From a virus: DNA of 39,980 nucleotides. The stretch is taken from IMG/VR virus record IMGVR_UViG_3300036945_000615, positions 1 through 39,980 of that record; one strand, 5' to 3'. Below are positions 1 to 39,980 of the stretch, piece after piece (position 1 is the stretch's first letter; every line of letters starts with the position of its first letter). The notes below the pieces were generated by a model. It was not told the origin of the DNA and ran no database searches. It worked only from the letters and a program-made list of their open reading frames with translations. The position numbers and the translations under genes are program-made.

Positions 1-20
1 TCGGCGCGTTCGCGGCGATG
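1..20. repeat. Terminal direct repeat joining the window ends
   Basis: Bases 1-20 are identical to bases 39961-39980, and the polymerase reading frame passes through this repeat without interruption. This is what a circular assembly with a k-mer overlap looks like. The unique length is then 39,960 bp. A true 20-bp physical terminal repeat is less likely, because it would cut an essential gene in two. Confidence 0.93.
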
Positions 21-590
21 GGCCGGGCGTACAACGTCGTGATGAGCGAGCCAGAAGCCGACAGGATGGTGAAGGCGTGGCGGCGCGCGAACCCGTGGGC
101 GTCTGTGTACTGGTCCGAGCTTGAAGACGCCTACACGCGCGCCATGCGCAACCCCAACCATGTGTTCGCGGTCGGGCGGGTCAAGTACCTGTTCGACGGC
201 GTGCATCTGTGGTATTCTCTGCCTTCCGAGCGCGTGCTGCGCTACCCGTTCGCCCGCTTGGATGCTGACGGCGTCACCTACGCGAAGTGCTCTTGGAAGC
301 CTGCCGCAACGGCGAAAGAATGGCCGCGCGCGCGGCTCTGGAAAGGGCTGGCGTGCGAGAACATCACGCAGGCGATTGCGGCCGACATCCTGCGGGAAGC
401 ACTGGCCAAACTGGAGCGCGACGGCGTGACCGCGCACGTCCACGACGAGATTGTGATTGAGTGCCGTACGGCAGACGCAGAACGCGTCGCCGCGGCGATG
501 CGCCTAGTAATGACGACGCCGCCAGCATGGGCCGAGGGCCTGCCGCTGGGTGTGCAGATCGCTAAACCCATGACGAGGTACGGCAAATAA
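1..590 (+). CDS. Family A DNA polymerase, C-terminal part (continues from the right end)
   Basis: This is the 3' part of the polymerase that begins at 38604. The frame is open from base 3, and the ATG at 18 is an internal Met rather than a start. Joined across the 20-bp overlap the protein is 648 aa. This part carries polymerase motif C as VHDEIVIE, with joined residues H600, D601 and E602, where D601 and E602 are expected to bind the catalytic metals. The stop codon TAA (588-590) shares its last base with the ATG of the downstream primase-helicase (TAATG), so the two replication proteins are probably translationally coupled. The identification is firm because motifs A, B and C all fall in order across the joined protein. 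Confidence 0.95.
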   Translation, partial: GAFAAMGRAYNVVMSEPEADRMVKAWRRANPWASVYWSELEDAYTRAMRNPNHVFAVGRVKYLFDGVHLWYSLPSERVLRYPFARLDADGVTYAKCSWKPAATAKEWPRARLWKGLACENITQAIAADILREALAKLERDGVTAHVHDEIVIECRTADAERVAAAMRLVMTTPPAWAEGLPLGVQIAKPMTRYGK

Positions 591-2875
591 TGACAAGCCA
601 ACGTGAGTTCGTAGACTTTCTGGTGTCGCTCGCGCCTGACGGCGAGACGCCGCTGATTGTGACGCAGCGTCCGCGCAAGGACGACCCGAGCAAGTACACG
701 TACGCCGCCGCGCTGCCGTCGGCGCGCCTGCGGGACGGCGCTGCGGTGTTCGGCAACACGGCCAGCTTCGTGCTGGACCGTATGGGCGACAAGCCGAGCG
801 CGTCGCTCGCCAATGCCGGGCGCGTGCTGGTCATGGTGCTGGACGACATCGGGCAGGGCTCCAAAGCGCCGGACATCGCGCCGACGTGGGTCATGGAAAC
901 GTCCCTAGGTAACTTCCAGTGGGGCTATGCGTTCCAAACTAATTCGCAGCCTGAGCCCGGCGAGTTCGCCGCGGCCATCAAAGCCATCGCCGCCGCGGGC
1001 TACACAGACCCCGGTGCTATCAACGCCGCGCGTAACTTTCGCCTGCCGGGCTCTGTGAACCTGAAACCCGATAAAGGTAAGTGGCCTGCGGCGCTGCGTG
1101 AGTTTCACCCGGATGTAGCTTATACATTACAGGAGCTTCTGGACGCGATGGGCGTGACGCCCGGGGAGGCGTCGGCTCCTATCACTGCCGTACGTCTGAG
1201 CGACGACGGCGAGAACGACAGTGTGCTGCAGTGGCTGGCGTCGCAGGGCCTTGTGCTGGGGCGCGCCAACGCCGAGGGCTGGGTGTCTGTGGTCTGCCCG
1301 AACCATGCAGAGCACACTGACGGAAAGACCGAGGGGCGTTATCACCCGGCTGACAGGGGCTACAAATGCCTCCACGCGCACTGCCAGCACATCACGACCG
1401 AGAGCTTCCTTGAGTGGGTGGGGGAGAACGGTGGCCCGCAGGTCGCGCTAGGCGTGCGTGCGGAGCTTCTCAGTGAGCGTCTGGCGCAGTCGCTGAACAA
1501 GCTGGCCCCGCAGCCTAATCCGATTGTGGAGGCAACTGAGGCGCAGGAACGCCAGCGGATCGAGAAGGCCGAGTGGTTCACGCGCTACGCGTATCTGGAG
1601 TCCGACGACGCCTACTTCGATCTGGTCCATCGTAAGGTTGTGATGCGCTCCGCGTTCAACGCGCTCTACGCCCACGTCGTCACCAAGAACATCAAGACCG
1701 ACGCGCACTGCGACGCAGCCACGTGGTACAACCAGAACCGCGTCGCGATGGGCGGCAAGTCACTGGTGGCGCTCACGTATGCAGCTGGCGACGGCGCGCT
1801 GGTCTCCCACAACGGCGAAACCAAGGGGAACCTCTGGGTGGACGCCCGCCCAGTTGTGACTGCAACTCATTCGCAACTGGACATCGGGTTGTGGCTTGAC
1901 CTGTGTCGTACGCTGGTCCCTGAGCAGGATGCGCTGGAGCACATCTGGAACGTCATGGCGTTCAAGGTCCAGAACCCGCGGCGCAAGATCAACCATGCGA
2001 TCCTGCACATGGGTGCGGAGGGCACCGGCAAAGACACGATGTGGTCGCCTTTCCTCTGGAGCGTGTGCGGTCCAGATCACAGGAACCGGGCGATTGTGAA
2101 CGGCGGCGAGTTGTCAGCCCAGTGGGGCTACGCCTACGAGAGTGAAATCCTTGTGCTGAACGAGCTTCACGAGCCCGAGGCGGCGCAGCGCCGGGCGCTG
2201 GCCAACAGGCTCAAGCCGCTGATCGCCGCGCCGCCCGAGACCATTTCGGTCAACCGCAAGATGATGCGCCCCTACGACGCTGCGAACCGGCTTTTCGTGC
2301 TGGCGTTCTCCAACGAAGCCGTCCCCATCTCAACGTCGTCCGAAGACCGCCGCTGGTTTGTCGTCCGCAGCGCCGCGCAACGCCTGCCAGAAGCGCAGGC
2401 GACGGCGCTGTGGGAGTTTTACGCGGGTGGGGGCTACGAAGCCATAGCGCACTGGTTGCACGCGCGTGACGTGTCCAAGTTCAACCCGGCTGCGATCCCG
2501 GCTGCGACAGAAGCCAAGCAACAGATGGTCAGCAACGGGCTGTCTACGGCCGAGGATTACTTGGTGGGTATGATCGAAAAACGTTCGGGGGAGTTTGCGC
2601 GGGGCTATGTGTCATCCCGCTGGTTTGCGCTGCTGGATCGGTTGCAGGGGTCTGCGCCGCCGACCGTCAAGCTACACAAGAACGCGCTGTTCCACGCGTT
2701 GAAAGAGGCAGGCTGGATCGACCGGGGGCGTATCCATTCGGCCGAGTTCCCGTCGAAGGTCGACGTGTGGTGTGCGCCTGAGTTCAAGGACACGTCCAAG
2801 AGTGACCTGCGCCGACTCGTCGAGCCAGCGCAGGTTGCAGGTGTGGTCACGCCATTTCGGAAAGGGCCCGCTTGA
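590..2875 (+). CDS. Bifunctional primase-helicase (AEP-like primase plus SF3-type helicase)
   Basis: A 761-aa replication protein expected to unwind DNA and lay down primers for the adjacent polymerase. The first ~200 residues resemble RepB-type archaeo-eukaryotic primases, with an acidic pair D85-D86 in VMVLDDIG and the segment RNFRLPGSVNLKP. A probable zinc site follows (C236, H239, C260, C265 region). The C-terminal half resembles the D5/DUF5906-type SF3 ATPase: Walker A GAEGTGKDT at 475-483, a Walker B-like strand EILVLNELHEPE near 519-530, and an SF3-like segment with RRWFVVRS. It starts on the last base of the polymerase stop codon. Its 3' end overlaps the convergent winged-helix gene by 29 bp, with no room for a separate terminator. 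The primase assignment is less certain than the ATPase. Confidence 0.88.
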   Translation: MTSQREFVDFLVSLAPDGETPLIVTQRPRKDDPSKYTYAAALPSARLRDGAAVFGNTASFVLDRMGDKPSASLANAGRVLVMVLDDIGQGSKAPDIAPTWVMETSLGNFQWGYAFQTNSQPEPGEFAAAIKAIAAAGYTDPGAINAARNFRLPGSVNLKPDKGKWPAALREFHPDVAYTLQELLDAMGVTPGEASAPITAVRLSDDGENDSVLQWLASQGLVLGRANAEGWVSVVCPNHAEHTDGKTEGRYHPADRGYKCLHAHCQHITTESFLEWVGENGGPQVALGVRAELLSERLAQSLNKLAPQPNPIVEATEAQERQRIEKAEWFTRYAYLESDDAYFDLVHRKVVMRSAFNALYAHVVTKNIKTDAHCDAATWYNQNRVAMGGKSLVALTYAAGDGALVSHNGETKGNLWVDARPVVTATHSQLDIGLWLDLCRTLVPEQDALEHIWNVMAFKVQNPRRKINHAILHMGAEGTGKDTMWSPFLWSVCGPDHRNRAIVNGGELSAQWGYAYESEILVLNELHEPEAAQRRALANRLKPLIAAPPETISVNRKMMRPYDAANRLFVLAFSNEAVPISTSSEDRRWFVVRSAAQRLPEAQATALWEFYAGGGYEAIAHWLHARDVSKFNPAAIPAATEAKQQMVSNGLSTAEDYLVGMIEKRSGEFARGYVSSRWFALLDRLQGSAPPTVKLHKNALFHALKEAGWIDRGRIHSAEFPSKVDVWCAPEFKDTSKSDLRRLVEPAQVAGVVTPFRKGPA

Positions 2876-3254
2876 TGGTGTCGCGTCCCTCGGGCGTCAT
2901 CTCGTAACCCCAGCCCCAGATAGTCTTGATGGCTGGGTATCCGATGGCGCTGCGCAGGTAGCAAATCTCCGCAGCGAAGTAATTGATGTCATGCCGCTCT
3001 TGCCCCCGCCGCTCTTGTCTGGCGGGGACAAGTTCGGCGAGCATGGCGACAGACAGGGGACGCGGGCAGTTGTAGAGCGCCAGCGCCACCTTCGCAGTGC
3101 CGAGGTTCCTGAGTTTCAGGTGCGCGCGCAGACGCCGGGCGGGCAGGTCCAGCGTGGTTGAGTCCACACTGTCGTACGCTCGCCATGCGTCTAACTCGGC
3201 TTCTGCGTCAGCCAGTTTGGCGCGCAGCATAGTTAGCTCATCACTTTTGGTCAT
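2847..3254 (-). CDS. Coiled-coil plus OmpR-like winged-helix protein, candidate regulator
   Basis: A 135-aa protein whose first ~25 residues form a heptad-rich helix (MLRAKLADAEAELDAW). The second half has the pattern of an OmpR/PhoB-type winged helix: LSVAMLAELVPA, then ICYLRSAIGYPAIKTIWGWGYEMTPEG, where a recognition helix leads into the wing hairpin with its usual G-x-GY turn. There is no receiver domain. It is the last gene of the leftward operon and overlaps the 3' end of the primase-helicase. An AGGAG ribosome site lies just upstream of ATG 3254. By family it would bind DNA; the target is unknown, but the iterons and palindromes between 8.7 and 9.8 kb are natural candidates. It could also be a non-regulatory wHTH adaptor. 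Confidence 0.7.
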   Translation of the reverse strand: MTKSDELTMLRAKLADAEAELDAWRAYDSVDSTTLDLPARRLRAHLKLRNLGTAKVALALYNCPRPLSVAMLAELVPARQERRGQERHDINYFAAEICYLRSAIGYPAIKTIWGWGYEMTPEGRDTIKRALSEMA

Positions 3255-3318
3255 CGTTCAACGCTCCTAGAACTACACACCCCATCAGGATGTAAAAAAC
3301 CCACAGGTCGGGGGTCAT
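3241..3318 (-). CDS. 25-aa single-span membrane microprotein
   Basis: A short open frame encoding MTPDLWVFYILMGCVVLGAL followed by NDDQK. Residues 5-20 form one hydrophobic segment long enough to span a membrane, with a short charged tail. Its ATG overlaps the TGA of the upstream gene (ATGA at 3315-3318), and its own end overlaps the start of the winged-helix gene by 14 bases. The ribosome site of that downstream gene lies inside it. The coupling pattern and the hydrophobic content support a real gene, although at this length chance cannot be excluded. Function unknown. Confidence 0.5.
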   Translation of the reverse strand: MTPDLWVFYILMGCVVLGALNDDQK

Positions 3319-3644
3319 GCGTTCACCTGTGTCGTACGCCAGATGTTGTCGATCAGGTCGTAGACCTTCACGTCGTGCGGCATGAGGGGGATAACATGGT
3401 CGCCGCGGTCAAAGATCGCCGCGAACGTGTTCACGTACAGCTGGTAACGCGTGGTCAGCAGGCCGGTCTCGGGCATGCTCTTGAACGCCTTGGCGAGAGG
3501 TTGGGCGATCCCGGTAACCAGCGTGTGGACCAGTATGGTTTCCTTGTCGCGCGCCTCCCGGCGCTTGGCAACGGTAGCTGCGAAGTCGTCGTCGTCGCCG
3601 CTCCCCCTTTCTAGGGGGAGCGGGATGGTGTTGTTAGTTGTCAT
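3315..3644 (-). CDS. Conserved-looking phage protein of unknown function (109 aa)
   Basis: I do not recognise this protein. It starts with MTTNNTIPLPLERGSGDDDD, an acidic linker, followed by a basic helix (VAKRREARDKETI) and a mostly helical body ending VYDLIDNIWRTTQVNA. The frame is open further upstream, but ATG 3644 is preferred: it has a GAGG ribosome site 8 bases upstream and overlaps the last codons of the preceding gene by 11 bases, the arrangement seen throughout this operon. Its stop codon overlaps the start of the 25-aa membrane microprotein. No catalytic motif or membrane segment is visible. Confidence 0.7.
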   Translation of the reverse strand: MTTNNTIPLPLERGSGDDDDFAATVAKRREARDKETILVHTLVTGIAQPLAKAFKSMPETGLLTTRYQLYVNTFAAIFDRGDHVIPLMPHDVKVYDLIDNIWRTTQVNA

Positions 3645-3846
3645 CTGCTTGGACCTCGATCTTGGTGATGTGGGTGAACCCGTCGCGGCGCGCGCGGCAG
3701 TGTGCGCTGTCCACGGACAGCGCACGGTAGGTCAGGACGTGATGGTCCTGATTCGGGTCGATGGCGTACACTTTGTATGTACGCCAGTAGGTGGGCGGGT
3801 TGACATACCGGCTTGTGCGCGCCGGGAACGCGAGAACGTTTGACAT
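3634..3846 (-). CDS. Small phage protein of unknown function (70 aa)
   Basis: A basic, aromatic-rich protein (MSNVLAFPARTSRYVNPPTY, then WRTYKVYAIDP). The alternation of hydrophobic and polar residues suggests a small beta-rich fold. It starts one base inside the stop codon of the upstream gene (TAATG at 3846) and overlaps the next gene by 11 bases, so it sits in a tightly coupled chain. I recognise no family. Short beta proteins in phage accessory operons are often host-takeover factors, but nothing in this sequence shows that directly. Confidence 0.65.
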   Translation of the reverse strand: MSNVLAFPARTSRYVNPPTYWRTYKVYAIDPNQDHHVLTYRALSVDSAHCRARRDGFTHITKIEVQADDN

Positions 3847-4061
3847 TACTGGACCGTCGCTTTCTGCTTCTGTTCCATCGCTTCCTCTGCGATGTGCTTC
3901 TGTTGCTGTTCGCTTGCGTACGTGGCCAGCTTGATGGCCAGCGCGCGCGCGTCTTCATAGTCGTCACGGTTGCCGAGAACGCGCGACAGCTGCATCACTG
4001 TGTCCAGTGCGTGCAGGATCGTGATCAGTTCGCTTTCGGTGAACCCGAGAGAGTCTTGCAT
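3846..4061 (-). CDS. Small helical protein of unknown function (71 aa)
   Basis: A short, predominantly helical protein (FTESELITILHALDTVMQLSR near the start) ending in a Gln/Glu/Lys-rich tail (EQQQKHIAEEAMEQKQ) that could form a coiled coil. An AAGGGA ribosome site lies upstream of ATG 4061, and the stop overlaps the next start by one base. The leader of this gene carries the repeated hairpin at 4142-4165, so it heads a sub-operon of four or five small genes. No family recognised. Confidence 0.7.
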   Translation of the reverse strand: MQDSLGFTESELITILHALDTVMQLSRVLGNRDDYEDARALAIKLATYASEQQQKHIAEEAMEQKQKATVQ

Positions 4062-4141
4062 AGTGGTCTAGTCCCTTGTGCTTGGTTGGGTGTTTAGCTT
4101 AGCGCAGGAATTGATTAAGAGCTAGTTCCCGCACGCAGAAA

Positions 4142-4165
4142 AGCCCGGCGCTTGTGCGCCGGGCT
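4142..4165 (-). repeat. Intercistronic hairpin, copy 1
   Basis: A perfect 10-bp stem (arm AGCCCGGCGC, TTGT loop as written on the + strand). Read leftward it is followed by TTTCTGCGTGCGG, so a short U-tract is present. It lies between the 59-aa membrane protein gene and the start at 4061. It could be a leaky terminator or an mRNA processing or stabilising element. The leader to the next start codon is about 80 bases, longer than at the other copies. Confidence 0.85.
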
Positions 4166-4183
4166 GTTAGTGCAGTGGGTGGG

Positions 4184-4363
4184 TTAGTCGCGCAGGGCGC
4201 TAGGAAGGCGGTTATGCCTTACGCTCATGAACAGCGCCATGAACGCCGCGGTCTGGTATAGCTCAACTTCGACGTTGAGCGTCAGGTTGGTGACGGCCGT
4301 GATCAGGATCGCATAGCCGAGGGCGATGCTGCAGTTCAGGAAGGTTTCTGCTAGGCGTTGCAT
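4184..4363 (-). CDS. Small two-segment membrane protein (59 aa)
   Basis: This gene reads MQRLAETFLNCSIALGYAIL, then ITAVTNLTLNVEVELYQTAA and FMALFMSVRHNRLPSALRD. Residues 8-29 form a hydrophobic span. A second, shorter hydrophobic patch (FMALFMSV) is followed by a basic tail, so one or two membrane passes are possible. A strong AGGAG ribosome site lies 7 bases before ATG 4363, 11 bases after the stop of the upstream gene. Small inner-membrane proteins in early phage operons can alter envelope or entry functions, but no family is recognised and the role is open. Confidence 0.75.
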   Translation of the reverse strand: MQRLAETFLNCSIALGYAILITAVTNLTLNVEVELYQTAAFMALFMSVRHNRLPSALRD

Positions 4364-4374
4364 GTGTGAGTCTC

Positions 4375-4572
4375 CTACTTGGTCCCGGTTGCGTCGAAGT
4401 AGTCGAGGGCTGTTTCCAGCATGCTGATCTGCCGCCTGATATCGTCGACATGCCAGAAGCGGACGCCCCGGCGAGCATACTCGCCAATAGTCTGCATGGT
4501 GTCGCGCGCCATAGCGCGCGCGTCGACTAGCTCGGGCGCGGGGCGTTCCTTGGTGGTGTGCTTGGTTGTCAT
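4375..4572 (-). CDS. Small charged helical protein (65 aa)
   Basis: A soluble, charged protein (MTTKHTTKERPAPELVDARA, then a helical body with RRGVRFWHVDDIRRQISMLE). It has a good AGGAG ribosome site and lies 11 bases from both neighbours. The spacing, ribosome site and codon usage match the surrounding genes, so the gene looks real, but no motif gives a function. The length and high charge would suit a protein-protein modulator. Confidence 0.65.
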   Translation of the reverse strand: MTTKHTTKERPAPELVDARAMARDTMQTIGEYARRGVRFWHVDDIRRQISMLETALDYFDATGTK

Positions 4573-4583
4573 TGGTGAGGCTC

Positions 4584-4766
4584 CTATTGCTTGCCTGTGA
4601 TGATACGATAGTCGCGGGCTAGTCCATCCCGCACCGCAGCGACTTGCGCACTACGGAGCATCTGGGTGGCTTCTGAGAGGCTCATTTTGGAGTCCTTGAA
4701 CCAGTCGCGCCAGCTGCCTCTGTCGATGTCGCGAAACTGCAGGTTATATCTGTCGCTCGTTGTCAT
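4584..4766 (-). CDS. Small protein of unknown function (60 aa)
   Basis: It begins MTTSDRYNLQFRDIDRGSWR and continues with an amphipathic helix (SLSEATQMLRSAQVAAVRDG). An AGGA ribosome site sits about 11 bases upstream in the CA-rich leader typical of this operon. It is the first gene after hairpin copy 2 at 4808-4831. No domain is recognised and no membrane segment is visible. Confidence 0.6.
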   Translation of the reverse strand: MTTSDRYNLQFRDIDRGSWRDWFKDSKMSLSEATQMLRSAQVAAVRDGLARDYRIITGKQ

Positions 4767-4807
4767 GGGAGTTTGTTCCTGTGTTTGTGTGGGTAGATAC
4801 CGCCAAA

Positions 4808-4831
4808 AGCCCCACGCTTGCGCGTGAGGCT
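4808..4831 (-). repeat. Intercistronic hairpin, covarying copy 2
   Basis: This has the same architecture as the other hairpins (10-bp stem, four-base TTGN loop) but a different stem, with left arm AGCCCCACGC and right arm GCGTGAGGCT. Pairs are kept at nine of ten positions although several bases differ from the other copies. Read leftward it is followed by four T. It lies between the SprT gene and the 60-aa gene. Preserved pairing with changed sequence argues that the RNA structure matters rather than the DNA sequence. Confidence 0.8.
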
Positions 4832-4846
4832 CTGTAGGCTGGTCTG

Positions 4847-5500
4847 CTAGTCGGCGGCGATCATACGTGTAAGGCGGCCGTCGTCATCGCACACAAGGTT
4901 CAGCCCCGGCTTACCCCATGCGTTCGCCTTGCAGTGCGGGCAGGTATAGCGGGTCTTGCTGGCCTTGCGCGCGACGCGCCGCGCCTTGTCGTCATCGGTT
5001 TCAACCGGCGACGTGTACCGCACGGCCCAGCCGTCGGCGATCAACTGGCGCGCCGTGATCTGGAACGCGTGACCGTCCAGAATGTAGTGCGTCATATGCT
5101 GGCCAACCTGAGCGCCGCCCGGCTTGCCTGTGTCGCTGGTCATCAAACCAATGGCCAGCATGCGCCGGGCAAACTCGCGATTGTGATATCCGAACGGGCT
5201 GGGCTTCCCGTTCAGGTGCTGGTCAAGGTGGACCATTTCGTGCGCGATAGTGGACAGGATTTGCTCTGCCGTACGTTCGGCAAAAGTCGCGGGGTTGAGG
5301 CCGATTTCCGCGATTGTCGACGCTGGGTCGTTCTGCGCCGTGTAGCCTTCGGGCATGACGTAGCCGTATGCGTGACGGGTACGCGCCAGCGTGAACATCA
5401 CGTCTGGCAATCGGCCATCAAACAGCGCCATGTTGAGCGTCTGGTATGCCAGCTGAAAGTCGCCATAGGTCTCGGGCGTAGGTGAGTGATCGTGTGTCAT
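4847..5500 (-). CDS. SprT-like zinc metalloprotease
   Basis: A 217-aa protein with the HExxH zinc-protease signature as HEMVH at residues 87-91 and a third ligand candidate, H106, in GYHNREF. This is the SprT/Spartan arrangement. The C-terminus has a zinc-ribbon start, CPHC at 187-190, followed by WGKPGLNLVC; the fourth ligand expected after C204 is replaced by DDD, so the ribbon may be degenerate. SprT proteins of this class cleave DNA-bound or cross-linked proteins. The start at 5500 is chosen over a 286-aa alternative because of a GGAAGG ribosome site and because the protease homology begins there. It lies one base after the preceding stop and follows the AAA+/vWA-like pair. Confidence 0.9.
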   Translation of the reverse strand: MTHDHSPTPETYGDFQLAYQTLNMALFDGRLPDVMFTLARTRHAYGYVMPEGYTAQNDPASTIAEIGLNPATFAERTAEQILSTIAHEMVHLDQHLNGKPSPFGYHNREFARRMLAIGLMTSDTGKPGGAQVGQHMTHYILDGHAFQITARQLIADGWAVRYTSPVETDDDKARRVARKASKTRYTCPHCKANAWGKPGLNLVCDDDGRLTRMIAAD

Positions 5501-5501
5501 G

Positions 5502-5804
5502 TTAGATGCCTTCCATTTCTGATTTGACTGCTTCGATTGTCTGATACGCTTCGTCATCCGGCGCGTCGCGCGACATGCGAGACAGCACGTCACTAACGCG
5601 TTGGCGCATGTCGTTAGAGCCATCTTCGAAAGCGCCGTCGGCGGTCTCGGCGTTGCGCGTGTCGGCGTCGTTCTCGGCGGCGCTGCTTTCTTTCCAGATA
5701 GCCTCAAGTAGCGTCTGGCGCTTCCATTGCGGGATGTGCGTCAGGGGTAAGTCAAAGTCGCCGATGTGCAGCGTGGCTAAGTCATCGCTCATGTAAATGT
5801 TCAT
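5502..5804 (-). CDS. Acidic protein of unknown function (100 aa)
   Basis: It begins MNIYMSDDLATLHIGDFDLP and is strongly acidic in the middle and C-terminal parts (SSAAENDADTRNAETADGAF, DAPDDEAYQTIEAVKSEMEG). The ATG at 5804 has an AGGA ribosome site in the shared CA-rich leader, just after hairpin copy 3. It is separated by one base from the SprT gene, so the two are probably coupled. Acidic phage proteins sometimes mimic DNA, but the charge pattern alone does not establish that here. Confidence 0.65.
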   Translation of the reverse strand: MNIYMSDDLATLHIGDFDLPLTHIPQWKRQTLLEAIWKESSAAENDADTRNAETADGAFEDGSNDMRQRVSDVLSRMSRDAPDDEAYQTIEAVKSEMEGI

Positions 5805-5841
5805 GTGTGCGGTCCTGTGTTGGGGGTTGGTAGTACGCAAG

Positions 5842-5869
5842 CTAGCCCGGCGCTTGTGCGCCGGGCTAG
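5842..5869 (-). repeat. Intercistronic hairpin, copy 3
   Basis: The 10-bp core stem (5844-5867, arm AGCCCGGCGC) is extended by CT/AG to 12 bp. Read leftward it is followed after 3 bases by the box TTGCGTACTA (5831-5840), then a CA-rich leader with AGGA and the start at 5804. It lies 12 bases upstream (+ coordinate side) of nothing else coding: the vWA-like gene ends at 5881. Confidence 0.85.
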
Positions 5870-5880
5870 TAGTCTGCAGG

Positions 5881-6735
5881 CTAGGCTGCGATTTGCTGGC
5901 GCGCCAGTTCGTGCGCAGTCACGTAATTGGCTTCCAGCCACTTACGCGCCGCCGCGTCGGTCTTGAATGGCGATTTATCGCCACACAGGCCCGGGACCGC
6001 AATAAGCGCGTTCTCGGCCTTCAGGATCGGCGCGTAGTACGCGAGAAGTTTCGCCGGGTTGTTTGGGAAGCCGGCGTCACCAAACGCGGGGCGGAGCGCG
6101 TTAGCCTTGCCGTGCAGGTTGTAGAGCACTTCAGCACTCGCCGCCTTAAACCCGTCGCTTGAGAAACTAGCGACCATGCCCCAGACGGCGCGCGCCATAT
6201 CCAGCGGGCGGGTCTCGACCCGCACAAGGCATGTCGCGGTCTCGTTCGTGGATGTGTGCGCTAGGTACAGGTCAACCGCGTGGCCGGTCATGGCCAGCTT
6301 TCGAACCAGCGCCATGACGGCGACGCCGCGGCGTTCCCGGTCACCGTCGCCGATACCGCCGCTCATGTAGGTTTCAACCACGATAGTCAGCGGGGCTAGA
6401 CCCTCTGCAGGCACGCGTCGCCGCATATGCATTGGCGAGCCTGCTAGGTAGGCTGGAACGTCAACGAACCCCCCGGCCATAGCATGGCCCCACTTGGGGA
6501 CGTTGTCGCTGTAGAGGCTATCCGGCTCCTCTATGGTCGCTAGGATCGCCTCGGCTTTGTCGGCTAGCTTCTGGTCACCTGTGGCCAGCGCCCGGCGCGT
6601 CACTGCAGGGTCATAGGACCATGAGTCATATGTGGGTTTGTCATGCAAGTAGGCCGACATATGCTCAAAGTCAGGGAAGATTGCGACGGGGACGCGGGGT
6701 CGACCCGGGCCTTTGGCAGTCGTTATCAGTGTCAT
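5881..6735 (-). CDS. vWA-like partner of the AAA+ ATPase (DUF7192-like)
   Basis: A 284-aa protein. Residues from about 115 on read LTIVVETYMSGGIGDGD, then RRGVAVMALVRKLAMTGHAV and DLYLAHTS. This is the beta-strand, Ser/Gly loop, helix, beta-strand order of a von Willebrand A fold, with a degenerate metal site (the usual DxSxS is not intact). The segment WGHAMAGGFVDVPAYLAGSP with a following MRRRVP is, from memory, similar to phage DUF7192 proteins. Its gene directly follows the MoxR/CobS-like ATPase, the pairing known for MoxR-vWA systems. Start 6735 was chosen from an AGGA site in the CA-rich leader; 15 further upstream codons are open. The vWA assignment is an inference from pattern and context. 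Confidence 0.6.
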   Translation of the reverse strand: MTLITTAKGPGRPRVPVAIFPDFEHMSAYLHDKPTYDSWSYDPAVTRRALATGDQKLADKAEAILATIEEPDSLYSDNVPKWGHAMAGGFVDVPAYLAGSPMHMRRRVPAEGLAPLTIVVETYMSGGIGDGDRERRGVAVMALVRKLAMTGHAVDLYLAHTSTNETATCLVRVETRPLDMARAVWGMVASFSSDGFKAASAEVLYNLHGKANALRPAFGDAGFPNNPAKLLAYYAPILKAENALIAVPGLCGDKSPFKTDAAARKWLEANYVTAHELARQQIAA

Positions 6736-6781
6736 GTGTGTGTGTGTCCTGTGTTGGTGGTGGTGGGTGCTAGTACGCAAG

Positions 6782-6809
6782 CTAGCCCGGCGCTTGTGCG
6801 CCGGGCTAG
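6782..6809 (-). repeat. Intercistronic hairpin, copy 4
   Basis: This is identical in its 12-bp extended stem to copy 3, and again followed leftward by TTGCGTACTA (6771-6780), a CA-rich leader and AGGA before the start at 6735. It lies between the AAA+ ATPase stop and the vWA-like gene. A CGTACG site sits at 6817-6822, between the ATPase stop codon and the hairpin. Confidence 0.85.
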
Positions 6810-6830
6810 TAGTCTGCCGTACGTTAGAGG

Positions 6831-8219
6831 CTAGGCGGCGACCATGCGGCGCTGATCAGGCGACAGGTCGGCCAAGTAGGTCATGTCCGCTGCTTCGTCT
6901 GCAGTGAACCCGGCTTCGATCAGGCGCGCGCCGGATATAGACGCTTGCGGGGTAATCATGACTTTGAGACCCGCGGCGCGCGCCTTGGCGCGTGTCGCTT
7001 GAACCCGTGCGGCCCATTCGGGATTACCGCAGATAGCGACTTCCAGCGTGGTGTCATAGTCCCAAGCGAGGCGCGCCCCAAACCTTTGCAGGAACGCCGC
7101 GTCGATGCGCGCCGCGCCGCAGTAGTCTGACGTCGCGCCGCCGCCCCATGTGTTTGCGGCAGCGATACACACAAAGTCGGGATGCGCTTCGATCAGTTCA
7201 CCATTAGGCAGGCTCATGATGCGATTTGCGAGGGGCGCGTTCATGGCAAGTAGAGCCTCGTTCGAACCCCGGTCGACTTCATCCAGCAGCACTAGGCCGC
7301 CATTGCGGAAAGCCTGTACAAACTGGGTCTCATGGTAGTGTCCAGCGCCGTCCACGAACCCCTCAAGTTGATGGGCCATAGTCATGCTGCCGTGGAAGTG
7401 AAACTTGAGACCCAGCGCCTTGGCAGCTGCTTTTGCTGCAGTCGTCTTACCGCCTTGCGACGGCCCGGCGATCCACACATTGACTTTCGCACTAAGTGCT
7501 TTGATCAGCTTGGGAAGCAAGTAGTGCTGCAGGCCGTCCACAGTGTGGACGTGGGCCGGCGTGGTCACGGTTAGCTGAGTCGACGGGCGCTGGTTGATAC
7601 GCTCGATAACAGGCACCAGCGCCGCGGAAATCAGCTGCTTGACGGCGTCGAAGTCAATCGCAGGTGTCTGCGGTTGGGCCGGTTGGGGTTGGTTCGCTTG
7701 AACAGTGGCGACGAACGCCGCGAGTGCTGCGGCGATGTCGGTTGACTGGGTCTGGGTCGGGGCTGGCGTCTGGTCAACGTCTGCCGTACGCTTGATGCGG
7801 CGGCGGGGTTGATCGGTCGGGGTCTGGTCGGCGTCATACTGGTCAACCGCGCGGGCGATGACGTCGGGCGGCAGTATGCTGGCCAGCGTTGAGGGCTGGT
7901 CTGTCGCTTTCGCGCCAGCTGTGAGCGTGTAGACCGGGTAAGCGTCGGGTTGGGTTGTGACGTTGCCAGTCGTGACCACGTCCGCAGCGATTGACCGGGC
8001 GTAGGTCTCACCTTGGGGAGTGTATGGCGCGCGCCATGTTTCGTCCGATTTGTTATAGGAGAACCCGTGTTCACGGATATCGTTGCGAAGCGGGTAGGTC
8101 CCTTCAGACAGTATGATTTGATGCGGGGTTATCTCGGCTTTGATCGTGCGAGGCTTGCGTGCGCCGGTTGACGCTGGCGACGCCGTGGCGTCGGTTGTGT
8201 TTTTGGGTACGGCGAACAT
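6831..8219 (-). CDS. MoxR/CobS-family AAA+ ATPase
   Basis: A 462-aa protein with a clear AAA+ core: Walker A GPSQGGKTT at 252-260, Walker B GLVLLDEVDRG at 308-318 (D313, E314), sensor-1 asparagine in AAANTWG near N356, and DAAFLQRFG near 373-381 as the arginine-finger region. Family members remodel protein complexes or drive metal insertion together with a vWA partner, and the next gene appears to be that partner. The first ~80 residues (SYNKSDETWRAPYTPQGETY) may be a small substrate- or DNA-binding domain, followed by a Pro/Gln/Thr-rich linker (about 105-185). Start 8219 has AGGA in the CA-rich leader. The exact substrate is unknown. Confidence 0.88.
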   Translation of the reverse strand: MFAVPKNTTDATASPASTGARKPRTIKAEITPHQIILSEGTYPLRNDIREHGFSYNKSDETWRAPYTPQGETYARSIAADVVTTGNVTTQPDAYPVYTLTAGAKATDQPSTLASILPPDVIARAVDQYDADQTPTDQPRRRIKRTADVDQTPAPTQTQSTDIAAALAAFVATVQANQPQPAQPQTPAIDFDAVKQLISAALVPVIERINQRPSTQLTVTTPAHVHTVDGLQHYLLPKLIKALSAKVNVWIAGPSQGGKTTAAKAAAKALGLKFHFHGSMTMAHQLEGFVDGAGHYHETQFVQAFRNGGLVLLDEVDRGSNEALLAMNAPLANRIMSLPNGELIEAHPDFVCIAAANTWGGGATSDYCGAARIDAAFLQRFGARLAWDYDTTLEVAICGNPEWAARVQATRAKARAAGLKVMITPQASISGARLIEAGFTADEAADMTYLADLSPDQRRMVAA

Positions 8220-8268
8220 GTGTTTGTGTCCTGTTTTGAGGGTGACGGTTGGGGGTAGTACGCAAAAC

Positions 8269-8292
8269 AGCCCGGCGCTTGTGCGCCGGGCT
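8269..8292 (-). repeat. Intercistronic hairpin, copy 5
   Basis: Same 10-bp stem and TTGT loop. Read leftward it is followed by GTTTTGCGTACTA, so a short U-tract and the TTGCGTACTA box (8256-8265) are fused. Next come the leader and the AGGA ribosome site of the AAA+ gene. It sits between that gene and the 33-aa membrane microprotein. Confidence 0.85.
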
Positions 8293-8312
8293 GGTAGGCT
8301 GTCAGCTGGTTC

Positions 8313-8414
8313 CTATTGGGCCAGAGAGAAGATGACGCGCGCGCCGCTGATAGCGACGACGGCGGCGCACGCGTTCAGCGTGAGCCAGAGTAGCAGTGTG
8401 GGTATGGTCTTCAT
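8313..8414 (-). CDS. 33-aa membrane microprotein
   Basis: The frame encodes MKTIPTLLLWLTLNACAAVV followed by AISGARVIFSLAQ. A Lys near the N-terminus precedes an almost unbroken hydrophobic stretch, so the peptide should insert in the inner membrane. The Cys at 16 lies after LNA, which is not a good lipobox. An AGGAAAG ribosome site lies in a leader (GCAAAACACATG) identical to that of the 68-aa gene upstream. The gene has its own hairpins on both sides, and its ribosome site and leader make it a convincing gene despite its size. Function unknown. Confidence 0.65.
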   Translation of the reverse strand: MKTIPTLLLWLTLNACAAVVAISGARVIFSLAQ

Positions 8415-8452
8415 GTGTTTTGCTTTCCTGTGTCAGTGCTAGTACGCAAACG

Positions 8453-8476
8453 AGCCCGGCGCTTGTGCGCCGGGCT
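8453..8476 (-). repeat. Intercistronic hairpin, copy 6
   Basis: Same 10-bp stem and loop. Read leftward it is followed by CGTTTGCGTACTA, which contains the TTGCGTACTA box, and then by the ribosome site of the 33-aa microprotein at 8414. It lies 10 bases after the stop of the 68-aa gene. Confidence 0.85.
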
Positions 8477-8486
8477 GGTAGGCTGA

Positions 8487-8693
8487 TCAGGCTAGGATAT
8501 TAAAAGGTGATATACCCTTGCGCGCGCAAAGTGCATCAACGCGCGCCTGCAATTCGGCAACAAAGCGGGTGTGATCGGCGAGCGTATCGAACATGGCCAT
8601 TGAGCCGTTGACGCGCCCGTTGTGCTTAGCCGTGAGTTTCGGCGGCACTTTCACGGCCGGCTCAAACTGGACAACGTGAACCTGAGTTTTCAT
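8487..8693 (-). CDS. First gene of the leftward operon, unknown function (68 aa)
   Basis: It begins MKTQVHVVQFEPAVKVPPKL and ends with a helical part (FVAELQARVDALCARKGISP). It is the promoter-proximal gene of the leftward operon, so it should be among the first proteins made. Its AGGAAAG ribosome site overlaps the base of a large leader stem (8706-8758), so its translation may be controlled by RNA folding. No domain is recognised. Confidence 0.7.
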   Translation of the reverse strand: MKTQVHVVQFEPAVKVPPKLTAKHNGRVNGSMAMFDTLADHTRFVAELQARVDALCARKGISPFNILA

Positions 8694-8705
8694 GTGTTTT
8701 GCTTT

Positions 8706-8758
8706 CCTAGTGTGCGAGGCGCGCCGCCCGATGTGGACGGCGCGCCAGTCACACTAGG
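8706..8758 (-). promoter_or_regulatory. Leader hairpin overlapping the ribosome site of the first leftward gene
   Basis: Two perfect 9-bp arm pairs, CCTAGTGTG/CACACTAGG (8706-8714 with 8750-8758) and GGCGCGCCG/CGGCGCGCC (8718-8726 with 8738-8746), are separated by symmetrical 3-base internal loops and capped by an 11-base loop. In the leftward transcript the last bases of the outer stem (AGG) are the first bases of the AGGAAAG ribosome site of the gene starting at 8693. Folding would partly hide that site. It could also act purely as a DNA operator. Confidence 0.75.
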
Positions 8759-8767
8759 CGGCGCGCC
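8718..8767. promoter_or_regulatory. Three GGCGCGCC palindromes at 21-bp spacing
   Basis: Perfect 8-bp palindromes start at 8718, 8739 and 8760, exactly 21 bp (two helical turns) apart, so they face the same side of the DNA. A related GGCGCGCGCC follows at 8773-8782. The array lies between the candidate promoter at 8921-8948 and the first leftward gene. This is the layout of a cooperative operator array, although two copies are also the inner stem of the leader hairpin. Confidence 0.6.
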
Positions 8768-8920
8768 GGTGTGGCGCGCGCCTAGCTAGACTTGATGCAT
8801 CCCCTTGAACCCTCCCCATGCGCAATAGCCATGGGCGGCGGAGTGCTAGTCTTCCTGCGATGTCAAACAGCGGCCCGTTGTGTCGCGCTCGATAGTCACT
8901 GACGCCCATTGGGTACAGCA

Positions 8921-8948
8921 AATCTACACTGACGTACGTTAAACGCAA
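8921..8948 (-). promoter_or_regulatory. Candidate promoter of the leftward operon
   Basis: On the minus strand TTGCGT (8948-8943) is followed after 16 bases by TAGATT (8926-8921). The -10 matches four of six consensus bases and is identical to the -10 of the stronger candidate at 20867-20895. A CGTACG site lies inside the spacer. It would start transcription near 8914 and give a leader of about 220 bases containing the operator array and leader hairpin. Confidence 0.4.
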
Positions 8949-8958
8949 GTTAAATGTG

Positions 8959-9176
8959 TGGCCAAATGGCCGGGAAATGGTTGTTTTTTGTTGGGCGTTT
9001 GGCCATGCATAAAAGCCAATGGATTCAGAGGCTTAGGCGTCTAATGGTCAAATGGTCATATAGATATAGAGAATAATGTGTAGATATAGGGTAGGAGCGT
9101 AGCCGCAGCCGCCGTAGCTGGCCCCGGCGCGCGAACCCCAATATTGCCGTGTTTGACCATTTGGACATTGACCATT
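8959..9176. repeat. AT-rich iteron cluster (AATGGTCA and relatives)
   Basis: AATGGTCA occurs as a perfect tandem pair at 9043-9050 and 9051-9058 and as two inverted copies at 9154-9161 and 9169-9176. Related GGCCA/TGGCC dyads occur at 8960-8971 and beyond. TAGATATAG is repeated at 9061 and 9081, 20 bp apart. Clustered direct and inverted 8-mers in AT-rich DNA next to divergent operons are typical of an origin or of a major operator region. Confidence 0.65.
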
Positions 9177-9618
9177 TCTGGCCATCGACCCACATCGAAA
9201 AACGATAAGACAATGTCGTTTATATGGGAAAAAGCTGCCTAGCCCTAAATGGCCCCCAAATGCCTCAGGATCACGTTTAGATTTCTATATAGCAAGGTGA
9301 CCCCGACTCGACTTGCTCACGGGTGACCCCTTCCAGCCCCGTCAAAAGGCATCGCCCAATTGTGGCGGACGCAGAAAAACTAAACCCAGCAAAGTGATAC
9401 TAAAGCAAGTACCATGCCAGTCTGCCAGCCCCTGTGTTCTGTTTTTGTTCATGCGGTTTCCCGGGCTCTGGGTGGCTCGCCCGTACGCTTGAGCGGGTTG
9501 GGCCAGTAGGCTACCGGACACTCCCGACTTGGCGATTTGGAGCGAATGGCCTGATTCTTGCCGTACGCTCGGAAACTCGCAAGTTTCTGACACGCGGCAA
9601 TAATCATGCCAGTGTACA

Positions 9619-9763
9619 TGCGACGCATTCTCAAGCTGAAAGCTCCCTGCACTTGCGAGTGATGTGCAAGCCTGTCGCCTGTCAGCTGCCTGCATATGCG
9701 ACGCAGTCGCAAGCCTGTCAGCTGCCTGCACATGCGACGCATTCTCAGTGCGACTCATTCTCA
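9619..9763. repeat. Array of 15-bp repeats with longer flanking duplications
   Basis: TGCGACGCATTCTCA occurs at 9619-9633 and 9733-9747, with close variants at 9697-9711 and 9749-9763. The middle copies are part of a larger duplication of about 40 bp (GCAAGCCTGTC...AGCTGCCTGCA preceding the core) at about 9667 and 9709. The array ends about 110 bp before the first late gene. It could be a replication, packaging or regulatory site. Confidence 0.8.
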
Positions 9764-9791
9764 GTCGCAGGCCGGGGGGAGGGGAGCCCTT

Positions 9792-9812
9792 GAGCTAGCT
9801 CTAGTACTAGAG
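9792..9812. promoter_or_regulatory. Overlapping palindromes upstream of the late operon
   Basis: GAGCTAGCTC (9792-9801) and CTCTAGTACTAGAG (9799-9812) are perfect palindromes of 10 and 14 bp that overlap by three bases. They are followed by an A/T run (9825-9840) and TAGAAT at 9838-9843, which could be a -10, although no good -35 is found 16-18 bp upstream. They are about 65 bp before the first late-operon gene and look like an operator or activator site. Confidence 0.45.
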
Positions 9813-9876
9813 GTCGTCCGCACAGATTTTTTATTTTTAGAATACCCTGTTAAGAGTTCCCTGACGTACTCCACAC

Positions 9877-10074
9877 ATGGCCGCACCTCGATCAGCCTAC
9901 ATCTGGAGCCCCGATGACTGCGATCCCGAACTTGAGGGGCTCGGCGTCGGCGGCACGGTAGTCTTCTGTGACGACGAGCCGACCTACACGGGCGTCTTTG
10001 ACGAAGACGGCAACGAATTAGTGCGGATGCCCCGGCCCATCGGGTTCCGGTTCGGCGACGCGGACACTGAGTGA
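9877..10074 (+). CDS. Small acidic protein at the head of the late operon (65 aa)
   Basis: It begins MAAPRSAYIWSPDDCDPELE and is acidic and beta-rich (GGTVVFCDDEPTYTGVFDED). No family is recognised. Its ATG has no clear Shine-Dalgarno sequence close by, unlike most genes here, so the start may be weak or the transcript short-leadered. Its TGA overlaps the GTG of the small terminase (GTGA), which supports translational coupling and therefore a real gene. Confidence 0.6.
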   Translation: MAAPRSAYIWSPDDCDPELEGLGVGGTVVFCDDEPTYTGVFDEDGNELVRMPRPIGFRFGDADTE

Positions 10075-10595
10075 CAGACAGACAACCCATGACCGCCCTG
10101 ACCCGAACACATAGTTTCTTCACACTGCCCCAAGCGGAGCGCGTCACTATCCGCGCGACCGAACGGCGTTTGGAGCAGGTCTACGCGGCCGCTAAAAAGG
10201 GTCTCAAAGGGGACTCATTAGCAGTGGCCGCGGGGATGCTCCCCATCGAGTTCAACCGTCTCAAGCAGGTCGACCCGCTGGTCGAGATGGCGATCCTGAA
10301 GGGTAAATCCGACGGCGAGCAGGAGATGTCCGATGTCCTGATCAAAGCGGCCAACGAGGGCGACGCCAAAGCGGCGCTGGACGTCCTCAAGCACGTCCAC
10401 GGCTGGACGGCCGCGCAGCAGGTCAACGTCTCGGTGCAGGGCCAGATCAGCATCACAGACGCCTTGCGAGCAGCCGAGAAGCGCGTGATTGAGGGTGTGT
10501 ACACCGAAATAGCTGAAATTCCGCGAAACGCGGAAAAAGCGCGTACGGAAGTAACACGACCCGCGCGTCAGGTTACAGAAAACAGGGAAGATTAA
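10071..10595 (+). CDS. terS: Terminase small subunit
   Basis: A 174-aa helical protein directly upstream of the endolysin and large terminase genes. Residues ~30-60 (LEQVYAAAKKGLKGDSLAVA, then AAGMLPIEFNRLKQVDP) look like the helix-turn-helix that small terminases use to bind packaging sites. A long helical oligomerisation region follows (GDAKAALDVLKHVHGWTAAQ, then QVNVSVQGQISITDALRAAE). The start is the GTG at 10071, coupled to the preceding stop; an internal ATG at 10089 is an alternative. It is expected to recognise the packaging site and load the motor. The assignment rests on the fold pattern and the position next to terL. Confidence 0.82.
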   Translation: MTDRQPMTALTRTHSFFTLPQAERVTIRATERRLEQVYAAAKKGLKGDSLAVAAGMLPIEFNRLKQVDPLVEMAILKGKSDGEQEMSDVLIKAANEGDAKAALDVLKHVHGWTAAQQVNVSVQGQISITDALRAAEKRVIEGVYTEIAEIPRNAEKARTEVTRPARQVTENRED

Positions 10596-10596
10596 C

Positions 10597-10983
10597 TTGA
10601 ACACCGGCGACCCCAAACTCGACGCGCGCAGCAAGCGGCGCTTGCTGGGCGTCAACCCCAAGCTCACAAAAGTCTTGCAGGACTTCGCCAAGCAGACCGA
10701 GATCAAGTTTATCGTGATCGAGGGCGTACGATCTATCGAGCGCCAGCGTGAGCTGCTCGCAGCCGGGGCCAGTCGTACGCTCAACTCCAAGCATCTCACC
10801 GGCCGGGCGGTGGACTTGGCGGTGATCGTCGGCGGCGAGTTGCGCTGGGACTGGCCGCTGTACATGCAGCTGGCCCGCGAGCTTACCCGCTTTGCAACCG
10901 CCGCGGGCGTCCACATCGTAGCAGGCGCTTTCTGGAAAACCTTCAAAGATGGCCCGCACTTTGAGCTAGGCCCGAAAGAGTAA
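10597..10983 (+). CDS. M15-family peptidase endolysin
   Basis: A 128-aa cell-wall peptidase of the VanY/L-alanyl-D-glutamate peptidase type. The zinc ligands are visible: H66 and D73 in SKHLTGRAVDLAV and H121 in DGPHFEL. The preceding segment EGVRSIERQRELLAAGAS is the family's substrate-loop helix. Its length is that of a stand-alone M15 endolysin without a wall-binding domain. It starts with TTG after AGGGAAG. It sits between the two terminase genes, 22 kb away from the holin and spanins, so the lysis functions are split. There is no signal peptide, so release would depend on the holin. Confidence 0.88.
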   Translation: MNTGDPKLDARSKRRLLGVNPKLTKVLQDFAKQTEIKFIVIEGVRSIERQRELLAAGASRTLNSKHLTGRAVDLAVIVGGELRWDWPLYMQLARELTRFATAAGVHIVAGAFWKTFKDGPHFELGPKE

Positions 10984-10987
10984 CAGT

Positions 10988-12547
10988 ATGCAGCAACCCA
11001 TCTACAACGCCGAGGGCGAGATGGCCCTGATGAGCCGTATCTGGTCGCCCACGATCAAGATGGGGCCGCTGGCGTTTGTCATGTTGATGTACCCGTGGGG
11101 CCAGCCGAACACGCCGCTGGAGCACTTCACGGGACCGCGTAAGTGGCAGCGCGACGTCCTGCGCGATCTTGAGAAGCACTTGGCCGAGAACGAGGGCCGG
11201 GTAGATTTTCAGACGCTCAGGGACGCCACGGCGTCCGGCCGGGGCATCGGAAAGTCGGCGCTGGTCTCGTGGCTCACGCACTGGATGATCTCGACTAGGA
11301 TCGGGTCCACCACGCTGGTCTCTGCCAACTCCGAAAGCCAGCTGCGCTCGGTAACATGGGCGGAAATCACCAAGTGGCTCTCGATGAGCTTGAACTCGCA
11401 CTGGTTCGAAGTCTCGGCGACCAAGATCACACCGGCCGCGTGGCTCACAGACCTTGTGGAGCGCGATCTGAAGCTCGGAACGCGCTACTGGGCCATCGAA
11501 GGACGTCTCTGGAGCGAAGAAAACCCCGACGGGTACGCGGGCGTACACAACTATGCGGGCGTCATGCTCATTTTTGACGAGGCGTCGGGTATCGCCGACC
11601 CGATCTGGTCGGTTGCGGCCGGATTCTTCACGGAAAACACGCCGAACAGGTTCTGGTTCGCGTTTTCCAACCCGCGGCGCGGTTCAGGCTATTTTTACTC
11701 TACTTTCAACGAGAAACGGGCGTTCTGGAACACCCGAACCGTCGATGCGCGCACCGTCGAGGGGACCGACAAGCAGGTCTACCAGCAGATTATCGACGAA
11801 TACGGCGCTGACTCGGCTCAAGCGTACGTTGAAGTTTACGGCAGCTTCCCACCCGAGGGAGACGAGCAGTTTATCTCAAGAACACTGGTGGAGGAAGCCG
11901 TTGCAAGACCTCAGATGCTCGACCCTAGCGCCCCGATCATCGTCGGCGTCGACCCCGCCCGGTTCGGAGCCGACGCAACCGTCATCGCCGTCCGACAAGG
12001 TCGAGACATCCTCGCAATTCGAAGATACCGTAGCGAAGATACAATGGAGACCGTCGGTCGGATCATTGACATCATTGAGGAATTTCGTCCCGCGATGGTC
12101 TGCGTGGACGAGGGTGGATTGGGCGCTGGCGTCTACGACCGCCTGAAAGAACAACAGTTCAAGCAGGTTCGACCCGTCAATTTCGGGCACTCCAGCAAGA
12201 AACCCATGATGTACGCCAACAAGCGCGCCGAGATGTGGGGCCTGATGAAAGAGTGGCTCAAGACGGCCAGCTTGCCCAAAGACAGGATGCTGCAGACCGA
12301 CCTGACTGGCCCCAAGCAAGAGCTTACCAGCACCGGGACCAACAACGGCGCGATCAAGCTGGAGAGCAAAGCCAATATGAAGAAGCGCGGGCTCGCCAGC
12401 CCCGACGCGGCTGACGCTATCGCGCTGACGTTCGCGTTTCCGGTCGCCAACAAAGGTACTGGCCGCGGGAGCCGGGGCTCAGTTGACAGATCGTACGGCA
12501 GCGACTACAGTGGTAAGAAGTCTGGCAACGGATGGATGGCTAGCTGA
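10988..12547 (+). CDS. terL: Terminase large subunit
   Basis: A 519-aa packaging motor. The ATPase half has a Walker A-like loop SGRGIGKS at 83-90 and Walker B VMLIFDEASG with D197 and E198. The C-terminal nuclease half has the RNase H-type acidic residues D322 (GVDPARFG), D374 (VCVDEGGLG) and D473/D476 (SPDAADAIAL). The C-terminal tail is Gly/Ser-rich. It would cut concatemers and pump DNA into the prohead through the portal. It is followed immediately by the HNH gene, whose GTG abuts the TGA. The identification is secure. Confidence 0.95.
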   Translation: MQQPIYNAEGEMALMSRIWSPTIKMGPLAFVMLMYPWGQPNTPLEHFTGPRKWQRDVLRDLEKHLAENEGRVDFQTLRDATASGRGIGKSALVSWLTHWMISTRIGSTTLVSANSESQLRSVTWAEITKWLSMSLNSHWFEVSATKITPAAWLTDLVERDLKLGTRYWAIEGRLWSEENPDGYAGVHNYAGVMLIFDEASGIADPIWSVAAGFFTENTPNRFWFAFSNPRRGSGYFYSTFNEKRAFWNTRTVDARTVEGTDKQVYQQIIDEYGADSAQAYVEVYGSFPPEGDEQFISRTLVEEAVARPQMLDPSAPIIVGVDPARFGADATVIAVRQGRDILAIRRYRSEDTMETVGRIIDIIEEFRPAMVCVDEGGLGAGVYDRLKEQQFKQVRPVNFGHSSKKPMMYANKRAEMWGLMKEWLKTASLPKDRMLQTDLTGPKQELTSTGTNNGAIKLESKANMKKRGLASPDAADAIALTFAFPVANKGTGRGSRGSVDRSYGSDYSGKKSGNGWMAS

Positions 12548-13027
12548 GTGCGCCGCAGAACGCAGTTCTACGACGGCCGACCATGCCGCCGCTGCGGTTC
12601 TACCAAGCGTTACGTGAGCTACCGGGCGTGCGTAAAGTGTGAGTTGCTCAAAGCCGTCCAGAACAGGATAGCAGGGATATCCGCCGAACGAACCAGACGA
12701 ACGTACGCCAAACACACCGCCAAGCAGAAAGCTCGCGTACAGAAGTGGAAGCGGGAGAACCCCGCCAAGACGAACGAGAACACCGCGAAGCGGCGCGCCG
12801 CACGGGTCAAGCGCACCCCGGCGTGGCTGACCGAGGACCAGCGCCGCCAGATGCGGCGGATGTATGAAGAAGCGGCGCGGCGCACCCGCGAGACGGGCGT
12901 AAAGTGGCAGGTTGACCATATCATCCCCCTGCTAGGTAAAACTGTGTGTGGCCTGCACGTCCCCGAAAACCTGCAGCTGTTGACCGCCACAGAAAACCAG
13001 AAAAAAGGGAATAAAATCCTTGCCTAA
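12548..13027 (+). CDS. HNH endonuclease
   Basis: A 159-aa basic protein. The N-terminus has a zinc-finger pair (CRRCGS, then CVKC about 15 residues on), the middle is a long basic helix, and the C-terminus has the HNH core: VDHIIPLLGK, VCGLHVPENLQLL and ENQKKGN. It lies exactly between the large terminase and the portal, the position where some phages carry an HNH protein needed for packaging-related cleavage (as in HK97). A homing endonuclease is the alternative. It starts with GTG directly after the terL stop, and its end overlaps the TTG start of the portal by 8 bases. The tight fit favours an integrated role. Confidence 0.85.
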   Translation: MRRRTQFYDGRPCRRCGSTKRYVSYRACVKCELLKAVQNRIAGISAERTRRTYAKHTAKQKARVQKWKRENPAKTNENTAKRRAARVKRTPAWLTEDQRRQMRRMYEEAARRTRETGVKWQVDHIIPLLGKTVCGLHVPENLQLLTATENQKKGNKILA

Positions 13028-15248
13028 AGCCCTGACGAAAGAACAGACCGAGTGTTTGGCGCTCATGCGTACGCGCATGGACGTGGGCCAGAGCGCGTGG
13101 GCGACCACCCGCGAGGCAGAGCTTGACGACCTGAAATTCGCCGCGGGCTCGCCCGACAACAAGTTCCAGTGGCCTGACGACGTCCTGACGACGCGCGGGT
13201 CCACCACCGGCCAGATCGCCAACTCGCGGCCGTGCCTGACCGTCAACAAGACGCCGCAGCACGTCCTGCAGGTGACCAACGACCAGCGGCAGAACCGCCC
13301 GGCCGGTAAAGTGATCCCCGCCGACGACGGCGCAGACATCGAGGTCGCGCAAATCTACGACGGCATGATCAAGCACATCGAGTACATCTCGGACGCCGAT
13401 GTAGCGTACGACACAGCCTGCCACAACCAAGTCACGTTTGGCGAGGGCTACTGGCGCATCGTCACCGAATACTGCGACGACGAGTCGTTCGATCAGGACA
13501 TCCGCATCAAGCGCGTCCGCAACTCGTTCTCGGTCACGCTTGACCCGATGATCCAAGACCCCTGCGGCTCCGACGCCGAGTGGGGCTTCATCCACGACGA
13601 CATCGAAAAAGACGACTACGAGCGCATGTACCCCGACGCGACGCCGCACAGCGGGCTGCTCACCAACGGCGTCAACGACACCGGCCGCGCGCACTGGCTG
13701 GGCCAGCAGACCGTGCGGATCGCGGAGTATTTCTACTTCAAGCATGAGCCCGGCACGCTGAACCTGTACCCGGAGAAGAACACGGCGTTTGAGGGCACGC
13801 AGAAAGACAAGGCGCTGCGCCAGATGTTTGGCAAGCCCACCAAGACGCGCCGCGTCGACCGCAAGAAGGTCATGTGGGTCAAGTCGAACGGCTACGAGAT
13901 TCTGGAAGAGAGCGAGTGGGCCGGTAGCTCCATCCCGATCATCCGCGTCGTCGGCAACGAGTACGAGATCGAGGGCGAGATTTACATCTCGGGTCTGGTC
14001 CGTAACGCGAAAGACCCGCAGCGCCTCTACAACTACTGGGTGTCGGCCGAAGCAGAAATGCTGGCGCTGGCCCCGAAAGCCCCGTTCATTGGCGCAGGTG
14101 GTCAGTTTGAGGGCTACGAGCACCAGTGGAAGACTGCCAACACGACCGCTTGGCCGTACCTTGAGTACAACCCTGACGTCACAGACGGGAAAGGCTCACC
14201 ACTACCCCCGCCGCAGCGTAGCATGCCGCCGATGGCGCAGACCGGGCTAATTCAGGCCAAGATGGGCGCGTCGGACGACATCAAGTCGACCACTGGCCAG
14301 TACAACTCGTCTCTGGGCATGACCAGCAACGAGCGCAGCGGCAAAGCGATCCTCGCGCGCGAGCGGCAGTCGGACGTCGGAACCTACCACTACGTCGACA
14401 ATCTGGCGCGCGCCGTACGCTACTCGACCCGCCAGATCATCGAGCTGATCCCCAAGATTTACGACACGGCGCGCATCGCGCGTACCATCGGCGAAGACAC
14501 CTTCGACAAGATGGCCGTCAAGATGGTCAAGCTGAACCCGCAGCAGCCGATGGCCGTCAACAAGATCGTCGATGCCCAAGGCGTCGTGCTGGAGAAAATC
14601 TACAACCCCAGCATCGGCAAGTACGACGTCATGGTCACGACCGGCCCGAGCTACATGACCAAGCGCCAAGAGGCGATGGAAGCTATGGCGACCATCCTGC
14701 AGAGCAACCCGCAGCTGTGGGCCGTCGCGGGCGACCTGTTCATCAAGAACATGGATTGGCCGGGCGCGCAGGAGATGGCCGAGCGGTTCAAGCGTACGAT
14801 GGACCCAAAGGTCATCGCGGACACCGACAAGTCGCCGGAACTCCAAGCCGCGGAGCAGCAAATCGCTGCGCTGCAGCAGGAGACCCAGCAGATGCACACC
14901 ATGCTGATCAAAGTAAAAGACAGCATGGAGGCGCAGGAGCTTCGCATCAAGGAAGTCACGGCCGAAGCCAACGCAAACGTGGCGGCGTACAACGCCGAGA
15001 CCAACCGCCTCAAAGTGGTGTCGACCGCGTTGACCCCGGAACAAATGCAGGATATTGTCTTGGGTACGGTACAGGCCATGCTCGCCAGCGGCGACTTGCT
15101 GGGGCCGGACGCGCTGGCAGGCCGCATGGGCGGCAACGCCACGCCGCTAGGCGGCATGTCCCAGCAGCCTGACCCCGGTATGGGCTCAGACCCCTCAGTG
15201 TTCATGGAAAACGCCGCGCTGCCGTCCTCGGAAGTCGCGCCCCTGTAA
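13020..15248 (+). CDS. Portal protein, P22 gp1-like
   Basis: A 742-aa protein, close to the 725 aa of P22 portal. The region YISGLVRNAKDPQRLYNYWV, then SAEAEMLALAPKAPFIGAGG, is characteristic of the P22 portal family. The C-terminal ~120 residues form a long helix (about 600-680, QAAEQQIAALQQETQQ) comparable to the portal barrel, then a Gly/Met/Pro-rich tail. It forms the dodecameric ring through which DNA enters and leaves. The TTG start at 13020 has an AAGGGA ribosome site. Confidence 0.93.
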   Translation: MPKALTKEQTECLALMRTRMDVGQSAWATTREAELDDLKFAAGSPDNKFQWPDDVLTTRGSTTGQIANSRPCLTVNKTPQHVLQVTNDQRQNRPAGKVIPADDGADIEVAQIYDGMIKHIEYISDADVAYDTACHNQVTFGEGYWRIVTEYCDDESFDQDIRIKRVRNSFSVTLDPMIQDPCGSDAEWGFIHDDIEKDDYERMYPDATPHSGLLTNGVNDTGRAHWLGQQTVRIAEYFYFKHEPGTLNLYPEKNTAFEGTQKDKALRQMFGKPTKTRRVDRKKVMWVKSNGYEILEESEWAGSSIPIIRVVGNEYEIEGEIYISGLVRNAKDPQRLYNYWVSAEAEMLALAPKAPFIGAGGQFEGYEHQWKTANTTAWPYLEYNPDVTDGKGSPLPPPQRSMPPMAQTGLIQAKMGASDDIKSTTGQYNSSLGMTSNERSGKAILARERQSDVGTYHYVDNLARAVRYSTRQIIELIPKIYDTARIARTIGEDTFDKMAVKMVKLNPQQPMAVNKIVDAQGVVLEKIYNPSIGKYDVMVTTGPSYMTKRQEAMEAMATILQSNPQLWAVAGDLFIKNMDWPGAQEMAERFKRTMDPKVIADTDKSPELQAAEQQIAALQQETQQMHTMLIKVKDSMEAQELRIKEVTAEANANVAAYNAETNRLKVVSTALTPEQMQDIVLGTVQAMLASGDLLGPDALAGRMGGNATPLGGMSQQPDPGMGSDPSVFMENAALPSSEVAPL

Positions 15249-15261
15249 TCGGAGATAGACT

Positions 15262-15561
15262 ATGGGCTTGAAATCAACCACCAGCTGCCTCGGGTATCAA
15301 CAGATCGTCGGCCTCGCAGCCTCGACTGCGCTGACCGTCCCGACCCGCGACCTGAACGGCTTGGTTGCGGAACCTACGCTGGCGATCATTGTCGCCGAGA
15401 CGCAGGGCGTCCGCTGGCGCGACGACGGCGTGGCTCCTACGGCGACCGTGGGTATGCCGCTCGCTATCGGCGTGCCTCTTGCGTACGACGGCGACATGAA
15501 CGCCATCCGGTTCTTTGAGCAGGCTGCGACCGCCACACTCAACATTTCGTACTACTACTAG
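15262..15561 (+). CDS. Small structural-type protein, unknown (99 aa)
   Basis: A beta-rich protein (MGLKSTTSCLGYQQIVGLAA; later AIRFFEQAATATLNISYYY) with a GGAGA ribosome site. The ending in hydrophobic and aromatic strands resembles small structural or decoration proteins found near portal or coat genes. I cannot assign a family. It lies between the portal and the LamG-like protein and is probably part of the virion. Confidence 0.65.
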   Translation: MGLKSTTSCLGYQQIVGLAASTALTVPTRDLNGLVAEPTLAIIVAETQGVRWRDDGVAPTATVGMPLAIGVPLAYDGDMNAIRFFEQAATATLNISYYY

Positions 15562-15565
15562 CATC

Positions 15566-16756
15566 ATGAGAATCTACACGCCCCGAAGCCAAGGCTTGTC
15601 GACGCAGCGCCCGCAGCCGTTTGATGCGGGGGTGGGCGTACGCATGGGCGCGAACGGCTTTGGGACTAGCGGAGCCAACGACGCTGAAGTCGCAGCTATC
15701 GTCCGCGCAGCGGGCGGGCTGATTTTCGATGTCTCTGACACCACGTCGCTATTCCAAGCGACCACGGGTGGCTCTACAGGGGCCACGGGCCAGCCTGTCG
15801 GGATCATGCTGGACAAGAGTTTTATGGGCGGGGCACCCGCGGCAACGTTTATCGCAGGGCAACCGGAGGTTGTCGTAAACGGCAACTTTGCGACAGACAC
15901 CGTATGGACTAAAGGCGCAGGCTGGACGATTGCGGGCGGGCTCTCATTGGCGTCGCTCGCAACGTCCAATCTTTCGCAAGTCGGCATCCTGACAATTGGT
16001 AGCTGGTATCGCATCACATTCACTGTAAGCGGCTATGTGACCGGAACGCTGACGCCAACGGCGGGCGTCACGACTGGCACGGCGGTCAGCGCAAACGGGA
16101 CGTACACGCAGGTTCTCAGGGCGCTCACTAGCACAGACCTGATTTTCACGGGCACCGCGTTCACGGGCTCCATCGGCAACGTATCAGCCAAAGTCATCCC
16201 CGGATTCCACGCCATCGCCCCGAGCGATGCGGCGCGCCCTGTGCTGACGGTTGCAGGTAGCCAGTCGTATCTCACTCTCGACGGCGTGGACGACTACATG
16301 ACCCCGACACCCATTCTCAATCTGGGTGAGGTGTGGTGGCACGTTGGCGGCTGGCGGAGCGATACGGATAACCGAGCCGCATTCGCGACAAGCAGCAGTT
16401 TTCGCGGTGCCGTTATCCTTGCGACTAGTTTGTGGCGGTGGTACGACCCGGGCGACGTCCAGACCCCCATTACAACGGCAGGCAATCCCGCGACCATCAA
16501 CGTGCTCACCGTGCAACAGACGGCGACGAACAGCCTGTCGGGCCGCTACAATGGTGCAAACGGGGCAACCATGACGCCGTTTGACGACAGCGCGGCAACA
16601 CTGGGCGTGGCGTTGTTCACGGTCATCAGAGGTGTGTGGTCCGCTGGTATCGCTGGTCGCTTCTACGGCGGCGCATTTGCTCCCGGCGTGCTCTCAGCGC
16701 CTAACCGCGCGGTCATGGAACGGTACGCCGCGGGACGCTGCGGGGTGACGCTGTGA
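15566..16756 (+). CDS. Putative carbohydrate-binding virion protein (LamG/ConA-like)
   Basis: A 396-aa protein. After ~90 residues a jelly-roll-like segment starts VVVNGNFATDTVWTKGAGWT, similar to CBM4/9-type modules. From ~230 to the end the pattern SYLTLDGVDDYMTP, then GRFYGGAFAPGVLSAPNRAV and MERYAAGRCGVTL, is that of phage concanavalin A/LamG-like lectin domains. It would bind host-surface or capsid sugars as part of an appendage. Start 15566 is chosen over an upstream alternative because the longer frame overlaps the preceding gene; no clear Shine-Dalgarno sequence is visible, and coupling to the stop four bases upstream is likely. Confidence 0.65.
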   Translation: MRIYTPRSQGLSTQRPQPFDAGVGVRMGANGFGTSGANDAEVAAIVRAAGGLIFDVSDTTSLFQATTGGSTGATGQPVGIMLDKSFMGGAPAATFIAGQPEVVVNGNFATDTVWTKGAGWTIAGGLSLASLATSNLSQVGILTIGSWYRITFTVSGYVTGTLTPTAGVTTGTAVSANGTYTQVLRALTSTDLIFTGTAFTGSIGNVSAKVIPGFHAIAPSDAARPVLTVAGSQSYLTLDGVDDYMTPTPILNLGEVWWHVGGWRSDTDNRAAFATSSSFRGAVILATSLWRWYDPGDVQTPITTAGNPATINVLTVQQTATNSLSGRYNGANGATMTPFDDSAATLGVALFTVIRGVWSAGIAGRFYGGAFAPGVLSAPNRAVMERYAAGRCGVTL

Positions 16757-16814
16757 GCCACACCTACAATCTCGTCATCGCTGCAGGTTTTGTGCGTAGC
16801 GAATAGGAGCCGCC

Positions 16815-18614
16815 GTGGCCAACGTCAAAATCAGTCAGCTACCTGCAGCTACCACGCCGCTCACGGGCGTGGAGCAGGTCGCGCTCGTGCAGAACGGCAT
16901 CACAGCGCGAGCTTCTGTCAACTCTCTTAAAGGCCCCGACGGCGTCCGGTATTTCCAGACGTACGCTACAATGACCGCGCTGACCACAGCGAACGGCCGC
17001 AACGACAACATGCTGGTCGAGGTCGCAGGTCGTACGGCAGCGGGTGACGGCGGTGGCGGAATTTTTCGCTACTCGGCGGCGTCAGTGCTGACTGTGAACG
17101 GCGGTACGGTCCTAGCCGCTGACGACGGCGTCGGCCGCTGGCTGCGCGTTGTGGACAACACAGGCGTGCTGGTCACTTGGTTCGGCACGGACACGACCGC
17201 GATTGACGCCGCCAACGTAGCCGCGCAGGCCGCTCTTACAAAACTGATTTTCCCGCCCGGTAACTACACCTACGGCGGAACCGGGCTGACCGGCACGACA
17301 ATGGAGATTGAGGGCTCAGGGCCGCAGAACACCGTCGTCATCCTGTCGGCCGGAAAGTATCTGATCGACGACCCCGGCGTGTGGGGCGCGCTAAGTTTCA
17401 CAGGTATCCGCACAGTCAACGGCGCGGGCGCTATCCGAAGCACCTACGCGTCTACGATGGTGCAGGCCAAGATGACAATTCGCGACTGTGAGTTCCGCGA
17501 CTACACCGGCCCGTGCATCAGCAACAGCAGCGTGGACAGCCCCGACTGGACGATTGAGAACAACATCTTTGTTGGCGCGAACGGCACAACCTGCATCGGC
17601 ATCGCGCTAAGCGGGCTAAACGATAGTTGCCGCATTTTCGGCAACAGCTTCCGGTTGAACAAAGTCGCGATAAAACTGGCAGAAGGCGGCAACAACGCCT
17701 ACATTCTGGCGAACGATTTCCTTCGGTTCGCCGCGGGAACGACCCGCGTCGATATTTGGATTGTTCCCGACGTGGACGGCACAAACAGCGGTTCGGGGCT
17801 CTGGATCGGGCCCAACAAGTTCGGCAACGAGTTCCGCGCGACCGACGGCACCGAGCCCTGCATCCTGTACGCAGATCAGGCCGCGGGGACATACTTCGGC
17901 GACCGCCTGCCTGTGCTGACTGTGTCCACAGGGTTCATCAGCGGGCACAAGACGTCTGGTCCGACTGCGTACGGCAACGGCGGCTCGCCCAACACGCCGT
18001 TCATTCGGTCTTACACGCCGAACGTCTACGGCGGTCTATACTCAAACATCACGTTCGGCGGCACGCGCCCAACGTACGTTATAGAATGGGCTGTCGGCGC
18101 AACGCCGACCGCTCTGGTCGAGACAAGCGCGGCGCTCAACGTAGTGGGGCCAATCGTCTGCGACCGCGCTGCGGGCGACGCAATCGACTTCGCTTACGCA
18201 AACAGCTACAACACTGTCCGCGTCGACAACCCCGCGCAGACGCGTGAAATTCTCAACACGACCACTGCGTCTGTGGCGGCGGGAGCTACTGCGTACGTTG
18301 GAGCTTCAGGCTCAAACGCCGCAGTAGGCCAAGAAGTCTGGCGGTTCCCTTTCGACATCAAGGTCGTCGGCATCTACGTCTACTGCATCACAGGAGCCGT
18401 GGGCGCGGGCGGCACAGTCACAACGACTTGTATCGTAAACAACGTGGCTGGGGCGATAACGGGCTCGTTCGGCGGCGCTGCAGTGTTCGGCGGCATCTTC
18501 ACGGGTTCCGACACTGTTCCGGCGCAGCAGACGTTGCAGGTCCAGCTTATCGCCAACGCGTCCGCACTGGCGCAACCTTACACCGTCGTCGTTGAGTACA
18601 GACGAATTTCGTAG
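16815..18614 (+). CDS. Tailspike protein 1 (beta-helix)
   Basis: A 599-aa protein with a GTG start after GGAG. The N-terminal ~40 residues (MANVKISQLPAATTPLTGVE, then QVALVQNGITARAS) match the start of the next gene and should be the particle-attachment module. Residues ~130-350 look like a right-handed beta-helix of the pectate-lyase type (TIENNIFVGANGT, IFGNSFRLNKVAIKLAEGGN), with repeated N-x-F turns. The C-terminus is a separate beta domain with Gly/Thr-rich strands. Such proteins bind and often cleave surface polysaccharide. Catalytic residues cannot be placed by eye. Confidence 0.8.
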   Translation: MANVKISQLPAATTPLTGVEQVALVQNGITARASVNSLKGPDGVRYFQTYATMTALTTANGRNDNMLVEVAGRTAAGDGGGGIFRYSAASVLTVNGGTVLAADDGVGRWLRVVDNTGVLVTWFGTDTTAIDAANVAAQAALTKLIFPPGNYTYGGTGLTGTTMEIEGSGPQNTVVILSAGKYLIDDPGVWGALSFTGIRTVNGAGAIRSTYASTMVQAKMTIRDCEFRDYTGPCISNSSVDSPDWTIENNIFVGANGTTCIGIALSGLNDSCRIFGNSFRLNKVAIKLAEGGNNAYILANDFLRFAAGTTRVDIWIVPDVDGTNSGSGLWIGPNKFGNEFRATDGTEPCILYADQAAGTYFGDRLPVLTVSTGFISGHKTSGPTAYGNGGSPNTPFIRSYTPNVYGGLYSNITFGGTRPTYVIEWAVGATPTALVETSAALNVVGPIVCDRAAGDAIDFAYANSYNTVRVDNPAQTREILNTTTASVAAGATAYVGASGSNAAVGQEVWRFPFDIKVVGIYVYCITGAVGAGGTVTTTCIVNNVAGAITGSFGGAAVFGGIFTGSDTVPAQQTLQVQLIANASALAQPYTVVVEYRRIS

Positions 18615-18625
18615 CGAGCGACAAC

Positions 18626-20851
18626 ATGGCGTACGTCAAGATCAGTCAGCTGCCTGCAGCAACCGCGCTTACCGGCGCGGAAGAACTTCCTTTGGTGCAG
18701 GGCGGCGTGACCAAGCGGGCGTCTATCACCGCAGCGCAGACTGTCACCGCCACCGGCTCCACCACGGCGCGGACGCTTGCGGCGCGGTTTGCGGAAGTCG
18801 CGAACGTGCTGGACTTCGGGGCTGTGGGGAATGGCGTCACCAATGACAGCACGGCGGTTCAGGCTGCGGCAACGTCTCTGACCAGCGGCGGCACGCTCTA
18901 CTTCCCGCCTGGCAGAACGTACAAGATCAACACCGCCATCCTGATCAGCGTCAGCAACGTACACGTCGAGATGACCGGCGCGACGATTGACGCCTCGGCG
19001 CTCACCTACACGGCGACCCGCGGCTCTGGCGCGGTCTTCCGCTTTGTCGGCTCCGTTGTCCTCTCCACCACGCTCTCCGCATCAGCGGCGCAGTATGACC
19101 GCACGCTCACCCTTACAAGCGTGACGGGCGTTCAGGCGGGTGACATCATCCGATGCACGTCCACGCTGGAGCAGTACCGCAACAGCACGGCCATTGCCTA
19201 CTATTTCGACGTGAACCGCGTGATGTCCATCAGCGGGTCAGTCGTCACGCTGGAAGTGCCGGTCAACATGGCGCTGTCCACATCTGGGCCGACCGTCAGC
19301 GTGTTTGTCCGCAGGCCGCTCACGAACGTAAGCGTGACAGGCGGTCGCCTGATCGGCGGCGGCGACATGGAGAACCTCGACAACAGCATCGGGCAGTGTG
19401 GCTTGTGGTTCGAGAACGTCGCAGGCGCGAGGATCAGGGGAACCACCTTCGACGGCTTTCAGGGTATCGCAGTCGGCACGGAAACCTGCACCGACATCGT
19501 CTGCGACGACTTGACGATGTACGGCATCTCGGACGCCGCAACCATCGTGGAGGGGGAGAACTCCGGGTTCTACGGCATCGTGTTCCTGCGCTCGCGCCGT
19601 TGCAGCACATCGCGCATTCACGGCATCCGGGTGCGTCACGTCATCGATGCAATCTTCTGTATCGACGTGTCACAAGAAGACTGCCTTGGCGCACGAACGC
19701 ATCGCGGGGCCTTCGGATCGCACGAGGGAACGCACGAGCTGATTGTCAACAACTGCCGCGCCGTTGACTGCTATGCGGGTGGAGTAAACCGGGCGTTCAC
19801 GTCGATCTGGACGAACAACAATTTCGACGCAAACGGCGGCGCTGCAATCACGACGTCTGAAATGCTGGCCTCTGGCGCTGTCGGAACGATGGTGGTCAAG
19901 GATAACAAACTCCGCTCGCGTTCAGTCAGCTTCGGCGTCGGCGTCAGCATCACGGGCGTCTTCTCGCCTCTGGTTATTGCGGACAATGAGATGACGACGC
20001 CGACTGCGGGGGTTCGCTTCGACACGGCCAAGATCAGCAACGTGATCATTCGAAACAACGACATTGATGGCGCTTTCGGTGTTGACGTGGAGTACCCGAC
20101 CGGAACGGAGAACCTTGATTTCTTCTCTGGCATGGTGATCGAGGACAACCGCTTCACGAACTACACGTCCAACGCCGTTGACCTTCGCGGATCGGAACTG
20201 ATCACCGCACCTGCAAATCGCATCTTCATCCGTCGCAACATGGGCATCCCATCGCCGGGCGCTTCAGGCTCAGGCTATCTGCTTCGCGCCGCGGGCTGGT
20301 ATGGCGAGGATATCGAGATCACCGACAATACACAGCTAGGCGATACGTCCGTTGTGGTGTCGATCTGCCCAAGCGCGCCGTGGCTGATCACGTCCGCGCC
20401 CGTGGTCGAACGCAACACCGAATCAACGAAAAGCACGAACACTCATCGGACCATCGGCTCCAACACGTCAGCCAGTTATGTGTCGGGCGCGACGGTCCTG
20501 AAGGGCCAGATCCTTCACCGCAGCCAGCCTGGAACGGCGACCATCTTTGGCTACATCGTCACCACGGCAGGCACTGAGGGGACGCTCTCAGGCGTCACGT
20601 CGAGCATTGATATCGGCGTTTCGACCACGACCGTCAACCTCACCGGCAACACCGTCAGCAAGGTCTATCCCGGCTGCTATATCACGGTCGCAGGCGCTGG
20701 CGTGGCAAGCGCAACGCTGCAAACCCGCATAACGGCGGTGGCGGCTGATTACTCAAGCTGCACCATCGAGACGGCGGCATCCACCACTGTTGTTGCGGCA
20801 GTCACCGCCTACCGCGCGCCGGTGTTCACCGCCTTCGCCACGACGTCTTAA
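18626..20851 (+). CDS. Tailspike protein 2 (pectate-lyase-3 type beta-helix)
   Basis: A 741-aa protein. The first ~40 residues (MAYVKISQLPAATALTGAEE, then LPLVQGGVTKRAS) match tailspike 1. Next comes the pectate-lyase-3 signature NVLDFGAVGNGVTNDSTAVQ, followed by GGTLYFPPGRTYKI and many beta-helix coils (VIRNNDIDGAFGVDVEYP). The last ~120 residues form an Ala/Thr-rich beta region. Unlike the rest of the genome, the gene body lacks CGTACG entirely: the only copy is in the shared N-terminal module at 18631. This fits a receptor-binding part exchanged from another phage. Confidence 0.85.
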   Translation: MAYVKISQLPAATALTGAEELPLVQGGVTKRASITAAQTVTATGSTTARTLAARFAEVANVLDFGAVGNGVTNDSTAVQAAATSLTSGGTLYFPPGRTYKINTAILISVSNVHVEMTGATIDASALTYTATRGSGAVFRFVGSVVLSTTLSASAAQYDRTLTLTSVTGVQAGDIIRCTSTLEQYRNSTAIAYYFDVNRVMSISGSVVTLEVPVNMALSTSGPTVSVFVRRPLTNVSVTGGRLIGGGDMENLDNSIGQCGLWFENVAGARIRGTTFDGFQGIAVGTETCTDIVCDDLTMYGISDAATIVEGENSGFYGIVFLRSRRCSTSRIHGIRVRHVIDAIFCIDVSQEDCLGARTHRGAFGSHEGTHELIVNNCRAVDCYAGGVNRAFTSIWTNNNFDANGGAAITTSEMLASGAVGTMVVKDNKLRSRSVSFGVGVSITGVFSPLVIADNEMTTPTAGVRFDTAKISNVIIRNNDIDGAFGVDVEYPTGTENLDFFSGMVIEDNRFTNYTSNAVDLRGSELITAPANRIFIRRNMGIPSPGASGSGYLLRAAGWYGEDIEITDNTQLGDTSVVVSICPSAPWLITSAPVVERNTESTKSTNTHRTIGSNTSASYVSGATVLKGQILHRSQPGTATIFGYIVTTAGTEGTLSGVTSSIDIGVSTTTVNLTGNTVSKVYPGCYITVAGAGVASATLQTRITAVAADYSSCTIETAASTTVVAAVTAYRAPVFTAFATTS

Positions 20852-20866
20852 CCCCCAAGAACCTAG

Positions 20867-20895
20867 TTGACACTGATTTGCAAGTGCAGTAGATT
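20867..20895 (+). promoter_or_regulatory. Sigma70-type promoter before the scaffold and coat genes
   Basis: A perfect -35 TTGACA (20867-20872), a 17-bp spacer, and TAGATT (20890-20895). It lies in the 97-bp gap between tailspike 2 and the scaffold gene. The expected start is near 20902, next to a CGTACG at 20905-20910. It would boost transcription of scaffold and coat, the proteins needed in the largest amounts, independent of any distal late promoter. Confidence 0.7.
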
Positions 20896-20948
20896 ACCCT
20901 CTAACGTACGGGTGCGTTTCACTCGGTTATCCCCTAAAAAGGTGTTGT

Positions 20949-21722
20949 ATGCCTCCTGAGAACGAACTAGCGGTCCAACCCGCGCCAGAACCGGCAGTCA
21001 CGGCGACCCCGGTCCCTGAAGTAGAAACCAAGCCGGTGGAACCGACGGACCCCGCGAAGGTCTTCACGCAAGAAGAACTCGACGCAGCCATCGGAAAACG
21101 CCTTGCCCGGGAAGCAAGGAAGTGGGAACGAGAACGCGCAAGAGCCCAAGCCCAGCCCCCGGCCCCCGCGCCGGTAACGCCTCCGAACGTCGCCGACTTC
21201 TCAGATGCCCCAGCGTACGCGGAAGCGTTAGCTGAGTCCAAGGCTGCAGAGTTGGTCGCCGCGAGGGCAGCTGAAGCCGAAGCCGCTACCGCGCGTGAAA
21301 ACTACGAGGACCGCGCCGAAGCGGCCCGCGACAAGTACGACGACTTTGAACAGGTCGCGTACAACCCTGCGGTGCCGGTGACCAAGGTGATGGCCGAAGC
21401 AGTCATGGCTGACGAACTAGGCCCCGAGATACTCTACCATCTCGGCTCCAACCCGTCCGAAGCCGCTCGAATTGCCCGCCTCTCTGCCGTACAGCAAGCG
21501 CGCGAAATCGGGAAGTTGTCAGTCAAGCTGGCATCTACCCCACCTGCCAAGACTACTTCATCGGCCCCCGCGCCAATCACTCCCGTTTCGGCCCGCAATG
21601 TGGCCGCAAAAGTGGTGGACACGACGGACCCGCGTGCTGCAAAGAGCATGACGGACTCGGAGTGGATCAACGCTGAAAACGAACGGGTGAGGAAGCGGCT
21701 GGAGGCTCAACGCAACCGCTAA
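20949..21722 (+). CDS. Scaffolding protein
   Basis: A 257-aa, highly charged helical protein directly before the coat gene, the standard position for P22-type scaffolds. It starts with a Pro/Glu/Val-rich extension (NELAVQPAPEPAVTATPVPE), has a central coiled-coil region (AAELVAARAAEAEAATAREN), and ends with a basic helix (NAENERVRKRLEAQRNR) comparable to the coat-binding helix of P22 scaffold. The ribosome site AAGGTG precedes ATG. It would direct prohead assembly and then leave or be degraded. The assignment is by position and composition. Confidence 0.83.
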   Translation: MPPENELAVQPAPEPAVTATPVPEVETKPVEPTDPAKVFTQEELDAAIGKRLAREARKWERERARAQAQPPAPAPVTPPNVADFSDAPAYAEALAESKAAELVAARAAEAEAATARENYEDRAEAARDKYDDFEQVAYNPAVPVTKVMAEAVMADELGPEILYHLGSNPSEAARIARLSAVQQAREIGKLSVKLASTPPAKTTSSAPAPITPVSARNVAAKVVDTTDPRAAKSMTDSEWINAENERVRKRLEAQRNR

Positions 21723-21740
21723 GGCTCAAGGAGCCCTACT

Positions 21741-22946
21741 ATGCCTAACAGCTTGCTTACAATCGACATGATCACGAGGAAGGCTCTCCAGATTCTGGAG
21801 AACAACCTCGTCATCACTCGCAACGTCAACCGCCAGTACGACGACAGCTTCGCCAACACTGGCGCGAAGATCGGTTCCGCCCTGCGTATCCGCCTGCCGG
21901 ATCGCGCGCTGGTCACCGACGGTGCCGCCCTGCAAGTGCAGGACGACGTCGAACAGTTCACGACCCTCAACGTTGCCTCGCAAAAGCACATCGGCGTCAA
22001 CTTTACGACTGCCGAAATGACGATGTCGCTCGACGACTTCGCTGACCGTGTTCTGGCCCCGCGTATCTCGCAGCTTGCCGCGTCCATCGACGCGGACGTT
22101 GCAGGTTCGTTCTCGTCCATCTACAACCTTGTCGGCACGCCCGGCACGGCTCCGGCGACCGCGCTGGTGCTCCTGCAAGCTCAGCAGAAGCTCAACGAGT
22201 TTGCCACGCCGATGACTGAGCGTTTCGCCACGGTTAACCCCGCTGCGAACGCCGGTCTGGTCAACGGTCTCTCGGGCTTCTTCAACCCGGGCAACACCAT
22301 CAGCCAGCAGTTCAAGTCCGGCATGATGGGCACGGGCGTCCTCGGCTACGACGAAATCAACATGTCGCAGTCGATCCGCCAGTTCACGACCGGCTCCCGT
22401 ACGGGCGCGCACACTGTCACCACGACGGTTGCCACTCAGGGTCAGGCCACGATCAACATCACTGGCACGGGCACGCAGGTCATCAACGCGGGCGACGTGT
22501 TCACCATCGCTGGCGTCAACGCGGTCAACCCGCAGACGCGTGAATCGACCGGCTCGCTCCAGCAGTTCGTCTGCACGGCGACCAACACCGCGTCGGGCGG
22601 CGCGTACACCAGCGTCGCGATCTCCCCGGCGATCTACACGTCTGCCTCCGCTCTCGCGACGGTCGACGCGTTCCCGGTCGCCGCGGCCGTCGTCACCTTC
22701 GTCGGCACGGCGTCCACGGTCTACCCGCAGAACCTTGTCTACAACAAAAACGCGATCACGTTCGCCACGGCCGATCTCCTGCTCCCGCAGGGCGTCGACA
22801 TGGCATCGCGCGCCGTCCACAACGGCATCTCGATGCGTGTCGTACGTCAATATGACATCAACAACGACCGGATGCCTTGCAGGATCGACGTCCTGTACGG
22901 CTACAAGGTCATCCGCCCCGAAATGGCAACCCGCCTGATCGGCTAA
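21741..22946 (+). CDS. Major capsid protein, P22 coat-like
   Basis: A 401-aa HK97-fold coat protein of the P22 family (430 aa in P22). The start (MPNSLLTIDMITRKALQILE, then NNLVITRNVNRQYDDSFANT) and the GFFNPGNTISQQFKSG segment are typical. A beta-rich insertion at about 228-330 (QATINITGTGTQVINAGDVF, TIAGVNAVNPQTRESTG) corresponds to the P22 I-domain that stabilises the subunit and folds early. Strong AGGAG ribosome site; codon usage is very regular, as expected for a highly expressed gene. Confidence 0.94.
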   Translation: MPNSLLTIDMITRKALQILENNLVITRNVNRQYDDSFANTGAKIGSALRIRLPDRALVTDGAALQVQDDVEQFTTLNVASQKHIGVNFTTAEMTMSLDDFADRVLAPRISQLAASIDADVAGSFSSIYNLVGTPGTAPATALVLLQAQQKLNEFATPMTERFATVNPAANAGLVNGLSGFFNPGNTISQQFKSGMMGTGVLGYDEINMSQSIRQFTTGSRTGAHTVTTTVATQGQATINITGTGTQVINAGDVFTIAGVNAVNPQTRESTGSLQQFVCTATNTASGGAYTSVAISPAIYTSASALATVDAFPVAAAVVTFVGTASTVYPQNLVYNKNAITFATADLLLPQGVDMASRAVHNGISMRVVRQYDINNDRMPCRIDVLYGYKVIRPEMATRLIG

Positions 22947-22973
22947 TTGCTGTCAGGGTAAAGGAGAACTAAC

Positions 22974-23381
22974 ATGGCACTTCCCGCAGTAGGCGGCGGC
23001 TACCAGAACGGCGACGGCAACGTCGGCGAAGTCCAGCTGCTCGTCCAAGGCACTCCCGGCGCGGCTACGGCTACCGCCACTCTCACGGTCGCTCAGCTTC
23101 TGAGCGGCATCTTGGTGGGCAACCCGTCCACGTCTGCGGCGTCCTACACGCTGCCGACCGTGGCGGCGCTTGAGGCCGCTCTGGCCAACGGCAACACCAA
23201 GATCGACCAAGCGTTCGACCTGCAGTTCATCAACCTCGGCACCACGTCCGGCGTCGTGACGTTCCTCGTCGGAACGGGGTGGACCATCGTCGGCCGCGCG
23301 GCTGTTCCGGTCACGACCGGAGCCCAGCTGCGCGCGCGTAAGACGGCCGCTGGCGCTTGGACGCTCTACATCATCGGCTAA
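22974..23381 (+). CDS. Small virion protein after the coat gene (135 aa)
   Basis: Begins MALPAVGGGYQNGDGNVGEV and ends QLRARKTAAGAWTLYIIG. It is an Ala/Thr/Gly-rich, beta-type protein with a strong AAAGGAG ribosome site, immediately downstream of the coat gene and followed by a stem-loop. Genes in this slot often encode decoration or cement proteins. It shares general composition with the 99-aa protein after the portal but no obvious homology. Role inferred from position only. Confidence 0.6.
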   Translation: MALPAVGGGYQNGDGNVGEVQLLVQGTPGAATATATLTVAQLLSGILVGNPSTSAASYTLPTVAALEAALANGNTKIDQAFDLQFINLGTTSGVVTFLVGTGWTIVGRAAVPVTTGAQLRARKTAAGAWTLYIIG

Positions 23382-23401
23382 CGCCTGATGACAGTGACTA
23401 A

Positions 23402-23425
23402 CCCCGCGGCAGAAATGCCGCGGGG
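23402..23425 (+). terminator. Stem-loop after the capsid genes, probable attenuator
   Basis: A perfect 10-bp stem (arm CCCCGCGGCA) with a GAAA tetraloop. No U-tract follows, so it is more likely a partial terminator or a 3' stabiliser protecting the coat message than a full stop. The ribosome site of the next gene comes about 15 bases later. Confidence 0.7.
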
Positions 23426-23454
23426 ATCACTTGCAACCCCTGAAAGGTGAGCGA

Positions 23455-23712
23455 ATGGCCGCGATTTATCTGCAACACCCGACGCACGGCACGAAGGTCG
23501 CTACCCTCGAACAAGAGGCGATCTACGATGAAAAGAATGGCTGGACGCGCTATTCTGTTGACGCTCCTGAGCCCGCTCCTGTTGCTGCTCCTAGTGTGGA
23601 GCCGGAACCTGAAGCTGCGCCGATAGCGTACGTTGTAACCGCCAACAACGGTATGCAGCCCGAAAACGCCATGCCCAAGCCGCGTCGCGCGCGCAAGCCC
23701 GCGGCTGAATAA
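23455..23712 (+). CDS. Pro/Ala/Glu-rich small protein (85 aa)
   Basis: Begins MAAIYLQHPTHGTKVATLEQ, with a short folded part up to ~40 (EAIYDEKNGWTRYSV), then a Pro/Ala/Glu-rich linker and a basic end (KPRRARKPAAE). The start at 23455 follows an AAAGGTGAG ribosome site; the frame is open 8 codons further upstream. The stop overlaps the next ATG (TAATG). Similar short proteins after capsid genes in podoviruses are virion or assembly components, but this one I cannot name. Confidence 0.6.
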   Translation: MAAIYLQHPTHGTKVATLEQEAIYDEKNGWTRYSVDAPEPAPVAAPSVEPEPEAAPIAYVVTANNGMQPENAMPKPRRARKPAAE

Positions 23713-24419
23713 TGGTCACCGCGAGCAACCTCATCAACGGCGCTCTCAGGCTCATCGGCCAGCTTGCCGAAGGTGAGACGCCGTCAGCCGAAACGTCCAA
23801 CGACGCGCTCGTTGCGATGAACCAGATGCTCGACTCGTGGAGCCTTGAGCGTCTGGCGGTCTACGCCACCCAGACCCAGACGTTCAGCTGGCCCGCGAAC
23901 CAAGCCACGCGTACGCTAGGCCCCACCGGCAACTTCGTCGGCACGCGCCCCATCCAGCTTGACGACTCGACCTACTTCACGGACAGCAACAACCTGTCGT
24001 TCCCGGTCGCGCTGATCAACGAGGCGCAGTACAACAGCATCGCGCTCAAGGCCACCACAAGCTCATACCCGCAAGTGCTGTACGTCAGCGAGACGTACCC
24101 CGACGCCACGCTGACTGTGTACCCGGTGCCGACGCAGGCGCTTACGTGGCGCTTCGTGTCCGTGCAGCCGCTGACCCAACCGGCGTTGCTCGCCACCGAT
24201 TTGGCGTTCCCGCCCGGCTACCTGCGCGCGTTCCGCTACAACCTCGCCTGCGAGCTTGCACCTGAGTTCGGCGTGGAGCCCAGCCCGCGCGTCATCAGGA
24301 TCGCCGACGTCAGCAAGCGCAACCTCAAGCGCATCAACAACCCGCTCGACGTCATGTCTGTCCCCGGCGCGCTGGCGGGCGTCCGCGGCGCGCGGTTCAA
24401 CATCTACACGAACCAGTAG
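23712..24419 (+). CDS. P22 gp4-like tail accessory / head-completion protein
   Basis: A 235-aa protein beginning MVTASNLINGALRLIGQLAE, then LVAMNQMLDSWSLERLAVY. This helical start followed by a beta region with PGYLRAFRYNLACELAPEFG is the pattern of podovirus gp4-like adaptors, which sit under the portal and connect it to the tail. It is coupled to the preceding gene and followed by the gp10-like protein, the P22 order 4-10. Longer than P22 gp4 (166 aa), with the extra length in the beta domain. Confidence 0.82.
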   Translation: MVTASNLINGALRLIGQLAEGETPSAETSNDALVAMNQMLDSWSLERLAVYATQTQTFSWPANQATRTLGPTGNFVGTRPIQLDDSTYFTDSNNLSFPVALINEAQYNSIALKATTSSYPQVLYVSETYPDATLTVYPVPTQALTWRFVSVQPLTQPALLATDLAFPPGYLRAFRYNLACELAPEFGVEPSPRVIRIADVSKRNLKRINNPLDVMSVPGALAGVRGARFNIYTNQ

Positions 24420-24425
24420 GGCCAT

Positions 24426-25985
24426 ATGCTAGCGAGCCCCATCCTCGGACAGAGCTACGTGGCCCGGTCGGTCAACGCCGCCAACAACCGGCTCGTGAAC
24501 CTGTTCCCCGAAGTGCTGGACGCAGGCAAGACCACCGCGTATTTCCAGCGTACGCCGGGGCTGCGCCGTCTCCAGACCATCGGCACCGGCCCGATCCGGG
24601 GCCAGTGGACCAACTCGCGCGACCGCACCAAGTGCTACGTCGTGTCGGGCACCGAAGCCTACATGATCACCGGCCCGACGGCGACACCCACGTTGCTGGG
24701 GACCGTGACCGGCTCGGGGCCGGTCTCCATCGCCGACAACGGCAACCAGATTTTCTTCGCCTGCGACCCCGACGGGTTCATCTACAACCAGACCACCGGC
24801 GTATTCTCTCAGATCACAGACCCCGATTTCCCGGGCGCGAACAGCGTCGGGTTTATCGACGGGTTCTTTGTGTTTACAGTGCCGAACAGCCAGATGTTCT
24901 ACGTGACCGCGCTCAACGACGGTACGAACGTGGACGCGCTGGATTTCGCCAGCGCCGAGGGCTCGCCGGACGGGCTGCGCGGCCTGATCGTGAGCAACCT
25001 TGAAGTCTGGCTGATGGGTCTCAACTCGGTCGAAGTCTGGTACAACGCGGGCCTGCCCGACTTCCCGCTGGCGCGCATCCAAGGCGCGTTCAACGAGATC
25101 GGCTGCGCGGCAACGGCGTCGCTCGCCAAGACCACCGGGGGTATCTTCTGGCTCGGCTCCGACGCGCGCGGCGCGGGCATGGTCTACAAGTCCAACGGCT
25201 ACCAAGCGCGCCGGGTCTCGACCCACGCGATTGAATGGCAAATTCAGTCGTACGGCGACATCTCTGACGCGCTGGGGTACACCTACCAACAGGACGGCCA
25301 CTCGTTCTATGTCTTAACGTTCCCGTCGGCCAACTCGGGCCGCGGCGCGACGTGGAGCTACGACGAGACGGCCGACGCGTGGCACGAGCGCGAAAGCTGG
25401 GACTCGGCGCTGGGCGTCCCGATCCGGCACAGGTCCAACTGCCAGACTTACTTCAGCGGTCTCACCGTCGTGGGCGACTACGAAGACGGGCGTATCTACC
25501 ATCTTGACCCCGAAACCTACGACGACGACGGCACGTCACAGCGTTGGCTGCGCTCGTGGCGCGCGCTCCCCACGGGCGCGAACGATCTCTTGCGTACGGC
25601 ACAACACTCGCTTAAGCTCGATTTCCAGACCGGCGTAGGCTTGGCGGGCGTCGACCCGCACGACCCGGTTGACTCGCTGCTTCTCACTGAAGGCAGCGAT
25701 TTCCTTATCACCGAGAGCGGCGACTTCATTCTGGTCACCAGCGCGACTGTCGTCGGGGCCAACCCCCGCGTCATGTTGCGCTGGTCCGACGACGGCGGGC
25801 ACACATGGTCCAACGAGCACCACGCGTCGCTCGGCCGGATCGGCGAGACCGGCAACGAAGTGACCTTCCGGCGTCTCGGGATGACCATGAAGCTGCGCGA
25901 CAGGGTCTACGAAGTGTCCGGCAGCGACCCGGTCAAGATCGCCCTGATGGGTGCGCTGCTAGACGTGAAGAAGACCGATGCCTAA
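24426..25985 (+). CDS. P22 gp10-like packaged-DNA stabilisation protein (tail hub)
   Basis: A 519-aa protein with the family start ILGQSYVARSVNAANNRLVN, then LFPEVLDAG. The body is a series of beta-propeller-like repeats (IADNGNQIFFACDPDGFIYN; GFIDGFFVFTVPNSQMFYVT). P22 gp10 is 472 aa and forms the tail hub that plugs the channel. The TAA of this gene overlaps the next ATG by 8 bases. Two LLLTEGSDFLITESGDFILV-type strand repeats near 420-440 may be an insertion relative to P22. Confidence 0.85.
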   Translation: MLASPILGQSYVARSVNAANNRLVNLFPEVLDAGKTTAYFQRTPGLRRLQTIGTGPIRGQWTNSRDRTKCYVVSGTEAYMITGPTATPTLLGTVTGSGPVSIADNGNQIFFACDPDGFIYNQTTGVFSQITDPDFPGANSVGFIDGFFVFTVPNSQMFYVTALNDGTNVDALDFASAEGSPDGLRGLIVSNLEVWLMGLNSVEVWYNAGLPDFPLARIQGAFNEIGCAATASLAKTTGGIFWLGSDARGAGMVYKSNGYQARRVSTHAIEWQIQSYGDISDALGYTYQQDGHSFYVLTFPSANSGRGATWSYDETADAWHERESWDSALGVPIRHRSNCQTYFSGLTVVGDYEDGRIYHLDPETYDDDGTSQRWLRSWRALPTGANDLLRTAQHSLKLDFQTGVGLAGVDPHDPVDSLLLTEGSDFLITESGDFILVTSATVVGANPRVMLRWSDDGGHTWSNEHHASLGRIGETGNEVTFRRLGMTMKLRDRVYEVSGSDPVKIALMGALLDVKKTDA

Positions 25986-26679
25986 CGTCTCGCAAATCCC
26001 CCTCAACAAAGTACCCTTTCTGGACGAGCGCAACCCGTCGCTCGTGTCGCGCGAGTGGTATCGGTTCCTCAACAACCTGTTCACCCTGACGGGCTCGGGC
26101 AGCACTGACGTCTCGCTGCAAGATGTGCAGATCGGCCCTGAGCCGATCTACCCTGACGCGATGGCGGTGTCAGACGCGGTCCTGCAGGCGCTCCAAGCCG
26201 CACCAACGTACGCGCCACACACCAGCCAGAGCCGCGCGGGCGACTTCTATGACACCACGAACCAAGCCGCGGCGGTGATCAACACCGCCTACGCGGTCAC
26301 GCTCAACACGACGGTCACAGCCAAAGGCATCATGCTGGGCTCGCCGACGTCGCGCGTGACGGCGCTGGCCCCCGGGCGATACATAGTGTCGGCAGCTTTG
26401 CAGTACGCCAAGACGGGCGGCGCGCCCGGCACGGCGGTTGCTTGGCTACGCAAAAACGGCGCGGACGTTGTGGGGTCAGGTTCTCGGTCGTACGTTACAA
26501 CTACCAACGTGGTGACTAGCCAAGCCTTTTCGTACGTGATAGAGATGGCGTCGGGAGATTACGTCGAGATCATGTGGGCCGCTAGCGACACCGCGATACG
26601 GCTTGAGTCCACAGCTGCGGCCGCGCCGTACCCACTGATCCCGTCGGCGCGCGTCAGCATCTTCAACTTGACAGGGTAA
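25978..26679 (+). CDS. Virion protein with C-terminal jelly-roll (233 aa)
   Basis: The N-terminal ~50 residues (PLNKVPFLDERNPSLVSREW, then YRFLNNLF) look like a docking helix. From ~80 (SQSRAGDFYDTTNQAAAVIN) to the end there is a C1q/TNF-like jelly-roll pattern (ALQYAKTGGAPGTAVAWLRK; FSYVIEMASGDYVEIMWAAS). Such domains trimerise and form tips of short fibres or knobs. It overlaps the gp10-like gene by 8 bases and precedes the tail fibre, so it probably belongs to the tail appendages. Confidence 0.65.
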   Translation: MPNVSQIPLNKVPFLDERNPSLVSREWYRFLNNLFTLTGSGSTDVSLQDVQIGPEPIYPDAMAVSDAVLQALQAAPTYAPHTSQSRAGDFYDTTNQAAAVINTAYAVTLNTTVTAKGIMLGSPTSRVTALAPGRYIVSAALQYAKTGGAPGTAVAWLRKNGADVVGSGSRSYVTTTNVVTSQAFSYVIEMASGDYVEIMWAASDTAIRLESTAAAAPYPLIPSARVSIFNLTG

Positions 26680-26684
26680 ACCCT

Positions 26685-27521
26685 ATGGCCACCATCTGCC
26701 CGGTCCCCAAACTGCAGTTTTTCGACCAGAACGGCGACCCGCTGGCTGGCGGCAAAGTCTATACCTATGAGGCTGGCACCACCAACCTCCGTACGACATA
26801 CACAACCGCGGCCGAGACAACTCCTAACACCAACCCGATCACGCTGGACGCCAGCGGCCAAGCAGATATTTTCCTGCAGGCCGGGCTCGGCTACAAGTTT
26901 CTCCTGCAGAACGCGCTGCTGACCGAAATCTGGACCGTCGACAACGTGACGGCAGCTGGCACCATGTCGCTGCAGAACGCCAGCGCCGTGGCCATCACGG
27001 GCGGCACTATGGCGGGCGTCACCATCACGGGCGGCTCGTTCGGCGGCACAGCCACGAACGTTACCGGTATCGTGGCGGTCGCGAACGGCGGTACGGGCTC
27101 GGCTACAGCCGCCGCGGCGCGCACGGCGCTCGGCGTAGCCGCTTCAGGGGCTAACACCGACATAACCTCTGTGGCAGCTAGCACGACCATCAACAGTCAG
27201 GTGATCGGCTACCTGAACATCCCGGCGAACGCTCAGGGCGGGGCGTACGTCGTAACGGCCGCGGACGCAGGGCACTGCATTGACATCACGACGGGCGGCG
27301 TCACGATCCCGGCCAACGCGACGCTCGCGCTGGCCATCGGGTTCTCGTTCTCGGTGTACAACAACAGCGGCTCCAGCCAGACCATCGCCATCACGACCGA
27401 CACGATGCGCCTCGCGGGCACGTCGACAACCGGCACGCGTACGCTGGCGCAGCGCGGCTGGGCGACCGCCCGCAAAGTCGCTGCGGCCGAGTGGGTAATT
27501 ACGGGTGCGGGGCTCTCCTGA
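26685..27521 (+). CDS. Tail fibre protein
   Basis: A 278-aa protein. The N-terminal motif LQFFDQNGDPLAGGKVYTYE, then AGTTNLRTTYT, is the head-binding module of many podovirus fibres. The middle has the glycine-rich fibre repeat VANGGTGSATAAAARTALG. The C-terminal ~100 residues form a small beta domain (NIPANAQGGAYVVTAADAGH) often found at fibre tips. Weak ribosome site. Ends in TGATG, overlapping the next gene. This is a third adsorption protein besides the two tailspikes. Confidence 0.8.
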   Translation: MATICPVPKLQFFDQNGDPLAGGKVYTYEAGTTNLRTTYTTAAETTPNTNPITLDASGQADIFLQAGLGYKFLLQNALLTEIWTVDNVTAAGTMSLQNASAVAITGGTMAGVTITGGSFGGTATNVTGIVAVANGGTGSATAAAARTALGVAASGANTDITSVAASTTINSQVIGYLNIPANAQGGAYVVTAADAGHCIDITTGGVTIPANATLALAIGFSFSVYNNSGSSQTIAITTDTMRLAGTSTTGTRTLAQRGWATARKVAAAEWVITGAGLS

Positions 27522-27979
27522 TGTCGGGTATAATGCTCGCATGTGTGGCGGCGGCAGGCGGCTCAAGCGGCGGCGGGGGCGGCTCGCTGTCTCTGCCTAT
27601 GTCCGTGTCCGTCAACGACCTGCAGCCCGCGCCGGGCTTCGCGCAGGCGCAGGTCTCACTGACCAACGCCGGGCTGTTTGGGGCGGCGACCAGCACCGGG
27701 CCATACAACGAAGACCCGTGGCTGGTGCCCGGCACCAACGCGGCCGACTACGAAGTGTACGCGGCGCTGGTCTCGGGCGCAGTCACGTCTGGCACGACAG
27801 GCTCGTGGCTGAATCTCGGCACAACTCGTACGTGGGACGTGTCGAACACTTACTTGGGGTCTGACTCGCAAGAGCTACAGGCTGTGATTAACCTTGGAAT
27901 CCGGCCTGTCGGCGGCTCGACTATCCTCGCCTCGTGCGACGTCTACCTGACCGCAACTGTGGGGATTGATCTGCGATGA
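27521..27979 (+). CDS. Gly-rich virion-type protein (152 aa)
   Basis: Starts MSGIMLACVAAAGGSSGGGG, a short hydrophobic stretch and a Gly/Ser run, then a beta domain (SVNDLQPAPGFAQAQVSLTN; EVYAALVSGAVTSGTTGSWL). The MLAC near the N-terminus recalls a lipobox but the n-region lacks basic residues, so export is doubtful. The start is coupled by one-base overlap (TGATG) to the fibre gene; ten more upstream codons are open. Probably a structural or fibre-associated protein. No family recognised. Confidence 0.55.
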   Translation: MSGIMLACVAAAGGSSGGGGGSLSLPMSVSVNDLQPAPGFAQAQVSLTNAGLFGAATSTGPYNEDPWLVPGTNAADYEVYAALVSGAVTSGTTGSWLNLGTTRTWDVSNTYLGSDSQELQAVINLGIRPVGGSTILASCDVYLTATVGIDLR

Positions 27980-28311
27980 CCGTAACCGTCAAGAACCTAG
28001 TCGCGCCCGTCAACGTTGCCGCTACGGCGACGGCGCAGTACACGGCCGTCAACTTGACGGCCATCATTGACAAGTGTACGATAGTGAACTACGGGACCAG
28101 TGCGGCCACTATCAGCATTTACCTGCCTGCGTCTGGATCATCGGCGGCGAGTAACAATCTCGTGTTGCAGACCAAGACGCTACAGCCAGCCGAGACCTAC
28201 ACCTGCCCCGAAGTTGTCGGGCATGTGGTCCCCTCGGGCGGGTCCATCGTGACGGTGGCGAGTGTGGCGCTGGCAATCGCGCTCCGTGTGAGCGGCAGGG
28301 AGGTTACGTGA
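27976..28311 (+). CDS. Small beta-rich virion-type protein (111 aa)
   Basis: Begins MTVTVKNLVAPVNVAATATA; beta-sandwich-like, with STSAATISIYLP-type strands and a VVGHVVPSGGSIVTV segment. Such 100-110-aa proteins occur in tandem near fibres of podoviruses, often as neck or tail-tip components. ATGA coupling to the previous gene and GTGA to the next put it in one translational chain. No enzymatic motif. Confidence 0.6.
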   Translation: MTVTVKNLVAPVNVAATATAQYTAVNLTAIIDKCTIVNYGTSAATISIYLPASGSSAASNNLVLQTKTLQPAETYTCPEVVGHVVPSGGSIVTVASVALAIALRVSGREVT

Positions 28312-28766
28312 GTCTGCCTGATATCCTGACCCAAGACGTCGCGGTGGACCGCGATACGTTCCGCGACAGCATCCTGCAGCTGCAGGAGGTTTTTGGTGCG
28401 TACGACCAAGTCGACTGCCCGCTGAAGCACCACTTCGCGCCGGGCGTCTACGCCCGCGAGATTAGCGTCCCCGCGGGCACGCTGTGCGTCGGCAAGATAC
28501 ACATTCACTCGCACCTGAACATCATCAGCAAGGGCTCAGGGTTCGTGGCGACCGAGACCGGCCGCGAATACTTCAACGCGCCGTACACGTTCACGTCCGA
28601 AGTCGGGACCAAGCGCGCCGTCCACGCCATCACGGATGTGATCTGGACGACGATCCACCTGACCGAGAAGACAGACCTTGCCGAGATCGAGGCGGAGATC
28701 ATCGCTCCCGACTATGAGACGCTTGACGCGCGTCTGTCGTACGACAAACCGAAGGAGCTTTCCTAA
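28308..28766 (+). CDS. Cupin-like phage protein (152 aa)
   Basis: Residues ~45-115 form a cupin-like series: HHFAPGVYAREISVPAGTLC, VGKIHIHSHLNIISKGSGFV, APYTFTSEVGTKRAVHAITD. The HIHSH cluster, with later H (AVHAI), could bind a metal. Phages carry such proteins near their ejection genes, but their function has not been settled to my knowledge. It starts with GTG overlapping the preceding stop and ends overlapping the next ATG by one base. It could be a virion-associated sensor or a modifying enzyme; no choice is possible from sequence alone. Confidence 0.65.
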   Translation: MSLPDILTQDVAVDRDTFRDSILQLQEVFGAYDQVDCPLKHHFAPGVYAREISVPAGTLCVGKIHIHSHLNIISKGSGFVATETGREYFNAPYTFTSEVGTKRAVHAITDVIWTTIHLTEKTDLAEIEAEIIAPDYETLDARLSYDKPKELS

Positions 28767-29560
28767 TGGCTTGGGTAGCGGTAGCTGTTGCGGGATCATC
28801 CCTCGTCAGCGGCGCGATTGGCGCGAACGCCAGCAAGAAGGCATCGAAAGCGCAGGTAGCTGCGACCGAGAAAGCCAACGCCACTGAGCGTGAGATTTTC
28901 GACCGGCAGACCCAGCTGCAAGAGCCGTTCCGCCAGTCGGAGCTTGCCAAGCAGGCGGCGCTCATGCAGCGTCTCGGGATCGGCGGCGACAACGGCTCTG
29001 GAGCGTACGGCGACCTTTCCAGCGGGTTCATGCCTGCCAACTACATGACTGAGCTAGACCCCGGCTATAACTTCCGGTTCGACGAGGGTATGAAGGCGCT
29101 CGACCGCAAGATGTCGGCGACCGGCATGACCGACTCAGGCGCAGCCCGAAAAGCCGCTATCCGCTACGGTCAGGACTACGCCAGCAACGAGTTCATGAAC
29201 GCGTTCAGCCGCTACCAGACCGGCCGCAACGCGACGCTCAACCCGCTGATGGGCGGCTCGGCGTCCACTAACTTCCTGAGCGGCGCGCTTGGCCAGATGG
29301 GCGGGCGCATCGGCGAGAACCAGATCGGCGCGGGCAACGCGCAGGCGGCAGGTTACGTTGGCGGCGCGAACGCTTGGAACCAAGCGATCTCTGGCGGGGT
29401 AAATTCCTACCTCGGCTACAACATGTTCAACAACATGGGCGTCGCCCCGCCGTCCGCGCCCGCGGCTACGCAGTTCCCCGGTGGGGTCGCGCCGTACACG
29501 AGCGGGGCTATGCCCCGGTTCAACACGCCGATGCCCACCCCGCCGTCGTACGGAGGATAA
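28766..29560 (+). CDS. DNA ejection protein 1 (small, P22 gp7-like position)
   Basis: A 264-aa protein with an N-terminal hydrophobic/Ala-Gly segment (MAWVAVAVAGSSLVSGAIGA), a Lys/Ala-rich helix, and the motif DPGYNFRFDEGMKALDRKMS, then ATGMTDSGAARKAAIRYGQD, common to phage ejection proteins. The C-terminus is Gly/Ala/Asn- then Pro-rich. It is first in a trio whose size order (264, 414, 760 aa) parallels P22 gp7, gp20, gp16. It would leave the virion first and help form the channel across the envelope. Confidence 0.75.
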   Translation: MAWVAVAVAGSSLVSGAIGANASKKASKAQVAATEKANATEREIFDRQTQLQEPFRQSELAKQAALMQRLGIGGDNGSGAYGDLSSGFMPANYMTELDPGYNFRFDEGMKALDRKMSATGMTDSGAARKAAIRYGQDYASNEFMNAFSRYQTGRNATLNPLMGGSASTNFLSGALGQMGGRIGENQIGAGNAQAAGYVGGANAWNQAISGGVNSYLGYNMFNNMGVAPPSAPAATQFPGGVAPYTSGAMPRFNTPMPTPPSYGG

Positions 29561-29563
29561 CCC

Positions 29564-30808
29564 ATGCCCGTTGACGCGCGTATCCCGCTAGGAGTCGAGC
29601 CGGTCAAGATGCCGGATTTCGCGCAGCTTGCTGTGCAGCGCGCCTCGGTCATGAACAACATGGCTGAGATGGCTGCGAAGCAGCGCGCGCTCAACGAGCA
29701 GAACACGCTCGCGCAGATCGTGCAGTCGCCCGGCTACGACCCGGCCAACCCCGAGTGGCGCAGAAAGACCGCCACGATGGCCCCTAACCTCGGCGGTACG
29801 TTCCTCAAAGCCCAAGACGACGCGGCCGCGGCGCAGGCTGACGCGCAGGCGAAGGCGTTCGCACAGAAGGAAGCGCAGACCAAAGCGGCCCTGACTGAGC
29901 TTTTCCAGTACAACAACTTCGACGAAGCCGAAGCCGCCGTAGACGCCAAGGCGGCGTCGGGCGCGCTCTCGCCGCAGCAAGCCGCAGCCGTCAAGTCGCG
30001 TATGCGCGCGTCGCCGGACTACGCCACGTTCGTGCTGAGCCACGGCCGCAGCATGTTGACCCCGGAACAGATGACGGAAGTCACGCGTACGACACAAGAC
30101 CTTGGCGACCGCAAGATCGTGACGGCCACGCCGAAGTTTGCCCCCGTCGGCACCGCGCCGACCGAGGAAGCCAACTACGCCATCGGCATGTCGCCTGACC
30201 AGAAGGCTGACAACGCGCGGCAGGCGAACACCGACCGCACCACGTCGCAGCGGCCGTTCATGGCTACGGACCAAGACGGCAACGCAACGTTCATTTCGCC
30301 GGACGGCCGCAGCGTCATCTCGCGGTTCGAAAACGTCGGCAAACCCACAGGCAACGTCGAGAAGGCCGAAGCCGCGCGCGGCGAGTCCTACTCGCAGATC
30401 GCCGCGGCGTCGGCTGTGCTTGAGGAACTACTCAAGCCGGGCAGCAACGTCGACAAGGCAGGCGGCGGCGTCCCGACCGTTGCGGGCACGCTGTTCGCGC
30501 GGGCGTTCGGCCAAACAACCGAAGAGATGAAAGCCCAAGCGAAGCTGGGGCCGGAAGGCTATGTGCTCCTGCAGCAAGTGCCGCGTTTCGAAGGCCCGCA
30601 GTCGGACAAGGATACCGCAGCGTACAAAGACGCCGCGGGTAAGCTCACCAACGAGTTCTCGACCGCAGGCGAGAAGCGCGCGGCGCTGGAAGCCATCAAG
30701 GCTATTCTGGCCCGCAACAAAGCCTACCTCGACGCCAACCCCCGCGTCGGCGCGGCCAAGACTGGCGGCGGCGGCGACACGGGCGTCATTGACTGGACGG
30801 ATATGTAG
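29564..30808 (+). CDS. DNA ejection protein 2 (internal virion protein)
   Basis: A 414-aa Ala/Gln-rich helical protein (AEMAAKQRALNEQNTLAQIV; AQADAQAKAFAQKEAQTKAA), a linker containing TDQDGNATFISPDGRSVISR, and a C-terminal helical bundle. The strong GGAGG ribosome site precedes ATG. Compare P22 gp20 (471 aa). No enzymatic domain is visible. The assignment comes from composition and from its place between the other two ejection proteins. Confidence 0.68.
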   Translation: MPVDARIPLGVEPVKMPDFAQLAVQRASVMNNMAEMAAKQRALNEQNTLAQIVQSPGYDPANPEWRRKTATMAPNLGGTFLKAQDDAAAAQADAQAKAFAQKEAQTKAALTELFQYNNFDEAEAAVDAKAASGALSPQQAAAVKSRMRASPDYATFVLSHGRSMLTPEQMTEVTRTTQDLGDRKIVTATPKFAPVGTAPTEEANYAIGMSPDQKADNARQANTDRTTSQRPFMATDQDGNATFISPDGRSVISRFENVGKPTGNVEKAEAARGESYSQIAAASAVLEELLKPGSNVDKAGGGVPTVAGTLFARAFGQTTEEMKAQAKLGPEGYVLLQQVPRFEGPQSDKDTAAYKDAAGKLTNEFSTAGEKRAALEAIKAILARNKAYLDANPRVGAAKTGGGGDTGVIDWTDM

Positions 30809-30810
30809 TA

Positions 30811-33093
30811 ATGGACATCCGGCTACCTGACGGCACTATTCTGCGCGGCGTACCTGATGGTACGACGAAAGAACAGATTCGCGAGAAGCTCGCCGCCAAG
30901 GGTTACGACGTCACCAAGCTGGACGCCCCCAAGCCGCCGCAGCAAGACCCGATGGTTCCCGCGGACCAGCGCCAGAGCGGCTACAGGGCCACGCTCGGCC
31001 TGCCCGAGAAAGGGCCGACAGCCGCGGGCGTCGCTGACGCCGTGACGCGCGGAGTTGCGCCGTACGCTATAGCCGCGGGCGCTGGCGCAGGCGCGGGCTC
31101 TGTCGTGCCGGGCGTCGGCACACTGACAGGCGCAGGCGCAGGCGTCACCGCGCTGGCGCTGACCGACGCGGCGTCGGGTATCTGGAACAACACGGCCGTG
31201 CCGTTCCTCGGCGCACCACAAATGACGGGTGGCTCAGACGCCATCCGCAACATGACCGACGCCACTGGCGTCACCAAGCCGCTCGCCGACGACCCCAACG
31301 CGCGCGTCGCCTACCAGATGGCCAACATGGGCGCTAGCTCGATGGGCTTCGGTAACGTCGTGAACATGGGTGGGCAGCTGCTCTCCCGCGCGCCCGGCCC
31401 CATCGGCGCAATTGGTAACTTCTTTGCCAAGCCGATCACTGCCACGTCGGCCACCGCAGGCGGGGTCGGCGGCGGCGCGGCGTCTCAGGTCGCAGCCGAG
31501 ATGGGCGCGCCTCCGCTCGTCCAGATGGGCGCGGGCATGATCGGCAGCATGGCGGCAGGCCAGTTCGGCGCGGGCGGTCCCAAGCCTGCTACGCCCGCCC
31601 CGTCAGGCGCTGCGCTCAAGGCCCGCGAAAATGCAGCGTACGACGCAGCCCACGCGCAGGGCGTCGAGTGGACGCCTGCAGCTACAGACGACATTATTTC
31701 CCGCGCCGTGCAGCAAGCCGTCGGCGGCACCAACAACACGCGCTCGATGCCTACCGCGGCGGTGTCTGGGCCTGTCCGAGATGTGCTGCGCAGGATGAGC
31801 GCCGAGGCGGCGGCTAACGGCCGTCTGGACAGCAAGAACCTCGACTTTTTCCGCCGTGAGCTTGGCCAAGCGGCCGCGACGCTCGGCGGCGCGGAACAGG
31901 CCGTGGCGCTGCGCATCCGCGAGGCGCTGGACACGTTCACGGCGCAGCCGGAGAACACCCTCAACGCGCTGCGCAGCAACGTGGCTTCCGCGCGTACGGC
32001 AGCGCAGCAGGCCGAAGCCGCGGCCACTGCAGCCCGAGGCACGCCGGGCGAAGCCGCCGCGCGTCAAGCGGCCGACGCCGCCCGCGTCCGGTACGAGCAG
32101 CGCCAAGCCGCCATGCACTCGCAAGACCCTGACATGGCCCCCGCCGTGCAGGCGCGCGACCAAGCCGCCGCTCGGGCGCAGACGGCCGAGACGCGTGCGA
32201 TGGACACTGACGCGGCCTACAACCGCATGGCCGCGGAGCAGGTCGACCTTGAGGAAGCGGCCATCGCCGCTGAAGCAGCGTACGAAGCCGCCGTTACCAA
32301 GTACGCCAACACGCCAAACGCGCCGCCGCTCAACAAAGCGCGCGCTGCGTTCCGCAAGGCTACTGACGTTGCGAACGCCAACGCCCCGAACGTGGACCGC
32401 GCGAGGGCCGCGGCCGACCGCGCGCAGAGCGTCCTCGACCGCACTCAGCGCGCGCGGGACGCAGCCGACCGCACTGTGCAGGACCGCGAGGGCGCGCTGG
32501 CGTCTGTAGACGACGCCGCGGCGCGCGTCGGCGCGCGCAACAGCGCGCTCGCCGAGGGTCGCTCGACGGTCCCCAACCGCGTTCGTACGGAAGCGTTCGA
32601 AGAGATGCCCGAGGCGGCGCGCACGGCGTCAGGCAACAGCGGCGACCGCGCGCGGGCGCTGCGCGACCAAGTCAGGTCTTTCATCCGCAGCAACGGCGGG
32701 CGCGAGTTCGACCAGCTGCCCGAGGAAACCCAGCGGCAGCTACAGCGGTTCGTCAACGGTGGCGGCGTCACTCAGCGCATCACGGACACGTTCGGCCGTC
32801 TCGCGCCGGGCACCAACGAGCGCAACACGGCCGGTAACATTATCTGGGGTCTTGGCGGCGCAGCGGGCTTCGCAAGCGGCGGCATGGCTGGCCTTGCGAT
32901 CCCGGCAGGCCAGCTGGCCGTCGGCATGTCCACGCGCGGCATCGGCAACGCGATGGCGTCGGCGCAGATGGCGAGGCTCCGCGACATGGTCGCGCGTGGC
33001 GACGCGGTGCTGCCGCGCCAGCCGGGCCAAGCAGGTAACCGCGCAGTCAACTACATGCTCAACGCAGCCACCCAGCCGGATATCCGTCAATGA
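30811..33093 (+). CDS. DNA ejection protein 3 (large internal virion protein)
   Basis: A 760-aa protein starting MDIRLPDGTILRGVPDGTTK, a short domain seen at the N-terminus of many phage internal proteins. Residues ~80-120 and ~195-255 are Gly/Ala-rich and hydrophobic (APYAIAAGAGAGAGSVVPGV) and could enter membranes. Residues ~380-570 form a very long Ala/Arg coiled coil (AEAAATAARGTPGEAAARQA). Glycine-rich again near the C-terminus. This corresponds in place and size to P22 gp16 (609 aa). No lysozyme-type motif was found. Confidence 0.7.
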   Translation: MDIRLPDGTILRGVPDGTTKEQIREKLAAKGYDVTKLDAPKPPQQDPMVPADQRQSGYRATLGLPEKGPTAAGVADAVTRGVAPYAIAAGAGAGAGSVVPGVGTLTGAGAGVTALALTDAASGIWNNTAVPFLGAPQMTGGSDAIRNMTDATGVTKPLADDPNARVAYQMANMGASSMGFGNVVNMGGQLLSRAPGPIGAIGNFFAKPITATSATAGGVGGGAASQVAAEMGAPPLVQMGAGMIGSMAAGQFGAGGPKPATPAPSGAALKARENAAYDAAHAQGVEWTPAATDDIISRAVQQAVGGTNNTRSMPTAAVSGPVRDVLRRMSAEAAANGRLDSKNLDFFRRELGQAAATLGGAEQAVALRIREALDTFTAQPENTLNALRSNVASARTAAQQAEAAATAARGTPGEAAARQAADAARVRYEQRQAAMHSQDPDMAPAVQARDQAAARAQTAETRAMDTDAAYNRMAAEQVDLEEAAIAAEAAYEAAVTKYANTPNAPPLNKARAAFRKATDVANANAPNVDRARAAADRAQSVLDRTQRARDAADRTVQDREGALASVDDAAARVGARNSALAEGRSTVPNRVRTEAFEEMPEAARTASGNSGDRARALRDQVRSFIRSNGGREFDQLPEETQRQLQRFVNGGGVTQRITDTFGRLAPGTNERNTAGNIIWGLGGAAGFASGGMAGLAIPAGQLAVGMSTRGIGNAMASAQMARLRDMVARGDAVLPRQPGQAGNRAVNYMLNAATQPDIRQ

Positions 33094-33401
33094 GTGAAGC
33101 CTCCGAAGAAGCCGCAGCCGCCAACGCGGAGTCCAAGCGTACGATAGAGAGGCACTTCCAGAGCATAGCTCTGACGATCCTCACCGGAGTTACCGCGTGG
33201 TTCGGGCTCACCGTGCAAGACAGCACGGTCAAGCTGGCGACGCTCACTGAGCGTTTGTCAGGATTAGAGAGACAAATTTCTGACAACCGGGAGCAAATCT
33301 ACACGGCCCGGGACGCGCAGAAAGACTTGGAGCTACGCGATTCGGTGCTGGCTAACATAGCCTCCCGGGTGCTCGCGCTTGAAAACGCCAAGCGGAAATG
33401 A
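33090..33401 (+). CDS. Membrane-anchored coiled-coil protein (103 aa)
   Basis: Residues ~24-46 (FQSIALTILTGVTAWFGLTV) form one membrane span; the rest is a Leu-heptad coiled coil (LATLTERLSGLERQISDNRE). It overlaps the preceding stop (ATGA) and immediately precedes the holin. Its place at the head of the lysis cassette suggests a lysis accessory such as a second holin or antiholin; a virion protein associated with ejection is the alternative. Confidence 0.6.
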   Translation: MSEASEEAAAANAESKRTIERHFQSIALTILTGVTAWFGLTVQDSTVKLATLTERLSGLERQISDNREQIYTARDAQKDLELRDSVLANIASRVLALENAKRK

Positions 33402-33434
33402 TAACGTACGATCTTCCCAGCATGGAGTTTGCAA

Positions 33435-33605
33435 ATGCCTTTCACTACTGAACAGCTGTCCGGTATCGTACGCGCCATTCTGGCCGCGGCCGGTGGCGGC
33501 GCGATCTTCAGCGCCGACGTCCTGACGTCCGTCGCTGGCGCACTCGTGACCATCGGCGTCGCCGTCTGGTCCTACTACTCCAACAAGAAGAAGCCGGTGG
33601 TCTAA
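33435..33605 (+). CDS. Small holin (Pam3 gp28-like)
   Basis: A 56-aa protein: MPFTTEQLSGIVRAILAAAG, then GGAIFSADVLTSVAGALVTI, GVAVWSYYSNKKKPVV. Two hydrophobic helices separated by a short turn and a basic C-terminal tail are the classical small-holin layout, and the TTEQLSGIVRAILAA start is like the Pam3 gp28 family of putative holins. GGAG ribosome site upstream. Its stop overlaps the start of the i-spanin gene (TAATG). It would open the inner membrane to release the M15 endolysin encoded at 10597. Confidence 0.8.
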   Translation: MPFTTEQLSGIVRAILAAAGGGAIFSADVLTSVAGALVTIGVAVWSYYSNKKKPVV

Positions 33606-33832
33606 TGTGGGCTTTCCTGTCGAACCTCGTTGCGCTGCTCGTGGCTGCTTACAATTCGTGGCGCGAAGAAAAGCTCCGCAACGAGGGTCGGCAGGAAGTT
33701 GTCAAGAAAGCCGAGGAAGATGCAAAAGCGACTGAAGTTGTGGCTGATCTTGCCAGCACCGATCCTGTTGTGCTTGAGCGCGTGCGCGCTCGTTGGGATC
33801 GAGCCCGTGCCCGTCGCACCCCCGAAAGCTGA
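33605..33832 (+). CDS. i-spanin (Rz-like)
   Basis: A 75-aa type II membrane protein with an N-terminal span (MWAFLSNLVALLVAAYNSW) and a charged periplasmic helix (REEKLRNEGRQEVVKKAEED, AKATEVV). It starts on the last base of the holin stop codon. A lipoprotein gene is embedded out of frame from 33720, the hallmark of Rz/Rz1 pairs. It would fuse inner and outer membranes after wall degradation. Confidence 0.82.
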   Translation: MWAFLSNLVALLVAAYNSWREEKLRNEGRQEVVKKAEEDAKATEVVADLASTDPVVLERVRARWDRARARRTPES

Positions 33833-33959
33833 TTTCTGCACGCTGTACGAGCCTGTGTCGTACGACAGCGAGCTAGACACGCCTATGACAGTGTCACAGA
33901 TCGAGCCGCTCAACGCGAAGTGGCTGGCGGTGTGCGAGCCTAGTTCCACGCCAGAATAG
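33720..33959 (+). CDS. o-spanin (Rz1-like lipoprotein), overlapping the i-spanin gene
   Basis: A 79-aa lipoprotein in a different frame that begins inside the i-spanin gene and continues 127 bases beyond it. MQKRLKLWLILPAPILLCLS precedes the lipobox Cys (LCLSAC, C22), a clear lipoprotein signal; a Pro-rich stretch follows (IEPVPVAPPKADF), as in Rz1 proteins. GAGG lies a few bases upstream of ATG 33720. An upstream extension to 33630 is open but would spoil the signal peptide. Its 3' end overlaps by 20 bp the convergent 29-aa gene. Confidence 0.85.
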   Translation: MQKRLKLWLILPAPILLCLSACALVGIEPVPVAPPKADFCTLYEPVSYDSELDTPMTVSQIEPLNAKWLAVCEPSSTPE

Positions 33960-34029
33960 CGAACGCGACCAGCGCCGCGTTGATGGTCAGCATACCGGCG
34001 AAAAACACAAGCCATTCTCTCCTGCTCAT
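33940..34029 (-). CDS. 29-aa membrane microprotein
   Basis: The frame encodes MSRREWLVFFAGMLTINAAL followed by VAFAILAWN. Three basic or acidic residues (RRE) precede a 24-residue hydrophobic helix that runs to the end, a typical N-in single-span microprotein. Its ATG overlaps the TGA of the preceding gene (ATGA at 34026-34029), as for every other junction in this leftward cluster. It is the last gene of the cluster and overlaps the o-spanin 3' end. The consistent coupling supports a real gene. Confidence 0.6.
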   Translation of the reverse strand: MSRREWLVFFAGMLTINAALVAFAILAWN

Positions 34030-34217
34030 AGCTCTAGCTCCATGAGATACGCCGCCCGCTCGCGCTGGGCGCGCAGGATACAGTAGCGTTGGTGCAGGCG
34101 GATCACGATGTGCCGCCGCTTCGCGCCGTCAAGCTCCATGAACAGGAGCCGCTTCACTTGGAGTTCCGTGAGCTTGTTAAGCTCACGGCCCATCCATCGC
34201 CAGTGGATTTGTTTCAC
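34026..34217 (-). CDS. Small basic protein of unknown function (63 aa)
   Basis: A GTG-started, strongly basic helical protein (MKQIHWRWMGRELNKLTELQ, then VKRLLFMELDGAKRRHIVIR). Rich in Arg, Leu and aromatic residues, it could bind nucleic acid. It is coupled by GTGA to the gene upstream and by ATGA to the microprotein downstream. No family recognised. Confidence 0.6.
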   Translation of the reverse strand: MKQIHWRWMGRELNKLTELQVKRLLFMELDGAKRRHIVIRLHQRYCILRAQRERAAYLMELEL

Positions 34218-34474
34218 CGGAAATACTTCTCGCCGCTGCCAACTTCGTAGCTCTTGTTGGCGTAGCCGGGGACCGGCCCGCTGGCCAGCGTCTCTTTCGG
34301 CTGCGTCGAGGCGATGGCGTTGTCAAGCCCGGTCAGGAGCACGCTCAACGCCTCCACCGTACGCCGGGCGTAGATAAGCTCGCGCTCGACGTTGTCGCGC
34401 TCGCTCATCCAGTGGTCGCGGGTTGCCGCCAGCCGCTGCTCGTGTTCGTGGTCAAGTTTAGGTCCGTTCATCAT
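34214..34474 (-). CDS. Coiled-coil protein of unknown function (86 aa)
   Basis: Starts MMNGPKLDHEHEQRLAATRD and continues with long charged helix (WMSERDNVERELIYARRTVE, ALSVLLTGLDNAIAS), then a short Gly-rich tail. The start at 34474 overlaps the helicase TGA (ATGA), and the longer frame is rejected because it lies inside the helicase gene. Probably an oligomeric accessory protein to the helicase; this is inferred only from coupling. Confidence 0.65.
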   Translation of the reverse strand: MMNGPKLDHEHEQRLAATRDHWMSERDNVERELIYARRTVEALSVLLTGLDNAIASTQPKETLASGPVPGYANKSYEVGSGEKYFR

Positions 34475-35769
34475 CCACGCAGCTCCTTCACGGCGGCGTC
34501 CGATACGCCGCGTTTTTCTTGTAGGGCAGTCCAGATACGCTCGTCTATCGTACGCTCGGTCAGGAGCGCATACACCCACACGTCGTGTTTTTGGCCTGAC
34601 CTGTGCAGGCGTCCGATGGTCTGCTCGTAGAGTTCCAAGGACCACGGGAGGGAGAGGAAAACCAGTGTACAGCCGCCGAACTGAAGGTTGAGTCCGTGCC
34701 CGGCTGATTTGGGGTGAAGTGCAAGTAGCTCAACGGAGCCGCTGTTCCATCGCTCAACGACATCTTTATCATCCATTGTCTGCAGGTTGGGGTACAGGCG
34801 CTTGAGTTGCGCGAGTTCTTCCTTGTAGTTGTACACGATGATCGTGTTGGCCCGCTGGTTCTCGTCTAGGAGTTCCTGCAGCCGGTCAAACTTGTGCTGG
34901 CTGATCCACGTCGCGTCACCATCAGAGTTGTGATACGCGAACCCCGACGCCATCTGGGTCAGCTTCTGTGACGCCGCCGCGGCGTTGACGGCGGTGATGT
35001 CTTTACCGGCAAACTCGATGACGTAGTGCTTGCGCATCTCGTCGTACGGCTTGCGATCCGGCATGACGCAGGTCAGCTGCACCGTGTGAAGCTCAGGTAG
35101 CGTGTCGGCGTAGTCTTTGTTTTCCAGCAAGTAGGTCGCAGGCTTGATCTTCTGCATGACGCTGGCCAGCGCGTCCGGTCGCGGCTCGTACTGGCCCCAA
35201 TCGCGGTTCACCACAAAGAAGTGCTGCTGGATGAACGCGCCTTTGGCCCGGCCGAGTAGAGACTTATCGACGATCTTGCACTGGCCAAAGACATCTTCCA
35301 AACCATTTGAAGTGAACGACCCGGTCATTCCCCATCGTACGTCGATGTGCTCGATGGCTTTGTCCAGAACCTTGAACCTCTTGCCGGAAGGGTCTTTCAG
35401 CCGGGTAAGCTCGTCAAAGATGACCCCGTCAAACTCGTCAAGGTCCGGCAGCGTCTGGATGTTGTCGTAGTTGGTCACCACGACGTCGGCGTTGTGAGAC
35501 GCGAACGCGCGCTGGCGTTTGGCGGGCGCGCCGGTCGCAATCGCGATGTTGATGGGCAAGCCCCACTTGTCGCGCTCTTGTTTCCAGACTTCGTCGCAGA
35601 CGCGCTTCGGGGCGAGCACCAGCCATCGCTGGACGTCGGGGCGCTTCATGATTGACGTCAGCGCGATCAAGGTCTTGCCTGCGCCAACTTTGGCTAGGAC
35701 CAGCGCACGGTCTTTGGAAGCCAGAAAATTCGCGGCGTCGGCTTGGTAGGGGCGGAGTTTGAAAGTCAC
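34471..35769 (-). CDS. SNF2-type SF2 helicase/ATPase
   Basis: A 432-aa DNA translocase. RPYQADAANFLASKD at 6-20 is the Q-like start. Walker A is AKVGAGKT at 26-33, Walker B is GVIFDELTRLK with D119-E120 (DELT instead of the common DEAH/DESH), motif III is GMTGS at 147-151, and motif VI is QTIGRLHRSGQ at about 383-393. These compact SNF2 proteins occur with VRR-NUC nucleases, family A polymerases and D5/VapE-type primases in phage replication modules, the company it keeps here. It is coupled by ATGA on both sides. Confidence 0.92.
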   Translation of the reverse strand: MTFKLRPYQADAANFLASKDRALVLAKVGAGKTLIALTSIMKRPDVQRWLVLAPKRVCDEVWKQERDKWGLPINIAIATGAPAKRQRAFASHNADVVVTNYDNIQTLPDLDEFDGVIFDELTRLKDPSGKRFKVLDKAIEHIDVRWGMTGSFTSNGLEDVFGQCKIVDKSLLGRAKGAFIQQHFFVVNRDWGQYEPRPDALASVMQKIKPATYLLENKDYADTLPELHTVQLTCVMPDRKPYDEMRKHYVIEFAGKDITAVNAAAASQKLTQMASGFAYHNSDGDATWISQHKFDRLQELLDENQRANTIIVYNYKEELAQLKRLYPNLQTMDDKDVVERWNSGSVELLALHPKSAGHGLNLQFGGCTLVFLSLPWSLELYEQTIGRLHRSGQKHDVWVYALLTERTIDERIWTALQEKRGVSDAAVKELRG

Positions 35770-36071
35770 GCGGCACCTTCAACAAGATGCGGCTTGCCGC
35801 GTTTGATCTCCCAGCGCCAGACGCGGCCGTCGTCGTGGTGAATTTTGAGCGCCGCCCACGCCTCGCGGCCGAGTTCCGCGTAGTTGCGAGCGTACGCTAT
35901 AGCTTCGTCGAGCGTCAGCGTGCAGACAAGGTTGCCGCTGGCCGTCGAAAGACAGAAAGGAAAGTTCATGTGTGTCGGCTCTTTTCTGAGTGACGCTGTG
36001 CGTTCGGCCATGCGCGCTTGTGTGTGCTCGCAGTCGTGTGAGTTGCAAGGCATACAAAAGAAACTGCTCAT
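35766..36071 (-). CDS. Small protein with N-terminal Cys/His cluster (101 aa)
   Basis: From ATG 36071, which overlaps the VRR-NUC stop (ATGA), the protein begins MSSFFCMPCNSHDCEHTQAR, a C-x2-C-x4-C-x-H cluster that could bind zinc. The C-terminal half (LTLDEAIAYARNYAELGREA, then WAALKIHHDDGRVWRWEIKR) is a compact alpha/beta domain. A second start at ATG 35969 (MNFPFCLSTASGNL) with an AAAGAG site would give a 67-aa protein without the cluster. The overlap pattern favours the long form, and both may be made. Function unknown; it lies between nuclease and helicase. Confidence 0.6.
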   Translation of the reverse strand: MSSFFCMPCNSHDCEHTQARMAERTASLRKEPTHMNFPFCLSTASGNLVCTLTLDEAIAYARNYAELGREAWAALKIHHDDGRVWRWEIKRGKPHLVEGAA

Positions 36072-36349
36072 GTGCTTGTTCCCAACATGAAGATGAAAGT
36101 GTCCACGGCGTCTTTCGAATAGAGCACCGCGTTCTTGGCCCCGAGGGCCGTCACGTCGTCGCGAAACTTCTCTTGTAGTTTGGACAGCCGCCCGGTCGGG
36201 GCTTTAAGCTCCACGAACCAGATGCGGCCGTCGGGCAGCACTACGACACGGTCGTATACGCCGCGGTTGTTCGTGGAAACAAATTTGTACGCCCGGCCCC
36301 CGAGGGCTTCGATGCGCTGCACGAAATAACGTTCGATGTCCTTTTCCAT
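36068..36349 (-). CDS. VRR-NUC domain nuclease
   Basis: A 93-aa stand-alone VRR-NUC protein: GVYDRVVVLPDGRIWFVELK, then APTGRLSKLQEKF contain the catalytic D33, E47 and K49 and the conserved Q59. The family cuts branched or flap-containing DNA and in phages resolves replication or recombination intermediates. It is the first gene of the leftward cluster; AAAGG lies 5 bases before ATG. Length matches typical phage members (~90 aa). Confidence 0.92.
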   Translation of the reverse strand: MEKDIERYFVQRIEALGGRAYKFVSTNNRGVYDRVVVLPDGRIWFVELKAPTGRLSKLQEKFRDDVTALGAKNAVLYSKDAVDTFIFMLGTST

Positions 36350-36445
36350 GCGCCTTTATATGCATAGGAGCAAATCGCAGGCAAGGCCCCTTGCACAGAA
36401 AAGTTGACCGTGCTACCTAGGGGCCTAGGAACAGAAGGGACGGAT
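36350..36445. promoter_or_regulatory. Divergent control region of the replication genes
   Basis: The 96-bp gap separates the nuclease-helicase cluster and the replication operon. It contains a near-palindrome GCAAGG-CC-CCTTGC (36381-36394), TTGACC at 36404-36409 (possible rightward -35, though no good -10 follows at 16-18 bp), and two CCTAGG palindromes at 36416 and 36424, 8 bp apart. An AT-rich TTTATATGCAT lies near the leftward start. Promoters for both directions and a shared operator are expected here. Confidence 0.5.
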
Positions 36446-37570
36446 ATGAGCCAACACAGTAAGATCGTCGGTGGAAGCACCGCCAAGCGTGTGATAAACT
36501 GCCCCGGCAGCGTCACACTGGTAAGCAAAATGCCCCCGAAGCCGTCAAGCAGCTACGCCGATGAAGGTACGCTCCTTCATGATACCATCGCGGCTATGCT
36601 GACGCTGGACTACCCGGCTGACGGGTTTCTCGGCAAGAGCTACGGCAGCGCCGTACTCACCCAAGACCTGATCGAAGACAAGATCGTGCCCGCGCTGGCG
36701 CGTCTCGCCGAGGTTGACCCCGACAGGACGCTGGAATTTGAGGTTGAAGCCTTCGTGGGTTTCGGCGACTTCATGCCCGGCGTGTTCGGCTCTGCTGATA
36801 TCATCGGCAGGCGCGGCAACACCGCCATCGTGCTAGACTGGAAGTTCGGCAACGGCGTGATGGTCGACGCCGAGGAAAACGAGCAGCTGATGTTCTACGC
36901 GGCCGCAGCGATGCGGACGCCTGCAACGCAGTGGGCGTTCGAAGGGATCGACGAAGTCGAGCTTGTGATCATCCAGCCGCCAGCCATGCGGCGCTGGAAG
37001 ACAACCGTGAAGCGCCTGAAGCGTTTCGAGGCTGAGCTACTCGGCGCGGTGAACCTGTCCACGAAAGCCGCAGCCCCTCTCAAGAGCGGAACATGGTGCC
37101 GGTGGTGTTCCGCCTCCCCGACGTGCCCGGCGCAAAACGGCGAAGTCGAACGTACGCTCAAGACGCAACTCAAGGGCGTCGATGCGAAACTGCTAGGCGA
37201 ACTCCTGACGCAAGCTGACGTGCTTGAAGACTGGATCAAGTCGGCGCGTGAGCTTGCCGAGCACATGCTCACATCCAACGTGCCGGTGCCCGGCTACAAG
37301 CTGGTCCCCAAGCGCGCGACGCGCTCGTGGGCCAACGAAGGCATCGCCAAGGCGACGCTACTCGGGATGGGCGTGCAGTCGTCGGCGCTGGTCGAGACCA
37401 AGATGAAGTCGCCCGCGCAGGTCGAGAAACTCTTGCCCCGTGGCGAGAAACTCCCGGCCGATCTCGTGCAGGCGATATCTTCTGGTAACACTATTGCTCC
37501 AGAGAGTGACCCACGGCCCGCGGTCATGACCGTCGGGAAATCCCTCGCAGCTGCATTGGGGAAACTATGA
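36446..37570 (+). CDS. RecB/Cas4-like PD-(D/E)XK nuclease (DUF2800-like)
   Basis: A 374-aa nuclease. An early motif E40/H45 (DEGTLLHDT) is followed by the core GVFGSADIIGRR with D118 and VLDWKFGNG with D131 and K133. Cysteines C19, C218, C221 and C227 (CRWCSASPTCPA) match the iron-sulphur pattern of AddB/Cas4 nucleases. Start 36446 (MSQHSKIVGGSTAKRVINCP) has AAGGGACGG upstream; 14 further codons are open. It is the first gene of the rightward replication operon and probably trims DNA ends for recombination or replication. Confidence 0.88.
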   Translation: MSQHSKIVGGSTAKRVINCPGSVTLVSKMPPKPSSSYADEGTLLHDTIAAMLTLDYPADGFLGKSYGSAVLTQDLIEDKIVPALARLAEVDPDRTLEFEVEAFVGFGDFMPGVFGSADIIGRRGNTAIVLDWKFGNGVMVDAEENEQLMFYAAAAMRTPATQWAFEGIDEVELVIIQPPAMRRWKTTVKRLKRFEAELLGAVNLSTKAAAPLKSGTWCRWCSASPTCPAQNGEVERTLKTQLKGVDAKLLGELLTQADVLEDWIKSARELAEHMLTSNVPVPGYKLVPKRATRSWANEGIAKATLLGMGVQSSALVETKMKSPAQVEKLLPRGEKLPADLVQAISSGNTIAPESDPRPAVMTVGKSLAAALGKL

Positions 37571-37773
37571 ACGTTCTCGACGCCGCAAAAGACCTGCAGG
37601 CCGCAGCCGACGAAGTGCTGGAGCTACGGCGGCGCTACACCGCCGCTGTAGGCCACGCAGAGACGTGCCTGCGCGTAGCGGCCACGATGCGCGAGCAGGC
37701 GCCGCTCGCGAAGCGCAAATGGTACGACACACAGATCAACAGTCTCGGCATCGTATTGGGGCTAATGAAATGA
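37567..37773 (+). CDS. Small coiled-coil protein (68 aa)
   Basis: A helical protein (MNVLDAAKDLQAAADEVLEL, then RRRYTAAVGHAETCLRVAAT) with heptad character. ATGA overlaps at both ends tie it to the nuclease and to the 37-aa gene. No family recognised; it probably assists the replication proteins encoded around it. Confidence 0.65.
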   Translation: MNVLDAAKDLQAAADEVLELRRRYTAAVGHAETCLRVAATMREQAPLAKRKWYDTQINSLGIVLGLMK

Positions 37774-37883
37774 CATACAAGAATTTCCTGTTGACGACGG
37801 CCAGCAGGACAGTCATCGCTAACGTGACTGCAAAAGCCGTCAAACAACTCTACCAACCCAACAAGAAAGACCAAACACTATGA
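37770..37883 (+). CDS. Small basic protein (37 aa)
   Basis: The short frame MTYKNFLLTTASRTVIANVT, then AKAVKQLYQPNKKDQTL, is flanked by ATGA overlaps with both neighbours. The spacing leaves no doubt that ribosomes pass through here; the basic C-terminal tail could contact nucleic acid. A longer upstream frame exists but is a shadow of the preceding gene. Function unknown. Confidence 0.6.
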   Translation: MTYKNFLLTTASRTVIANVTAKAVKQLYQPNKKDQTL

Positions 37884-38530
37884 CCACCGCACTCACCACT
37901 TTCGGAAACGCCAAGCTGCCGTCAGTCGCAACGCTGTCGTCGGCGCTCAAGAAGAACGTCGAGAACATCGCCCCCTCGGGCATGGCCATCCTCAAGTTCG
38001 ACAAGACCGGCGCTTGGGTCTTCGGCGCGAACGCCGATGAAACCGAGGAAGGCTCCCTGTGGGCCGTCAACCCGTACTCGTTCGCTCACGGCTTCATCGC
38101 TTGGGGCGACGGACAGCCGGTCGGCGAAGTCATGGCCCCCATGACCGACGACCTGCCGCAAGTCGGCCCGCTCCCCCCGGGCGTCGATGACAAGGGCTGG
38201 CAGACGCAGGTCGGCCTCGCCCTGAAGTGCATCTCCGGGCAGGACAAGGGCCTTGAGGTTCGCTTCTCCACGACGTCTGTCGGCGGCAAGCGCGCCGTGC
38301 AGGCTCTCGGCATCGCTCTCGCCGAGCAGATCGACAAGGACCAAGACAACCCGGTCGCTGTCGTGACGCTGGAAGGCTCCAGCTACAAACACTCGTCGTA
38401 CGGCAAAGTCCATACGCCCGAGTTCGCTATCGTCAAGTTCGTTTCGCTTGACGGTGCTGACGACGTGCAGGTCGCTCCCCCGGCTCCCGCCCCCGAGCCG
38501 GAAAAGACCACGCGTCGCCGTCGCGCCTAA
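37880..38530 (+). CDS. Putative ssDNA-binding protein (216 aa)
   Basis: This beta-rich protein (GMAILKFDKTGAWVFGANAD, SLWAVNPYSFAHGFIAWGDG, VALKCISGQDKGLEVRFSTT) occupies the slot between the DUF2800-like nuclease and the DNA polymerase, where phage modules of this kind encode an OB-fold ssDNA-binding protein. It is not clearly like DUF2815. The C-terminus is Pro/Ala-rich and ends in a basic TTRRRRA, not the usual acidic tip of SSBs. It is the last gene before the strong terminator. Assignment by context. Confidence 0.55.
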   Translation: MTTALTTFGNAKLPSVATLSSALKKNVENIAPSGMAILKFDKTGAWVFGANADETEEGSLWAVNPYSFAHGFIAWGDGQPVGEVMAPMTDDLPQVGPLPPGVDDKGWQTQVGLALKCISGQDKGLEVRFSTTSVGGKRAVQALGIALAEQIDKDQDNPVAVVTLEGSSYKHSSYGKVHTPEFAIVKFVSLDGADDVQVAPPAPAPEPEKTTRRRRA

Positions 38531-38548
38531 CAGCGTGACGTAAACTGG

Positions 38549-38585
38549 ATGGCGGCGGGGTTAAAATCCTGCCGCCATTTTTTTT
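38549..38585 (+). terminator. Rho-independent terminator between the SSB-like and polymerase genes
   Basis: A GC-rich stem (ATGGCGGC pairing with GCCGCCAT, extended by weaker pairs) with an A/T-rich loop is followed by eight T (38578-38585). It is the clearest intrinsic terminator in the genome. The polymerase ATG comes only 18 bases later, so polymerase must be expressed by read-through. Confidence 0.9.
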
Positions 38586-38603
38586 CTCTACTGGGGATCA
38601 AAC

Positions 38604-39980
38604 ATGCAAACACTCTGGATTGACATTGAGACGCGTTCGCAGTGCGACCTGAAGGTCCGCGGCGTCTACAACTACGCGAAAGACAAAAGCACACAGGTTC
38701 TGTGTATCGCCTACGCGTTTGACGACGACGACGTGAAAGTCTGGACGCCGGGCAACAAGCTGCCGACGCAGGTGCTGCAGCACAAGGGCCAGATACGCGC
38801 CCACAACGCCGCGTTCGAGCGTCTGGTGCTGACGGCGTGGGGTTGCCCGTGGCGTCTTGAGCAGTTCTACTGCACGGCGTCCCAAGCCCGCGCCAACTGC
38901 GCGCCCGGCTCACTGGAAGACGTCGCGCGGTTCTCTGGCACTGACATGCGCAAGGACCACAGAGGTTCGATGCTGGTCCGCAAGCTGTGCATCCCTGACA
39001 AGGGCGGCACGTTCAACGACGACCCGCTGCTGATGGCAGAGCTTTACGAATACTGCGCTCAGGACGTTCGTACGATGCGCGAGGCGTCACAAGCCATGCG
39101 CGAGTTGAGCGCACTGGAGCTGAGCGAGTATCACACCAACGAGCGGATCAACGACCGAGGCATCAAGCTGGATGTCGACCTGTGCCGCGCGGCCATGAAG
39201 TACGCGGCCGCAGAGCTTGCCGAGGTTCAGACGCTCGCGGCTGACATCACGCGCGGTGAGGTTCTCACCCTGAGAAGCCCCAAGCTGCGCGAGTGGGTCT
39301 GGCGCAACGTGGGTGAAGTGGCCCATGACCTGATGATGAAAGACGGCAAGGTGTCGCTGGACAAGACCGTACGACGGAACTTGCTGGCGCTGGCAGAGGA
39401 AAGCAACAATGAAGTCCCTCCTGAAGTGGCTGACGTTATTCAATGCGCCGATGATATTTGGGCGTCGTCTACGGCGAAATTCCAACGCCTGCTTGGCCTA
39501 TCGGATTTGGTCGATCACCGGGTACGAGGGGCCTTTGTCTTTGCTGGAGGCGCGGCCACTGGTCGCGCGTCTAGCTACGGCGCTCAGCTGCATAACTTCA
39601 CTCGGAAATGTGTTAAAGAAGCCGACGCCTGCCGCGACGCAATGGTCGCCGGTCAGGCGATCACTCCCGCCTTTGGAAAGCGTGTCACGGACGCTCTCAA
39701 AGGGATGCTTCGGCCTGCGCTCGTATCGGCGTCTGGAAACTCACTTGTGGTCGCAGACTGGTCCAGTATCGAAGCCCGGGTTACTCCTTGGGCATCGGCA
39801 AGCCCGGCAGGCGAGCGCAAGCTGGAGCTTTTCCGATCTGGCGCGGATGTCTATCGGGTGAACGCCAGCGCGACGTTCGGCGTGGCTGTCGAGGGTGTGA
39901 CGGACGACCAGCGCCAGATCGGCAAGGTGCAGGAGCTTTCCTGCGGCTTCGGCGGCGGCGTCGGCGCGTTCGCGGCGATG
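38604..39980 (+). CDS. Family A DNA polymerase, N-terminal part (continues at base 3)
   Basis: The first 459 residues of a 648-aa replicative polymerase with proofreading. The 3'-5' exonuclease is intact: D7 and E9 (WIDIETRS), H67-N68 (AHNAAFE), Y150 and D154 (YCAQD). Motif A is VVADWSSIEARV with D385 and E390, and motif B is RQIGKVQELSCGFGGG with R437, K441 and F449. The position equal to E. coli Pol I F762 is Leu445, a variant linked in marine-virus studies to slower, possibly temperate-leaning phages. ATG 38604 follows GGGGATC, 18 bases after the terminator. The frame is open to the window end and resumes at base 3. Confidence 0.95.
   Translation, partial: MQTLWIDIETRSQCDLKVRGVYNYAKDKSTQVLCIAYAFDDDDVKVWTPGNKLPTQVLQHKGQIRAHNAAFERLVLTAWGCPWRLEQFYCTASQARANCAPGSLEDVARFSGTDMRKDHRGSMLVRKLCIPDKGGTFNDDPLLMAELYEYCAQDVRTMREASQAMRELSALELSEYHTNERINDRGIKLDVDLCRAAMKYAAAELAEVQTLAADITRGEVLTLRSPKLREWVWRNVGEVAHDLMMKDGKVSLDKTVRRNLLALAEESNNEVPPEVADVIQCADDIWASSTAKFQRLLGLSDLVDHRVRGAFVFAGGAATGRASSYGAQLHNFTRKCVKEADACRDAMVAGQAITPAFGKRVTDALKGMLRPALVSASGNSLVVADWSSIEARVTPWASASPAGERKLELFRSGADVYRVNASATFGVAVEGVTDDQRQIGKVQELSCGFGGGVGAFAAM

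Follow-up and report, generated by a model that had tools for sequence, protein, structure and literature searches.

CGTACG, present 70 times in the stretch of viral DNA analyzed here (39,980 bases, hereafter the window), forms the invariant center of a soft palindrome that extends beyond it, and DNA-level selection keeps and re-creates these extended sites. Judging from sequence evidence, we give about even credence to their being recognized genome-wide by a dimeric DNA-binding protein that is specific to the clade and probably encoded by the phage; an architectural role would be likelier for it than a promoter-specific one.

The window is a complete phage genome

The window is a virus record with a 20-bp direct terminal repeat (1–20 and 39961–39980). 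A polymerase-like frame begins at 38605, positions 18–590 contain a polymerase fragment, and the relative L205 matches both window ends contiguously, spanning the join. The repeat, the polymerase parts at both ends and the L205 match establish the record as complete, with a circularly closed map of ~39,960 bp, in which the polymerase gene apparently crosses the join (start 38605, end at 590). Structural genes encode a P22-like portal, a P22-like coat with its scaffold, the terminase large subunit and tail spikes; replication and nuclease genes encode a primase-helicase, a superfamily-2 type helicase, a VRR-NUC protein and a DUF2800 exonuclease. As scans of window proteins gave no integrase match, there is no sign of lysogeny. 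The virus is a P22-like podovirus, and its clade is apparently virulent.

No close DNA match for 10000–34000 was found among 50,697 GenBank phage records, and the nearest annotated relatives are phage DSL-LC05 and isolate ctNMl277. The clade is a small group of aquatic bacterial viruses. The host of the window's virus is likely to be a beta-proteobacterium, since the closest cellular loci (~65% portal identity) sit in beta-proteobacterial and Burkholderiales MAGs. Rfam returned zero matches.

The minus-strand left arm has features of its own. A terminator-like repeat (AGCCCGGCGCTTGTGCGCCGGGCT hairpin) occurs in five copies between its genes (4115–4175, 5817–5877, 6757–6817, 8242–8302 and 8426–8486). 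The minus-strand block 2847–8693, which includes SprT-like metallopeptidase, DUF7192 and MoxR/CobS-like AAA genes, is nearly missing from related loci; L199 alone is close, and L200–L202 are distant. SprT and AAA queries for clade contigs over the left arm likewise gave L199 as the only close relative.

CGTACG is enriched beyond codon and dinucleotide usage

An earlier note on this DNA had claimed 70 copies of CGTACG, and our recount gives exactly this number. The array, which has no strand, covers 465–39373 of the complete genome (first start 465, last start 39368), with one copy per ~570 bases, or 1.75 per kb (1750 per Mb). The ~13 copies given in that note as expected agree with base composition (13.3), but the expectation is 16.4 under a dinucleotide and 26.3 under a trinucleotide Markov model, and the ~5-fold excess shrinks under stricter nulls to a real enrichment of ~2.7–3.1 fold, far beyond chance. 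CGTACG ranks first of the 4096 6-mers at orders 0 and 1. A maximal-order model expects 61 copies and is an unfair null, as it already contains CGTAC/GTACG. When synonymous codons were shuffled within each gene, 22.5±4.0 genic copies were obtained vs 61 observed (z 9.5), and the highest count in 300 shuffles was 36; the observed count is thus beyond the codon-preserving range.

As had been noted, the word occurs in all codon phases, in genes of both orientations (19/26/6 by phase in plus-strand genes, 5/4/1 in minus-strand genes) and in intergenic DNA. Nine copies lie outside the gene list used; two of them (39069 and 39368) fall in the polymerase frame from 38605, so that 7 of the 70 are intergenic. 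The dominance of phases 0 and 1 on the plus strand, and the 26 of 70 copies that an order-2 Markov model accounts for, would fit a side effect of codon, dipeptide or dinucleotide usage. Such a side effect is contradicted by the codon-preserving shuffles, the 7 intergenic copies, the palindromic flanks and the preferential conservation described below, and retains next to no probability. As a full explanation it is refuted, and it accounts for roughly 25 background copies; roughly 45 copies are in excess and seemingly functional.

Restriction pressure usually strips phages of 6-bp palindromes. The earlier note had named equal enrichment of other palindromes as a reason to abandon its claim; in the window, 6-bp palindromes are depleted as a class (714 observed vs 891 expected, obs/exp 0.80), and no other one is enriched like CGTACG. 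Among those avoided are GGCGCC (1 vs 44), GCCGGC (3 vs 47), CGATCG (0 vs 29) and AGCGCT (0 vs 22). This strong avoidance, stronger in relatives, suggests heavy restriction pressure. CTGCAG (35 copies in the window) was rejected as a second iterated word: it has no flank signal, and 20 of its 32 genic copies are accounted for by codon shuffling.

CGTACG is the core of an 18-bp palindrome

Alignment of the 70 copies revealed symmetric flank preferences, about CTCTRN-CGTACG-NYAGAG (~18 bp, two-fold symmetric), a longer palindrome that adds to the earlier note. The flank information is weak (0.1–0.7 bits per position) and extends 9 bp from the dyad; none comparable was found around other palindromes of the window genome. 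The consensus, defined on the window, recurs in 47 non-redundant sites exclusive to relatives, which took no part in its definition.

An iterative symmetric weight matrix retained 44 extended sites at an estimated 10% false-positive rate. The best-scoring site (20.0 bits) is intergenic, at 6812–6829. Four more are intergenic (9476–9493, 9556–9573, 20899–20916 and 33853–33870), and 8927–8944 lies outside called genes. The other sites, like these without strand, are at 459–476, 1183–1200, 1901–1918, 3167–3184, 3327–3344, 5264–5281, 7779–7796, 10768–10785, 11817–11834, 12696–12713, 13399–13416, 14787–14804, 15476–15493, 16954–16971, 18067–18084, 18286–18303, 18624–18641, 21208–21225, 22835–22852, 23621–23638, 24543–24560, 25243–25260, 25587–25604, 26483–26500, 26525–26542, 28393–28410, 28732–28749, 30080–30097, 31055–31072, 31631–31648, 33132–33149, 34352–34369, 34543–34560, 35330–35347, 35885–35902, 37145–37162, 38391–38408 and 39362–39379.

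Flexible pyrimidine-purine steps occur at the dyad itself and, on each side, 5 bp away from it. At this distance, 54% of half-sites have a YR step vs 27% in the background (TA 24 vs 5, TG 45 vs 12.5). The flanks depend on an exact core: 41% of exact cores have a flank score of at least 5, vs 1–14% of one-off hexamers. Single changes within the core abolish the flank signal, and variants of the outermost base (GGTACG, TGTACG) keep a trace of it. Such a combination of a strict hexamer core and soft flanks might also be read by an enzyme, for instance a methyltransferase.

Because each site is an inverted repeat, it might act as an RNA or DNA hairpin or cruciform, with a stem around a GTAC loop. 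Yet across 115 unique sites and offsets 1–9, the flanks have no left–right complementarity beyond independent base preferences, and we rejected this extremely improbable reading on that ground. Halves that are no more complementary than independent choice would make them indicate two half-site contacts instead of a hairpin; a two-fold symmetric site with independent half-sites is what a dimeric protein is expected to recognize.

Extended sites are conserved, regained and evenly spaced

In clade alignments that leave out the nearest contig, the core is substituted at a rate of ~0.09 (positions 0.05–0.14 per site) vs 0.18 for the background, in comparisons that are only partly independent as the contigs overlap one another. 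Copies with strong flanks are conserved in 59 of 74 comparisons vs 28 of 52 for weak flanks, the flank score behind these classes being defined on the window. Hexamers of the same composition are kept far less in more diverged comparisons (L206: 0.32 vs 0.72 for CGTACG). Copies gained in relatives are also flanked (mean flank score 3.47 vs ~2.4). Together with the codon-preserving null and the palindromic flanks, this conservation and turnover bear out the earlier claim that selection acts on the DNA and not through codon or dipeptide preference. Selective maintenance and regain are also expected of sites for a dimeric protein.

The 46 strong copies are spaced more evenly than chance in this one genome (CV 0.61, p=0.0002, at one of three flank thresholds tried; the other two gave p=0.005). 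The sites are uniform along genes and do not cluster at gene starts.

Among the loci examined, extended sites are restricted to one narrow phage clade

CGTACG was also counted in related phages, as had been proposed. Twelve contigs of one narrow clade, linked to the window through a portal, coat, exonuclease or AAA gene, share the core and its flanks and contain 169 copies vs 69 expected (2.45 fold). By contrast, 348 other loci, mostly phages with a related portal, coat, primase or exonuclease gene, together with chance pattern matches, avoid the word (416 vs 1304 expected, O/E 0.32). Of the complete relatives, DSL-LC05 has 3 copies and ctNMl277 has 0, with ~10 expected; all 6-bp palindromes stand there at obs/exp 0.28 and 0.43, respectively. 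The window's clade shares the avoidance of other palindromes, with the sign reversed for CGTACG, and the extended sites are restricted to this clade among the loci examined. None of the open-access titles and abstracts listed for this word, or for dispersed palindromic phage sites, reports CGTACG in phages.

The sites could mimic a host word or serve a host nucleoid or partition protein. Distant relatives sit in Burkholderiales MAGs, which leaves some room for such a role. However, TRNCGTACGNYA, present in 9 copies in the 40 kb of the window (225/Mb), reaches at most ~5 per Mb in 399 Pseudomonadota and 151 family-level genomes, where it is usually below its reversed-pattern control, and phage relatives probably of the same host order avoid CGTACG. 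None of these ~550 sampled Pseudomonadota genomes, a sample that may lack the true host, has the flanked site at phage-like density, nor is it enriched in them as a DNA uptake sequence would be in a naturally competent host. We regard host mimicry as very unlikely. Among the roles offered by the earlier note, a protein-binding site is the best fit, and host-word mimicry finds no support in the genomes sampled.

Other patterns were considered and set aside. The exact extended pattern TCTGNCGTACGNCAGA matched 32 stretches across viral_contigs, with no contig at clade-like density, and these were taken as chance. A further iterated palindrome of this build in relatives was rejected: CTCGAG is raised in a few contigs and without clear flank signal. 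Its modest enrichment in L225 (15 vs 2.1), L192, L226, L212 and L175 may reflect codon usage or mark another iterated word in a sister lineage. AGGCCT in L242 (19.9 kb) resembles a repetitive coding unit. In that contig, a GTCGTAGGCCTTGTCCGCAT-like unit recurs seventeen times in near-identical form and probably encodes a repetitive protein domain.

Comparison with known dispersed sites

HIP1 (GCGATCGC) and the alternate cyanobacterial HIPs (GGCGCC and others) (Elhai, 2015, PMC4390886) are likewise exact GC-rich palindromes, strongly over-represented genome-wide at similar density. CGTACG is over-represented in coding and non-coding DNA as they are (70 vs 22–26 expected), its 1750 per Mb falls within the HIP range of ~500–2500 per Mb, and HIPs can also bear flank extensions (PMC4390886). 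A word of this type would be maintained because a methyltransferase of the host or the phage methylates it, with methylation-dependent repair or gene conversion as possible routes. The flank signal left only in GGTACG and TGTACG recalls the tendency of HIP1 deviations to fall at end positions (PMC4390886). HIPs belong to cellular genomes, whereas the CGTACG array belongs to a phage clade, and the O/E is ~2.7 vs 15 or more for GGCGCC in Calothrix (PMC4390886). The phage flanks, moreover, form an 18-bp palindrome that contains YR steps and extends to 9 bp on each side of the dyad, and so rather resembles a site that is bound or bent. In cyanobacteria, HIPs are accompanied by their cognate methyltransferase (PMC4390886), but Pfam scans of the larger window proteins matched none, and the methylation role proposed in the earlier note by analogy with HIP1 thus lacks its enzyme among the phage's own scanned genes. 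The host may supply a methyltransferase for CGTACG. The flanked site is, however, at phage-like density in no sampled Pseudomonadota genome, and the 348 non-clade loci avoid the core. A methylation word is the strongest rival, and we consider it unlikely.

In Cluster A mycobacteriophages such as L5 and TipsytheTRex, a repressor binds many stoperators across the genome and blocks transcription; these are asymmetric 13-mers, bound by a monomer, oriented with transcription and located in promoters or short intergenic spaces (PMC9283540). As here, tens of sites for one sequence are spread across a phage genome. In the window, a putative winged-helix ORF specific to the clade lies beside the primase gene. 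Yet the CGTACG sites are symmetric in core and flanks, evenly spaced and mostly intragenic (7 of 70 intergenic), and the scans, with no integrase match, give no sign of lysogeny. Silencing of this kind is, in our opinion, quite unlikely.

Palindromic sites of architectural or occlusion proteins (parS/Noc/SlmA/MatS type) are symmetric, ~12–18 bp long and scattered over the replicon, genes included, with tens of sites per megabase-scale chromosome. The CGTACG array resembles them in symmetry and in its scatter across the replicon, also within genes, but is denser (~45 sites in 40 kb). Scans of window proteins gave no ParB/Noc-like protein.

Proposed reader and role of the sites

The preferred reading is thus a protein-bound site with a genome-wide role. 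About 45 sites are distributed in coding and non-coding DNA alike over the 39,960-bp circular map. A dimeric, sequence-specific protein of the clade, probably phage-encoded, would occupy these ~18-bp sites and might act on the whole genome by bridging, condensing, shielding or marking phage DNA. We favor this over action at promoters, since the sites are non-polar, evenly spaced and for the most part intragenic; we infer the architectural part only from spacing, symmetry and the absence of promoter clustering. The packaging or condensation signal suggested by the earlier note comes close to this reading and may apply. A host protein could also read the sites.

One candidate reader is a 135-aa protein encoded at 2847–3254 on the minus strand, with a putative C-terminal OmpR-type winged-helix motif (TIWGWGYEM). 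Its profile match is weak (Pfam Trans_reg_C, E=2.6e-4, 21.4 bits, under the 26.2-bit cut-off), its OmpR matches in PDB are also weak (E 0.2–0.7), and the AlphaFold2 model is poor (pLDDT 51). No homologue was found in the other loci at E<=1e-4, where no other clade contig covers the locus, and viral_contigs gave one distant homologue. It has the sole recognizable, putative DNA-binding fold left unassigned among the clade-specific left-arm genes and, as the reader of CGTACG sites, is only a lead.

These results describe one clade that has reversed palindrome loss for CGTACG alone, with symmetric flanks, even spacing and repeated regain. The question of why genomes accumulate one palindrome, asked since HIP1, can here be tested on a genome of 40 kb in which candidate proteins are few. 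Tentatively, and with rather less confidence than for the binding site itself, we suggest that a small, apparently virulent podovirus clade may have evolved an evenly spaced self-address of ~45 18-bp palindromes, whose clade-specific reader would organize, protect or mark the whole DNA. If this is true, the self-address would have arisen within a family whose other members avoid CGTACG, and the array would be a phage equivalent of the architectural sites that are spread over whole chromosomes.

Follow-up and report, generated by a model that had tools for sequence, protein, structure and literature searches.

A MoxR-type ATPase, a protein with a putative vWA fold and a SprT-type protease are encoded close together in the 39,980-nucleotide stretch of viral DNA analysed here (the window), which raises the question of whether the three proteins work together and on what. 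An earlier note on this DNA described the three genes as consecutive. They do lie in the same place and on the same strand (Table 1), with the correction that a 100-aa ORF separates the partner gene from the SprT gene, which starts one base past the stop of that ORF. A Pfam search with the 100-aa ORF gave no match, and the ORF is absent from L006, a close relative of the window, where the partner is followed directly by SprT. Peptidase and vWA protein are encoded by distinct genes, both in the window and in 10 loci with all three genes (trio loci) that were compared.

Table 1. Features of the three-gene region in the window.
Feature	Position	Strand	Basis or remark
MoxR/CobS/NorQ-class AAA+ ATPase P0002, 462 aa	6831-8219	minus	AAA_5, phrog_249, Walker A/B
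DUF7192 vWA-type partner P0001, 284 aa	5881-6735	minus	DUF7192, phrog_1909, AF2 model
100-aa ORF P0004, between partner and SprT	5502-5804	minus	without Pfam match
SprT/Spartan-type minigluzincin P0003, 217 aa	4847-5500	minus	SprT-like, phrog_6361, AF2 model
Leader hairpin, 5′ of ATPase	8270-8291	minus	exact copy
Leader hairpin, 5′ of partner	6785-6806	minus	exact copy; leader folds at z -6.1
Leader hairpin, 5′ of 100-aa ORF and SprT	5845-5866	minus	exact copy
Fifth hairpin copy	4143-4164		without TTGCGTACTA
TTGCGTACTA element, 3′ of hairpin	8256-8265, also 6771-6780, 5831-5840, 8440-8449	minus	4 exact copies

The same leader was also said to join all three genes. The exact leader hairpin is present in 5 copies in the window against 0.29 expected, and the leader stands before a 33-aa ORF (by eye), the ATPase, the partner and the 100-aa ORF. 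The claim therefore holds for the ATPase and the partner and fails for SprT, which has no copy of its own. Scanning the leaders for sigma-70 promoters gave 2 sites where 2.0 were expected.

The window ATPase matched AAA_5 in Pfam (E 2.3e-10) and phrog_249 (7e-46), and the profile of its family matched CobS, CbbQ, NorQ and midasin chains in the PDB. By these profiles the protein belongs to the MoxR/CobS/NorQ class, as the earlier note had it, though the "intact" motifs of that description are limited to Walker A (GPSQGGKT) and Walker B (LVLLDEVD). The residue taken to be the sensor-2 arginine of the MoxR family is a glutamine in the window and an arginine in the other 78 of the 79 ATPases compared. 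Since L006 has the arginine, the glutamine appears to be a peculiarity of the window copy, alone among the 79. The window partner also lacks the MIDAS aspartate (see below), and with both residues missing this copy of the pair may be impaired. By profile the ATPase is a member of phrog_249, the phage CobS-like "porphyrin biosynthesis" family. In named phages, the gene after or near such an ATPase was picked by position for the partner profile and first alignment; all 7 of the phages then tested by Pfam, a small part of the 879 phage records, had a DUF7192 match above the cut-off there. Because a DUF7192 gene lies beside or near the ATPases examined here, a remodelling pair fits them better than cobalamin synthesis.

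The 284-aa partner in the window matched DUF7192 (PF23822; E 5.4e-7, 29.7 bits against a curated cut-off of 27) and phrog_1909 (2.3e-14). Its sequence profile reached no vWA protein among PDB sequences, and it was fold comparison alone that revealed one. The best PDB match of the AF2 model (pLDDT 85.1) was the NorD vWA domain of the NorQ-NorD complex, with a Foldseek E of 1e-4, a probability of 0.98, a TM-score of 0.31 and a VIA Z of 8.1 over 208 residues (rmsd 4.5), and the top five Foldseek rows were all NorD chains. As the TM-scores run from 0.31 to 0.37 and a pilus adhesin (Z 7.2) is tied within 1 of NorD's 8.1, the model supports a vWA-type alpha/beta fold better than a special kinship to NorD. 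The structure prediction that had been suggested as a check is thus consistent with the proposed degenerate vWA-like partner. In place of the MIDAS DxSxS the window protein has E121-T-Y-M-S125 (residues 121-125); across 47 aligned partners the first position is D in 34 and S125 is kept in 44. Besides the window protein, this alignment takes in 46 loci out of the 59 from the partner scan described below; the other 13 were near-copies, short or stop-containing ranges, and a few left out by choice.

According to PMC13036017, residues 403-448 of NorD form a finger that enters the NorQ pore. Judged by the order of elements, the counterpart in the DUF7192 protein would lie between the helix at 55-69 and the strand at 116-121, in a segment of about residues 70-112. 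This segment holds 9 of the 25 most conserved partner columns (88, 93, 94, 95, 98, 99, 101, 104 and 107) and three of the four fully invariant ones, and its motif is recognisable in 15 of 15 trio loci; the mean conservation of the stretch, 2.41 bits, is not above that of the first strand (2.53) or helix (2.59) of the vWA core. Near-invariant residues of the partner therefore appear to cluster where NorD puts its finger into an AAA+ pore, and by this analogy we propose that the segment may serve as a pore finger.

The third protein matched SprT-like in Pfam (E 4.5e-10) and phrog_6361, and carries HEMVH, a third histidine (H106) and zinc-ribbon-like cysteines at the C-terminus. H87, E88, H91 and H106 are invariant in 40 SprT rows, the HExxH partly by construction, as one of the two fetch patterns was HEM[VT]HL. 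Its AF2 model (pLDDT 88.3; Foldseek E 1e-3) matched Spartan best (6mdx, Z 10.0, 102 residues, 2.4 Å), followed by selecase and abylysin, and the profile of window-type SprTs reached Spartan in the PDB at no better than E 0.3. With the profile match, the HExxH plus third histidine and the modelled fold pointing the same way, the window protein is predicted to be a Spartan-type minigluzincin, as had been recognised from the sequence. Spartan is a protease of DNA-protein-crosslink repair.

To see how often the three genes meet, we scanned viral contigs; single proteins returned only 1, 4 and 1 loci, and alignments were used as queries instead. The ATPase lies directly upstream of the partner in all 59 loci of the partner scan, making the two a fixed gene pair. 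SprT accompanies the pair in 3 of these and was not found in the other 56, using PF10263 on whole records and two SprT profiles on the loci. Across 50 whole records PF10263 gave one match over the cut-off, two lower-scoring ones beside the pair and a fourth (G013, E 0.0038) far from it. SprT is thus an occasional third gene of the pair. Of 15 loci with a second SprT subfamily, 10 carry the pair. Leaving out the two query contigs makes this 8 of 13, and 7 of 12 when L164 and L165, whose contigs come from different metagenomes but have the same SprT DNA, count as one. The pair lies close to SprT in all of these but L156; among the 5 loci without it, L161 ends 640 bases past SprT. Scanning with the partners of one trio clade gave 10 loci, 9 of them, including 3 of 4 new contigs, with SprT next to the pair; scanning with those of another gave 3 loci, including a single new contig, and SprT was present in all 3. 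In L179, from these scans, the SprT match is weak (0.0011), lies 6 kb off and is not returned by PF10263. Neither ATPase nor partner was seen in 79 of 80 loci with window-type SprT (the best 80 of 126, many on short contigs). The trio was not seen in the 14 stretches of named phages examined. Bacterial genomes gave no locus with one trio partner clade as the query and one with another, L183 in Geminisphaera colitermitum TAV2. L183 and viral locus L181 do not differ over 20789 bases and were counted as one.

The earlier note had asked whether the genes co-occur elsewhere. They do, with SprT before or after the pair and from either of two subfamilies, and the trio is real and recurs. On the ATPase tree (74 of 92 rows, after removal of near-identical rows, rows shorter than 150 aa and repeats from one contig), the starred branches require the trio label to change at least twice. 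In this tree the window pair is nested among pair-only relatives (98), and the window SprT is placed among SprTs without the pair (96) in a SprT tree of 22 non-redundant second-type and 33 window-type rows, the latter being one row in three with some chosen additions. Since the window SprT is of a different subfamily that is pairless in nearly all its loci, SprT was recruited independently. Phages have repeatedly set a Spartan-type protease beside a MoxR-vWA pair, and this repeated meeting in other viruses suggests that the three proteins work together.

Three trio SprTs (L164, L176 and L177) have lost the catalytic residues of HExxH, zinc ligands included, with the gene still in place, and by sequence they are predicted to be catalytically dead. 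After removal of redundancy, such losses occur in 3 of the 13 second-type SprTs from trios and in 0 of the 9 whose fetched DNA shows no pair; a one-sided Fisher test calculated by hand gives p ~0.19, and we claim no enrichment. The ATPase tree separates the three, with L176 beside intact L174, L177 beside intact L166 and L164 placed at 85, which would mean three losses. The SprT tree groups L164 with L177 (81), both having QQ in place of HE, which would mean two. The dead copies therefore reflect two or three losses. If the three proteins do work together, these variants would let pulling be told apart from cutting.

The reading that we favour, at a probability of about one half, is a phage AAA+/vWA remodelling machine with a Spartan-like third subunit. 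It builds on the families of the proteins and their predicted folds, the fixed pair, the independently acquired SprT neighbour and the catalytic losses in three trio SprTs, from which we infer a physical complex, the docking of the finger, a target and a role in infection. The ATPase would assemble as a MoxR-type hexamer, and the DUF7192 protein would dock on it through its vWA domain with the finger in the pore. ATP hydrolysis would then move the vWA protein so that a bound target is pulled on or twisted. The SprT-like protein would be the subunit that binds the target, and would also cut it where the site is intact, as in the window; the target would probably be a protein on or near nucleic acid. 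On this evidence, the DUF7192 family of unknown function and its partner, often labelled "porphyrin biosynthesis", can be recognised as a remodelling pair of the MoxR-vWA kind. If the three proteins do cooperate, they would also offer a small system for the long-standing question of how targets are selected and handled by MoxR-vWA motors.

It is possible, if less probable, that the functional unit consists of the ATPase-DUF7192 pair only, SprT being an accessory gene independent of it that stands there because these phages gather such genes in one place. This would explain the many pairs in which no SprT was found (56 of 59), as well as SprTs without the pair in both subfamilies (79 of the best 80 of 126 window-type and 5 of 15 second-type loci). 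It is harder to reconcile with an adjacency that is seen for both SprT subfamilies, before as well as after the pair and on at least two ATPase-tree branches, or with the new contigs of the two trio partner clades, which retain SprT in 3 of 4 and in 1 of 1. SprT is also the most frequent same-strand neighbour cluster over 73 loci (13, many of them fetched by SprT), ahead of a cluster of 12 ORFs antisense to terminase in one phage group.

A more novel reading, to which we give a low probability, lowered a little because the dead SprTs may stand for two losses and not three, is a phage counterpart of yeast Cdc48-Doa1-Wss1. The AAA+ class and the adaptor of that complex differ from those of the phage trio. 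Assembled at least twice, the counterpart would use SprT foremost for substrate recognition by an AAA+/DUF7192 unfoldase that clears phage nucleic acid, with proteolysis optional, and trios with dead sites would remove the target by pulling alone. As described in PMC4559962, the yeast system is SUMO-based and eukaryotic; its complex combines a minigluzincin with an AAA+ ATPase and an adaptor and works on protein bound to chromatin, which for the favoured reading is a precedent of such a combination. The earlier note proposed that the trio could strip proteins from phage DNA. As no SprT was found in 56 of 59 pairs, removal of DNA-bound proteins by SprT is not the general job of the pair, and the dead trio SprTs kept in place argue, by their sequences, against a proteolytic version of that proposal.

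A role in virion assembly or maturation, with the pair as an assembly chaperone and SprT processing a structural protein, seems unlikely. It has been proposed for a metallopeptidase-vWA and MoxR pair of group 2.2 jumbo phages in PMC7824862, which also cites a MoxR-vWA pair needed for tail assembly in Acidianus two-tailed virus, and according to the phiM5 record, the product of a small ORF that lies within the ATPase gene was detected in the proteome of the particle. However, in the window, and likewise in L171 and L177 (terminase identified by eye), the module lies outside the structural block and its strand is opposite to that of terminase, and the dead SprTs could process nothing. The jumbo phages resemble the window in having MoxR, vWA and metallopeptidase domains in one module, but their peptidase is part of the vWA protein itself, whereas here SprT is a separate gene acquired more than once. 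That paper mentions SprT separately, and in the open-access literature searched it is only there, as separate items, that we found SprT and MoxR together in a phage.

NorQ-NorD of Paracoccus inserts iron into nitric oxide reductase (PMC13036017), so by analogy the pair could mature the zinc protease SprT or insert its metal. Such a role is established for MoxR-vWA proteins, and the third gene here encodes a metalloprotease. Both systems have a MoxR-class ATPase and a vWA partner, and the proposed finger segment of the DUF7192 protein sits where that of NorD does when the succession of elements, though not each residue, is compared. They differ in that NorD is the larger protein, with nitric oxide reductase as its target, and in that the window DUF7192 protein is without the MIDAS aspartate and stands near a SprT gene. 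We consider metal insertion very improbable because three trio SprTs whose catalytic-site losses include zinc ligands still accompany the pair, and most pairs stand where no SprT was found.

MoxR-vWA ternary conflict systems (VMAP, iSTAND, FtsH, beta-propeller) share with the trio a MoxR-vWA core with a third conserved component, and some of their vWA members lack MIDAS aspartates; they are mainly from multicellular prokaryotes, and SprT is not among the third components described in the accessible part of PMC7159879. Counter-defence as envisaged by the earlier note, the trio taking host defence proteins or protein adducts off phage DNA, would suit the Spartan match and the patchy occurrence of the trio, conflict genes often being patchy, but we consider it very improbable, given the catalytic residues lost in three trio SprTs and the result with PADLOC, which had no match for the window's three proteins. 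The ATPase of L166 gave a weak PADLOC match to IetA (6e-4).

The AAA+ ATPase and the DUF7192 protein beside it form a module. When viral contigs were scanned with a six-row alignment of the DUF7192 partner, 59 loci were found, and at 59/59 the ATPase precedes the partner with both genes on one strand, a few loci being cut by the contig end; the reverse scan, started from the window's ATPase, yielded four loci, with the partner in each. The pair is also present in named phages including phiM5, Rhizobium P106B and RHph_X2_24, Tunturi_4, mycobacteriophage Silverleaf, a Staphylococcus phage and Lactobacillus 3-521, and in 7/7 named phages tested the gene after or near the ATPase matched DUF7192 over the cut-off. 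Many records give the ATPase family, phrog_249, the name "porphyrin biosynthesis" or CobS (879 phage records match the ATPase); the DUF7192 neighbours in the tested phages suggest a misleading label, at least for the part of the family that has them.

The ATPase is a MoxR-class member. Its family profile matches midasin (several domains each), CobS, CbbQ and NorQ chains, and the Walker motifs are unbroken in the window, so the MoxR/CobS-type ATPase described in the earlier note holds. At the sensor-2 position, the window's ATPase has Q where the other 78 of 79 ATPases have R, and because of this replacement the pair as found in the window may be weakened, or differently tuned. The N-terminal parts of these ATPases vary widely among phages, as if they chose targets. 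By eye, residues about 40-100 of the window's ATPase resemble the N-terminus of the P106B partner (locus L010, 5213-5400), which itself has a weak DUF5710 match (0.0012, below the cut-off). A small ORF, Sm_phiM5_65, lies inside the phiM5 ATPase gene (locus L002, 1349-1546), and the record notes its detection in the phage particle proteome.

The partner had been described as a degenerate vWA-like protein, and structure prediction of the 284-aa protein agrees. The model, built from 47 sequences, had a mean pLDDT of 85.1 and a pTM of 0.84. Against the PDB, the top five Foldseek rows were NorD vWA chains of NorQ-NorD complexes (best E 1e-4 with probability 0.98; E 0.001 or better in two rows; TM-scores 0.31-0.37). 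VIA-align placed the first NorD chain at Z 8.1 over 208 residues at 4.5 Å, the one row of 999 with Z of 8 or more, though a Z near 8 by itself is weak support for a vWA fold; a pilus adhesin (7.2) and midasin MIDAS domains (6.8-6.9) came next. In the viral library, other DUF7192 proteins matched first, followed by phage proteins named vWA or CobT. Judged by their titles, the structural matches that head the lists are vWA-type domains; this, together with the order of matches in the viral library, makes a vWA fold credible for the model, while confidence is lower for a particular relatedness to NorD than for the fold itself. Of the partner relatives, 34/47 have the MIDAS aspartate; it is replaced by E in the window, where the partner is a DUF7192 member with a predicted vWA fold and without MIDAS.

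In NorD, a finger made of residues 403-448 inserts into the NorQ pore, and remodelling requires it (PMC13036017). Since residue 382 of Paracoccus chain 9qh8 aligns at partner residue 55 (judged from alignment end points), the finger is expected between partner helix 55-69 and strand 116-121, and we infer that this stretch is a putative AAA-docking finger. Model confidence is low over residues 71-110 (block means 59-69). Of the 25 most conserved partner columns, 9 nevertheless fall in this stretch, as do three of the four columns that never vary; taken whole, its conservation (mean 2.41 bits) is about that of the vWA core strand (2.53) and helix (2.59).

The protease is a SprT family member, as proposed, by family profiles and by structure. 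The window's SprT model (pLDDT 88.3) best matched the Spartan protease domain 6mdx (Z 10.0, 102 residues, 2.4 Å), followed by archaeal minigluzincins. H87, E88, H91 and H106 are invariant across 40 SprT rows, an invariance of HExxH that is partly by construction of the scan that fetched them.

Features of the module region in the window
Feature	Position	Strand	Basis
AAA+ ATPase	6831-8219	minus	AAA_5/phrog_249 profiles
Partner, 284 aa	5881-6735	minus	DUF7192/phrog_1909 profiles
100-aa ORF	5502-5804	minus	no convincing profile assignment
SprT protein	4847-5500	minus	SprT-like/phrog_6361 profiles
Hairpin copies	4143-4164, 5845-5866, 6785-6806, 8270-8291, 8454-8475		five exact copies

The three genes had been called consecutive and joined by a shared leader. 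They are indeed neighbours on one strand, but the 100-aa ORF stands between partner and SprT; the leader is indeed repeated, but it precedes this ORF and none lies directly before SprT. L006, an 8488-base relative of the window (terminase residues identical at 517/519), is without the ORF and has SprT following the partner.

SprT joins the pair repeatedly. PF10263 was searched on the whole records of all 59 pair loci and eight others; L006 scored over the cut-off, pair loci L066 and L070 scored lower with the match beside the pair, and record G013 had a weak match (E 0.0038) far from it. The sensitivity of this profile is limited here (0.047 for locus L153, none for L164), and profiles of both SprT types run on the 59 pair loci gave no further SprT. 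A second SprT subfamily, reached via L066 and L070, was scanned to 15 loci with the pair in 10 (8/13 without the two query contigs; 7/12 with identical L164 and L165 counted once). SprT adjoins the pair in nine of these ten; at L156 a gap of 1.4-1.9 kb holding other ORFs separates them. One ORF there (8394-9152), between partner and SprT, reads by eye as a P-loop ATPase. Two scans with trio-clade partners found SprT beside the pair at 9/10 loci (3/4 new contigs) and at 3/3 loci (one contig new). Most trios have the order SprT-ATPase-partner, while the window, L006, L155, L156 and L181 have ATPase-partner-SprT; the neighbourhood survey thus finds the three genes together at further loci, in both orders and with two SprT subfamilies. 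Among window-type SprT loci the pair occurs at 1/80 (best 80 of 126), namely L006. Uncultivated viruses carry the trio, as do two IMG/VR contigs that, going by their numbering, would be isolate genomes; one of these, L181, is identical to a stretch of the bacterial genome Geminisphaera colitermitum TAV2. Of 163 records of named phages with a second-type SprT, the four covered had no annotated pair within 5 kb. SprT neighbours the pair at 13/73 loci, a count that does not estimate frequency, since SprT itself was the query that retrieved many of these loci.

Trees of the ATPase (74 rows, with long branches that meet) and SprT (55 rows) were both quick searches. On the ATPase tree the trio label has to change three times, at least two of these changes being forced by starred branches, though label changes cannot distinguish gain from loss; the window and L006 fall in a starred set of eight, the rest without SprT. 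On the SprT tree the two group with two pair-less SprTs (96), inside the window-type branch and apart from the second type. That SprTs of two subfamilies occur, and on both flanks of the pair, is hard to reconcile with a single gain and points to independent recruitment.

The SprT genes of L164/L165, L176 and L177 no longer encode HExxH, which counts as three losses on the ATPase tree and two on the SprT tree. These ORFs are full length, retain a CxxC pair and match phrog_6361 strongly, and at L164, L176 and L177 the ATPase and finger motifs beside them are intact. Second-type SprTs without the pair have HExxH in 9/9, a difference from trio SprTs that is not significant. Judging from these motifs, SprT would thus sometimes be retained without proteolysis. 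That the pair inserts metal into SprT is disfavoured, as HExxH-less SprTs are kept next to an intact pair; their retention instead favours a binding role for SprT.

The trio could work like NorQ-NorD, with ATPase and vWA partner alike but SprT added as a third subunit, and may resemble Cdc48-Doa1-Wss1 in arrangement. In jumbo phages MoxR is described with a metallopeptidase-vWA fusion and SprT is mentioned separately (PMC7824862), whereas the window's SprT and partner are separate genes. Archaeal viruses are described with vWA-AAA pairs (PMC7911831), and MoxR-vWA ternary conflict systems are described with third components of other kinds (PMC7159879). DUF7192 was named nowhere in the open-access literature searched, and in that literature SprT appears with MoxR in three papers, of which PMC7824862 alone is on phages.

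The repeated hairpin has a 9-bp stem and a 4-base loop. TTGCGTACTA and a gene start follow four of the five copies on the minus strand, a terminator-like call was given only to the copy at 8270, and L006 also has one exact AGCTTGCGTACTA. It may be an element for mRNA processing, stability or attenuation that is repeated from gene to gene. The window, an IMG/VR virus record of 39980 bases, also encodes a P22-type portal and coat protein, DUF2800 and a DUF5906/RepB-type primase. Within 1-590, an ORF from base 18 reads by eye like the last part of a family A polymerase, and DUF2800 is found close to the opposite end (36404-38530), an arrangement that would suit a circular or circularly permuted record.
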